Shown: one piece after another, positions 1-64,000 of the stretch | Position numbering within the stretch: the stretch's first letter is position 1 | Layout of the letters: the number at the start of each line of letters is the position of its first letter | From: Polytrichum commune | Taxonomy: Eukaryota > Streptophyta > Polytrichopsida > Polytrichales > Polytrichaceae | Reading direction: 5' to 3' | Assembly (NCBI GenBank): GCA_950295325.1 | Contig: OX485803.1 | Coordinates: 23,932,001 to 23,996,000, forward strand | Length of the DNA stretch: 64,000 nucleotides | Translations under genes and position numbers: made by a program | Notes under the pieces: generated by a model | The model's database searches: none | What the model was told of the DNA's origin: nothing | Seen by the model: only the letters and a program-made list of their open reading frames with translations

Positions 1-82
1 ATTCCTCTAAAATGATTAGTAATTTCCTGAATTTCTGAACTTCAACCGGTTATTTCTCAAAACTCTACCGGTTCACCTGTAA

Positions 83-511
83 CTAGCAGTCAGTTCTCCC
101 CATTCATTGATCTATTGCACGCAACTTTTGCTCCTTAAAAGCAAGTGGCTTGAAACCTGTCAGAGTAGTCAACCGTCATCAAATCTGGCTACAAATTGCA
201 TGATTCTTGACAGTGAAAAGGTCTGTCAACTCAAGATTTTTACAACTAACATATCATTAAATTCTCCTAAAATTTCCATTGGCGCACTGAAGCACTACAC
301 ACTGACCAAGTTCATTATCACGACTCCGAAACCTGAACTTTACGTCGATTTCGCACCGGAATCCAACACTGGGTAAGTAGGTTAATTTGTGCATGTGTGG
401 AATCGCCATAGGTATCCAATGCTGCCGATGTTGATAATTATCTTCAAATTTTTTCGACAGATCAGTCTCGAGTCTGCACCCGACAGACAGGCACTTACAC
501 GTCGCGTCGGG
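83..511 (+). other. possible two-exon gene fragment at left edge
   Basis: A frame open from 83 (after a TAA at 80-82) runs to 372 and ends at a consensus donor, GTAAGT, at 373. An acceptor (TTTTCGACAG) ends at 460. A second short open stretch, 461-511, continues in phase and meets a GTAGGT donor at 512. The translation contains a plausible stretch ending in TTPKPELYVDFAPES, but I recognise no family. The phase match across the putative 88-nt intron is the only real support. It could equally be chance open sequence or a decayed gene whose other exons lie off the window. Confidence 0.22.
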
Positions 512-779
512 GTAGGTCATCCTCCGGAATTCGAAGTAGCAGGAGATTGAGATTGTGAGGAGATCCAAGGCACACTTGGGCCACCATTCCAAGTATGTTA
601 AGTGCTTGAGTAGAAATACTTACTCCTCAAGTGGTCACTGTCCTACCTGCCACCCTCCTCGAATGAGTCAATTTCCACTTTTTACCCAAAAAAAAAGGGC
701 TTTACAATCAAACAATTGGGAGCAGGTCTGATCTTATAAGGTTCATGTGTCTTAAAATGGTTACTTTCTCCGACTAGCC

Positions 780-1150
780 CACTTCTCCATGGATAGGCAA
801 CATGCGATTAGTACGAGATGGTTAGCAAATCCAAATCGAAGCCGTACCCACTTTCCTCATAATTTTCAGAGTTCATATGCATATCTTATTAATTATCAAA
901 TTGAAGATTCTTGTGCTCATTAACTGGTTGTATAGGTAACTGTTGATTATTGAGCTTGGAATGATTATCATATTTTGAGCATGTAGTCTAATCTTTTGAA
1001 AACATGTCTTTTTGATATCTATTATTGGAGTTACATCTGACTACATAGCACTCAAAAATAGATGTCAGATTAAGCTAAGTAATTGAATTAGGTACGTCTA
1101 TTTTTAGGCATGGAAGGAGAATTTGGAGTTTCATTTTTCTAAAATGAATA
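780..1150. repeat. dispersed repeat family copy 1
   Basis: This stretch matches parts of 14900-15130 and 39360-39720. The shared blocks are the phrase around GATTAGCAAATCCAAAT, then CCACTTTCCTCAT, then a stretch about a lowland of AT-rich sequence later. Part of the same family is recognisable at 5200-5560. The copies are strongly diverged and without a coding frame. I infer an old transposable-element fragment of unknown class. Confidence 0.5.
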
Positions 1151-3244
1151 GAAGTGGATGACACTTATGTTTGCCAACACGAGCATAAATTTTAGAGTCT
1201 TTTAGTCCACATGCTATCATAATATTCTTCAGTTGCTTTATCATTCATTTTTTCCTATTGAGGTAGCACCTTTGCAAAACATTGTACTTGAACAGCGTCG
1301 GTGGAATCATAATTGTAGATCCTGCCTTAAATCAAGTGGAACCTAACACATGTCTTGGGCCTTGGTTCAAAGACTTCGTATTTAGACTAAATTCTTTTGG
1401 TGTAATGAACAAGGTTCCATTGACTTGGGAATCACATGCTTCATGTATTGGGGCCCACCAAACATGTCCACTTGGTTGTAGAATGCTATGACTGCTAAAA
1501 TTATTTTTGAAACCATATCAAGTTCGAATTAGTCTTATGTGTTTGTACCAAATATGTGTAAGATCGTGGCCTAGTTTGCACCAATTTCAATATGTATTAT
1601 TGTTTCAATATCAAGTCATAGACTATAGTTAGTGCATATTTCAAACTATAACATCGGTTCATTGATTTCAAGTTGCAGTTGTAGTTGGCATTGAGACCCT
1701 ACCATCAACATTTGTCTAACCAATAGCTCTATGTGTGCACTTTTAAAAGTTGGACTATTTCTAACAATTATAATCATGATCACTTGATCGCCCATTGTTT
1801 CTCCCCTTTTAGGGTCACCAAACCTCTCAATACAGACACTCTTAAGATAAGTGGTTGACTCAATGACATGCACACTGATGGGATGGGCCATAGTGAATAG
1901 CGCTATCATGGTTCAATGGAGAATGGAACCCACACCACTTGCAAGGTGGAGATGAGTCCACAATATTAGTTGTGTAGGATTGAGACTAATATTCAAGTAA
2001 AGTTGGATTTATCGGGGGAAATGAGACTAGATGATAGTACGTGTTTTTTAATGTATATAATTTTCCCTTTTTGTTATGATTGCAAATTAGCTATAGAAAC
2101 CCATCACCAATCTAGATACAATCATTAAATTAAAATCAGGATACTATGTTAATGGACATGTTTCTACATTATATCTACATTGAATCCTAAAACTAAAAAC
2201 TTAAAAAAAAAAAACATATACGTAGCTTTCCCATGGGTGTTGTGAAATGGTTTGTGCATTGTTTACAACACATATTAACTGGTTGTTGGACATTAAGGAT
2301 ACCTAGTTATATGAAACTGCCCAAAAGTGACCACAAAGTTCATTGGTACCCACTTGGACCCGGGGCATCAGGAGCCGCAAAGACGCCATGAAGGCTACTT
2401 TGCATGTTTTTGGTGTAGGATCAAGAGAGATCATGGCAACGTTCCTTATTTGTTTATTTTTGAACCCAACAATGACAATGACAATGACATGATTGATTCA
2501 ACATATGAATTATCAAATTAGGAGATTTGAGGCATCATGGTCTCCTCATAACATTACTAAGCAACTACATGATGGTTTCTTTCTTTTGAAAGAAAAAGGT
2601 TGTAAAGAAAACCCTATAATAATTTACAATTACTTGTCAAAAAGTTCACAATCCACAACTTGAGTGCTCCCATAAACAGAGAATCCCATAATCAAAGAAA
2701 GAGTATGCTCATATGATACACGGTCTCACGGAACGCAACCAAGTAGTTGTGTAATGTTATGCCGGCATTCCACTATACCTATCTCACAGATTATCAACTA
2801 CAAAATCTCGCATAAATAAATAAGTAAAATAAAACACCAATGAACCTACTTTGAACATGGAGGATTTCAAACCCTCCACCATGTTTCTTCGCCGCCTATT
2901 ACATTGTTAAAATTACAAGTGGTCCCTCGTCATTTTGGTATCTGTCCTCAAACTATATTCATAATAGGATCTCCCTTGACTTGTACTCATAGTACTTGGA
3001 CAAGGAGGTCTCCACAACCGTGGAAAATATAACATTGTCCTCTCCCGTTTCGGTTTCAAAATCCTCACCCACCAATGACCATGTAGTGTGACCTATCTAA
3101 TTCCGGGAGCCTATCTAATTCACCACCTAAGTAATGTCCTTCCTCATCCACCACAATCAACAAATCAAAGGACAACCAAAACCCTCTCCCGGAGCCCTAT
3201 AACTTGTTGTGTGTGTGTGGGGGGGGGGGGGGGCTCGGGCTTCA
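1151..3244. other. intergenic, no gene recognised
   Basis: Open frames here are short and carry no motif I recognise. The only clear structure is a GT run passing into about 15 consecutive G at roughly 3207-3233. Confidence 0.5.
3207..3233. repeat. (GT)n(G)n simple repeat
   Basis: A short GT dinucleotide run leads directly into a homopolymer of G. It is directly visible, and its true length is uncertain because such tracts are error-prone in sequencing. Confidence 0.85.
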
Positions 3245-3777
3245 CGGTGTCTACATAAACTCATGCATTGGATGAAAATGTAGCAAAAGATATTGTTTCA
3301 AGAGTATTTTGAAATATTGGTACCATAGAGTTCAAATTACTGTATCGGAGTTAAATTGGAATGAATCAACTCTCAATCTAGTAGGGGTATGTTTCTATTG
3401 TAGTTCCTTCATCCATGATGGACGAATTTATCTAGACATCATGAAGCAAAAATTGTGTGAGTTTTTAGTGCCCAACTAGGTGTGTATGCCCAACCAATAT
3501 TGTACTTCTCATGCGTATCCAACTAAGGTTTAGGGCGTAATGTTCTTGGCGTTTATGTAAACTCATCCATTATGGATGAAGGGGCTCTAGTAAAAACAAT
3601 TTGTCCCCTACAAGACATAGGGTCGATTCATTCCAACTAACTCCACTAGACTAATCCAGGGTTTTTTGATTGATTCCATTTCTGGAGTCACATGCTTTTA
3701 AGTAGTCATTTACATGTTCTAGGACAATTCACTACGTTTTCACCTTCGCAATGGATGAGTTTACGTAGACACCGCGA
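3245..3777. mobile_element. DNA-transposon relic with about 25-bp terminal inverted repeats
   Basis: The left end (from 3246, GGTGTCTACATAAACTCAT) is nearly the reverse complement of the right end (ending 3776, ATGAGTTTACGTAGACACC). An internal sub-terminal copy starts near 3549. Related ends and interior occur at 56212-56625 and 58176-58590, including the phrase GATGAAGGGGCTCTAGTAAAA. No transposase frame is seen, so this is a non-autonomous element. I could not identify a target-site duplication with confidence, so the superfamily is open. Confidence 0.55.
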
Positions 3778-6235
3778 ATCTATAACCAAATATCATGAGC
3801 AAATATGGACAACAACCTTGTCGGTCATTAATAATGCATATGAGAGCATTGTTTGTGCCTTAGATACATGCACATTGAAAACAAGGTATATGTTGGAAAA
3901 CATCTACAATAGAAACATATGATGAAACCCTAACTAATTACTTTGAGAAGCAATGCATCCAAAACACCACTCTATATGTGTATATATATCATAACTACAC
4001 AATGGCGTTCAAATCCAAGACTAGTGTACGCCATTCTTATTGTAGGGTTTGCCAACATAACTACACACATACAACTTCATTATGTCCAAAGTTCATGCAT
4101 AAGTATGAAATTACTTAATGACTACACCAAAAAGGATATTTAGAGTTTGATACTCTAAATACGAATGCATGCACTAAATGTCAATAACCCTATGAAAGTA
4201 AGTAACATTAAATGTAAACTTAAACACTAAATATCAACTATGATAATATATGGAAGTTACATATTTGAATTCAGTGTTAGTAAAGATATGAAAAAAAATT
4301 ACTGATACTTCAACAAACGGGAGATCAGCGAGCAAATTGGTGGGACGTCATTCCTAAAATCACAAGTCCAATGAAATCCATACTTCATAGGAAGGGAAGT
4401 GACAATAAAAAAGACAACGGCACATTTATGTCTAACACTGATTGTCAAAGAATTGAAAATTAGTGTGGAGCGGATAGGGAGGTAACAACACTAAATATAC
4501 TCAAACACTAAACATCCTTTTTAGTGTAGTTATGCTCCTACAATGACTACATAGGCACAACTAACCCTGGCCCCTCCCCATCGTAATTTACATGATTAAA
4601 ATTCGAGAAATTCTCGACACTAGAACCTTGTGGGATGCCCAATCGGATGACTTCCATCCATCAGGGGAATGGATGAAGAAATGACGGTGCGGTTTCATCC
4701 ATCTCCCTTTGCAGGTTTCCGTTGCCACCAACTATTCAAAAATCATCCAATTTCCTAGATATCGTCAGTAATTCATCCCCACACGTAGATATGGGAGGGG
4801 GCCATGGGCTTAGGTCTAGGACAAGAATGATGTGTCAGGTGCCAGCTTGAAGTTAATGCAGTGTCCGATATCCTTATGAATCGGTCGTCCTTAACTTCCA
4901 AAGGACAAATTATTGTACCCTAGTAGTTGTAAACGAATTTTCGGTAAAAGACAATTTCAAGTTGGAACGGATATTATTTCTTCAACAAAGCACGGTCCAA
5001 GTGTTATGACACTTGTACCAATATCGTCATTTTTTCAAATCACTTGGAAATCTATAAGGTGTGGGGGCGTTATTCGGTTCATTTTTCATGTTCTCCAACT
5101 TCTACCGACGAGATTTACACCAACAATATTTGTGTTGAATTTGTCAATCTATGTCTTCACTTCTTGAGGGTGGAATGGTTTATAAAAATCGAAGATGTAG
5201 TCTAGATTTTTTTTTGGTGCTTGTGTCTTTATGGTGTTTGTTCTTTGATCCTCACCGAACCACACACCAATCAAATATAGGTGTCTGATCATGAAAAGTG
5301 CTCAAATGACACCTTCATACCTCAATGAGGATTTTCCAATTTTTTTATAATATTAATAGGGGAAGCGTTTTTGAGGGAATCTTTCTTCTCGATATCATTC
5401 GGTTTTGCATACCATACAAGAACCTCCACACCCATGGAGAATGATATTGACCCATATAAGAAGCTAGGTATACAAAGATCTTAATCATGCACCACTCATA
5501 TATAGGTTTCCATTAACGATGAGCAACCAAATTAGGCCTGCTAATCTTAAGTTCAACTAATGCAACCGTCTCCCTTTGCATCTTGAACCAATATTGTTTG
5601 GATTTTGCTGGAAACCTACTCCTTTGGTAAGTTGACTTCACAAAATTGCAAACTCAATTTCATGAAGGTTCCAAGCTAGTTCATGAGCATTCTAACCATT
5701 GTTACTAGAGTGTTCTACCAATTTCAAGAACCTTCTAGATTATTTCATGATTCTTCTTACTAACTTGACATGTGACACACCTCAATTTCATGATAGTGAC
5801 CTTTACCTCTAGCAACTTCATCAATCTTCCAAATTTCATGAATCATTTTGCACTCTATGGTTTTCGTATTCTCAACTTCTCGCCTCCTCATTTCACATTC
5901 TTTGCCTTCTTGTTGTTCATTGCTTCCTCTTTGTTATGTGTTTACTTGGAAGCCTCTAGCCTTGACTCGGTTTTTCTTTGGTATTTCATTATAATTCCTC
6001 AAAGCCGGAAGCAAGCAATGCCGGTTCTTAGGTGGTCTTTGATTATTGTACATCAAAGCAAGCAACACAAACCCAATATAGTTGAAGTCTGCAATCTCGT
6101 GCCTTTGAGAGTGTAGTGTGGTTGTGGACTTTGATTACGGGAAGAGTGTTGGCCATGTGAGTAGAGTGCATAACATGTTTGAAGTGCGGTGTATGGTTGT
6201 TGCAACATCCAATTCAATAAGCCCATTTCCAACAA
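3778..6235. other. intergenic, no gene recognised
   Basis: The longest frame, 5772-6116 on +, is hydrophobic and low in complexity and resembles no family I know. The stretch 5200-5560 carries fragments of the dispersed repeat seen at 39.6 kb. Nothing else could be supported. Confidence 0.45.
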
Positions 6236-6239
6236 CTTG

Positions 6240-9200
6240 CAACCTAGCCCTCCAAAATGGATTCCCCCCCTAGAGAACTCACCATACTAAAAGACTCCAC
6301 TCCCAATTGACCCCCCTATCTACACATGCCCAATAAAGCAAATCCTATCAAAATTTGAAACCCCATTACACATCACAAAAGAATTATATGATCTCATAAA
6401 AACAACATCACAAAAAACATCCCACCCATACAAACCACCCTCCAACAACAATTTCATGCATACCCAAGCAATATCATAAAAGAAGCTCTCAAAACTCTTA
6501 CACCCATACATGGTTTCTCCCAAAACACACACCAAAATCCACCAACAACACCCTCTACTACCGCACATACCTCTCGCCACTCAAACCCAATCACATGCCC
6601 CACATGGAATTGTGGACACCTTAGCATAAGCCTCCAAGACATTCACCAACTCACCCACATCAACAACCTGCCAACACTACTCCAATTCATACAAGAAACT
6701 AAAACCCCTGAAGACAACCAACAAGATACATAAAGACACAATTTCCATCCTATAAATTTCAACACAACAACACAACGAATGCCCTTGTATGCATAAGAAG
6801 GCCATACATCCAATATGCACCAACCAAAGGTGGCCTAATTACTATGATACATGTGAATACCCACACGTCAAATTTACAAAATGGTTACCACAATCCCATT
6901 TGTTAAACCTTGACAATCTTCTCTTTGACCATAACCTATTATTAATCACCAAACTGACACAAAATAACAAACAACAAACAATAAAAGATAAATCCCTTAC
7001 TAACCAACAAAACTCCAACAATGAATAGACTGCATGTTTGCCCAAGCATACACATCCCGAACCTTACATCACAAATCCGTGAATGCAACCCAGACAAAAT
7101 GTCATATCAACAATACCCACCATACAAATTCACCCTCCCTTAGCCCAAATACATGACAATGAAGGAAATTACCAAGTTGCTATCCACTAGAAAGACTCAC
7201 GTCGCTATGAACAAGACACTGAACATATATCGCCAACCCTTCCCACACACTCTCTATCCTCCACAAGACTTCGCCACATAAGTTTTCCTATTAATCAACC
7301 ACTACATTAAAACATTGCCTAGACTCACGCCCCACAACAACCCTTTTCTACATAGACACCACTCCCCTCTACCACCAATAATAGACAATCTTACCCACAC
7401 TTTCACCTTACACATCGTACTTTTCTAGGCCCCTCCATGCACATAAATGTCTTACAATACAACTCGTCATATGAGAGAGACAAAATATTTGGATCCTTAG
7501 GCCCAACCTTCACCACCCAATGGACAAGGCAAGGCCTCGCTCACATCATGGAACTTGACCTCCTCCCAAATATCATAAAATGGGCAGGTTTTTTGGCCCA
7601 AACAACCCCAAACTTGTATACAATAATTGTCATCACCCACGACAACTACTCCAAAAACCAAATTAACCCCTACATCATACCGATGTTACCCCCCAAATTA
7701 CCATCCTAGCTCTCACCATGCAATATGCCACATCCCTCACCTCATATTATAATAACAAAAGAACCATTCTTCACCTCTATCCTACTTCTCTCAAACAAGC
7801 CAAACCCAGGAATTACCTCCTTCATTTTACACAAACTTCCAAACACACTCCTTTCTCTGTGTACCACATACCCAATCATATAACACCCACAAGAAAACAC
7901 TCCCAACACTAGACTCCCTGATGGTAGAAGGCACAACCCCCACCGCCTATCACTACCACTACCACCCTACCCCTCCCCCCCCCCCTCCGCGGGATAAAAA
8001 TGGTCATAGAAAGATTGTGCGCTCCATAGTATTCAATGGCCTCTCATAACCCAACATAGTGGTTAAACCACCCGGATACCCAAATATTCTCCGAGCGGAA
8101 TTATATGCTTGGATCCTTGTAGTACTTAGAACATGCTAAATCACTCTCCACATGCAAATTTATTTTCACTGACAACCTTAACAACATATACCTACTACTG
8201 AATCACGTAGAAAACCCCTCCTCGCAATACAACCATCCCAACAAACTCCTCATAATACACATTGTATACACAATTAGAATATTTCCTCCCACAAAATAAT
8301 CACAAGAAAAATCAAAGCCCACACAAATAGCTTAGGAAATGAAGAAGCTAACGTTTAGCCAAAAAGGGCACGGAAGAATCTCATATCGTGCATATTCGCT
8401 TCCATCATATAAGACATTACGTTGTATTTGTCTGCAATTCCCCCAACCTCATCCAAGACGATGGCTCAGTCCGTAACCTGAAAAGATACATAGAAGCAAA
8501 ACACAAAAGTGCCTTCATATCACAAGCCACAAACACAATACCCAATGTTAACAAATGGCTATCCTCCAGTGATATACACCCAAAACGGTTCAACCTCTTA
8601 TGGAAAGCACATTGGAACACCAATGCCCAAATCACACAAGTTCCTAAATTTAGATATGGTAGATATCTTGACAATTATTGAAAAAAACATATTCCCGCTA
8701 TGCAACCTCTGCACAACCCGACAAAATGACAAACGCCTTCACCTACTATCTTGCTACAAGAATAAACACATAATAACCTAAGAATCAATAGACATAACAA
8801 AGCAGCACATGCACTTGCCCGCACACTATTAGCCCACCCCACAACATGTTGCTTCACACTGATTAATATAGGCACATCCGAAGATCACGCCCCAAATAAC
8901 ACTATACCCTCCTAGTTGCTCTCATGCACATGCTACTTCACAAGGTGCAAATGCCCGGCCAGACCACGCCTTGATATACAATGGTTGCTCATCACACAAC
9001 CCACGACCAAACCTCCTTTCTCCCCAAATCCCAACCTTAAAGTACAAATTATAGAATTCACCTGTTGCAATGACCGATTCCCCATGGAAGCTATTTCTCG
9101 CAAACTCGATAAATATGCTATATTACAACCACTACGAAGCCAACAAGGATGGTACCACCAACCATCATAACTACAGGTATTAGAGGGACCATCCAAACAC

Positions 9201-9400
9201 AAACCGTCAACTACCTCAAAGATCTAAATAATACCACCCGTATCATTTGTAAACTCGTGGAGATCTCTCTCACAAATAGCTACATATATTTAACACACAT
9301 CATACTACACAAACGTAAACTTGAGAAAAAAAGAACACCCACCAGTCCCACTCGATTAAACCACCCACCACAACCATTAAAACAAATTTGTTATTAGAGT
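6240..9400 (+). mobile_element. decayed non-LTR retrotransposon with APE, RT/RNase H and C-terminal REL-like modules
   Basis: The plus strand is unusually rich in A and C and poor in G. Domain traces lie in order on the plus strand but in shifting frames. An APE-endonuclease start shows TWNCGHL and then QETKTPE (about 6600-6715), followed by GGLITMIH near 6830. A poorly preserved reverse-transcriptase zone lies at about 7400-7900. An RNase H domain shows RAELYA, FTDNLNNI and KIKAHTNSLGNEEAN (about 8090-8360). A Cys/His stretch, CNLC...HLLSC, lies at about 8700-8755. A C-terminal module shows IIEFTCCNDRF and ITTGIRGTIQTQTVNYL (about 9050-9260). The last module recurs at 61.7 kb. Two endonuclease types plus RNase H recall the Dualen/RandI group. 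Many stops and frameshifts make it inactive. Confidence 0.7.
8085..8365 (+). pseudogene. RNase H domain of the retrotransposon (broken)
   Basis: Translated pieces carry three recognisable RNase H blocks. RAELYA holds the Glu, FTDNLNNI holds an Asp of the catalytic set, and KIKAHTNSLGNEEAN corresponds to the conserved H...GN..AD region. The final catalytic Asp of that last block reads Asn here. Stops interrupt the frame between blocks. In life the domain would degrade the RNA strand of RNA-DNA hybrids during reverse transcription. Confidence 0.65.
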
Positions 9401-10155
9401 CCACCTATTGAATATAGGCATTACGCCACTCCCAACCTCCATGTCCACATGCATGGGGAATGGAAGTGGTGAATGGGCATCGCATGCCAGTGTTATACAC
9501 ATTGACATCCCTTTTATTTATTCATAGAGACCCCTAAAGCCGTGAAGTTCCACACATGTGGCCATCATTTTCTAACACAATGAAAAAAAACCATGAGAAA
9601 TCACACATGCAGTTGTCAAATTCGGCGTGATGGAAAAAGTAAGTTAAAATGGCACGGATTTGGGTTACTTGAAAATGACATTGATTGTACTCAAGTTTGT
9701 GTCTTTTAAATAAACAGAAATAGGTGAACCTATGTTGTGAATGCAGGTTGGGAGAGAATCTTGCCATTGGAAATTTACACTAATTTTAAATTTTGGAAAT
9801 ACATTGTGAATTTGTTAAATTAAATGTTGTGATATCAATTTTCATACATGTGTAAATTCACTCCATTATCACACTTGTATTAAACTTATGCGGAATTGCT
9901 ACAATTAATGGAAATGGGTTTGTCTACCTTAACTTACAAATGGACTCTAGTTGAAGAGCAAGTTGCTAACACCAGAGAATCACAACACATACGTGGACGA
10001 TTCTGGTTGGCTGCCAAACTTTTGCCCATCTCATAGACCACCTCCTAGGTCTCTTCCTCATGGTGGAGCCATTTTTAATAAAAAAAAAAATCATGGCATA
10101 CACCTCAAGGTATTGAGGCCTTGAAATAGCACCATCCCTTTGGTGACACCTATTG
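9401..10155. other. intergenic, no gene recognised
   Basis: No frame with a recognisable motif. Some of this may be 3' flank of the retrotransposon upstream. The sequence turns from A+C-rich to ordinary AT-rich composition near 9410, which I take as the approximate end of that element. Confidence 0.45.
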
Positions 10156-10763
10156 TTAACCCCTAAAGGACCGTAAGGCCCTCAGGGGGCTTTTGATTGT
10201 AGAAAAGTGCAAATTGGATGAGATTGTTCCAAAAAAGCCCAAATTTGCGGGGAGAGGACCCTGGATGTTTTTGCGAGATGGATCCAATGGTCTTTTCCGA
10301 TCAGAAAATGATGAAGGATTGGATTTTTGGCGAATTCTTTGAGTGAACAAAAATTTCAGTTTTTGGGCCCAATCTCATTGCTTGGAGACTTCAGAGTCCC
10401 ATATCTTTTTTTCCACACCTCAGAATTTGACGAAAAAAACTCCAAATGAGGGTCATAATGTTGTTTACATGTGGTAAAAATTTCAGATGTTTTGGAGCAC
10501 TTCTAAGCAATCTGATTCCAGCATAAGTACGAAGTACCCCCTGCCCGAACAATTTCCATCAATCTTCTCAACGGTGGCAATTTCTCAGAAATTGTGCGAT
10601 CTTGTTGATCTTTTTTTCATAACCAAGCTATGTAAGTCTTCTTTAGTTTCAACGGTGCCGATCGTGAAAATTACCCCACACTAATAAGAAATTGAGCTTG
10701 CTACAAGAGCTAATCAAGAAAACATGACCTAAGCTAAAACACCCCCGGTCTTTTAGGGGTTAA
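10156..10763. mobile_element. piggyBac-like MITE 1 (600 bp, TTAA flanks)
   Basis: The element runs from CCCCTAAAGGACCG at 10160 to CGGTCTTTTAGGGG ending at 10759. TTAA lies directly on both sides (10156-10159 and 10760-10763). TTAA target duplication together with ends starting CCC is the signature of the piggyBac superfamily. The interior has no transposase frame. A second element with the same ends and nearly the same length lies at 16266-16875. Superfamily assignment rests only on ends and target site. Confidence 0.72.
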
Positions 10764-11654
10764 TCCTTACATTGTCAACAAGTGAGTGCAACAGTGCCAT
10801 CAAGTAAGTCATTGTTAAAAATGATTAATCATATGCAACATTAAGTATAAAATAACACCACTTCAGCCATTCATAATAACATTGTAAGAAGGATTCTAGA
10901 ACGCTTTCAAAAGAGCACCAACCTTGGCCAATCACAATGGCTAATCGGGGATCTATCCGGCCAATGAGGTTGTGTAAGAAGTGATCCACAAAAGGGGGAC
11001 CACACCTTTATTTAATAGAAGATCCTCACCAACAATAAGGTTGATTTGTGGTGATTCTCACTTAGCAATCCAACATCAATAGACCCCCTTAGTTGAGAGT
11101 AAAAGACTCTTTTCTTAAAACGACTTTGAATATTTCTATAGATTACATATAAATAAATTAATTCATGGAATTTTTTGTAAGCTCTATATAGATTTGCTAA
11201 TCTATGGAATTTGTTTGAAATTCTTCCAAACTATTTAACCTTCTTGAAATAGAAAAAAGTTTCTTAAAGTGTCGCTTTAAACCCTCGGTACCTTACCCAC
11301 TCCCCAAGGACTAGTTTGGGCTCACGGGCTCGACTTAAAATCCCCGAACCGGCTCCCAACACGTTTGCAAACGACAGGACACAAGTGTGGCTGTCCTCCA
11401 CTTTCATACTAGGTTAGAGTCGTGGACAGCTAATTTCGTCCCCGGCCCGTCCTCCAACCGACCGACTGACCGTCCAACCATCCGTCCGTGCTTCCACAAA
11501 CTCCCGGAACTTAATTCCCCCACACTCATAGGAATTCCATGTAACTAAATTGGCAAGTAAATTACTTAGAAACCGGGTTCCCCCAACTTCCGTGCCCATG
11601 GGGACAACTTCTTATTTCAAAGCTAGGATCACATTAAGGGCCGCTTCACACCGT
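10764..11654. other. intergenic, no gene recognised
   Basis: A locally GC-richer patch (about 11280-11610) includes a run of related CCGA/CCGT units near 11450-11490. No protein family could be recognised on either strand. Confidence 0.4.
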
Positions 11655-11712
11655 GGACCATGAAGTCGGACCATGGAAGATGGCCTTCTCCCATGGTCCG
11701 ACTTCATGGTCC
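11655..11712. repeat. perfect 22-bp inverted repeat with 14-nt loop
   Basis: The arm at 11655-11676 (beginning GGACCATGAAGTC) is the exact reverse complement of 11691-11712 (ending GACTTCATGGTCC). The loop is 14 nt. Part of the arm recurs directly after the palindrome, and a related CTTCATGGTCCATGA occurs at about 12178. No coding frame is associated. Confidence 0.9.
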
Positions 11713-12734
11713 GACTTCCATGGTTCGATTTCTTAAAGAATCAATTTACAAAGCTTTTGGGCTCCTCACTAGGTGTAAACTGAATGTGGACCAAGAGGGA
11801 ATGACCATGCATTAAAAAGTAAATGTGCTGATTTTATTCAATGTATGTCCAAAAAAGGCAGTTTTGAAAAAAGTTTGACCATTCTTTTGTCTTCTCTTGT
11901 CTTAACTTTCTCTTCCCCAAGAAACATTTCATTAAAAGATATTACAACAAAATTTCTTTGCCATGGGCCCCTGCCTTTTGTTACTAGAGTGCTTATTTTG
12001 CCTCTCCCACTGCAAAACCCGTTGGACCATGTCAATGGATAATGTAAGCCTTAAAATATGTCTTTTGGGGACCTCGTACTTCATGGTCACTCTGGCATTT
12101 TTTCCTTGGTGTAAATCGAAGTGGTCTTGGGACGAGTTCAACAACCAATCACATATTTTACAAGGCCTTGGGACGACTTCATGGTCCATGATGTAAACAA
12201 CTCCTAAGGGCTGCTTCATACATGAGCCAAAGGATGTGGCCATGTAATTGTGAGGGCCCTTGACTCTCATCCAAAGATTGTACTAGCCGTTCAATTGACA
12301 CAATTTGTCGTGTAAAAATCCATGTGAACTTTTCATCCATGATAAAAAAAATTCAGCCCTCAAGTTTTCATCTTTTGGTGTGAAGTGAACTTGGATGGTC
12401 TTAGTCTTTTTGACCAATGAGAGATCTTGAAATGCAATGGTCGTGGGCCTTCAATCCCGTGTGTGAAGTGGTCCTAACTATTGCATTTGGTGTCACTAGT
12501 TGTATCTACTATTTGTCGATGATTGTAAAATGCCCGTGTAGTGTCACCGACACTAAATGTAAACCTACCATTATTTCTCATTCCTTGTCAAAAAAATTGG
12601 GCATTATAGATTTAAATGTTGCAAAAACTATCACTTACTAAGTGAAACTTCATTCAAATTCAATCACCCATGACAACTTTCACTACAAAATGCTAGGCTG
12701 GAGAATCTATTAAACTTTGTTTCAATAAACAACA
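11713..12734. other. intergenic, no gene recognised
   Basis: Short overlapping frames on both strands, none with a recognisable motif. The phrase near 12210-12225 resembles 11636-11650 in direct orientation, which hints that 11.63-12.24 kb is one repeat unit. I could not define its ends. Confidence 0.4.
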
Positions 12735-13430
12735 TTTGGATGAACTCAAAGCAAGTTGGGACGACACGCCTTGCAAACATACTCATACGAAGTGTCATAA
12801 GAAAAGTTACCACAATGACATCAAACACCACTCGACACTAAACACAACATTTAGCGTACACTACACTAAATATGATATGTAGTGTCACTTACTATTTGGA
12901 ATCACACAATGCTACATCCTTTTACCATTCATGTTAATTTTTTTTACCAAGTAAAGTTGTTGAAGTTCTACAACGTCCAAACAACCAATTCAATATTTGT
13001 TGGTAAAGTATGAGATGCTTAATTCCAACTAGTTAAGTGACATTAAATACAATACATGGTATGGTGTAGTGTAGTGTAAAGTGGCCCTAGTAGTTAACAT
13101 TTCAAAGCGGGGGCTCGTTAAATAGGTGCCAAGTGTCAGAGGCCATGAGGCCTCATTGGGTGCCCATATTCCATGGCGATCGTGCCCAGTCCGCAGTCTG
13201 CAAAGATAAAAAGAGATTTTGACATGGCATAATTAGTACTTAACTTACATCAACTTGTGTGGTGGCAGCCTTTGATTTGGAGAGTCTAGCTACACTAAAA
13301 CATTGTAGTTAGTGTCATAATATGGCATTTTATGTCACCGTGGTAACTTTTCTAATGACATTTGTTATTTATGAATAAGCTCATAACAATATCGTCATCC
13401 CGACTCATTTTCAGTTCATCCATTTTTGGG
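12735..13430. mobile_element. foldback element with long inverted ends
   Basis: The left part (about 12735-12880) matches the reverse complement of the right part (about 13270-13430). Matching blocks include TGGATGAACT, AGAAAAGTTACCACAATGAC and the AGTGTCACTTA region. A second, inner inverted pair is formed by CACTTACTATTTGGAATCACA (12885) and ATTCCAACTAGTTAAGTGAC (13020). The element would fold into a long imperfect hairpin. The inner pair defines a small MITE family also present at 56.3, 58.3 and 58.9 kb. Confidence 0.6.
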
Positions 13431-14069
13431 TTTACTCCTGCCTCCTAACAATTATGTACTGAAACGTTGTCGTGGATGATTGAAATTTGGACGAGAAATC
13501 ACTCGGTAAGTGACAATTTTCCAATATTGTCGAACGTATAATGCTCAAATGTTCATAACATTCGTCAGATTCGTAAGAATGTTTCGTGGGACTGACAATT
13601 TTCCACAAAATATTCCCCACGTTCAGACTGGATGTGGGGAATAGATGGGAATATTCCATGGGATGTTGTTAGTGCCATAGAACATTGTTACGGATCTGAA
13701 CAATGTTATGTTGTTTACAAGGAGTGTCAAAGAATGTTAGGGTTACATCATTTTGTGTTGGTGACACTAACACACGCGGTTTGCAATTAGTATTGAGCGA
13801 GACAAATAGAATTGGTGACACTAAATACAGTAGTCATGGTCAAGGGCCTTTGCTGCGTCAATGTCTTCTTCATCGAGTCCAAGACTCCTGCAAGTCTTCT
13901 GATGAGCGAGGAATATGGAGCTAGGGGACTCGGTCATTTGTGGTTGCAAATTACTTGTAAAACTATCAAAAACCAAATAAGGTATGCTTGTGTTACTTGG
14001 TCACTACTTTCTCAATTGGACAACTTGTATTCGATCGGTGTGTGTGGTCAAGTGAGGATCAAAGAACAA

Positions 14070-14545
14070 GAGAATGGTAGAACTATGAGGCTCTATCCTT
14101 TCTTATGAAAGACTACAGTAGTAGTTGTACACTTTGCTCATGCCAATCTATGGCTATTTACTATACTTATAACCAACTATAGTCAATTAGATTTTTTTCA
14201 ATACATTTTAGGGAAAAACTATAGTTAACTAGGCATATATAACTAGAGTTAACTAGATTTTAGAACAATTATAGTTAACTACATTTTTTGGCAGGTCAAA
14301 TCGCGAACAACTATAGTTACGAAATGCAACTAGTTAACTAATAGTTGAATTAGTTGGTTAGTTGGTTAGTTGTCCAAGGTATGCGAGCTTTCACCGTCCA
14401 TGTTAAATATACTGGACCAAACATAGCATGAACGAGTAACGTCCAAGTGTGAACGCAAAGTGGTTAGGAAATTTGCTCTTGAAACTTAGAAGTCGATGCA
14501 TAGTCTGTGTCCTATAGACAGAGCCAACAAACACCAGAAAGACAC
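14070..14545. repeat. dispersed repeat, partner of 57060-57500
   Basis: Blocks shared with 57060-57500 include GGTAGAACTATGAGGCTCT, ATGAAAGACTACA, TTTGCTCATGCCAA and GTGAACGCAAAGTGGTTAGG, in the same order. Between them lie many copies of the palindromic word TAGTTAACTA (14200-14350). There is no coding frame. I infer a decayed mobile element. Confidence 0.6.
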
Positions 14546-14899
14546 ATGTTTAAAATATGCGGATTGAACTGTGTCTTCAAATTTTATGAACAACTTCATA
14601 CTTAACTTGGAGCATATTTGGGAGGACCAGTGTATTTAAGTAAGGAAGCAACAAACATGCACATCTCATAATCATAACTAAATAAGGGGAAGTCCGATAT
14701 TCATGCCGATTTTTGTTGATGGTTCATCATAGATACGTTGCTAATGCAACACAATTTTGGAAACGTACATACGATCAATGGAAAATGGGGAAGAAGAGAA
14801 ATGAACCGAATCACACTAGCACCTTCTAGGGTCCCTAGAATATGTGGGAGGTAAGGTAAGCGGGTCTTGAACGCACACTTTTCTATGTGTACCCAATTC

Positions 14900-15130
14900 T
14901 TGTAGGACATGAATCATGCGATTAGTGCAAGATGATTAGCAAATCCAAATCATGAATGTAGCCACTTTCCTCATGATTTTTGGAGCTTGTATGAACATTT
15001 TATATACCTATTTTAAAGCAAAATTCTACGAATTATAAAATGATCATATAGATCTCCCTAGTTATGTTGACTATTTGCGTCTAGAATGATGAACAACTTT
15101 TGAATGTTGTTCTTGGCATCTGTTCTTTAT
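14900..15130. repeat. dispersed repeat family copy 2
   Basis: Shares GATTAGCAAATCCAAATC and CCACTTTCCTCATGATTTTT with the copies at 780 and 39360, followed by a diverged but alignable tail. Non-coding. Confidence 0.5.
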
Positions 15131-16265
15131 GCAAGTTCCTATTTCAAAAAAGTTTGATTTTATGGTGCATTTAAATGAATTATCAACCCATCATAAATCA
15201 TCAAAACCTACACCAAATAATACAAGAGTCGCCTACCTAGGGTGTTTTAAAGTAAAAATTGAAGAAAATATTATAATATTCACATTATATTCTCTAAATT
15301 GATAAAGCATTCCCAAATATGCCACTATATTATAGTAGTGCCTCATAAAACACTCCTTGCATGCACATGGTTAAAAACTCCTTTCTTTCTTGCCTTATGC
15401 ATTCTTTGGATCTTCCAATGAATCCCTCAATTTCAATGGTCATGATTGTCCAAGCATACATGACGTAGTAAGTCCCTAAGGTAAATGCCCTTAATTTGGT
15501 TACTTATCTTAATCAAATATCTATATTTGAGTTGCATGTGACTAGGTGTGGATCTAAGAACGGACACCAAGAAGATGCGTGTCTAAAAAGTAAATGACTA
15601 CAAGTTAGGTGCTTAAAGTTTGTTAACCATTCTAGGCTCAATACTCAACATAATTGGAGGGGGAGGGGGAGGAGAGGGCAATGTGGTTGTTGAAATCCAA
15701 GTTGATATTTATCTACCCCAATTCTTCTAGCTTTATACTTAGTTTCCATACCACTTATTGCCCCTTGTTCTTAATGGTTATTGCTATTCAAATTCTAAAT
15801 ATGTATGGGGCTCCTATACTAATGATTTTAAATGGAAGTTAAAACAAACCCATGTTGATTGATTGATAGACTTGACTCTCTTTCATGTGCACACACAACC
15901 ATTCCTTGTGACCAGGGTGAGAGCTTAAACTCAACATTCTTAAGAGACCAAAAGGAAATCCCTCCAACAAAATTGGGAATTCCACAAGACTTGCGTACTC
16001 ATGGTAAGCCTTGAAGGAAGAACATCTTGTAGACTAGAGCCCAAGGAGTGAATTCTTCATATAAGGTATGAACCAATGCGATTGTATGGATGGATATTAT
16101 TTGATGCATCATGTACATGAGAGAGAGGTCGAGATTAGACCATGTTGATGTAAGAGATGGTATTGGAAACATGTCGAGAGAGTCACACAAGTGACAAAGC
16201 ACAACAAAGATACACACAAGGTGAGGATCAATGCACAAATTGAAGCTCGTTGGCAATTGATGTTA
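15131..16265. other. intergenic, no gene recognised
   Basis: AT-rich, with only short frames lacking motifs. Nothing supported. Confidence 0.45.
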
Positions 16266-16875
16266 TTAACCCCTAAAGGACCACGCTATTTTATGTTCAC
16301 ATCCCATACAATATGCGGCTTGTTGTATGGGTAGTCCCTAAGAGTTCTTTATGAGTGTTGATTCAGTTGAGAATTTTTTTCCATGATTATATTTTGAGCG
16401 TATACATATGATTGCTAATTTGTTGGGGGTAATGGTCTTTGAGAATCGTGTTTACATGTTTAGGATTCAGGCACACTACTATCCTTTGACAATACATGTT
16501 GCCTCCCAAGTATGTGTGAGTATGTATGAACATATTCTCTTGACAAACCTATCGAATGATGTCACCATCTACCCTCCACATATAGGAGGGCATGTCAATG
16601 AAACTTGATTTTCTATTAATCCAAGACCCATCCTTGTGACCGTATCAAACGGTAAAGCCCATTGGCAAACTCTTTTGTATGGAGCACCAATTATGTGGTC
16701 TTTGAGTACAATACATGTGTAGGCCCCAATGGTGTGAATACATATATCTCTCTCTTGAAGTGAGCATACATTTAACACATCCATATTTTCATGTTGTTTT
16801 TCCCAAAAATCATTATGAGGTTCCTTGAAAGCTATCACTCACGCATTTTGGGGTTGCTAGTCCTTTAGGGGTTAA
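16266..16875. mobile_element. piggyBac-like MITE 2 (602 bp, TTAA flanks)
   Basis: It begins CCCCTAAAGGACC at 16270 and ends GTCCTTTAGGGG at 16871. TTAA lies on both sides (16266-16269 and 16872-16875). The interior shows no obvious similarity to element 1 at 10.2 kb beyond the ends. Two elements sharing ends, target site and length but not interior suggest a family mobilised by one transposase acting on the ends. Confidence 0.72.
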
Positions 16876-17224
16876 GCCCATGAGATATTAATGATATGCA
16901 TGAGAAAGAACAATGGGAGGAAGACATCTTATGATTAGACGGAATGCGATGCATGTCTTGACAAACATCCTTCTCCAATATGTAGAGCCATGAAAGTTCT
17001 CATTGGATGGGAGACAAGTATGTAAGGTACTTATGAGGGGTCGGCCATCACGAATTTATCAGTTGGTGTAGTTTGATATTGAATTAACATAGCATTCGGT
17101 GGCATAATTATGGTAACTTGGTCACTAGTACTAGGGCATAGGCTTGGGAATAGGAGTTTGTAAGGATTTTCCAACGTTTTTACTTTCAACGTACTTGGAT
17201 CTTGAATAATCTATATGCCTCACA
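16876..17224. other. intergenic, no gene recognised
   Basis: No recognisable frame or repeat. Confidence 0.4.
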
Positions 17225-17445
17225 CATTTGAGGACATGCCAAACTCAAACAGTGAGTTCATTCATGACAACAACTGCCAATCCATTTGATCTTTTTAATT
17301 TGATCTATATCTTTGATTTTTCTCATTATCATTGCCATCGTTATTTTTCTCTATTTGTGTGCCATCTATGTTGCTACCGTCTCCATATGTCTCCCCAACA
17401 TTGTAGCCATTTTGGTACATGTTACAACCTCACACCAATGTGCGA
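17225..17445 (+). repeat. decayed copy of the glucanase leader region
   Basis: This aligns along its length with 18070-18290, which sits just upstream of the glucanase start. Shared words include CAAACTCAAAC, GTGAGTTC, GTCTCCCCAA and CCTCACACC. The upstream copy repeatedly has T or A where the gene-proximal copy has C or G. This is the direction expected from deamination of methylated cytosine in unselected DNA. It carries no glucanase exon. Confidence 0.7.
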
Positions 17446-18069
17446 CTTGTGGTACCCATGTTAGAGTGTCTAGTAAAACATACCCCTTATAGGTTTTCGG
17501 CTAATTTATTCCAACTTAATCTCAATAAACCAATTGGGGGTCGTTCACGCTAATGCCAATGTAGTCAAATATGCAAAATATCAAATGTCTAAGTGGGTTC
17601 ATGTAATTGATCATGCTTAAGATATTTACCACGATTAGGGTTGTGTGGTTTCCACCATTTGCACCCTAGAGAGTTTCTCCACTCTCGTTTAGTCAGGTCT
17701 TGGAGGCCTTGTATGTTGTTTGGCAAGTTAATTCACTTGCCCAGTGAAAGCAAAGGAAATTGTGAGCTATAACTTGGTTCCCAACGCGTTCACCTTCAAC
17801 ATGTCTACACGGATATGTGCAATTAGGTTGCCTTTGCGAATAGTTTGCCTCTTTACTCATGCAAATTACCTATGGAACGAAATCACACTACAAAAAACAC
17901 ATAACTTTGTTTATTCATTTATGTAGCAACCACATTAAAAACATAATTCACATGTAAGTTGTTACTGTGGTGATGTGGCGATAAATGTTCAATATAGTGT
18001 GGACAGGTCAATAAATTAGCGTGAGGCAACCTCATTGCTCATGCCAGTCTAAAATCTACAGACGTTGTA
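17446..18069. other. intergenic, no gene recognised
   Basis: AT-rich spacer between the two leader copies. A CACTACAAAAAA word at about 17886 is noted but has no partner. No gene seen. Confidence 0.4.
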
Positions 18070-18630
18070 GATTCCAGGGCCTGTCAAACTCAAACGGTGA
18101 GTTCCTGACATCAGCCGCCAGCCCACCTGATCTCTGAGCCTCTGCTCTTACTATCTGCACAGAATCGTCATCGCCATCGCCATCGCCATCGCCACCTCTC
18201 TCTCTCTCTCTCTCTGCCCTCCATCTCCATCGTCTCCCCAATCTTACATTCTAGCCGTTCTGGACATTGCTGCAGCCTCACACCTAGCTAGCTTCACATG
18301 ATCTCCTCCACAATATGATCCTTGCATTAATCTCCAAGTTTTTAAGGTGCTCTCCGAACTTCCAGCTGCAGTAGCTTATAGCCGATCTCACGTGCTGGTG
18401 CTGGAACACTATTTGTGTCCACGCCAGAAGTTACCTAGGTTTTGGAGCTTTGCAAAACACAGCTTGTACATTGAGGAGTTGTTTGATGAGCCTGCAGCTG
18501 GCGATGGTGGTCATGTGGTATGAGCTGAGGGTTTAGGGCTTGTATAACTTGTAGTGGAGGAAAGGAGCGGAGCGGAGGTCGGCGCAGGGGGATATTAGAA
18601 TTCTGGTTTGGAAGTGAGGAGCAGCTAGCC
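18070..18630 (+). promoter_or_regulatory. presumed promoter and 5' leader of the GH17 gene
   Basis: This sequence lies directly upstream of the signal-peptide exon and is GC-richer than the DNA further upstream. It holds a hexamer run based on CATCGC and a CT run (about 18163-18220), both common in plant 5' leaders, and a TATAA word at about 18544. Where transcription starts cannot be told from sequence alone. The first part (18070-18290) is duplicated at 17225-17445. Confidence 0.4.
18163..18220. repeat. (CATCGC)n then (CT)n microsatellites
   Basis: About four CATCGC units are followed by a run of CT dinucleotides, in the presumed glucanase leader. The duplicated leader at 17.3 kb has only interrupted remnants of the same runs. 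Confidence 0.85.
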
Positions 18631-21600
18631 ATGATGCACATCATGGCGAGATGCAAGCTACTGGTGGCATTACTACTCGTCAGCTGCTCTGCTCTTCGCC
18701 TCTCCGGTACTACTTCGTGCTTATATATGCAGTGATCATCTCCTCGCCTTTTGGGTTTGCGTGTGACACCATGTGGGGTAATACGGGGTTTATTTGCAAG
18801 TGTGCGTTCTAATTTAGGAGATGACTTTAATTTCCTGAACTAACATGTAATGTCATGTGCATTCATGCATATTGCAGCTAGCGACTTAGAGGGTTAAGGT
18901 TAAGCAACAGGTGCCCAATTGCAACCCCATTGGAATATACTCGAACTAGTTGTGCAGCTAGGTAGCTACAAGGTGTGGGTTAGTCCTGGAGGAAGAGATC
19001 ATCAGTCTGCCTCCTAGAACTTTAGATTGTTAGATACCGGTTATATGGTACATGGAAAATGGTGTAATGCCATTGATGCTGCGGGTGCTTCTTGCAATTA
19101 CGGCTAGCTACCCTTTCACATAATGAGTTTGGGCGACACCCTCCATTTTGTGACTAGGTATGAGACACAGGAATTTCATAAACATGATTAAGTATCAGCA
19201 GCCATTAGAAGGACTACTCAAGTCTTTTGGGTTTTGATTTTTTTTTGTGTGTATCTGGGGGTATGTTCTATTTGCACTATGTGTCGGTTCTTTGGAAGAT
19301 GACTACTTGCTTTGATCCTTGGAACACATTTTCCACGAAATGCAGGAATCATTTCTTCACAGACATTATTAGCACGCAGCCTGCATGACTACAGAAGTCT
19401 GGTGTCGGCCTGCAACATCTCGATTGAGAATAGATCCTCAATAGGTTATAACTAGTTAACTTCATGCTTCAGACATAAATCTACATCCTGATGGATGGTC
19501 GTGTTTCGATTATTTCCATATTATGGTTGGTCGTCAATCGCAACTTCTGAAGCAAAACGGTTCCTCGATACCTCACAGTCGTACCACTGTTCTCCAAGAC
19601 TTCTATCTTTGATAAGTCTGATGCTTATTCTCGCCATGTAGTCCTTCCTTGCGGCTACTCTCTCAGCATTTGGTGGGTTTACTTAGCCATAGCTACGCAC
19701 ATATTGTGGCTATGGAGGGGTGGCCTAATAAACGGAATACAGGAATTTCACAGACATTTGTCGTCCTGCATCTCATTGAAAGTATCTCCTCAATAGGTAA
19801 ATAGTGGTCCTACTAATTCAGATGTCAATTACGATCTGCATTCTCGTGTGCATTTCCATTTGATCTTATTCTTGTGGGTCATCCATCGCACTTCGGAAGC
19901 AGGAGTAAAAGGGTTATGCAGCATCTCACATGAGTACCGGTCTCCAAGACTTGGACCTTTGGAGAGAGGTCACGTACATAGAAGCGCCTTCTGGCAATTC
20001 TTTGCAATATCAGCCTTCCGTGCACTTAAAATCATCCCTCGACTGACTCTAGCTTGCGAAAGCTGCATGTTGTGCCTGCAGACTTAGCCTGATGGATGAT
20101 GTAGGTAGAATGAGGAACGACCACATCTCAATTTCTTTTCCAATGTGACGAGTTTAACTCTGTTCTTATAAGCGTTGGGTTGTTCAAGTTTCTGCCGGCC
20201 CGAGTCAGTTTCTTTCGTGCAATTGAAGAGGCGGCCCGTGGGAACTACAGGAGGAAATTTTGGAATCCATTTTCCTCCCGAATGTGATGAGGTTAAGTCT
20301 GTTCTTACGAGTGGGGGGTTCTTCAAGTTTCCGCGCCCGGACTGAAGTAGTCTATTTCGTGGATTTCTTAATGAGGCAGGAAGTATAGGAGTAAAGTAAA
20401 GTATGGAGCCTCTTTATGTCCACAATGTGATGAGATAGCTCGTCTGTTCTTCATAATATGCATGTGGGGTTCTTCTTCTTCAAGTTTCTGCGCCCGGAGT
20501 AGAGTACTAACTAGTAGATTTCTTTCCTGATGATATGTAGTGCTGAGTATCTTCTGTAAGAGGCTGGAAGTATAGGAGTAGATTATGGAACCCATATGTC
20601 TCCGCAATGTGATGAGATAGAGTTCGTTCTTCTTCTTCTTTGCATGCTGTGTTCATCATTTGCATGCTGGGTTCTTCTTCTTCAAGTTTCTCCGCCTGGA
20701 GTAGAGTACCAAGTAGGTATGTTTCGTGGATGATTCTTACCGAGTAGATTTCTTTCTTTTGTAATACTGAGCTAGTTTTTTCGTAAGATACTGAAACTAT
20801 AGGAGTAAAGGATGGAACCCATACCTCTCCGCAATGTGATGAGATAGAGTCTGTTCTTTATGATATGCATATTGTAGGGCATTCCTTCAAGTTTCTGCGC
20901 CCGAAGTGTGTTTCTTTCGTGGGTGATTTATAGTACTGAGTGTGTTTCTTTTGTAAGAGGTTGAAAGTATAGGAGTAAATTATGGAACCCACATGTCTCC
21001 GCAATATGATGAGATGGAGTCCGTTCTTTTATGATATGCATGTTAGGTTTTCTCCTCCTTCAAGTCACTGTGCCCCGAGTAGAGTACTGAGTAGGTCTAA
21101 TTCACGGATGATTTGTACTACTGAGTTAGTTTCTTTCGTAAGAGGCTGGAACTGTAGGAGTAAATTATGAAACCCATTTTCCTCCAATGTGATAAGACAG
21201 ACTCTGTTCTTTGTGATATGTATGTAGGTTTCTTCTTCAAGTTTTCTGCGCCCGGAGCAGAGTACTAACTAGTAGGTTTCTTTCCTGGATGATGTGTAGT
21301 ACTGAGTCCTTAGTGTCTTTCGTGACTTCCGTGAAAAGCTGGAAGTATAGAAGTACATTATGGAACCTATATGGCTCCGCAATGAGATTGATAGAGTCTG
21401 TTCTTTATGACATGCATATTGCATTCAACTTCAAGTTTTGCGCCTGGAGTGCAGTACTAAGGGAGTTCCTTCGATGGATGTTTTTGTTGAACTCAGAGGC
21501 GGGGACGATTGGAGTGAACTATGGCACACTCGGCAACAACCTGCCAAGCCCCGCACAGGTCGCACAGCTCCTCCTGCAAACATCCCTGCGCAGCGTCAAG

Positions 21601-24568
21601 ATCTACAACACGGACCCAGCCATCATGCAGGCATTCGCCAACACGGGCATCAAACTCATCGTGGGAGTGGGCACAGAGTCCATCCCACTACTGGCCAGCA
21701 GCCCCGCAGGCGCACAGGCATGGGTGGCCACCAATGTGGCAGCCTACATGCCCGCTACAGCCATCTCCGCCATCGCTGTAGGAAACGAGGTGCTGATGAC
21801 ACAGTCCTCCTTCGCCTCCCAGCTTGTCCCCGCCATGATCAACGTCCACACAGCGCTCGTGAGCCTCAAGCTCGATGGGCAGGTGAAAGTTGGCACCCCA
21901 CATAACCTCCAAGTGCTCCAGAAATCCTTCCCACCATCCGCAGGCACATTCCGGACCAACATCACCAACGAGGTTAAAGCACTCTTAGCCTTCCTGTCAT
22001 CCACAGGAGGGCCCATCATGGTGAACTTCTACCCATATTTCGCATACCGCGACGACCCCAAGAATGTATCCCTTAATTACGCCCTGTTTCAACAACCCGA
22101 CGCGGGGGTGACTGACCCCAACACAGGATTGCATTACACCAACATGTTGGATGCGCAATTGGACTCAGTGTACTCCGCTATGGAGAGACTTGGGTACCAT
22201 AACATCCCCATTTTGATCTCCGAAACCGGATGGCCATCCGGTGGGGACGCGGCCGAGCTCGCTGTTGGCCCATCCAATGCACAAATCTATAACCGCAACT
22301 TGATGAAATACATCACCGCGGGCGCAGGGACACCCCTCCGCCCGGGGACATCCGTGGATGCATACATCTTTGCTCTCTTCAATGAAAACATGAAACCGGG
22401 GTTAGGATCCGAGCGTAATTTTGGTCTTTTTAACCCTGACAAAACTGCTGTGTATAACCTTGGGTTGCTCACTGGGGCTGCACCTGCCCCTTACCTTTCC
22501 CCTGTTTCGCCACCCCCTCCAATTGTTACACCTTCTCCGGTTTATTCTCCTCCAATGGTTGTGACACCTCCGCCGGTGTACTCTCCTCCGGTCGTTGTTA
22601 CACCTTCTCCGATATACTCTTCGCCTCCTCCTTCTAGCCCTGTGACCACTCCTGTTCCAGTGCAGAGTGGGAACACGGGTAAGACGTGGTGTGTGGCGAA
22701 GGCGGGTGCCAACACGCAAGATACCACGAATGCGCTTAACTTCGCCTGCGGGGAGGGAGGGGCCGATTGCACGGGCATCCAGGCGAGTGGGCCGTGTTAT
22801 AATCCCAATACTCTCCTATCGCATGCCTCGTATGCGTTCAATGCTTACTACCAGAAGACGGGGCGGAACTATTGGAACTGCTACTTCGGCGGGACTGGGG
22901 TCATCACCATCACCGACCCAAGTATGTGAAAGTTTCCTTCCTTCCTTCCTTCCTTCCATTTTGTGCAGTTGTTGTTGTTGTTTGTCCATTTGGTGGTTTT
23001 GCACGTGAATTGATGTATTTGCCAATACGAAATTCGTCAGGCCAGGGTGAGAAGAAGTCATTATAAATTCTTACTTTTGTGTCGACTTCTATTTGGATGT
23101 TTGAACCAAGAATGTTGATCCTTCCTTCCTGCCTGCCTTTCCGTGCACTTCTTGTTGCTGTTGTTTGTCCCTTTGGTGGATTTGCACATGATTCGGTGTC
23201 TTTGCCAGTACGGATTTCGTGAGCCTAGGACAAGGAGAAGCCATTATATAGAGATTCATACTTTATGTCGACCTCCATTTTGATGTTTGAACCAAGTTTG
23301 TTGATGTTTCCTTCCTTCCTTGCTTTTTGTGCACTTGTTGTTGTTATTGTTGTTGTCGTTGATGTTTCCTTCATTCCTTCGTTCTTTCCTTTCTGTGCAC
23401 TTGTTGTTTGTCCCTTCGGTGGTTATGCACATGATTTGTTCTCTTTGCTCATTCGAATTTTGCCAGCCCATGGCGAGGAGAAGCCATTCTTTATTCATAC
23501 TTTATGTCAACTCCCATTTTCGATGACGGTGCATGGTAGTGTTTGTGGTCAAGACCTCCCTCGCTGGATTTGCTTTGGTAATCTGCTGTGTTTTATGTGG
23601 TGGCATATGATTCTGTTTGCTAAATTGAGGGCGAGAAGCCATTTGAAATTTGTCCTTCTTGTCAACTTCCTAGTCTGATTGACGTGCATTGTCATGTCTG
23701 TGATCAAGAGCAACCTATCTCACTAGAGTTGTTTTAGAAGTCTGCACTTGCTGTATGCTGGGTGGCACATGATCCTGTTTGATAAATTGAGGGTGAGAAG
23801 CCATTAGAAATTCGTCCTCCTTGGCAACGTCCTATTCTACTCCTATTCTAGTTGACGGGTACAGTGGTGTATCCGACTAATTCCTACTTACTGGATGTCC
23901 TTCGGAAATCTGCACTTACTGTTTTTGTGGTGTCACATGATTCTGTTGCTTAAATTGAGGGTGAGAAGCCATTAGAGATTCATCTCTTGTGGCAACTCCC
24001 GTTCTATTGGACATGCTTGGCAATGTCTCACTGGATTTGCTTGGGCACTCGAAACATATTTCTTATGCACAAGCTGTGGTTTTTTCTCAGTGGTTTTGCA
24101 CATTCTCTTTGCCCCATTCCACCAGCTTAGTGCGAGAAGCCATCAGAAAGTTCTTAATGTTAATTCCGGGATAGTAGTGTCTGATAAAAAACTCACTAGA
24201 TTTGCTTCGGTACTAAATGAGTTTCCTCAACTCTGATGTTCTTTCTTGACTAAACTCTTGGTAATATGGATAACCTAAGAGCGGTTTCCATCCTCTTCAA
24301 TTGAATTTGGGTTAATGGAAGAACTTGGCTTTGTGTCTGAAGATAGGCAACAATGTAGTGGTGACCGATGAGAGCTTGCCACTTGACTGTGCTTGGCATT
24401 CATGAATGTAAATCAAGGACCTTGATTCTTGGAAATTTATTCTTGCTGGAACTAAAAGAACAAGACCTTACACATGCTCAAAAAGGCCTCGGAATGTGTT
24501 TCCTCAAGCATGATGACGTTCTTTGTTGATGCAACCTTGCAGGTTACTCAGGATGCAATTTCCTGTAG
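18631..24568 (+). CDS. secreted GH17 beta-1,3-glucanase with C-terminal X8/CBM43 domain
   Basis: Three coding exons, 18631-18706, 21497-22921 and 24543-24568, join in phase to 508 codons with GT-AG introns. Exon 1 encodes a signal peptide (MARCKLLVALLLVSCSALRL). The GH17 barrel starts at AGTIGVNYGTLG (residue about 27). The proton donor is Glu123 in AVGNEV and the nucleophile is Glu268 in ISETGWPSGG. A Pro-rich, extensin-like linker (SPPPP, PSPVYSPP units, about 355-415) leads to an X8 domain from TWCVAKAG (about 423). That domain has six Cys, the last supplied by the terminal exon (YSGCNFL). Family knowledge: these enzymes cut 1,3-beta-glucan (callose, fungal wall) in the apoplast, and X8 binds the glucan. 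No GPI-anchor tail follows, so a soluble wall protein is inferred. The second ATG (18634) or third (18643) could also serve. Exon 2 is far more GC-rich than its surroundings. Confidence 0.93.
20090..21450. repeat. degenerate tandem repeat in glucanase intron 1
   Basis: About eight diverged units of roughly 160-250 bp lie head to tail. Recognition words recur in order: CCGCAATGTGATGAGATAGA, TGTTCTT, CTTCAAGTTTCTGCGCCCGG, AGAGTACTAA, TTTCTTTC, GTATAGGAGTAAA and TGGAACCCA. The last unit ends only about 40 bp before the acceptor of the GH17 exon. The repeats are intronic and carry no frame. Confidence 0.8.
22935..24170. repeat. degenerate tandem repeat in glucanase intron 2
   Basis: Seven units are anchored by GAGAAGCCATT (near 23050, 23235, 23470, 23630, 23793, 23960 and 24133), so the period is about 160-235 bp. 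The array opens with a CTTC run at 22935-22960 that reappears inside later units. The sequence is unrelated to the array in intron 1. Confidence 0.8.
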
Positions 24569-25268
24569 CGAGGCTGGTGGCATTAAAAGAGGACATATGG
24601 AATACCCCCAAGAAACTCCCAAGGAAAAAAGCCAACAGATCTCAAAATTTTGTAATCAGATGATGCTGGTGGTTCAAGATCACCATTCAGGAGAAATCAT
24701 GTAATAGTTTATTGGCAGATGTAGCCGTGAGGATATTGTGAAAGTACATAATGTAGCATTCCGGAGCATTACACCAAATTTTGTAGGAACAGTTGCTGCG
24801 AAGTTTCATGGCTCGACTTACACCATTGCCAGTCGAGTGAGCTCTATCACAATATATATGGGTTCATACTAATAGTGTATGAACACTTTTGCAATGGATT
24901 GAGGGTTTTTGAGTTTTTCCAGAGTAAGTACAGTTTCCACAAATGTGTTCTCCTCCCCAACTGAAATCCGTTGTAAATCTAATTGAAAGGTAAAAGGTAA
25001 AGAAATGTTCCAAGTTTTGTTTTAAATGTGTTGCAAATATGCCTTTTTAAACCCATTTTACCAATGGACCAAGGATGCTTTTGCAATGGAATTTGCACAT
25101 TTTTTTGCAACAACTTTGAGACAATTCTGCTATGACATTTCAGTGTCATTGAATAGCATCTTCGATAAAATATGGGTGACATAACATAGAAGTACGGGCA
25201 GATCTCGGGCAGCGGGCAACAGCGGGCAGCGGGCAACCCCTGTGATTATGAGGGGCCATTAGTTGCCA
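24569..25268. other. intergenic after the glucanase
   Basis: Presumed 3' untranslated region followed by AT-rich sequence. No canonical AATAAA signal was found close to the stop. GGGCAGCGGGCAAC-type short repeats lie at about 25205-25240. Confidence 0.4.
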
Positions 25269-25940
25269 TGGCGCCGCGTCTAACCCTGGCCGAGCTACAG
25301 CGACACGGCCATAAGTCTTCGTGGGAAGACAAGGGTTTGGAGTCTCTCACCCATGAACGTCGCCGACGAAGGAGTTGCTTTTGTGGGGGATTTTGAGCCA
25401 AGACAAAGGCGGTAAGGAGCCGGGGCGAAGACGATCTGCAACAACGGCATGGGGGTGGACCTTGAATCTGCAGTTCGAGCTACAACTCGTGGGATCAGGT
25501 GAGTTTTGTTCAGGTGTGGATTTTGTTGAGTTCGGTGGGGGCTGTGGAGTGCTTAATTATGAACTGAGGATTGGTATGTTTGCTATGTGGCGGTCGGGTT
25601 AGGGTGGAGCATTTGTAGGGAGAAATGAATGAAAAGTCGGACCTAGTCCACACCGAGAGGAGTGTTGGGAGTTTCATGTGTTTTAGTGAATCGGCTGGTA
25701 GGTTGACCGGGAACTATCGTCGGTGGTAAGGGGTTTCGGATTGTATGAGTAGCGGATTCCAGTGTTGTGGATACAGAGAGCCCTGAGGGTTTACATTCTT
25801 GCTACGCGGGTTGAGTCATTTCTTGATGGAGTACCGGGTTTGTAGTGTCATGGTGCATGACAACATATTTGTAACGAGACAACTCGATCGACGTCAAAGG
25901 CCCCCGGTAAGCTCCTACAAATTTGGTAGGAACAGGAGGT
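25269..25940 (+). other. GC-rich patch with short open frame, no family recognised
   Basis: An ATG at 25269 opens a 42-codon frame starting MAPRLTLAELQRHG and ending at a TGA at about 25395. The composition is clearly more GC-rich than its neighbours, and several further short frames follow on the plus strand. It may be a relic of a first exon or 5' leader whose gene was disrupted by the adjoining duplication. I recognise no family. Confidence 0.2.
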
Positions 25941-26334
25941 GGTTCTTCGTATCGGGTGCTACTTCTATGTTTGCGGCTAATTGCTCAGATGTTGTGTTGT
26001 TTAGTGCAATTGGTGGGCATCCTCAAGTAGGAGCCTCGAGGAATTTGGAGCAGTTACGAGCTCCACATAATGATTACATGGTACACCTTGTTATTTAATT
26101 GCAACAGCATAATAGAATCAGAAGTGGTTAGTGTTCTTAGACCCCCCTTTGCATTAGAGCTCGAGTTGAGATCTTACGATTTTTGTGGATTCGATACTTG
26201 CTTTTTGGCAAGCTTCCATCTCAAGCCCAAAGTAATGAGAGCTTGACCAAACCTGACGCTCTCCATGGTTTGAGCAATTGTAAAGTGGCCATGGTTAAAG
26301 TGAGATATCAAAGTGGGAATGGTACTAATACAAC

Positions 26335-26745
26335 TAGGACAAATACCACTAATGAGTCATAGAAAGTTCTTAAGAGGATACAATGGCTTATAAATGAAAC
26401 AACATTTTTGTCAAGTGCCATGTTGAAGAAAGAAATTAGGTGGTGAACATCAGGACTTTCTGATTGAAAATCAGGTTTCTCCCGGATGAGTCTTGCATCC
26501 ATGCATTGTCCATAAAGCAGAAGCTTGTCTTGCACAGTATTGGTGATTGGGGCCCTACAAATAGGGCAGCTGTCACAATGCTGACAACATTCTATGCAGA
26601 GAGTTTCATTGCCACATGGTGAGTATACTTCGAACAATTCACCCACAACTCCGTAGATTGCGGGCTGCTCTGCAAATCTCTGTCTTGGCTTCACCACTTA
26701 ACTCCCACTGATGCTGAGAGCTTTAGGGCAGTCTTCTTGCTCATA
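26335..26745 (-). pseudogene. HOS1-like RING E3 ligase fragment, left copy
   Basis: Reading on the minus strand in two frames gives EAKTEICRAARNLRSCG, then CGNETLCIECCQHCDSCPIC with RAPI, then DKLLLYGQCMDARLI, then DVHHLISFFNMALDKNVVSF. These blocks and their order match the N-terminal part of plant HOS1: the EAK.E.CRATRDL.SCG stretch, an atypical RING, an LRLYYEC-like stretch and an FD.ALENNLVSL-like helix. HOS1 is a nuclear-pore-associated ubiquitin ligase acting in cold response and flowering. Here a stop follows SCG, a frameshift separates SCG from the RING, and the usual RING His is Asn. Only about 130 of roughly 900 residues remain. Confidence 0.68.
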
Positions 26746-29700
26746 GAAGTACAAGAGTTACCCAATCCTCAGTTGAAATGCATGCCATTTATGAGTGCAG
26801 CTTTGACAATGAGAACAAATATTTTGAAATAACAAATCAGTTGATATTGAGGGTTCCGATGTCTTGCATCAGGTTCATCTGTTGATAACATCAATAACAA
26901 CCACCAACACAAATTGCCATTAGCGGCCTTCAAAAAGCTGGTCTACATCAATGTGGATTGACTTAGCTCAAAAACAGAGGTCTCATTCACTCCACTAAAA
27001 TCAATATAAAAAAGACTCTAAATTACAGCTTTTACACTAAAGCTTGAGTTGAGAGCTTGAGCTTGCAACTGTTGGGAGATTGATGCTTTGATTTGACAAT
27101 GTTTGAGCTGAAGCTCAAAGTATTCAGAGCTTTCCCTAGTTTGAGCAAATCAAACTGGCAATGGTGAAGTGAGATATCAAAGGGGGAATGGTACTAAGAT
27201 CAATGTGGTCCAAAGATTGAGGGATTAGGTGGGTTAAGTGTCCCGAACAACACTTTTTCCAAATTAGATTGCATCATGTCACTATGAAGAAGTGACTTTG
27301 AAAGCCAACGTGTATAGTGTTCTGTGATATTGCGTACAGTTGCCTTTAGTAGAATATACAAGTAATGTTTCCTTGTCACATTGGAGGTGTCTGTATTCAA
27401 AAAGATGGGGAACCCTATTTACCCATAGTTTTTGCAATTTAGAATCATTAGATTAAATAAACTCGGTGGTAAATTCAATATCAAACTTGGATGGTGTCTG
27501 TTAAGCAGAGCATAATGCATGTGTTGCCCATGATGGGGAGCATGATTCTCTTGGTGGCAGTTGTCATCGTTCTTGGGCAATGGATCCAGTGTATAGGACA
27601 CGAGGAATGGGTATGCACCAAAAGTAATTGAAGAGGCCAGTTTTTGTGGTAATTCTTTGTCTCTTGAATGATTACAGAGACTCTCCCAATCATGTTATGT
27701 ATTGAATATAGGTTGGTGCCTATATTTTGAGCAAATCATTGAACCCCATCCTTACACATGGCATTGTGGTGTCTATTTGCAACTACAAGCCTTGTCATAT
27801 ATTGCTGATGAAGACAGATGTCATTTTCAATAAACAAAATGTGATCTACAAATGGGCAGAAGGAAGAAGAGTCTTGTATAATAAAGTGTATCAGGAATGA
27901 GGTGAACAATGTTGTATAGACATGGATTTTGGGGGGATGGAGGAAACCCAAAAATGTGAGAAGTTGGTTGTTGGCCACAAAGAATTGATGTAGTGCAAGG
28001 TAGCATGACTAGAATATGTAGTGTGCTTTCATTAGGCTTGTGGATTATATGTGCTTGTCACTACTTCTATATTGTGACATACATATAATAGTCTTTTGTA
28101 TTGTGCATGTTGCTTAATTTTGAACTTGAACTGTGGATGTAGAGAGGGTTGGGATTTTGAAGGTTAACAAACTCACTAGTAATCCAATTGCATGAGCACA
28201 AAGCAGTAATTATGTTGGGGATTCTACTACAAAACCAACATAGTTTTTGATATTTGTGTGTATTGACAAGGTGGAGCATGGACATTACTAGAGATCTTTG
28301 CTTCTTGCAACTTTGGAAGCACAGAGGACATCATTAAGTGCCTTTTAGTTTAAAATGCCTTGTTTGGTTGTGCGTTAGTAAGGCGATCTTAACATAACAA
28401 AGTCGTTTGCATATGAAGGTACACACTCTACCCACATGAAGTTGAACATTGTTTCAAGTAGTTGTTACATTGCCCGGCAATAGGGTATTGCAAAATCTGA
28501 TCACATTGTCATCATTGTCAATATCATATAGATGATGAGACAAATTGATTTGATCAAACATAAGGAACGAAAATACTACATATGTTTTCCACTTTGAGAA
28601 TTGCCAATACTCAACCTAAGGTAGTTGTTGTATTTGTTGGACTTGACTGAACCATGTCAACCTCTATTCATGATCTATGTTTGAACTCAATTCACATGAA
28701 GTTGCAAAAAAATATGATGTTATGGGAACGAAATGCTCAATGATTGGTATGTAGCATGATGGAATTTTGTCCGTCTTTTATGGTATGGACGGGAATATCA
28801 TTATCAACTCTCACATAGTGTATTGCTACATCTAATAGGATGTACTATTCCATCAGTAATCACAACACATGAAAATCTAGATAGTGAAATCTTCAATCCA
28901 AAATTTCTTCACCATGGGCATGGTATTGAGTTTTAACAACTTGTTTGTTGAGGTACATGTTTGTAAATTAAAGATCTATTTAAGTTATACCTCTAAATTC
29001 TTACCCATCTATGCAAATAGCCATAACCATCTTGAACCTCAATTTGTTTTGTTTCTCTTAGGTATGGATAGTAGCATAATGGAGGTTTCAGTAATTTGCC
29101 AAGTTCTAAGTGTTAGATCAAGTTAAACTTTTTATATGTAAGTTTGTTTTTCATGTGCCTAATGTTTGCAATACAAGTGTTGTAAGAAGCAAAGTTGGTA
29201 CTTGGTAAATTTGAAAGGTGCCACTCAAATTGTATTATGTTAAAATGCACAAGTAGGTAAGCAAGTATGAAAAGATAAAAGAGAGAAAGAAAGAGTTGAT
29301 TTTGAGAAGCAAAAGAAAGAGGAAAGCTAAGTGTGCCCACCAGAACATTCTTAAGGTTAAGGTTTGTTTGATGTCATGTGGCTTCCTTGACTGGCATTTA
29401 TCATCAAGAAATTGCTTTGAAACTTGTGTCAACCATATTAAACCATTGTATGAAACCATTAGAAAGCTTTTGGGTCACATGACAACTACAACTAGATGCC
29501 GAGGAAGGTAAACTACAATTGCACACCTGATTCTCAATAATGCATAATCAAAATTTGATGTAAATGTTTCATGAAAAATAAATACATCTGATCTACAATG
29601 ATGTCATGAGGTGTGCAAAAGTCTGTCAAAATTATAAAATTGATAGATTCACTACTTCAATAAAGTCAGTTTCTATTTATCGGATTTTACATTCTAATAG

Positions 29701-29823
29701 AGATTAGCATCTACACCTTATTATGAAATGTCATGTCTTCATTCATCAATCAATGTCAATGCTGTGAATTTTCCATTAGTATATAATGTTTCTTGTGGAA
29801 TTTACAGGTTTAAGTTCTAATGA
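26746..29823. other. spacer of left arm, no gene recognised
   Basis: Frames on the minus strand at 27200-27690 are partly conserved in the right arm (52120-52560 and 53580-54010). They keep no common frame and match no family I know. The paragraph-like motif of GCTCAAACC, AGCTC and TTTGGGCTT occurs twice within the arm (26220-26340 and 27040-27190), so the spacer is itself internally duplicated. Promoter elements of locus A should lie at the 3' end, but none is clear. Confidence 0.45.
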
Positions 29824-31530
29824 GCCTGCTCATCAACAATTATAGACGATCTTCAAGTAAAGGAAACCTTGAGTATCGCAATTGAGATTATTCACAACTA
29901 TATCATACCTCTTAGAATGGCAAATGTTTTGCGGCTAGCAATGGGTATTGTGGAATTTCCTGATATATTATTATCGGAAGAAGTGTTGAATAGAAGACAA
30001 TGTGAGAATTTGCTTTCCAACTTTCAAAAGGGTGTGGAAATATTACACAACATCACCAATGGTCCAACCCAAGTGTTTCATGCAGCAGAAAAAGATTTAT
30101 TTTGAATTGTGAATAAAGGAAGGTTACTAATTGAAGAATGTTGCAGTGAAAATTGGGTTGATGCTACAGTTATGCAATTGAACAATAGAGAGTGGTTCAG
30201 AGAATTACTTTCAAACTTTGAATCTTGTTTCCACACATTGTGTGAGATATCTTGCCATTACAATCCCCAAGAAAAGGAAAGAATTCTTGCAATAAAGGAT
30301 GACACAACATTCTATCCCACATCCACTAATGTAGTTGAAGAAGATCAGACTTTAATATGTGAAAGGCTTTCCAAGCATTTGGACTCATGCAACACTAAGG
30401 ATTGCAAAGATTGCATACTTGTGCGATACCTTGAGGAATATCTAAGGAGTCTACAACACGTTGAAGGTGGTGAAGTGGATAATATTGTTTTTCCTTATAA
30501 TTATCCTCGCCTAGAGTATGGAGATTCACCGAAGTTTTTGGGAAAATGTAATGGAGGAGTTGTATACTTGACAAATTGGTTGGATGTGAGGTGTGCAACA
30601 AAGGTGATTGACATTGGTGATCGTGAGTATGCAAATCAATTTTGGAAAGAAGCAAGTATTTTGGGAGGTTTGAATCATCCAAATATCATCAAGTTTTTGT
30701 GTTGTGGTTTTCATGAGGCCAACAACCAATTTGAGCTTGTAATGGAATTCGGAGAGACAACCCTATCACAACATTTAGGTGCACAATGTCCTCTGAAAGA
30801 GATGGATGCCATGGACATTATATTACAAATTGCAAGTGGAATGTGCTACCTTCATGACATGAAGGTAGCACATCGTGACCTAAAGCCCACAAATGTTGTT
30901 GTGACTCCATCAAATGATTCACAATTGGTTAATCTTGAGTGTATTGATGTGAAATTATTGGATTTTGGTATTTCAAAGGTGGAAGTGAAGCATTCTCCAG
31001 AAGTGCCCACGGGGCGAAACATAGGGACTTCTGGATACATGGCGCCCGAAGCCATGGCAAAGGAATTGTCGGAGGTTGATGCATTGAAAGCCGATGTGTT
31101 TAGTTTTGGCATGATGTGTTCCGATATTCTTTCAGGAGAGAAACCTTTTTTTTATACGCTTCGTGATTATTGTGAGTATATACATAAATCCAATAGGCCA
31201 AAGCTCCCTTCAACCTATTCAGAGGTATTGAGATCATTAGTGCATGAATGTTGGTCTTTAGATCCATCAAAAAGACCCACGTTTCTTGATATTCATAAAA
31301 GGCTTGCAAGACTGAAAAATGAAATGCTCAAAGGTTCGCTTGAAATTACAAGAGTTACAAATGACACAACGAATCTTTTTTGGCAAAAACATTTATCATA
31401 CAAATTATTTCCCAAATGCATGCAATGGTTGCGGTTTATGTTCCAGCTTCACCACTTTGACAATTCAACATCAATTTCAAGCATCCAAGAGAGTTGTAAT
31501 GATTTGTCATCATATCCGCTATTCATGGAG
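29824..31530 (+). CDS. PNL-A exon 1: helical N-terminus and protein kinase
   Basis: The first ATG in frame is 29917 (MANVLRLAMG), but the preceding helix (AIEIIHNYIIPLR) is conserved in locus B. A further upstream exon or start is therefore possible. After the internal TGA at 30103 the frame stays open to a GTGAGT donor at 31531. The kinase (about 30535-31320) shows a glycine loop LGKCNGGV, Lys in CATKV, Glu in WKEAS, catalytic loop AHRDLKPTN, metal-binding DFG, APE and DVFSFG. All key catalytic residues are present, so if translated it could be an active Ser/Thr kinase. A linker rich in aromatic residues follows before the splice. Confidence 0.8.
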
Positions 31531-31655
31531 GTGAGTACATTGTGAAATTGTGAATCAAGCCATAATATTTTGAAATAAATCGGTACAAGTTAGTGGACCT
31601 CCCAAGGTCTATCATTTGATCATCACTCACTTTGAAAATGTTGAAATTCTTGTAG

Positions 31656-32690
31656 GCCAACACCAATAACATGAGGGAATCATTGAAATTGATTGGAGTC
31701 CAAGAAAAACTATCCCAATTGGAAAAACAACTACAAAGGGCTGGCAGTCTAGGAATTGTGGGTATGGGAGGAATTGGCAAGTCAACATTGGCTAAAGCTT
31801 TGAGTGACCACATCTCCCATCACTTTGATGCAGTGTGTTTTGTGATCAACTTGAAGGATGAAATTTGTACATTTGCATTAAAATACAAGTCAAGAGACAT
31901 GCAAGACTCCCCTCCTCAAGCAAAAACATTGAGGGAAGCAAGTGATATATTGAAACATGTTCAAAAAACAAATAAAATACTCCTTGTGGTGGACAATGTG
32001 AGCAATCAAAGTCAACTACGTCAATTACTGGACGATAGCATGTTCGAAGATGTTGATGGCATGAGATTGATTGCAAGTTCTCGCGATTGGAACTCTTTGA
32101 AGCAACATGTACCCATGGCTGGCAAAGTAGACATGCAAACCTTGGAAGGGAACCAACCTATGAGGCTATTTTCAAGGCATGCCTTTGGGACAAACCAAAC
32201 ATGTTTACCATATTTGGAACATGTGGTTGAAAAGATTGTGAATGCATGTTGTGGACTTCCTTTGAGTTTGGAGGTGATGGGCACATGCATGCAAGGGGAG
32301 ACACGATTGAGAATATGGGAGCGAACATTGCATAGATTGTTGAGGGCAAGACATGATGGAAGTCCAAATGAGAAACTTTGGAAGACATTGAGGATAAGCT
32401 TTGATAAACTAACTATTGAAGAAAAAAACATGTTTCTAGACATAACTTGTTTCTTTTGCAAAGATGTGTTTACAACAAAAGAAACATTTCTTAGAATGTT
32501 CGATGGGAATGCCCGAGAAATCTTGGAAAACCTTCACAACAAGTCATTGGTAAAAGTGGACGAGTGGGATCATCTTAACCTGCACAATCAGTTGCGTGAT
32601 ATGGGTCGTATGATCACAGAAACAAAATTTCCAGGAACTCGACTTTGGGATTTAAGTTACCTTGCATTTGCCAATCATTGTAAACAAAAG
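31656..32690 (+). CDS. PNL-A exon 2: NB-ARC nucleotide-binding domain
   Basis: 345 codons are open between an AG acceptor (TTCTTGTAG) and a GTGTGT donor. The P-loop is GMGGIGKSTLAKAL, kinase-2 is ILLVVDNV, RNBS-B is GMRLIASSRDW, GLPL is CCGLPLSLEVMG, RNBS-D is FLDITCFF, and the MHD position reads LHNQLRDMG. RNBS-D and the MHD context resemble TIR-type NLRs, although no TIR domain is present. NB-ARC is the ADP/ATP switch of plant immune receptors. The Asp of MHD is replaced by Asn. Codons 70-165 or so are identical to locus B at the DNA level. Confidence 0.92.
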
Positions 32691-32861
32691 GTGTGTAATT
32701 TAAGTTTTTTGAAAGTTGATGTGTGATATTAAATTCCTCAAGAAATAAATGTATTAGGTAGCATAAGTTGTATTCTAGTTGTATGTATTGTTGTTCTAAA
32801 TTCATTTTGTCATTTGAAATGGAAAGAAATCAAACTTACGTGCCTTTGTTTATGTGTGTAG

Positions 32862-34766
32862 GGCACAAAACTTGTCCAATGCCTTTCATTCACGGAGTTG
32901 CAACACAAACCTCAGTATGAAGTAGATGTTGACTTCAAACCGATGGAAGAGCTACGTATATTAAATGTCCAATGTTGTAACAATATTGACCTACTTTCAT
33001 CTATTGTCAAAGAATCACCTAATCTAAAATGCTTGAGGATGCACTTTTCAACCTCGAAAATTGCTTCTTCAATGGAGAAAAATGATTTCATAGAGAAGTT
33101 TTGGAATCATTGCCAACATTATCTGCAAAACTTGAGCGTATTAGAAGTGTTCAATTGCAACTTATCGGGATCATTATTATGTGAAAATTGGAAGGGGTTG
33201 CCCTTGAAGGAAATAATTTTTTTGGATTGTGAAAACATAGACAACTTCCTCAATGAGGTTCTTAGGTTTTCCACCTTGGAATCATTGAATATCATAAGAT
33301 GCAACGACTTGAAAAACATACCTCATGGATTGAGCAACCTATCTGCCTTGGAGGAGTTGAATTTCTTGGAATGCGGGTGTTTGAGGAAGATACCAGAAGG
33401 ATTTGGTGGGTTGACGAGACTCAAGAAACTCACCATGCAAGAGTGTCAGGCTCTGGAGGAATTTCCTTCCGGATTGATCCATTTGGTTGCATTGGAAGAG
33501 TTAAATTTCTCGCTATGTCGGTCTCTGAGGAAGATACCGGAAGAATTTGGCGAGTTGACGAGTCTCCAAAAACTTGACATGTGGGAATGTAAGGCTTTGG
33601 AGGAGTTTCCATCTGGATTGACTAACTTGTGTGCCTTGGAGGTGTTGAATTTCTCGCTATGTCGGTCTTTGAGGAAGATACCGGAAGGATTTGGTGGGTT
33701 GACGAATCTCAAGATACTTTACATGTGGGAATGTGAGGCTTTGGAGGAGTTTCCTTCTGCATTGACCAACTTGTGTGCCTTGGAGGAGTTGAATTTCACG
33801 CTATGTCGGTCTTTGAGGAAGTTCCGGGAAGGATTTGGTGGGTTGACGAGTCTCAAGAAACTTGACATGTGGGGATGTGAGGCTTTGGAGGAGTTTCCTT
33901 CCGGATTGACTAACTTGTGTGCCTTGGAGGAGTTGAATTTCACGCTATGTCAGTCGTTGAGGAAGATACCAGAAGGATTCGGTGGGTTGACAAGTCTCAA
34001 AAAACTTAGCATGCAAGAATGTGGGGCTTTGGAGGAGTTCCCTCGAGGATTGATCAATTTGTGTGCATTAAAGGAGTTGAATTTCTTGCTATGTCGGTCT
34101 TTGGGGAAGATACCGGAAGGATTTGGTGGGTTGATGGGTCTCAAGAAACTTGACATGTGGGGATGCAAGGCTTTGGAGGAGTTTCCTTCCGGATTGACTA
34201 ACTTGTGTGCCTTGGAGGTGTTGAATTTCTCACTATGTCGGTCTTTGAAGAAGATACCAGAAGGATTTGGTGGGTTGACGAGTCTCAAGAAACTTAGCAT
34301 GCAAGAATGTGAGGCTTTGGAGGAGTTTCCTTCCGGATTGACCAACTTGTGTGCCTTGGAGGTGTTGAATTTCTCGCTATGTCGGTCTTTGAGGAAGATA
34401 CCGGAAGGATTTGGTGGGTTGACGAGTCTCAAGAAACTTACTATGCAAGGTTGTGTGGCTTTGGAGGAATTCCCTCAAGGATTGATCAATTTGTTTGCAT
34501 TGAAGGAGTTGAATTTCTCGCAATGTTGGTGTTTGAGGGATATACCGGAAGGATTTGGTGGGTTGACGAATCTCAAGATACTTGACATGTGGGAATGTGA
34601 GGCTTTGGAGGAGTTTCCTTCTGGATTGACCAACTTGTGTGCCTTGGAGGAGTTGAATTTTACGCTATGTCGGTCTTTGAAGAAGTTACGGGAAGGATTT
34701 GGTGGGTTGACGAGTCTCAAGAAACTTAGCATGCAAGAATGTGAGGCTTTGGAGGAGTTCCCTTGA
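32862..34766 (+). CDS. PNL-A exon 3: leucine-rich repeats up to first stop
   Basis: The exon starts after a TGTGTAG acceptor with a linker (about 33 kb, ILNVQCCNNIDLLSSIVKES) conserved in locus B. Twenty regular 24-residue LRRs then run from about 33323. Odd and even repeats alternate between an EGFGGLTSLKKLxMxECxAL type and an SGLTNLCALEELNFSLCRSL type, giving a 144-bp DNA supra-repeat. The frame ends at a TGA at 34764 (consensus CGA). LRRs of this kind face ligands or guard partners and hold the NB-ARC inactive. Such uniform repeats point to repeated unequal exchange. Confidence 0.88.
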   Translation, partial: GTKLVQCLSFTELQHKPQYEVDVDFKPMEELRILNVQCCNNIDLLSSIVKESPNLKCLRMHFSTSKIASSMEKNDFIEKFWNHCQHYLQNLSVLEVFNCNLSGSLLCENWKGLPLKEIIFLDCENIDNFLNEVLRFSTLESLNIIRCNDLKNIPHGLSNLSALEELNFLECGCLRKIPEGFGGLTRLKKLTMQECQALEEFPSGLIHLVALEELNFSLCRSLRKIPEEFGELTSLQKLDMWECKALEEFPSGLTNLCALEVLNFSLCRSLRKIPEGFGGLTNLKILYMWECEALEEFPSALTNLCALEELNFTLCRSLRKFREGFGGLTSLKKLDMWGCEALEEFPSGLTNLCALEELNFTLCQSLRKIPEGFGGLTSLKKLSMQECGALEEFPRGLINLCALKELNFLLCRSLGKIPEGFGGLMGLKKLDMWGCKALEEFPSGLTNLCALEVLNFSLCRSLKKIPEGFGGLTSLKKLSMQECEALEEFPSGLTNLCALEVLNFSLCRSLRKIPEGFGGLTSLKKLTMQGCVALEEFPQGLINLFALKELNFSQCWCLRDIPEGFGGLTNLKILDMWECEALEEFPSGLTNLCALEELNFTLCRSLKKLREGFGGLTSLKKLSMQECEALEEFP

Positions 34767-35226
34767 GGATTGATCTATTTGTGTGCACTCGAGGAGTTGA
34801 ATTTCTAGCAATGTCAGTCTTTAAGGAAGATACTGGAAGGATTTGGTGGGTTGATGGGTCTCAAGAAACTTGACATGTGGGGATGCAAGGCTTTGGAGGA
34901 GTTTCCTTCCGGATTGACTAACTTGTGTGCCTTGGAGGTGTTGAATTTCTCGCTATGTCGGTCTTTGAAGAAGATACCAGAAGGATTTGGTGGGTTGACG
35001 AGTCTCAAGAAACTTAGCATGCAAGAATGTGAGGCTTTGGAGGAGTTTCCTTCCGGATTGACCAACTTGTGTGCCTTGGAGGTGTTGAATTTCTCGCTAT
35101 GTCGGTCTTTGAGGAAGATACCGGAAGGATTTGGTGGGTTGACGAGTCTCAAGAAACTTACTATGCAAGGTTGTGTGGCTTTGGAGGAGTTCCCTCAAGG
35201 ATTGATCAATTTGTGTGCATTGGAGG
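34132..35226 (+). repeat. recent 720-bp duplication inside the LRR array
   Basis: The stretch from 34132 to about 34506 is repeated from 34852 to about 35226 with only about four differences by eye. Neighbouring supra-repeats differ much more. The offset is 720 bp, exactly five 144-bp supra-repeats, which fits unequal crossing-over in register. Confidence 0.85.
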
Positions 35227-37340
35227 AGTTGAATTTTTCGCAATGTTGGTCTTTGAAGAAGATACTTGAAGGATTTGGTGGGTTGACGAGTCTCAAAAAA
35301 CTTGACATGTGGGAATGCGAGGCTTTGGAGGAGTTCCCTCGAGGATCGATCAATTTGTGTGCATTAAAGGAGTTGAATTTCTCGCTATGTCGGTCTTTGG
35401 GGAAGATACCGGAAGGATTTGGTGGGTTGACGAGTCTCAAGAAACTTAGCATGCAAAAATGTGGGATTTTGGAGGAGTTCCCTCGAGGATTGATCCATTT
35501 GTGTGCACTCGAGGAGTTGAATTTCTCGCAATGTCGGTCTTTGAGGAAGATACCAGAAGGATTTGGTGGGTTGACGAGTTTGAAAAAACTCACCATGCAA
35601 GAATGTGAGGTTTTGGAGGAGTTTCCTTCTGGATTGACCAACTTGTGTGCCTTGGAGGAGTTGGATTTTCGGCTATGTCGGTCTTTGGGGAAGATACCGG
35701 AAGGATTTGGTGGGTTGACAAATCTCAAGATGCTTTACATGTAGGAATGTGAGGATTTGGAGGAGTTTCCTCCTGGATTGGCCAACCTATGTGCCTTGGA
35801 AGAGTTGGTAGTCTACAAATGTTGGTCTTTGATGAAGATACCAAAAGGATTTGGTGGGTTGATGAGTATGAGAAACCTAGCATGCAAGAATGTGAGGCTT
35901 TGGAGGGTTCCCTCGAGAATTGATCAATTTGTGTGCATTGGAGGAGTTGAATTTTTCTCAATGTTGGTCTTTGATGAAGATACCGGAAGGATTTCGTGGA
36001 TTGACGAGTCTCAAGAAACTTGGCATGTGGGGATGCGAGACTTTGGAGGAGTTTCCTTCCGGATTGACCAATTTGTGTGCCTTGGAGGTGTTAAATTTCT
36101 CGCTATGTCGGTCTTTGAGGAAGATCCTAGAAGGACTTGGTTGGTTGACGTGTCTCAAGAAACTTACTATGCAAGGTTGTGTGGCTTTGGAGTAGTCTCC
36201 TTCGGGATTGATGAATTTGTGTGCATTGGAGGATTTGGATTATCTCTATGTTGGTTTTTGAGGAAGATATCGGAGGATTTGGTGGGTCGACAAATCTCAA
36301 GGAACTGGACATTTGAGAATGTAAAGCTTTGGAGGATTTTCCTTTCGGATTGACCAACTTGTGTGCCTTGAAGGTGTTGAATTTTCTTGCTATGTCGGTC
36401 TTTGAAGAAGATACCGGAAGGATTTGGTGGGTTGACGAGTCTCAAGAAACTTGACGTGTGGGAATGTGAGGCTTTGGAGGAGTTTCCTCCAGGATTGGCC
36501 AACCTATGTGCCTTGGAAGAGTTGGTATTCAGCAAATGTTTGTGTTTGAGGAAGATACTAGAAGGATTTGGTAGGTTGATGAGTCTCAAAAAACTTGACA
36601 TGCAAGAATGTCAGGGTTTGAAGGAGTTTCCTTCTGGATTAATTAATTTGTTTGCCTTGGAGGAGTTGGATTTGTTGCTATGTTGGTCTTTAAAGAAGAT
36701 ACCGGAATAATTTGGTGGGTTGACGAGTCTTAAGAAACTTGACATGTGGGAATGTGAGGCTTTGTAGGAGGTTCCTTCGGGATTGAGCAACCTTTGTTCA
36801 TTGGAGGAGTTGAATTTCTCAACATGTCGGTCTTTGAGGAAGATACGGGAAGAGTTTTGTGGGTTGACGAGTCTCATGAAACTTTACATGCCAAAATGTG
36901 AGGTTTTGGAGGAGTTTCTTCATGATTGAGCAACGTGTGTGCTTTGGAGGATTTGACGTTCTCAATGCTTGGGTCTTTGAGGTACATAGGCAAAGGATTT
37001 TGTGGGTTGATGAGTCTTAAGAAACTTGACATGTGGGAATGTGAAGTTTGGAGATGTTTTCCTCTGGATTGATCAACTTGTGTGCACTGGAGGAGTTGTA
37101 TTTCTCATAATGTCGGTCTTTGGAGAAGCTACAGATGGAATTGTTTGGGATGACGGGTCTCAAATTCCTTGGCATGTGTGAATGTGGGGATTTGGAGGAG
37201 TTGCCTTTGGGAATGACCAACCTCTCTACCTTAGAGGAGTTGGATTTCTCAAAATATGAATCTTTGAGAAAGATATTGGAAGAATTTGGTGGCTTGACGC
37301 ATCCCAAAAAACAAAGCATGTGGGAATGTGAGGCTTAGGA
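34767..37340 (+). pseudogene. decayed continuation of the PNL-A LRR array
   Basis: About 35 further 24-residue repeats are recognisable downstream of the first stop. They are open again from about 34812 to 35744, then broken by stops and single-base deletions, and increasingly diverged after 36200 (remnants at 36387-36710 and 37120-37338). Long frames on the opposite strand exist here only because the 144-bp unit is a multiple of three. The right-most LRR remnant ends near 37340. Confidence 0.82.
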
Positions 37341-39359
37341 AGAGTTCCATTTGGGATTGACCAACCTCTTTGAATGGATGGAATATTTGGATGTGTTGGT
37401 CTTTGAAGAAGACACTTTGTATTTATGTCTTCCATGAAGAGTAAAGTCAATGAGTAAGTTTATGTTTAGTGTTCTAATGGTGTTCAAGATGGTGAAATCA
37501 TGTAGAGAGGATAAAGACAAATTTAGTGCAATTTGAGGGCGTGAACAAGTGGTGGTTGTGCGGAGGTGCAAGGTTGTTTTTGGTTCAGGAGAATGTAGGA
37601 GAGTGCAACTTGTGGAAGGGAGATGAGGATTAGTTATTGTTTTCAGTTTTTCTTCATAGAGACACACCATGAACATTGTTTGAGCTTTGATGGAGGACAT
37701 TGTAAGCCATGTTGCCTCCCTTTCCATTTTCCAACTTATAGCAATGTGATGGATTGCAAGAGAATTTCCAACCGATAAGAGATGGATATTGATGTCCCTT
37801 AAGGGGTGGAGATTATAGCAGGGTTCTCCAAAATGCAAAAGAGAAGTAGTAAATTATTGTGATATGGCCACTTATAAATTTGTTTCAGGTTTAGTTCAAA
37901 TAAAAAGGAAAATGAGCCAAGAAGTCATGGTATCTACGGCCTAGGCTCCATTTGAAATTGGAGTCTAGTATTCTTTAGGGTCAAATAATCCGGTAGTCGG
38001 TTGCAAAAAAAATCTAAAGACCTAGGATTTGTTTGGTCTCTTGCTTCAATGTTTTTCACAAGTAATTATTCCTTGAAATTTTGGCACATTGTTGTCTTAT
38101 ATTGCTTGAGACCAATCCAAGACTACTATCGCCATTTTTTGGTACCACTCTGTATATGTAATGAGGATTTCCACCTATTTGATAAGCTACTAATATTTGA
38201 GTGTATTTTTGTTTTTGACACGATTTGGGTCTATGTGGCATCTGAGAACCTTCGCACATTGAATAAACCTACCCTAGTATCAATATGATATTAAGAAGAT
38301 ATTGACCCAAGTAATGAATCGCTAGTATAAAGGTTCTCTCACCTTGTGGTACCCACCAACCCCCACCAAGTATCAATATTTGACTGGTATTGCAATTATG
38401 ATAACATACAGATAGGATGTTTGATATCATCATTGATATTGTGTGTTGACAATTTGATACCATGCATTCACCTATATATACTAGTCCCACACTCTCCCAC
38501 ATTGATTGAGACCCTCTTAAATACCACCTGCAAATTCTAGTTTGACAAAAAAAAATGATCCTGGAAGCACAATACGGTGCACTCTTCCTTGCACATTGTT
38601 CCTCGCAATGTGAGTGAGTTCTATATTATCTCATTCTTCTACTTCTCAAACTGAAGCAAAATTATACTGCACATGGTAGTGTTGCACTTTCCGTGTGCTC
38701 TCCCTGGAGATCTCCACATGTATTTATGAAGGAGCCTTGCTTCTATGAATGTGGGTGGTGGGTGTAACTTAATTTGGAAAGGAGACAAGCTGATCGATGG
38801 CATTCCGGAGACTCTGGACATGCTTCGGTCCTTGGTCAGTGTTAAAGTGGCGGACATTGCAAGCATGGTGATTTCCAAATCCCTTAAGGTAGAAATACCA
38901 TAACCTGTTAACCACCCTCTAGCCATGCACTAGACCGCTGTCATAATGGTGAAGTGCCATTTCTAAACCCGATCATGGCTCGGCAACAACTTCAATGCGT
39001 GTACACTTAGTGTAGCCAATGGGAGTCAAGTGTTGATGTACTCATGAGGTAACCGATTTAGGCGATGTTCTGTATGGTAATGTGGATTACCGTGTTCGGT
39101 GTAGAGAGAATCTAGTGAACGAGTAGGGGGTTGGACAACTTTCCACTTTGAAAAATTGTAGCATTTTTTGTATAGGGCAGAAAAATATGAAACAACTTGC
39201 ATTCTTCATGAATCCTTCTCGTCTATCTTGGAAAATTATCTCATGATTGTCAAGCCAAATCTTCAATGCGAATCACCTTATTTTCACGGGTTATGGTATT
39301 TCTACCTTAGATTTGTTGCAGCATGAATATTGTTGTAGCCAAGGTAAGTAGGGTCTGCT
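37341..39359. other. spacer between the duplication arms, no gene recognised
   Basis: AT-rich DNA immediately after the last LRR remnant. The minus-strand frame at 37335-37838 shows no domain. Nothing else could be supported. Confidence 0.45.
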
Positions 39360-39720
39360 ACCACTTCTCGTAGGATATGAAACAAGCAATTAGTGCAAGT
39401 GATTAGCAAATCCAAATTTTGCCAAGGCCACTTTCATCATAATATTTTTGAGCTCATATGAATATCTCATTCATCATCGAAGTGTAAATCTTCTTTGTCA
39501 TTGATTGATCATATAGGTTCCCCCAACTATTACAACTATTGGCTCTAGAATGGATAACCATTTCTTTGCGGGTACTCCAATCTCTTTTCAATACATGTGT
39601 TTTTGGCGTGTGTTCTTAGATTTACACCTAACCACACCATTCAAAAGATAGGTCTCTATGAAGATGAGTAACCAATTTAGACCAACTTATCTTAATTCAA
39701 GTGACTCGTAACCTTGAGAA
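39360..39720. repeat. dispersed repeat family copy 3
   Basis: This is the fullest copy of the family at 780 and 14900. It contains GATTAGCAAATCCAAAT, CATATAGGTTCCCC, then a tail (TTTACACCTAACCACACCA, GATGAGTAACCAATTTAGACC) related to 5230-5540. Non-coding. Confidence 0.5.
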
Positions 39721-39753
39721 CTTGTTCAAAGGGACCATGCCAAAATTATCGCA

Positions 39754-39951
39754 AATTAGCACACAAAGCCTATATTTGTAAGGTCCAAGGATATTGCAGT
39801 TCTAGCATATATTACAGAGTATTCACCTTGGGAATGGGTTAAGGAGGAATGCTCTCAATGGCTTACATCTATGGAGCTACATGGCACCAAGCAACTCATT
39901 TTTTGTAACCAATGCTTCCACAAAGTTGCAGAAGCAGTATGGAAAGAAATT
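39754..39951 (+). other. short open frame without recognised family
   Basis: One frame stays open for about 65 codons and ends in TGA. It contains IFVRSKDIAVLAYITEYSPW and LIFCNQCFHKVAEAVWKEI. The amino-acid mix looks protein-like, but there is no start codon at its head. It could be an exon remnant of an unknown gene carried with the adjacent repeat. The adjoining MITE begins 12 bp later. Confidence 0.2.
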
Positions 39952-39959
39952 TGACACAC

Positions 39960-40496
39960 TTATGGGGCATTCCCACCTGACATTAGTTAGAAGTAGTTTT
40001 AGTCTAAAAGCGGTTTTAGTTATCTAGGGTTCACACATATGGCTCTTTTTAGTGCCGAGCCTAGGTGGCAAATGATGTGGCATGGCTTAAAAGTGGAGGT
40101 TTTAAGCCTCAACCACCGACCCTCCCATCGGTACCTAAACATGAGGCAAGAATATAGGAACTTTAAAAGTGTCGCCTCCCACCCTTGTGATTGGTTGCTT
40201 TTTAGTCTTAGCTATGAGGGCACGAGGAGCTTCATTAGCAAAAACCGATGGTAAGATAGGTGAGTAGTAAGGCATTTGGGGACGGGACAAAAACTACCCA
40301 ACATTCATTGCTTGGTAGATAAAACCATGAACATGTGTGAAAGCTACTTAACTAAAACCTACTTGAAAATCTCCGGAGCAAGTTCTTGTAGGTGCATTGG
40401 GATAGTCGGATGCCTCCGCTATAACCGAGGGAGTTTTACCCGGTTTTTAGGAAATACTTTGGGTTTTAACTAAAGTCAGGTGGGAATGCCCCATTA
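39960..40496. mobile_element. Tourist/PIF-Harbinger-like MITE (531 bp)
   Basis: The left end from 39963 (TGGGGCATTCCCACCTGAC) is the reverse complement, over 19 bp, of the right end finishing at 40493 (GTCAGGTGGGAATGCCCCA). The inverted similarity continues for several more bases. The 3-bp target duplication TTA lies at 39960-39962 and 40494-40496. Short TIRs with a TTA duplication are typical of Tourist-type MITEs. No transposase frame is present. Confidence 0.8.
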
Positions 40497-43400
40497 GCTT
40501 GCATGTGTTTGAGGTAAGATTTGTCACCTCATTCTCATGGTGATTTTATATGTGATTGCCAAGTTCTCTACATGCAAGTTGCTTATATTTCTATGTTTCA
40601 ATGTTGGAGGAGGAGGAGCTTTGCGTTATTGTTGACAACGATGGTGTACTTGAAGTCAATCAAGTTTCTTTGGACAAGAAGGTAGGGAGTAGGGACTACC
40701 ATATGCCAATAACAACCACCTTGGATTGAGCTTGTACTTTTTGGCCACTTTACAAAACTTTACCCACATGTTCTAACTAGTAATTTGAACCTCAATCGCC
40801 TAACAAATTGCACAAACTTGCCAGGGCTAGTTTGAAGCTTTCTACACCACCTCTGAGATGGTCAAGTTTTGCAAATAAAATGAGCACCAAATTTTGGTCT
40901 TTGCTTTGGTTGTGCCATAATAGGTGTACATAATTGGCATCAACTACACTGGCAAACTTGTATTTCCCCACCTTTTCCATTCCTTCACTATGTTCATATT
41001 TCTAGGGTGTTCAAATGCATGTGATTCATCCTAGTATGTAGAGATGTTCTTTCTCTAAGTGTGTAAGTCCAAGTGTTGATGATCTCGAATCTTACTGACG
41101 TGTCATGTCTTATTGGACACGAGCATGCCAATTATAGATTGTAGCACGCTCTCCTTGCAACATGGTCATCGTTACGTTTGATATCATACACATGTTATTT
41201 TGCTACGGGTTGTAGCATGAGGATGCATTGTTACAGCTCGTACCATGCAATATCTAGTCCATAGTCAACCTCATTAGAGCACCATGTGTGATATGGCCAA
41301 TGTGTGATCTTGTGTTCTCAAAGGGATTGATGGTACTGGCAATAGCTAAAATTCTTCACAAAGATTCAAGTTAAGAAATATGTAGATTTTTGCAACAACA
41401 GTCATATGGTAGCATATCTTGGTCATATCATTTTTCCCAAGAATTTTGCATCTATTTTGCAATATGATGGGGGACAAGAAAATAGACTTTGCACTTGGTT
41501 AGCTTACTAAACACAACCATGATGTAAGTTTCGTGCTTCCTCTGGTCCCCACAACAATGTCGATCAATAATTTTTTTTGAAATGTATGTCTTGATGGGGA
41601 TCCCTGCTAAATACTATGGGTTATGTGTGGATTGACATGAAACTATTGCAAAAACATGTTGACCACACATGGGTTGGGAACCTTGTTGAGTCTCACCTAG
41701 AAATTATAGTTTGGCACTCCCAAGATTGCTTTACGGTAATTTATTATAGAAGTGAGATGCGAGGAGAAGTAATACATCAGATGTTGCATTTCAACCACTA
41801 ACAAACAAAATTTAATCCCAAGAATGTGGCAAATATATGTATTAAAACGGAAAGATGCTTTCATTATTTGGAGTTTAAAACTACAGCTCTCAAATGAATC
41901 ACGTCCAAAGTCCTGACATGGTAGCACACAAATATGCACTATTGTATCGTAGAGAGTTCTCTATTCCAACACAAAATAATTATTTTTCCTCAAATTTTGT
42001 CATGTGTCATGCTCACATTCGCTAAGACCCACTCGCATCCCACGAGAATATTTCATTCTGACACACAAAGATGAAATAGAGAGCCCTCTACAGTATGTGC
42101 GTTGATGAAGTTGATCCACTGATGAAGGGCAATGCCTCCCCCTCTTTCGTGCCCCTAAAGAGTTGATGTGGGTATCTACAAAAGCAAGGCTAGTTGAATG
42201 GGAAGCGCAAAACCAAATGAGCCAGCGAATGTTTGACGGATGAGCAAAAACCAATCAACTTTTTGTCGTTGTCGGTTCCAAATTGTCAAGCTATCCCATA
42301 TAAGTGGTAATATGTTAACACCACATAAGTCTTATGAGTTTCTTTGCTCCGGATTGTTTAACAAATATCGACGGTGGATTGTAATACTACTTCCCGGCAT
42401 TAATCGACCTTCAAGTTCCCTTGGCCAGACCTCCCTTTCAAATAACTAACCCACAAGCTTAGATTACCAATACCACTACATTGTTTATGGTATTTAATAT
42501 CACAAGCACTATTTGTGAAAGGGCCTAAACTAAACGCCCAAAGGTCTCAAAGTGCCACGCCCACTAATTGCCAATATGATTTCATTTGTCAACATAAGTA
42601 ACTTCTTTAAGAGAAAAAACCATCTACATTATGACATTTAGAGTAGCACATGGGGATGCATTAGATGATAACCTTGCATTTAAGTATCCAAGGGGGAGAT
42701 AAATTTTAGTGTACTAGCGGCAAGTGTCATGTGTTTACATTTTAGAATGCATGAGGAAAACGTTTTTGAGCATACTATTGGCAAGTGTCATTTGTGTACA
42801 CTTTAGTCAATTTGTAGACCATTTTTGTAACATAGGCATGCTCCTCATAACACTATTGAACATGCTCATGCCAAGATATTAGTAAGCTCACTTGAATGCC
42901 AATTATTGAGGTGACAATTATGGTGAAGTTATTAATCAGCAATGTAACCTAGCATACGCCTCAAAATAGGGTATGTGACACTATTACGCATGTGATACTG
43001 AATACAATGAACGGTGTACCCAATTACAAGCCTATATTTAGGACGAGAGGGATGAAAATCAAATGATGAAGATAAACAATCATGTACTCTCTTAGCCGCT
43101 TGCATTGACACATTTGCAGACCAGGCCGAAGCCTGTAATTCACTGCATTTGTTTATTGCAACCCCACCCTCTTTGCCATATAAAGTCCTCCCAGGCCCAC
43201 TGCGTTTAGTGTTTTAAAATGCCCCAAAGCTGCTCAATAATTTACTGTTGAAGGTACTACATTCATTGTGTTGGTTTTCTTTTTCTAAAGAGATGAGGCT
43301 GACAAACTGATGAGAAACTTTACTGAAGAACATGGGCATTTGCATCCCGGCCATGAGTTCATATAATATTTTATACTTATATATGGGGCCCTCCAAACCA

Positions 43401-44779
43401 TTGCATGGCGGACATTGAGTCCCCCGCTACGAACTATGGGGGGTGTCAGATCTGGGTTGGGGCAGTCTTCCAAGAAAAATTCTGAACCCGACTGAAAAAT
43501 GAAAGTGACATGTGTAAGGGAGAACTCTTGGCATTTATGATTACACTCTGACGTGAGTGTGAGAAAAAACAATATTTGAGGCTTGGCGCATATGTGGTAG
43601 CAATTTGGAATGGCACACAAATTGGCCTAAACTTATGTAACTTTGGCAAAAAAATATACTCATTCCATCAAGTATAGCTATTTTTGAGAGAGGATTTTTC
43701 CAAACAAGATGCAATCAAAAGCCACTAACGCAAAAGGTTGAACTTAAAGACCCTTGATGTTCTTATGCAAGTCTTTGTTTGTGGACTTGAAGTGGATGCA
43801 ATGGATTGGGCTACCATCTTCAACATTTGGAGAAACATATGAGACCAAAGGATACTTACGCTCTATTGATAGTTTTCTGTTACAAATCATGATTTTATTT
43901 TCATTATCTACAATATTAGATTTTTCTAAAACATTGTGTAACCCAAAATTGAGGTCACATTTTAGAATTAAATGTATATGTCAATTAACATTCATTTTTG
44001 TTTTTGAAAATGTCACGTGACACTTGGATTTGAAATTGAACGTCAAATAAAATTTGTTGAACATACACACTGCTTTCAACTACTGCTTGAGAGTCACATC
44101 ATACCACACAATCACATTTGAAATTCAACAAGTAGTCATGGCTTTAGATAGTTGAAGTTTAGGTTTGACAACCAACATACCATACTTGATTCTAGCAAAC
44201 CCATCCTTGGACAATGTGGGATTACTATTCAATTCACATATTTAACATTTGCATGAAATATCCATTTGGACCTCCCCTAGATTACCCACTTCACTATAAC
44301 TGATTATAGACTTAAAGGTAGAAATACAACTAGGAATATATGAATAATATGATTAATATATTTACAAAATTAGATTAAATAATACCCATACCTTATGTAT
44401 ATCTTATGATTCCCAAGGACAATTAATACCCCTTTTTGCACCCCGGTGTGTCCATATTTAACAATGAATGCACCCCCAACCTGAGGGGGTCTCGATAAAC
44501 TGTCGCCTTTCTTCAAGTAATCTAATGGCCATACAAAGAGCTAATCATCTTGTAGGATACCTGAAGACCATGGTTATCGTTGCAAAATTGGAGATGTAAA
44601 ATCAGTTTTTAGAATGAAAAGTTTGTCTTTTGGTATTCAACCGCAGTTACTATCTTTCGAACCTTACCCTTTCAAGACCATAGTAACTACTAGGGTAATT
44701 CTATAGTCGGAAGATAAGTTTGGTAGAGGAGAAGGGGACCTTAAAACTATGTTTCACATGGTCCGAGATGACCTTAAAC
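40497..44779. other. spacer, no gene recognised
   Basis: More than 4 kb of AT-rich sequence with short frames only. None shows a motif I can name on either strand, and I found no close repeat partner within the window. Confidence 0.4.
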
Positions 44780-44852
44780 TACCAGACGATGGTGGAGAGA
44801 TACCCAAATCTCAAGGAAGAGGTTGGCGGTTCGAATCCCGGCTATGAAATCT
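44780..44852 (+). other. tRNA-like / SINE head relic
   Basis: The word GGTTCGAATCC (44828-44838) is an exact tRNA B box (T-loop). About 45 bp before it lies GATGGTGGA, like the D-arm start of Leu tRNAs, and GAGATACCCAAATCTC could form an anticodon-type stem. The anticodon loop has the wrong size and no complete acceptor stem can be paired. It is therefore not a working tRNA. A tRNA pseudogene or the RNA polymerase III promoter of a SINE is inferred. Confidence 0.35.
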
Positions 44853-45495
44853 CCTCTCTACTTGACGGAAAACTTGTCAGTTGGTCAACTGCCTCCTCTG
44901 CTTTGACGTTGGTCTGTTGGCCTTCAATCTAAAATATATATATATTTCACATGGTTTAATGAAATAACCTTAACTGCTTCCTCATGAATAACTGATGCCA
45001 AGTAATTAGAATCAAAGAATTGTAGACTACAGACTCTCGATATGAAATGTGTCGTGGCCTTTGCTCATGTGCGGTGGACATTTGACGATTACACTTGGAA
45101 TAAAGCTACAAGACTATGGTCTGACAGATCAAGTAACAAAATAAGAAACAATTAAGGGAGACTAGATACCATGCAAGGGTGATAGCACTGCATTTTTAGT
45201 GTTATATTAAAAGACTAATTAATTCAAGACTATCAACCATACCAAAGTGCCCTTAGTTTTGGTAAATAAGTAAAAAAAAGATGCTATATGCAAGACAATT
45301 GGTGATGGTTGGGTTCATGATTACGCACAACACAAAGTCCAATTGAAATGAACTTATTGCCAAAGTATGTTTGGGTAAATAATGTCAGATTGAGAGGCTT
45401 TCCAAACCGTTTGGCTTGAGTTGTATGAATTGTCCACCCACAATCCTCAATACCTTGAAATGAACCTTAACATTGTCCTAATAAAACTTATATGA
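44853..45495. other. spacer, no gene recognised
   Basis: Includes a short AT run at about 44933-44945. No gene or clear repeat. Confidence 0.4.
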
Positions 45496-45499
45496 GACA

Positions 45500-46400
45500 C
45501 CTAGACCATATAAAGATCACCTCTAAAATCCTCCTTGAGTGTTTCCTTGGATTTTGTCTTATTCAAAATATGAACTACCAAATCCTTCCCGTATCTTCCT
45601 CGAAAATAAACACGAAGAGAAATCAACTCCTCCAAGGCACAAAGGTTGGACAATCCGAGACAAAACTCCTCAAAAGCCTCACAATTGCTCATGTCAAGTT
45701 TCTTGAGACTTGTCAAGCCACTAGATCCTTCCCGTAACGTCCTCAAAGATCGACGTTTCGAGAAATACAACTCATCCCATGCAAAGAGGTTGGTCTATTC
45801 TAGAAGAAACACCTCCAGAGCCTCACATTCCCACACCTTAAGTTCCCCAAGACTCGACAAGCCATCAACTTCTTCTAGTATCTCCCTCGAAGACAAACAT
45901 TCTAAGAAATTTAGTTCCTCCAACGTAGAGAGGTTAGTCGATCCGAGAGGAAACTACTCCAAAAGCCTCACTTTCCCACATCTTAAGTTACTTGAGACTT
46001 GTTAAGCCACCATAATCTTCCGGAAACTTCCTCGAAGACCGACATCTCGAGAAAGCCAACTCCTCCAAAGCACAAAGGTTGGTCAATCCCAAAGCAAACT
46101 CTGCCCAAACCTTTGAGCATTCCCACATATAAAGTTTCTTGAGACTTGCTAAACCACCAAATCCTTCTGGTATCTTTTTCAAAGACAAACAATGCGATAT
46201 ATTCAACTCCTCCAAGGCAAAGAGGTTGGTCAATCCGAGAGGAAACTCTTCCAAAGCCTCACATTCACTCATGTCAAGTTTTTTGAGACTCACCAAGCCA
46301 CCAAATCCCTCTGGTATCTTCCTCAAAGACCCACATTTTGAAAACGTCAATTCCTCCAATCCGTAGAGGTTGCACAATCCTTCAGGTATCTTTTCCAAAT
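45500..46400 (-). pseudogene. PNL-B LRR remnant
   Basis: About 12 LRRs of the same 24-residue type continue after the frameshift (KIPEGFGGLVSLKKLDMSEC and similar). A TAA replaces an AAA Lys codon at about 45988, and a one-base insertion follows at about 45965. Repeats are less uniform than in locus A, so this short array may resemble the ancestral state. Confidence 0.8.
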
Positions 46401-46844
46401 CAGTGCATCTTGTGATAGTAATGATTCCAAGGTTGAGAGTTTGACAACCTCATTGAGTAATCCTTCTATGTTTTGGCAAGATGAAAAGATTACTGCCCTC
46501 AAGGGCATCACCTTCAAATATTCACATGATAGTGATCCTGAGAAGTCACAATCAAACACTTCTAATACGCGCAAGTTTTGGAAATTAGATTGGGAACGAT
46601 TCCAAAACTTCTCGATGAAATCATTTTTCTCCATTGAAGGAGGAATGCTTGAGGTTGAAAAGTGCATCCTCAAGCATTTTAGATTAGGTGATTCTTTGAC
46701 AATAGATGAAAGTAGGTCAATATTGTGACAACATTGGACATTTAATATACGTAGCTCCTCCATAAGTTGGAAGTCACCATCTGCTTCATACTTAGATTTG
46801 CGTTGCAACTCTGTGAATGAAAGGCATTGGACAAGTCTTGTGCC
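46347..46844 (-). CDS. PNL-B exon 3: pre-LRR linker up to frameshift stop
   Basis: The exon begins GGC ACA after a TGTGTAG acceptor, as in locus A. It encodes the conserved linker (ILNVQCCHNIDLLSSIVKES, KNDFIEKFWN). At STLESL one base is missing compared with locus A, and the frame ends after about 20 unrelated residues. The intact linker shows that the deletion is local and probably recent relative to the duplication. Confidence 0.75.
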   Translation of the reverse strand, partial: GTRLVQCLSFTELQRKSKYEADGDFQLMEELRILNVQCCHNIDLLSSIVKESPNLKCLRMHFSTSSIPPSMEKNDFIEKFWNRSQSNFQNLRVLEVFDCDFSGSLSCEYLKVMPLRAVIFSSCQNIEGLLNEVVKLSTLESLLSQDALIWKRYLKDCATSTDWRN

Positions 46845-47015
46845 CTACACACATAAACAAAGGCACGTAAGTTTGATTTCTTTCCATTTCAAATGACAAA
46901 ACGAATATACAACAACAATACATACAACTAGGATACAACTTATGCTACCCTATACATTTATTTCTTAAGGAATTTAATATTGCACATCAACCTCCAAAAA
47001 ACTTAAATTGCACAC

Positions 47016-48050
47016 CTTTTGTTTACAATGATTGGCAAATGCAGGGTAACTTAAATCCCAAAGTCGCGTTCCCGCAAATTCTGTTTCTGTGATCATACGA
47101 CCCATATCACGCAAATGATTGTGCATGTCAAGATGATCCCACTCGTCTACTTTTACCAATGATTTGTTGTGAAGGCTTTCCAAGATTTCTCGGGCATTCC
47201 CATCGAACATTCTAAGAAATGTTTCTTTTGTTGTAAACACATCTTTGCAAAAGAAACAAGCTATGTCTAGAAACATGTTTTTTTCCTCAATAGTTAGCTC
47301 ATCAAAGCTTATCCTCAATGTCTTCCAAAGTTTCTCATTTGGACTTCCATCATGTTTCGCCCTCAACAATCTATGTGAGGTTCGCTCCCATATTCTCAAT
47401 CGTGTCTCCCCTTGCATGCATGTGCCCATCACCTCCAAACTCAAAGGAAGTCCACAACATGCATTCACAATATTTTCAGCTACATGTTCCAAATATGGTA
47501 AACATGATTGGTTCGTCCCAAAGGCACGACTTGAAAATAACTTCATAGGTTGGTCCCCTTCCAAGGTTTGCATGTCTACTTTGCCAGCCATGGGTACATG
47601 TTGCTTCAAAGAGTTCCAATCGCGAGAACTTGCAATCAATCTCATGCCATCAACATCTTCGAACATGCTATCGTCCAGTAATTGACGTAGTTGACTTTGA
47701 TTGCTCACATTGTCCACCACAAGGAGTATTTTATTTGTTTTTTGAACATGTTTCAATATATCACTTGCTTCCCTCAATGTTTTTGCTTGAGGAGGGGAGT
47801 CTTGCATGTCTCTTGACTTGTATTTTAATGCAAATGTACAAATCTCATTCTTCAAGTCAAATACAAAACACACTACATCCAAGTGGTGAGAGATGTGGTC
47901 ACTCAAAGCTTTAGCCAATGTTGATTTGCCAATTCCTCCCATGCCGATGATTCCTAGTCTACCAACCGTTTGTAGTTGTCTTTCCAATTGGGACAATTTT
48001 CCTTGGACTCCGATCAATATCGATGATTCCATCATGTTATCGGCCTTGAC
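47016..48050 (-). CDS. PNL-B exon 2: NB-ARC nucleotide-binding domain
   Basis: 345 codons are open between a TTCTTGTAG acceptor and a GTGTGC donor, the same length as in locus A. Motifs: P-loop GMGGIGKSTLAKAL, kinase-2 ILLVVDNV, RNBS-B GMRLIASSRDW, GLPL CCGLPLSLEVMG, RNBS-D FLDIACFF and MHNHLRDMG at the MHD position. The Asp-to-Asn change is shared with locus A, so it predates the duplication or was spread by conversion. The 288 bp at 47556-47843 read as identical to 31863-32150. Confidence 0.92.
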
Positions 48051-48167
48051 CTACAAGAATTTACAGAGTTAGTGATGATCAAATGATCGACCTTAGGAGG
48101 TCCACTAACTTCTCCCAATTTAATTCAAAGTGTTTTGGCTTGATTCACAATTTCACAATGTACTCAC

Positions 48168-49894
48168 CTCCATGTATAGCGGATATGATGATGAGTCAGT
48201 GCAATTCTCTTGGATGCTTGAAATCGATGTTGAATTGTCAAAATGGTGAAGTTGGGACATGAACCACAACCATTGCATGCACTTGAGAAGGACTTGCCAA
48301 AAGCTTGATAAAGAGTATGATAAAAAATCTTGCCAAAAACCACTGGTTGTGTCATTGGTAACTCTTGTAATCTCAAGCGAGCCTTTGAGCATTGCGTTCT
48401 TCAATCTTGCAAGCCTTTTATATATATCAAGAAACGTGGGTCTTTTGGATGGATCTAAAGACCAACATTCATGCACTAATGTTCTTAATGCCTCTGAATA
48501 GGCTGTAGGAAGCTTTGGCCTCTTGGATTTATGAATGTACTCACGATATTTAGGAAGCGAATCAAAAAAAGGTTTCTCTCCTGAAAGAATATCGGAACAC
48601 ATCATGCCAAAACTAAACACATCCGCTTTCAATGCATCAACCTCTGACAATTCCCATGCCATGACCTCGGGCGCCATGTATCCAAAAGTCCCTATGTTTT
48701 GCCCCGTGGGCACTTCTGGAGAATGCCTCACTTCCACCTTTGATAAACCAAAATCCTTTAATTTCACATTAATGCACTTGGAATTAACCAATTGCGAATC
48801 ATATGAAGGAGCCACAACAACATGTGCGGGCCTTAGATCACGATGTGCTACCTTCATATCATGAAGGTAGCACATTCCTTTTGCAATTTGTAACATAATG
48901 TCCACAACATCCATCTCTCTCAGAGGACCTTGTGAACTCAAATGTTGTGATAGGGTCGTCTCTCCGAATTCCATTACAAGCTCAAATTGGTTCTTGGCCT
49001 CATGAAAACCACAACACAAAAACTTGATGATATTTGGATGATTCAAACCTCCCAAAATACTTGCTTCTTTCCGAAATAGATTTGCATGCTCACGACCACA
49101 AATGTCAATCACCTTTGTTGCACACCTCACACCCAACCAATTTGTCAAGTATACAATCCCTCCATTATACTCTCCCAAAATATGTGGTGGATCTCCATAT
49201 TTCGGGTGAGGATAATTATAAGGAAAAACAATATCAACCAATTCACCACCTTCAATGAGTTGCAGACTCCTTAGATATTCCTCAAGGTATCCCCCAAGTC
49301 GACAATCTTTGCAATTTTCAATGTTGCATGATTCCAAATGCTTGGAAAGCCTTCCACATATTGAAGTTTGGTCCTCTTCAACGTCATCGATGGATGTGGG
49401 GCAGAATGTTGCATCATCCTTAATCGCAAGAATTCTTTCCTCTTTAAGGGGATTGTACTGGCAAGATATATCACACAATGTGTGGAAACAAGATTCAAAG
49501 TCCAAAAGTAATTCTCTGAACCACTCTTTGTTGTTCAATTGCATCACTACAGCAAGAACCCAATTCTCATTGCAACATTCTTCAATTAGCACCCTTCCTC
49601 TGTTCACAATACGAAATAAATCTTTTTGTGCTTCATTACACACTTGGGCTGGAACATTGGGGATGGTTTGCAATATTTCCACACCCTTTTGAATGTTGGA
49701 AAGCAAATTCTCACATTGCCTTCTATTCAACACTTCTTCCCTCGATAATATTTCGGGAAATTCCATAATACCCATTGGTAGCCGCAAAACATTTGCCATT
49801 CTGAGAGATATGATATAGTTGTAAATAATTTCAATTGCAATATTCAAGGTCTTCTTCGCTTGAAGATCATTTGTAATTGCTGATGAGCATCCTC
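48168..49894 (-). CDS. PNL-B exon 1: helical N-terminus and altered kinase
   Basis: The frame is open from just after an upstream TGA to the GTGAGT donor at 48167. The first in-frame ATG is at 49799 (MANVLRLPMG), with a conserved helix before it (AIEIIYNYIISLR). The roughly 200-residue N-terminus is predicted helical from its heptad-like Leu/Ile pattern. The kinase keeps LGEYNGGI, CATK, KDFG, APE and DVFSFG. Its catalytic loop reads AHRDLRPAH, where the canonical motif is HRDLKPxN. The Lys and the metal-binding Asn are thus both lost. By family knowledge this predicts weak or absent catalysis, that is, a pseudokinase. Confidence 0.87.
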
Positions 49895-52119
49895 AGTAGA
49901 ATTTGAACCTATAAATCCCACAAGAAACATTAAACACTAATGGAAAATCTACAACATCTACACTAATTGATGAAAGAAGATAGAAAATTTCATTATAAGG
50001 TGTAGATGCTAATCTTTATTCCAATGTGAAATCTGATGAATAGGAACTGAATTTATTCAAGTAGCGAATCTATCAATTTACAACCCCGACAAAATTTTGC
50101 CCACCCAATGACATCATTGTAGATGAGATATGTTCATGATTTCCTGAAGCATTTGACATCAAACTTCTATTTGTCATTATTGAGGGTTACTTTTGTGATC
50201 AATTTTCCTTCGTCGGCATCCAATTGTATGACCCAAAAGCATTTAAATGGTTTGATATAATGGTTTACGCTAGTATCAAAGCAATTTCTTGATGATACAT
50301 GCAAGTCAACGAAGCCACATGACATCCAACAAACTTGAGTCTTAAGGATATCCTAGTTGTACTAAGCTTTCCTTTCTTTTGCTTTCTAAAATGGACTTGT
50401 TTTTTCTCCTTTGATCTTTTTTTGCTTGCTTACTTGTGGATTTTAGCATAATACTATTTGGTATGAAGGTTAAGTATATGAAATCCGCACATTATACAAT
50501 GACCACTATAATGTTCACTTCAACTAGGTCATTGTTGTTATAGTACAATGGCACCTTTCAAAGTTACCAAGTACCAACTTTGCTTCTTATAACATTTGTA
50601 TTGTTCAAACATTAGGGACATGAAAAACAAACTAACATATAAGTAATTTAACTTGATCTAATATTTTTCAACTTTCCCAAATTACTTAAACCTCCATTAT
50701 GGTAATATCTATACCTAAGGAAAACAAAACATACATAAGTTCAAGATGGTTATTGCTAATTGCATAAATGAGTAAGACTTCCATAGATCTTTAATTTGCA
50801 AACATGTACCTCAGCAAATAAGATGTCAAAACCTCAATACCGTACCCAAGGTTAAGGAAATTTGGATTGGACATTTCACTATCTAAATTTTCATATGTTA
50901 TGATTATGGATGGATGGTACAACCACTACATGTAGCAATATACTATGTGAGATGATAATGATTTTCCCAATTCTTATTTGACAATGGAGACGGACAAAAT
51001 TTCATAAATGCTACAAACCAGCCATTGAGCAATTCATTCCCTAAACATATGATATTTTCTACAACTTCATGTAAATTGAATCCAAACATAAATCATTAAT
51101 GGATGTTGACATGGTTCATTCAAGTCCAACAAATATAGTGACTAACTTAAGCTGAGTATCCACAATGATAATTCTCAAAATGAGAAAAACATGTAATGTT
51201 TTCGTTCCTTTTATTTCATCAAATCAACTTGAGTCATTCTCTACATGACAATGACAATGATGACAATTTGACCATATTTTGTAACCTCCTATCACCAAGG
51301 AACGTGATAGCTACCCGAGACAATGCTCAACTTCAAAAAGGGAGAATGCATACCTAGACATAAAGACGACATTGCTATACTAGGATATCCCTTTTAATGC
51401 ACAACCGAATTCTCACAAGACATCTTGGACTAAAAGGAACTTGGTAATCTCCTCCATGCTTCCAAAGTTGTTGCAAGTAGCAAAGATGCCTAGTAATGTC
51501 CATGCTCCACCTTGTCAATATGCACAAGTATCAGGTTCTATGTTGCTTTTGTAGCACGGACCCCAACATAATTATTGCTTTTCGCTAATGCAGTTGGATT
51601 ACTGGTGAGTAGGTTAACCTTCAAAATACCAACCCTTGCTACATCCACAATATGAGTCCAAAATTAGAGGACATGCGCAATACAAGAGAGATTGAAAGAG
51701 GTGACAAACACATATAATCCACAAGTCCAATGAAAGCACACTACATGTTCTAGTCATGCTATCTTGCACTACATCAATTCACTTTGGCCAACAACCAATT
51801 TCTCGCATTTTTGGGTTTCCTCCATCCGCCCAAAATCCATGTCTATATAACATTGTTCACCTCATTCCCATGTGATACAAGACTCTATTGGATTCTTGTG
51901 CTCATTTGCAGATCAATTTCTACTTGTTAAGAATGACATCCATCTTCATCTATAATGTATGACAAGGACTTTAATTGCATATAAACACCACAAAGTCACA
52001 TGTAAGGATGAAATTCAACTATGTGCTCAAAATGTAGACACCAACCTATATTCAATACAAAACATAATCAAAGGAGACAAAGCATGTGTGATCATTTGAG
52101 TGATTAAAGAAATACCACT
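49895..52119. other. spacer of right arm, no gene recognised
   Basis: Reverse-complement counterpart of 27.7-29.8 kb. No conserved coding frame links the two, which argues against a gene here. The promoter of locus B should lie at its left end. Confidence 0.45.
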
Positions 52120-55100
52120 AAACCTAACCTCATAAACTTGCTTTTGGTGCGTACCCATTCCAAGTGTTCAAGACACTGGAACCATTGCCCAAGAACAATG
52201 ACAACGGCCACAAAATGAAGATCACCATGACGAGCATTGTGCTCCTCATCATGGGCAGCACGTGCATTATGGTGTTCTTCATAGACACCATCCAGGTCTA
52301 ATAATGAACTTACCACCGAGTTTTATTTGATCTATTGGTTCTAAATTGCAATGACTATGGGTAAATAGGATACCCTGGTTTCTGAATACACAGATGCCTG
52401 CAACGTTACCAGTAAACATTTCTCGTGTATTTTACTATATGCTACCGTACGCAGTGTTATGAAACGCTATGCACTTAGGCTTTCAGAGTTGATTCTTCAT
52501 AGTGACATGACACAGTCTAATCTGGAAAAAGTATTATTTGGGGCACTCCACCCATCTCACCCCTGAATCTTTGAATCTTAGTACCAGTCCCCCTTTCAGA
52601 TCTCACTTTCACCATTGTCAGTTTAGATTTGCTCAAACTAGGGCAAGCTCCGAATACTTTGAGCTTCGGCTCAAGCATTGTCAAATGAAAGCATCAAATA
52701 CCTGAGAATTGCAAGGTCGTGCTCTCAACTCAAGCTCCTACGAACCTTTTATAAGGTTAACTCATTGACTCTTTAGTTGTATTTGTCTTAGTTATGTTAG
52801 TATTCATTTCCACTTTTATATCTCACTTTAGCTATGGCTATTTTATACTTGATTAAACCATGAAGAGTTCCAAGTTTGGTCAAGCTCCAGGTTTGGTCAA
52901 GCTCTCATTACCTTGGGCTTGGGATGGAAGCTTGCCAAAAAACAACTATCACACACACGAAAATCGTAATATCTCAACTCGAGCTCTAGTGCAAAGGGGG
53001 TCTAAGAACACCAAGCACTTCTAATTTTATTCTGCTAGCTCTTGCAGAAGAATAACAAGGTGTACCATGGAAACATTACGTGGAGCTCGTAATTGTTCCA
53101 AATTCATCAAAGCTCCTACTTGAGGATGCCCACTAATTGCACTGAACAACACAACATTTGAGCAATTAACCGCAAACACAAAAGTAACCCCTGATACAAA
53201 AAAACCAGATGCTTGGGATTGTCTGAATGCTTACTTTGTGAAGGTGGAACCCTCCATTTCTGAGGTAGATGGTAATTGTGGTGGGTAGCCATGCTGCTTG
53301 ACACCTCCACCCACCAAATCGTCCACAGTTACTCAAACGCTCTAGCCAAATACTTTCTAAGACACAAACCAGTTGCCAACCGCCTCAAGTCTTTATCACG
53401 TGCAATATACTGAGGATTTCCCCAACACCAATAATGTTATAATAAGGTGATCAAATAATTGAGTAATGAAGTAGTCCAACACCACGTGTTAAGAGCAAGA
53501 ATCAGAACCCACAGCCCTTACTACCTGCTCCACAATTCTATTCACAAAATGAAAAATTGTCGAGGACCAGCCACTAAATTACTTTTGGTGCATACCCATT
53601 CCTCGTGTCCAAGACACCAGATCCCTTGCACAAGGACCATGACAACCACTCAAAATAAAGTTCATCATGACGAGTGTCATGCTCCTCATCCTGGGCAACG
53701 CATGCATTATGGTCTGCTTCACAGACACCATCCAGGTCTGATATTGAACTTCCTACCGAATTTTATTCAATCTTATGATTCAAAATTGCAAGGACTATGG
53801 GTACATAGGTTTCCCTAGCTTTTTGAATACAGACATCGGCAACGTTACAAGAGAACGTTACTTGTATATTCTACTAAAGACCACTGTACGCAATATCACA
53901 GCACACTATTGCACATCCACTTTCAGTCTGAAAAGATGTTGTTCAGGACACTTAAGCCATCTAATCCCTGAATCTTTGGACCACATCGATAGGAGTACCA
54001 TCCCCCCTTTGATATCTCACTTCACCATTGCCAGTTTGAATTGCTCTGATGTTCAGCTCAAACATTGTCAAATCAAAGCACCAATCTCCCGACAGTTGCA
54101 AGCTCAAGCTCTCAACTCAAGCTCTAGTGCAAAACATGTTGTGATTTAGAAACTTCTTTATATTGATTCTAGTGGAGTGGATATGACCTTTTTTTTTTTA
54201 GCTAAGTCAATCCAAATTGATGTAGACCAGCTTTTGAAAGGCCGCTAATGGCAATTTGTGTTGGTGTTTGTTATTGGTGTTATCAACAGATGAACCTGAT
54301 GCATCAAATGGGATTCCTCAATAGCAAGTGATTTGTAATTTCAGAATATTTATTCTCATCGCCAAAGTTGTACTCATAAATGACATGCATTTAACTAAGG
54401 AGGATTGTGTAACTCTTATACTTCTGTGTTCAAGAAGGTTGCCTTGAAGCGCTTAGCATCACTGAGTTAAGTCGTGAAGCCAAGACAGAGATTTGCAGAG
54501 CAACCCGTGATCTACAAAGTTGTGGGTGGCCATGCAAGTCTTTGCATGGAATGTTGTCAACATTTTGAAAGCTGCCTTGTTTGTAGGGCCCCAATCACCA
54601 ATATTGTGCAAGACAAGCTTCGGCTTTATGAACAGTGCATGGATGGAGTACTCATCGGGGAGAAACATGATTCTAAATAAGAAAGTCATGATGTTCACCA
54701 CCTAATTTCTTTCTTCGACATGGCACTTGACAACGATCTTGTTTCATTGATATGCCACTGTATCCTCTCATGAACCTTTCGTGAAAATTAACTCATGGAC
54801 TCGTTAGTTGTATTTGTCCTAGTTGTATTAGTACCATTCCTGCTCTCATATCTCACTTTAGCCATGGCCACTTTACACTTGCTCAAACCATCGAGAGCTC
54901 CAGGTTTAGTCAAGCTCTCCTTGCTTTGGGCTTGGGATGGAAGCTTACCAAAATCAAGCATCAGGCCCACAAAAATCCTAATACCTCAACTCGAGCTCGT
55001 CCTTGTCAGAAATCCTAGCTTGGTTATCTAAATTTCGCTCGATGTGCTCCAAATTACAGAGCAAACTCTAGTGCAAAGGGGGTCTAAGAACACCGACCAC

Positions 55101-55650
55101 TTCTGATTCTATTCCACTATCGCAGTTGAATAACAAGGTGTGCCATGGAATCATTACATGGAGCTCGTAACTGCTCCAAATTCCTCAAGGCTCATGCTTG
55201 AGGATGCCCACTAATTGCAATAAACAACACAACATCTAAGCAATTAACCGCAAACACAGAAGTAGCCCCCAATACAAAGAACGAGAGGGCTTGGGGTTGT
55301 CTGAATGTTTACTTTGTGAAGGTGGAACCCTCCATTTCTGAGGCAGATGGTAATTGTGGTGGGTCGCCCTGCCGCTTCACACTTCCACCCAACAAATCGT
55401 CCACAGTCACTCCAACGTCCCAGCCAGATACCTTCTGTAACGCAAACCAGCTGCCAAGCGCCTCAAGTCTCCATCACCCACAATATACTGAGGATTCCCC
55501 CCAACACCCAGCAATATATGTATTGTTAAGGTGACCAAATAATCGAGTAATGGAGCAGTCCAACATCACATGGTAAGAACACGATTCAGAACCCACACTC
55601 CCTACTACCTGCTCCACAATTCTATTCAGAAAATGGCATGTAGTGGAGGA
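52120..55650 (+). repeat. tandem duplication nested in right arm
   Basis: Two head-to-tail units, about 1.45 kb and 2.08 kb, begin near 52120 and 53576. They share the CATACCCATTCC, ATTATGG, GGTCTAAGAACACC and ACAACACAACAT blocks in order. The first unit lacks about 650 bp that would include the HOS1-like exon. The left arm has a single unit, so this duplication or the deletion happened after the arms formed. Confidence 0.75.
54435..54780 (+). pseudogene. HOS1-like RING E3 ligase fragment, right copy
   Basis: One frame gives ITELSREAKTEICRATRDLQ then SCG. Another frame continues GGHASLCMECCQHFESCLVC and RAPI, then DKLRLYEQCMDGVLI. After a stop comes DVHHLISFFDMALDNDLVSL. The blocks and their order match HOS1 and the left copy at 26335-26745. 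This copy keeps the RING His (GGHASLC) but has lost bases between SCG and the RING, and the CPIC pair reads CLVC. It is non-functional. Its presence in both arms shows the fragment was part of the ancestral segment. Confidence 0.68.
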
Positions 55651-55920
55651 CCAGCCACACAAATGAGTTCCTTATTGAACTTCAACCTCACCTCAAACCC
55701 CAACACTCGCCTGCATTGCAAACTCACCAACACCTCCCGAGAATGTGGAGCTTCGAAGTAAAATGGAGAATCTGCAACTTGATGTGCACAACTTGGAGTG
55801 CAGAAAGTCACATGCCCTTCATGCGGAATGTCTTTGCCCCGGCTCCTTTACCAATCCCTTGCCTTCCCATGAACCCGCATGGCCGTGTCACTGTAGCTAG
55901 GACGTAGGTAGCACCCTGGG
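55651..55920. other. short unique stretch, no gene recognised
   Basis: One plus-strand frame reads ELRSKMENLQLDVHNLECR, coiled-coil-like, but it is open for fewer than 80 codons and has no family I know. Left as unassigned. Confidence 0.25.
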
Positions 55921-56211
55921 CACTAAGTTAAGATCACTTTGAGACCCAAAAATAGATCACTAAGTTCACGGAGTTGGACGCTTCTACCTTAGACATGTGG
56001 GAAGCATTGCATGCTATTCGAGGTTCGAGGTTGTACAAGGTCATGTCTAAAATGGGGGGGGGAGGTCCCATCTAGTCTTCGGTCTTGGACACTATGTTTA
56101 GGTATATGTGCCGGAAGCACCTCCGTCATTTTTGACAACAAGGAAATACCCAATTTAATCTTATTTTAGTTTTGTTTCTAGGTCTAGATTCTAGCCATGA
56201 GTAGTTTGGGA

Positions 56212-56625
56212 TTCGGTGCCTCCGTGCATGTAAAACTCGTCCATTGTGATTGAAGGGGTTGTAGTAAAAATGATTCCCCTATAGGTTGAGGGCTAAAGTC
56301 TTGGATGTTATTTCCGGAGTAAATTCATATGAAAAAATACACTAAATAGTGTATTGAGTGTCACTTACTATTTGGAATCACACAATGCTATACAATGTAT
56401 TGTATATCTTTTTTTTGCCAACAAAGGTCAAAGAGGTTGTTTGGATATTGTAAAACATTAACATCTTTACTTCATAAGTAAATAATGTACATTAATAGTA
56501 AAAGGTATAGCATATGTAACTCCAAATAGTAAGTGACACAAAATACAATAATTATTGTAGTTTCTATGTTGTGGAATAGGTCATTACGTTTTCACCTTCC
56601 CCATGAATGAGTTTACATAGACATT
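56212..56625. mobile_element. TIR element, copy in tandem unit 1
   Basis: Begins with the GGTGCCTCCGTGCATGTAAA type end and finishes with the ATGAGTTTACATAGACATTA type end, as in the element at 3245-3777. A foldback core (56345-56550) has CACTTACTATTTGGAATCAC facing CTCCAAATAGTAAGTGACAC. Confidence 0.55.
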
Positions 56626-58175
56626 ACAAATTTCTGGCCTCGTGAAGGATTCCACCTCCCAACACCCACCATTGGTGGTGCAACACGTAAGTACCCCTAT
56701 GTAACGGCCCCTGATGATCACAAAGGTCACATCGTTGCCCGCAATCGCTCCTCGCCCACCTAACTACAAAAACATGTTGCTCTTGCATTCTTGAAGGCAA
56801 TTTGTTCACAAAAACTCATCTTGAGCGCATTTCATCTTCAAGGTCCAAAACTCGATATGATATATATATATATATTCTCACTCTCACTTTGTAAGTCCTC
56901 TAAATATTTTTTTGACTATCGCTGACCATATGGAATCACGCAATGCTATAACTATTTTTTGTACATCTTTCTTTTTGTGAAAAAGATCAAATTGGTTGTT
57001 TGAACATTATAGAACATTAACGTTTGTACTTGGTTAAAATTTTACATTAATAACAAGGAAACGGTAGAACCGTGAGGCTCTGTCCTTTACTATGAAAGAC
57101 TACAATTATAGTTGTTCACTTTGCTCATGCCAACTTCCATGGCTATTTACTATACCAAACTTTTCTTTGATTTTGTGCACCTTCTTCTGAAATGCAAGTC
57201 AAGGATTGAAGCTACTGATTTATCACCCGAAATTTTTAGAATACATAATCAAGAACTGCCGAAATAACTATAGTTAACTAGATTTCTTTCAATACATTTT
57301 AGGAAGCAATTATAGTGTTATATATATATACACACACATATATAATTTTAGTTAACATCCACATTAAATAAAGTGGACCAAAAATAACAAGAACAAGTAA
57401 CGTCCAAGTGTGAACGCAAAGTGGTTAGGAAATTTGCTCTTGAAACGAAGAAGTTGATGCATACTAGCATAGTCTCTGTCCTACAGACATAGCCAATAAA
57501 CATATAACTCCAAAGAGTAAGTGACACTAAATGCAATATTTGGTGTAGTCAATTGACTTGGATTTCATTCTCAAAGTGAAATTGTCAATAAAGCATGTAA
57601 CTAACCTAGAAGTTTGAATATGAAAATCATCCTTATCAACATTGAGGTTATAATTTTTTTGACTTACCATTTGGAAGGGCCTTTGCCATTTAAAATTGAA
57701 CTTAAAATAATGTGTTGACTTCAACACATCAATGTATGATATTATCGGTGGGCACCGAGGCAAGCTCATAATAAGGTTGGTTGTACCTACATGCATTTAC
57801 AATACATATTTGTTTTCCTCTAATGGTCGGTTCTCCAAGTGTTTTTATATTCTTATATTGGTATCATCGGTAGTCATTGCGAAGCATGCAACCGCTCATT
57901 CTTAGACTAAAATTAGATCACTAAGTCAATGGACTTGGCGGCTTCTACCTTAGACATTGCGAACCATTGAAAGCATCTCCAGATTGGACTTGGACAATGT
58001 GGCCTTGGTCGAATCTAAAATGGGGGGGAGGTCCCATCTAGTCTCAAGTCTTGGACATTATGTTTAGATATATGTGCCGGAAGCACCTCCGTCGTTTTTG
58101 ACAACAAGCAAATACTCAATTTAAGCTTATTTTAGTTTGTTTCTAGGTCTAGATTCGAGTAGTGAGTAGTTTGGG

Positions 58176-58590
58176 ATTCGGTGCCTCCGTGCATGTAAAA
58201 CTCGTCCATTGTGATTGAAGGGGTTGTAGTAAAAATGACTCCCCTATAGGTTGAGGGCTAAAGTTTTGGATGTTATTTCCAGAGTAAATTCATATGAAAA
58301 AGTACTCCAAACAGTGTATTGAGTGTCACTTACTACTTGAACTTACACAATGCTATAACTTTGTATTGCATATCTTTTTTTTTGCCAACAAAGGTCAAAT
58401 TGGTTGTTTGGACATTATGAAACTTTAACATCCTTACTTCATGAATTTATAAATTTACATTAATAGTATAAAATAGCATGTGTAACTCCAAATTGTGAGT
58501 GAAATTAATTTAATAATTAGTGTAGTTCTAGGTTGTAGAATAGGTCATTGTGTTTTCATGTTCCTTGTGAATGAGTTTATATAGACATTA
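58176..58590. mobile_element. TIR element, copy in tandem unit 2
   Basis: Same ends and order as the copy at 56212, carried along by the tandem repetition, with about 10 percent visible differences and a shifted foldback core (58310-58515). Confidence 0.55.
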
Positions 58591-58869
58591 CAAATGTGTG
58601 GCATCGTGTAGATTTTTATTTCCCAACACCCACCCTTGGTGATGCAACACATATCTACCCCTATATAACGGCCCCTCATAATTAGAGGGTTGTGCCGTTG
58701 CCTATTTGCCCCTCTACCCACGATCGCCGCCCGCTCGACTTCAAAAATATGTTGCTTTTGCATTGTTGAAGGTTGATTTTTCACAAAAACTCATTTTGAG
58801 CGCCTCTCATCTTCAAGGTCCAAAATCCAATATAAATTATTTTTTTTCTTTCACTTCGTAAATGTACCA

Positions 58870-59065
58870 AATATTGTTTTTAATGTCACTTCCTATTTGG
58901 AATCACGCAATGCTATAACTATTTTGTGTAAATATTATTTTTGTCAACAAGATCTAATCGGTGATTTGGACATTGTAGAACATAAACGTCTTTACTTGGT
59001 AAGAATTGTATAATATTAGTACAAATATAACTCCAAGTAGTAAGTGATACTAAATGCAATGTTTA
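58870..59065. mobile_element. small foldback MITE (about 200 bp)
   Basis: GTCACTTCCTATTTGGAATCA at the left faces CTCCAAGTAGTAAGTGATAC at the right, around a core containing GTCAACAAGATCTAATCGG. The same core and ends are seen at 12860-13060 (opposite orientation), 56345-56550 and 58310-58515. Confidence 0.6.
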
Positions 59066-59760
59066 GTGTAGTCAATTGACCTGGATTTCATCCTCAAAGT
59101 GAAACCGATGATAGAGCATGTAACTAACTTGGAAGTTCTAAAGATTAAAAATAATCCTCATCAACATTGTGGTTATAGTTTTTGTGAGTTACCATTTAGA
59201 AGGGCCTTTGCCATTTCAAAATTGAACTTAAAATAATGTGTTGACTTCAATACATCTATGTGTAATATTAACGGGGGTCACCAAGGCAAGCTCATGAGGC
59301 CGGTTTTACCTACATACTTTCACAATACATAATTTCCCCCCCTCTAATGGTCGGTTCTCCCAATTCATTGCTCTCAACCTTTGGATTACGTTGTTTTCTT
59401 TTTCTCTTATAATCATATCATTGGTGTTCATTTCGAGGTATGCAACCGCCCACTTTGAGACCGAAAAATAGATCACTAAATCAATGGAGTTGAACATTTC
59501 TACCTTAGACATGTGGGAAGGTTTGCATGCGGTTCAAGGTTGCACTTGGACAATGCGGCCTAGGTCATATCTCAAATGGGGGGTGGGGGGGTCCCATCTA
59601 GTCTCAGGTCTTGGACATTATGTACACGTAATTGTGCAAGAAGTACCTCCCTCATTTTTGATAACAAGGAAATACTCAATTTAAGCTTATTGTAGTTTTG
59701 TTTCTAGGTCTAGATTCTAGCAATTTCTAGATTTTATTTTAGTTATTGATACTTGATACA

Positions 59761-61732
59761 AATAGCCTCACACTATGGGAATAAAATGAAAATAAAAATA
59801 ACATTGATATTTTTTTATGTAGTGACGTGAATGGGAGCATGTTTGTCCAACTTGGTCATGTTCTACCGAGCTTTAGGGTTGGGTCTCACACTATGGGAGT
59901 TGTGTGGTCTTATCACCGATTCTTTTCAAGAATAAGGATATAAAAATTATGAATGTGGATTCATCATCTACCATATTCGTAGATTGTAAAACTATCTAGT
60001 GAAAGATAGCCACAATGTGTATTTGATGTAGTGTGGCCCACATTATTCATTATCAACCCATGCAATGATATTGCAATATGTTCACACTTGTTGATGCACC
60101 ATGACATGTCATGAAGGCTATTTTATTTTATAGTGAACTTCCCAAGAAGTCACCAATGTCCAAAATTCCAAGTCTTTTGGTCGATTGACCCACTTACAAA
60201 TGTCTTGTATTTTTTTATTATGAATAAATTAAAAAGAAAAAGCAGAGGAAAAACTTTGACCTTCAACAATGCAATGCACCAAACTACTTGGACATTACGG
60301 TTGATGTGCCCAAGAGAAACTTTTGAAGGCCATATACTTGTACCACTATATTCCCTTGAGGCAAATTTGACAAACAATATGTAAGGCTATGAAAAGGTTT
60401 TTATGATGTTTAAATGTCCCTAAATTTGTTTGAATCTCTTATTTACTTCTTGCAATACCCGGACGCTTGGGATCAACGACAAATTTGGCTAGAGATATAA
60501 AGTTTACTTAAAGAATGAAAGTAAGCATCCAAACATCTTGGCACTACAATGCCTCCGAAAACATTCCACTAAGTGGAAATGAAAATTTATAAGTTTCAAT
60601 CAGGGTTTACTTTCTAAAACTATCATGAGAACTTGGCTAGATTTAAAATGGATGTAATCTCATCATTCACCCATAACAACAAAGTCTTGCTAAAATATTT
60701 GTCTTAATAATGCCCACTACTATCATGCAAGGCTCGTCCCATTGAATTCCAAGGATTGTTCCCAAACTACTTGTGCGTGATGTATCCTCTAACTTCCCTA
60801 ATATCATGCATGTGGTAATCAAAGTGCATGTGATATTGAGGAGGTATGTAGTATTAACATGGATGTGTGATAATAAACAATTAGTGTAGCATGTGACATT
60901 ATGGAATAACACAAATTCCACATTGCAATAATGATAATTATTATAATGATGGCAACATGATGCATGCGAGCACATGGTTTGAATTCTTTGTGGGATTCCT
61001 TTAATGTCAAAACCCATGATATATGGGAAGGAAATGTGACAACAAGGAGGGAGAATTAGATTGAGAACATCTAGTCCCTAGATGATATTACAAAGGTCAG
61101 GGTGTCTTGGGCTTCTAAAGACTTGAAGCCCTAATTGGGAAAGCATATTTATACGTATCATACATACTCAATCTTTTCTATGAAGAAATACAGTAAGAAA
61201 TGTTGAGTCCTTTGTGGTGTGCAATGAAAGATGAGACATAAAAGATTGACAAACACACACAGTGATATCCGAGTCCCCCACCCCTTCACAATAAATAAAC
61301 ATCATTTAAGTTGTTCACAAAGTCCATAAATTAACTTAGGAATTTGGTGACTCTTTGAAGGACTTTCATTTTATGGATCCCGTTTCGTGACACCTACGAT
61401 TGAAATTGGATGAACAATTTTTCTCATTGTATGCATGGGTTTCCAAAATCTAATTTTGAGTACAACTTCATTTTGTCATCGTTTAGGATTAGTAAAGAAA
61501 CCTTGCTTTAGATGCCTTGCTTTAGGGTAGCAATCTCCCTTTCCACATGGGTGGAACCCATCACTGAGTTTGGAAGCCAACCTTTTGCATGAGCCCTCTC
61601 CACCTTTGTTTCAATGCATTTCACTCGATGTTAGTTGTTGAATTTTCACCCTGTACATGTGGAACCCAAAGATGCCATTGTAACTCCCGATTTTGACCTG
61701 ACATTGTTTGCGTCAAAGGGGTACCATATCAA
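59761..61732. other. intergenic, no gene recognised
   Basis: AT-rich with short frames on both strands, none with a recognisable motif. Confidence 0.4.
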
Positions 61733-62104
61733 AATGAACCCCCCGCAAACATAGACCAAACACTTACCATACAATTCATTGAATTTACATACTGTAATGA
61801 TAGATTCTCACTAGAAACACTAGAAGCCAAAGCTAACAAATACAAACCCCTGATAGAAAACATTGCCGCCCTAGGCTGGAAAATCGACCCGCTCATTGTT
61901 ATAACAGCCGGTGCTAGAGCCGCCGCAACACACATCCCATCAATGAAAATACTTGAAGACAAATTTAAACTACCTATGCTAGCCATCTGCAATACCTTCA
62001 AAAACATCAATACCATTGCCATACAATACGCTATGTCCATCCTCCTCCACAAAAGAAGACAAGAAAATCACCAACCCCTACCCCAAATACAAGACTCCCC
62101 CTAG
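61733..62104 (+). mobile_element. non-LTR retrotransposon C-terminal module, open copy
   Basis: The plus strand is open for about 124 codons and ends in TAG at 62102. It contains LTIQFIEFTYCNDRFSLE, then KYKPL, GWKIDPLIVITAGARAA and a Lys/Arg-rich tail. This aligns block by block with the broken module at 9040-9390 (IIEFTCCNDRF, ITTGIRG). The IxxIEFTYC pattern after a P-rich stretch resembles the core of restriction-like endonuclease ends of some non-LTR elements. That assignment is an inference. Only the 3' end of the element is present, as usual for 5'-truncated insertions. Confidence 0.62.
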
Positions 62105-64000
62105 TTGAACCAACGTTTTACTCTAAAAACGTATTCCCCTCATAACAATGAGTTCATGGCCTGACGTCCCGACCCTGCACAAAACAAACCCTATATTAAT
62201 TCACCCGTATTTATATCTTTCGACTTTGTTACCGGCCCCTTTTGTTATTGGGCTATATTTGTTACTGGTTACTTGTGACTACAGTGTCTACTCTCGAAAG
62301 GGGGAAGTAGTTCTCTACTTCTATTCCTATGTCCCGTGGACATAGGTCTAGGGGTGGAACGAACAGACACTTCATTCACGTCGGTCCCTTTCCAGGGATC
62401 AAAGTTTCTTCTCTCTCTGTGGAATTTTCATGGGCAAGTTTTGAGCTTAAAATGGGAACTATCTGTAGGATTTTGAGACATGGAAGATGAGCTATTCCGA
62501 GGGGGGAAATGGCCATGACTAACCCTTCATGTTTCTAGATTATAGCATTTGAAGGCAAGGATGTACATAAAAAATTCCATGTTTTATCACCCCCCGCCCC
62601 CGAAAGACCTTTGACCAATCAAATTCACATGGATAATGAGCGGAACTTGTGTGATCCACTAGATGGGAACAACTCGATAGTTGAGCACCTTTGCAAATCG
62701 TCATGCCAAAATGTGCAAATCACAAAAGGCTAGCCACTTTGCATTTGGACCATGTCAACTATCCCCGTATTTCTAAACATGTATATGCAGAAAATTTGTT
62801 AAAAAAATATTTTCGAATTTGTTAAACCAAACAATCAATGTGAGCCTGAAGGCCATTTTTACATGAACATTAAATGAATCCACTTTACCAACATCATTGA
62901 TGTTCATCCAAAGTTTGCGGTGGACTGACAACTATTGTTTGGAGTCAACATACTCACATGAACTCCCAACGCAACAAAAATATGACCACTTGCCACTTTG
63001 ATAGTTTTTGTCCACATTCTAATCATCTCCAAATTGCATGGCTCATGTCTCTATGGGTAGATATTCATGTTTGCTCGATGTTTATAGTTATTTTGATTAT
63101 GGTTAAATGAGTTAGGTGGGGCTAATGTGGGAAAGATATCATCCATCGATTAAAAATGGGTTGCTTGGAGAGTTAGGGGTGATGGTGAGGTGATTATCCC
63201 ACCTCCTGAAAGGAAGGCAACCTGCCCCTAACTTGCATCATGAAATACTATGATCAATGCAAGGCTAACCAACTCACATTCACATTGGCGCAAATACATA
63301 GGAGTTTCTTTTTATGTCCTTTTTTTTTTGATGGTAAGGTGAGTTGAGGTTGGAGATGAGATGAGATGAGATGAAGTATGGTTGATATTCAAAATGATGG
63401 AGATAGAGCTAGAGTGAGGAGATGTTGAGTTGAGATCGAGGTTGTTAGTTGAGATTTGAAGTTTCTAATAGGTGAATTGAGATTGAAAATGATGGAAGAT
63501 TGAGATTGACATAAAAATTGTAATGAAGTCAAGGTAGCTTAAGATGATTAAGGAGATTGGGAAGATCATTATGGTGGAGATCGAGGTTGAAGAATGTACT
63601 AATACTTTGACTATCCAAACATGTTGGGATTCTCCTCCTATTGAAAATGCAACGAAGGAAATGGATGAGCTCAAAATATATTAAAGTGGTGAAGGGTCTT
63701 AGCACAAAAAGGCTTAGATCAAAGATCTTTAGTTCACATTTAAATTTGTAATATGGTATATGCTAATCATATTTTGAGCCACAAAACTTGATGTTGCTTA
63801 TGATGATGTTATGAATGGTTTTGATAAGGTGTGGGTGTGTCAAAGGCCTTATTGCCACTAGGAGTGTTATGTGGAAGGTTAGAGCCAAGACAAATATTAT
63901 TACTTGATGCCCCATGGGTCCATGGGTGGGGTTTTTCCCGCGGTGGTTTGTTTCTAGTTACCTTTTGCAATTGACTCTTTTCAATGCATACCAAAACAAA
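62105..64000. other. retrotransposon 3' flank and intergenic DNA
   Basis: The first 200-300 bp may be the 3' untranslated tail of the element above, with no poly-A end identified. The rest is AT-rich. A GAGAT pentamer run lies at about 63353-63375. No gene recognised. Confidence 0.4.

Follow-up and report, generated by a model that had tools for sequence, protein, structure and literature searches.

Mosses carry a PNL class of genes (PK-NBS-LRR), in which kinase and NBS are separated by a phase-0 intron (Xue et al. 2012, PMC3352924), and the portion of that report drawn on here describes many PNLs of P. patens as truncated, with 6 of 45 complete. The family described below resembles that class in its kinase–NBS–LRR order, phase-0 intron and many truncated members, and adds to that part of the published description (PMC3352924) a scrap of HOS1 upstream of most close copies and LRR arrays of up to 48 units. 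In melon, the Vat NLR cluster, in the sections of its description considered here, has homologs on both strands, pseudogenes and changes in LRR repeat number that were attributed to unequal crossover or conversion (PMC8012345). The present cluster is alike in the first three respects, but Vat has 1–7 motifs of 65 aa (PMC8012345), against arrays here that reach 48 units of 48 aa. In the portions consulted of the literature on NLR inverted-repeat siRNA, moss small RNA and moss NLR genomes (including PMC11850516), a layout like the present one was not found.

We analysed a 64,000-nucleotide stretch of the Polytrichum commune genome (408 Mb), at positions 23932001–23996000 of contig C1 and hereafter called the window, in which two kinase–NB-ARC–LRR genes, L (left) and R (right), face each other. 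At the rice Lgc1 glutelin locus, two related genes reportedly stand tail to tail, joined by a deletion, and silencing is said to have been shown. Both pairs, Lgc1 by repute, are tail-to-tail relatives open to fold-back RNA on read-through; the reported deletion joins the Lgc1 genes, whereas L and R are separated by an 8.2-kb spacer. Our preferred account, to which we give a probability of about 0.75 as a whole, is that L and R would be two damaged members of a dispersed kinase–NBS–LRR (PNL-type) family, placed tail to tail within a cluster that rearranges quickly, not closest relatives and later subject to conversion, with any double-stranded RNA a by-product.

Results

Layout of the locus

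The first-pass annotation described arms in opposite orientation, each with a HOS1 fragment and a kinase–NB-ARC–LRR gene, around a spacer of about 8 kb, and BLAST and domain matches confirmed that this layout is real. Positions 25942–34127 are homologous on the opposite strand to 55282–45577 (BLAST E 0.0, beyond chance), and the flanks match as well as the genes; a match confined to the genes had been named beforehand as the refuting outcome. Each arm holds one HOS1 scrap and one gene, and the genes do point at each other, converging across the spacer at 37416–45576. The flank upstream of L (25942–29916, plus strand) corresponds in opposite orientation to that of the right arm (49800–55282, minus strand), which contains an extra internal duplication, pieces of 52135–53574 recurring in 53576–55658. 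Identity between the arms was 86.0% (6,261 of 7,282 aligned bases; left side 25900–33325); in steps of 200 columns it was 72–93%, mostly near 80%, in the flank, 84–94% in the kinase exon and 95–97% in the NB-ARC exon at 31831–32630, falling again at the LRR start.

Within the spacer, 43501–44761 and 44941–45075 match the flank of two further family copies, P and P'. Positions 39959–40497 hold a repeat of about 540 bp that looks like a young, high-copy element, with at least 37 copies at 97–99% on contigs C1–C7 among the best 40 of 16,405 candidates scored. Elsewhere in the window, 6001–8000 has a strong GC skew of −0.496, the other 2-kb steps ranging from −0.26 to +0.38.

Gene structure and damage

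Pfam matches to kinase, NB-ARC, Roq1-type winged-helix and LRR domains were found in both genes. In L (plus strand), exon 1, encoding the kinase, spans 29917–31530 (1,614 nt; Pkinase 6.9e-42 over 30106–31542) and has a stop at codon 63. Exon 2, encoding NB-ARC and winged helix, is open over 31656–32690 (NB-ARC 1.7e-23) between predicted phase-0 introns, the splice sites being read by eye and the intron phase taken from genomic sequence rather than cDNA. From 33327 on, the LRR exon (32862–37365) carries 28.1 units of 144 bp; its first stop comes at 34764, after 634 aa, with more stops beyond. In R (minus strand), exon 1 (48168–49799; Pkinase 6.2e-40) and exon 2 (47016–48050; NB-ARC 6.4e-23 for 46977–48050) are both open. 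Its LRR exon (45577–46844), with 5.6 units of 144 bp against the 28.1 of L, is open from 46844 to 46350, where the frame ends after 165 aa, and resumes in another frame at 45988–46449, with LRR matches above cut-off in two frames. Both genes are broken, L by its stops in exon 1 and the LRR exon and R by its LRR frame change. The order of N-terminal kinase, NB-ARC and LRR in both, together with the predicted phase-0 intron between kinase and NBS, fits the moss PNL class; an NCBIfam search added nothing useful.

L is most likely a pseudogene. Because exons 1 and 2 of R are open, R may still work, and it might yet encode a kinase–NB-ARC protein whose LRR would be short and whose kinase loop would be altered. 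This catalytic loop reads HRDLRPAH in R and P and [HY]RDLKPxN in the seven other copies that have exon 1; the Asn altered in R and P matters for catalysis. Damage was also seen elsewhere in the family: codon 200 is a stop in P, as is exon 2 codon 324 in Q (another nearby copy), and exon 1 of copy C6a is frameshifted.

LRR array length probably changed by unequal crossing-over. The 144-bp arrays of copies C6b and C1b number 48.0 and 37.4 units, and their LRR exons stay open for 2,276 and 1,892 aa; exons 1 and 2 are open in these copies too, and their LRR domains would be unusually long if expressed.

A dispersed chimeric unit

With the left NB-ARC exon as query, at least 40 copies were found genome-wide (the best 40 of 179 first-look candidates scored). 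At least 20 were close, at 88–100% on C1, C5 and C6, and the other 20 listed were at 78–80% on C1, C2, C3, C4 and C6. Among the best 40 of 389 candidate HOS1-region matches, one lay no more than 10 kb upstream in 17 of the 20 close copies, both arms included (the exceptions being C1:23572938, C6:42741838 and C6:42095997), and within 10 kb in none of the 20 copies at 78–80%. Nine further copies were retrieved; P and P' were near-identical, leaving eight for comparison, seven of them with flank, which copy S lacks.

The scrap derives from the RING exon region and lies at 26357–27014 in the left arm (minus strand; 81.0% to C1:24291399–24292080) and at 54146–54824 in the right (plus strand; 77.4% to C1:24292087–24291359). 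In Pfam, the left-arm scrap gave only a weak RING match, below cut-off (ORF 26311–26697). An open RING exon at C1:24291412–24291822 adjoins the single genome match to ELYS, C1:24288477–24288872 (two candidates scored), and since HOS1 joins RING and ELYS-like parts, we take C1:24288477–24291822 to be HOS1. This locus, about 0.3 Mb past the window in the same cluster, is likely the parent of the scrap, and its RING exon was among the 17 matches that the scrap gave at protein level. The stretch matched extends from 24291359–24291399 to 24292080–24292087 in L, R, P, C6a and C6b; C1a, C1b and C5a have only the side ending at 24292081, and Q only the opposite side. The simplest reading of these limits is that the scrap would have been captured once, before dispersal.

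Each arm would be a copy of one chimeric unit, which combines a kinase-NLR gene with a flank and a HOS1 scrap no longer than about 0.7 kb. Copies were observed on at least three contigs, over which the unit probably multiplied by segmental duplication. As the whole unit is common to the family, neighbours in opposite orientation resemble an inverted duplication with matching flanks.

Relationships of the two arms

The pair had been called an inverted duplication. The arms are homologous on opposite strands, flanks included, but neither proved to be the other's closest relative, and to read the two as a single local duplication is misleading. Flank identity was 80.0% between L and R, 98.0% between R and P (at C1:24.08 Mb) and 85.0% between L and Q (at C1:24.16 Mb), the sister of the right arm being P, 0.1 Mb off. 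Against five distant copies, megabases away or on other contigs, L scored 79.0–80.4% and R 81.4–83.1%. In unrooted trees of 9 or 10 of the at least 40 copies, the AU test ruled against an L–R sister pair in four of the five blocks (flank, p = 5.6e-56; exon 1, 1.2e-33; exon 2 with intron 2, 8.9e-4; LRR start, 3.2e-13). The exception was a 288-bp tract of exon 2, in which R and P as sisters were not rejected either (AU p = 0.18). AU values for exon 1 were unreliable for two trees of equal likelihood, and this exon was retested under other constraints. Flank, exon 1 and LRR start each rejected a clade of L, R and P, which exon 2 and the tract did not; with Q added, so that all four local copies form the clade, none of the five blocks gave a rejection.

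The flank identities and the trees reject a recent inverted duplication, with neither L nor R as the other's nearest relative. If an inverted duplication did make the pair, its age would be about that of the spread to other contigs. L itself is, on these comparisons, a mosaic, with a Q-like flank, an exon 1 that goes with the distant copies, an R/P-like exon 2 and an LRR start nearer to S and the distant copies. Long pieces of the window at 43.5–64 kb match 24.097–24.133 Mb, around P', at 93–95% in opposite orientation, along with shorter repeated pieces of lower identity.

A near-identical inverted duplication lies 67 kb past the window (C1:24062755–24096382 and 24114971–24148594), with 33.6-kb arms that are 99.964% identical (6 mismatches, 6 gap positions) and a spacer of 18.6 kb. 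P and P', the kinase-NLR relatives of L and R, sit in its arms (24.06–24.15 Mb), pointing outwards. A 709-bp repeat abuts the outer end of its right arm and has an inverted partner, 95.2% identical, at 24097018–24097725. It is possible that this duplication is an assembly error.

Exchange within the NB-ARC exon

L at 31863–32150 (plus strand) and R at 47843–47556 (minus strand) form a perfect run of 288 nt. P, the sister of R, differs from both at 7 of the 288 sites, where the majority of six other copies agrees with P at three, with L and R at three and with neither at one. R and P agree against L at 0 of 288 sites in the tract, at 27 of 207 and at 24 of 573 sites in what remains of exon 2, and at 371 of 1,962 in the flank. 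In a permutation test of our own, written for this analysis (2,000 shuffles), the L–R run ranked first among 36 pairs, with a global p of 0.0005, the floor of the test, and P–Q ranked second (0.008). When only third positions and introns were used, P–Q came first (0.011) and L–R second (0.026). We rejected selection alone as the cause of the identity, as the run persists at third positions and introns and P departs from it.

These patterns suggest a later exchange by gene conversion, over at least 288 bp of the NB-ARC exon, between L and R or involving a common source. Such exchange, as read from the sequences compared, is general across the cluster and nothing special to the facing pair. In copy S (C1:23.57 Mb), intron 2 is 94–95% like those of L, R and P and the tract only 84.7%, a contrast that reads as another sign of exchange.

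Capacity for double-stranded RNA

Fold-back RNA over the gene exons, as the first-pass annotation had proposed, is physically possible. The arms share 49 perfect runs of at least 21 nt (1,899 nt in total, the longest being the 288-nt tract), and 2,036 of 9,075 windows of 21 columns have at least 20 matches. L contains 3,387 21-mers, of which 819 occur in R, 841 in P and 399–582 in each of seven other copies; by this count R, which faces L, is no nearer to it than P is. Between 189 and 623 of the 819 were found in each of the eight other copies examined. Neighbouring family pairs less than 200 kb apart (n = 19) comprised 15 direct, 2 convergent and 2 divergent; the facing layout is therefore not recurrent.

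Discussion

Alternatively, the local cluster might have begun with an ancient inverted duplication that produced a convergent pair, one gene L/Q-type and the other R/P-type, later copied as a pair. Since the clade of the four local copies withstood every block and the trees are unrooted, such an origin is possible, and the neighbours P' (plus strand) and Q (minus strand) are also convergent, ordered and oriented as R and L are when read in reverse. Against it, R–P at 98.0% and L–Q at only 85.0% in the flank mean that a single duplication of the pair needs later replacement to fit, the P'–Q spacer has no stretch matching window 37416–43500, and the clade of L, R and P was rejected in three blocks; we regard it as unlikely. 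As a single duplicated block, the two convergent pairs were only partly consistent in flank identities and spacer. The unit is quite unlikely to be a mobile element with HOS1 and a kinase-NLR gene as captured cargo, even though its copies on C1, C5 and C6 have similar spacing and the scrap's end points recur in five units. Unit copies match far past the unit limits, and comparison of copies found no transposon termini, the 5' end lying beyond the compared reach; the sole edge common to three copies, a downstream one, was rejected as a terminus, full-length matches running across it at five places, the query's own included.

A working source of siRNA would require that read-through yields fold-back or sense–antisense RNA, which is diced and dampens the receptor family. 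The perfect duplex available between the arms and the occurrence of their common 21-mers in all eight other copies would suit this, but arms only about 80% alike in the flank, the length of the spacer, the larger share of L's 21-mers in P, which does not face it, and the predominance of direct pairs make it very unlikely. A pair of receptor relics now acting as an RNA regulator, in which conversion would maintain the perfect 288-bp NB-ARC duplex and its RNA would dampen the entire PNL family, is just as hard to credit. We favour the reading of L and R as damaged members of a dispersed family, in which double-stranded RNA from the pair, if any, would be a by-product.

Where an entire unit is dispersed as a family, matching flanks do not establish that a local inverted duplication took place, and the locus documents exchange between facing NLR relics. 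With the HOS1 locus that was the likely source of the scrap, an inverted duplication of very recent date and relatives with very long LRR arrays, the cluster is a place to follow the birth and death of kinase-NLR genes.
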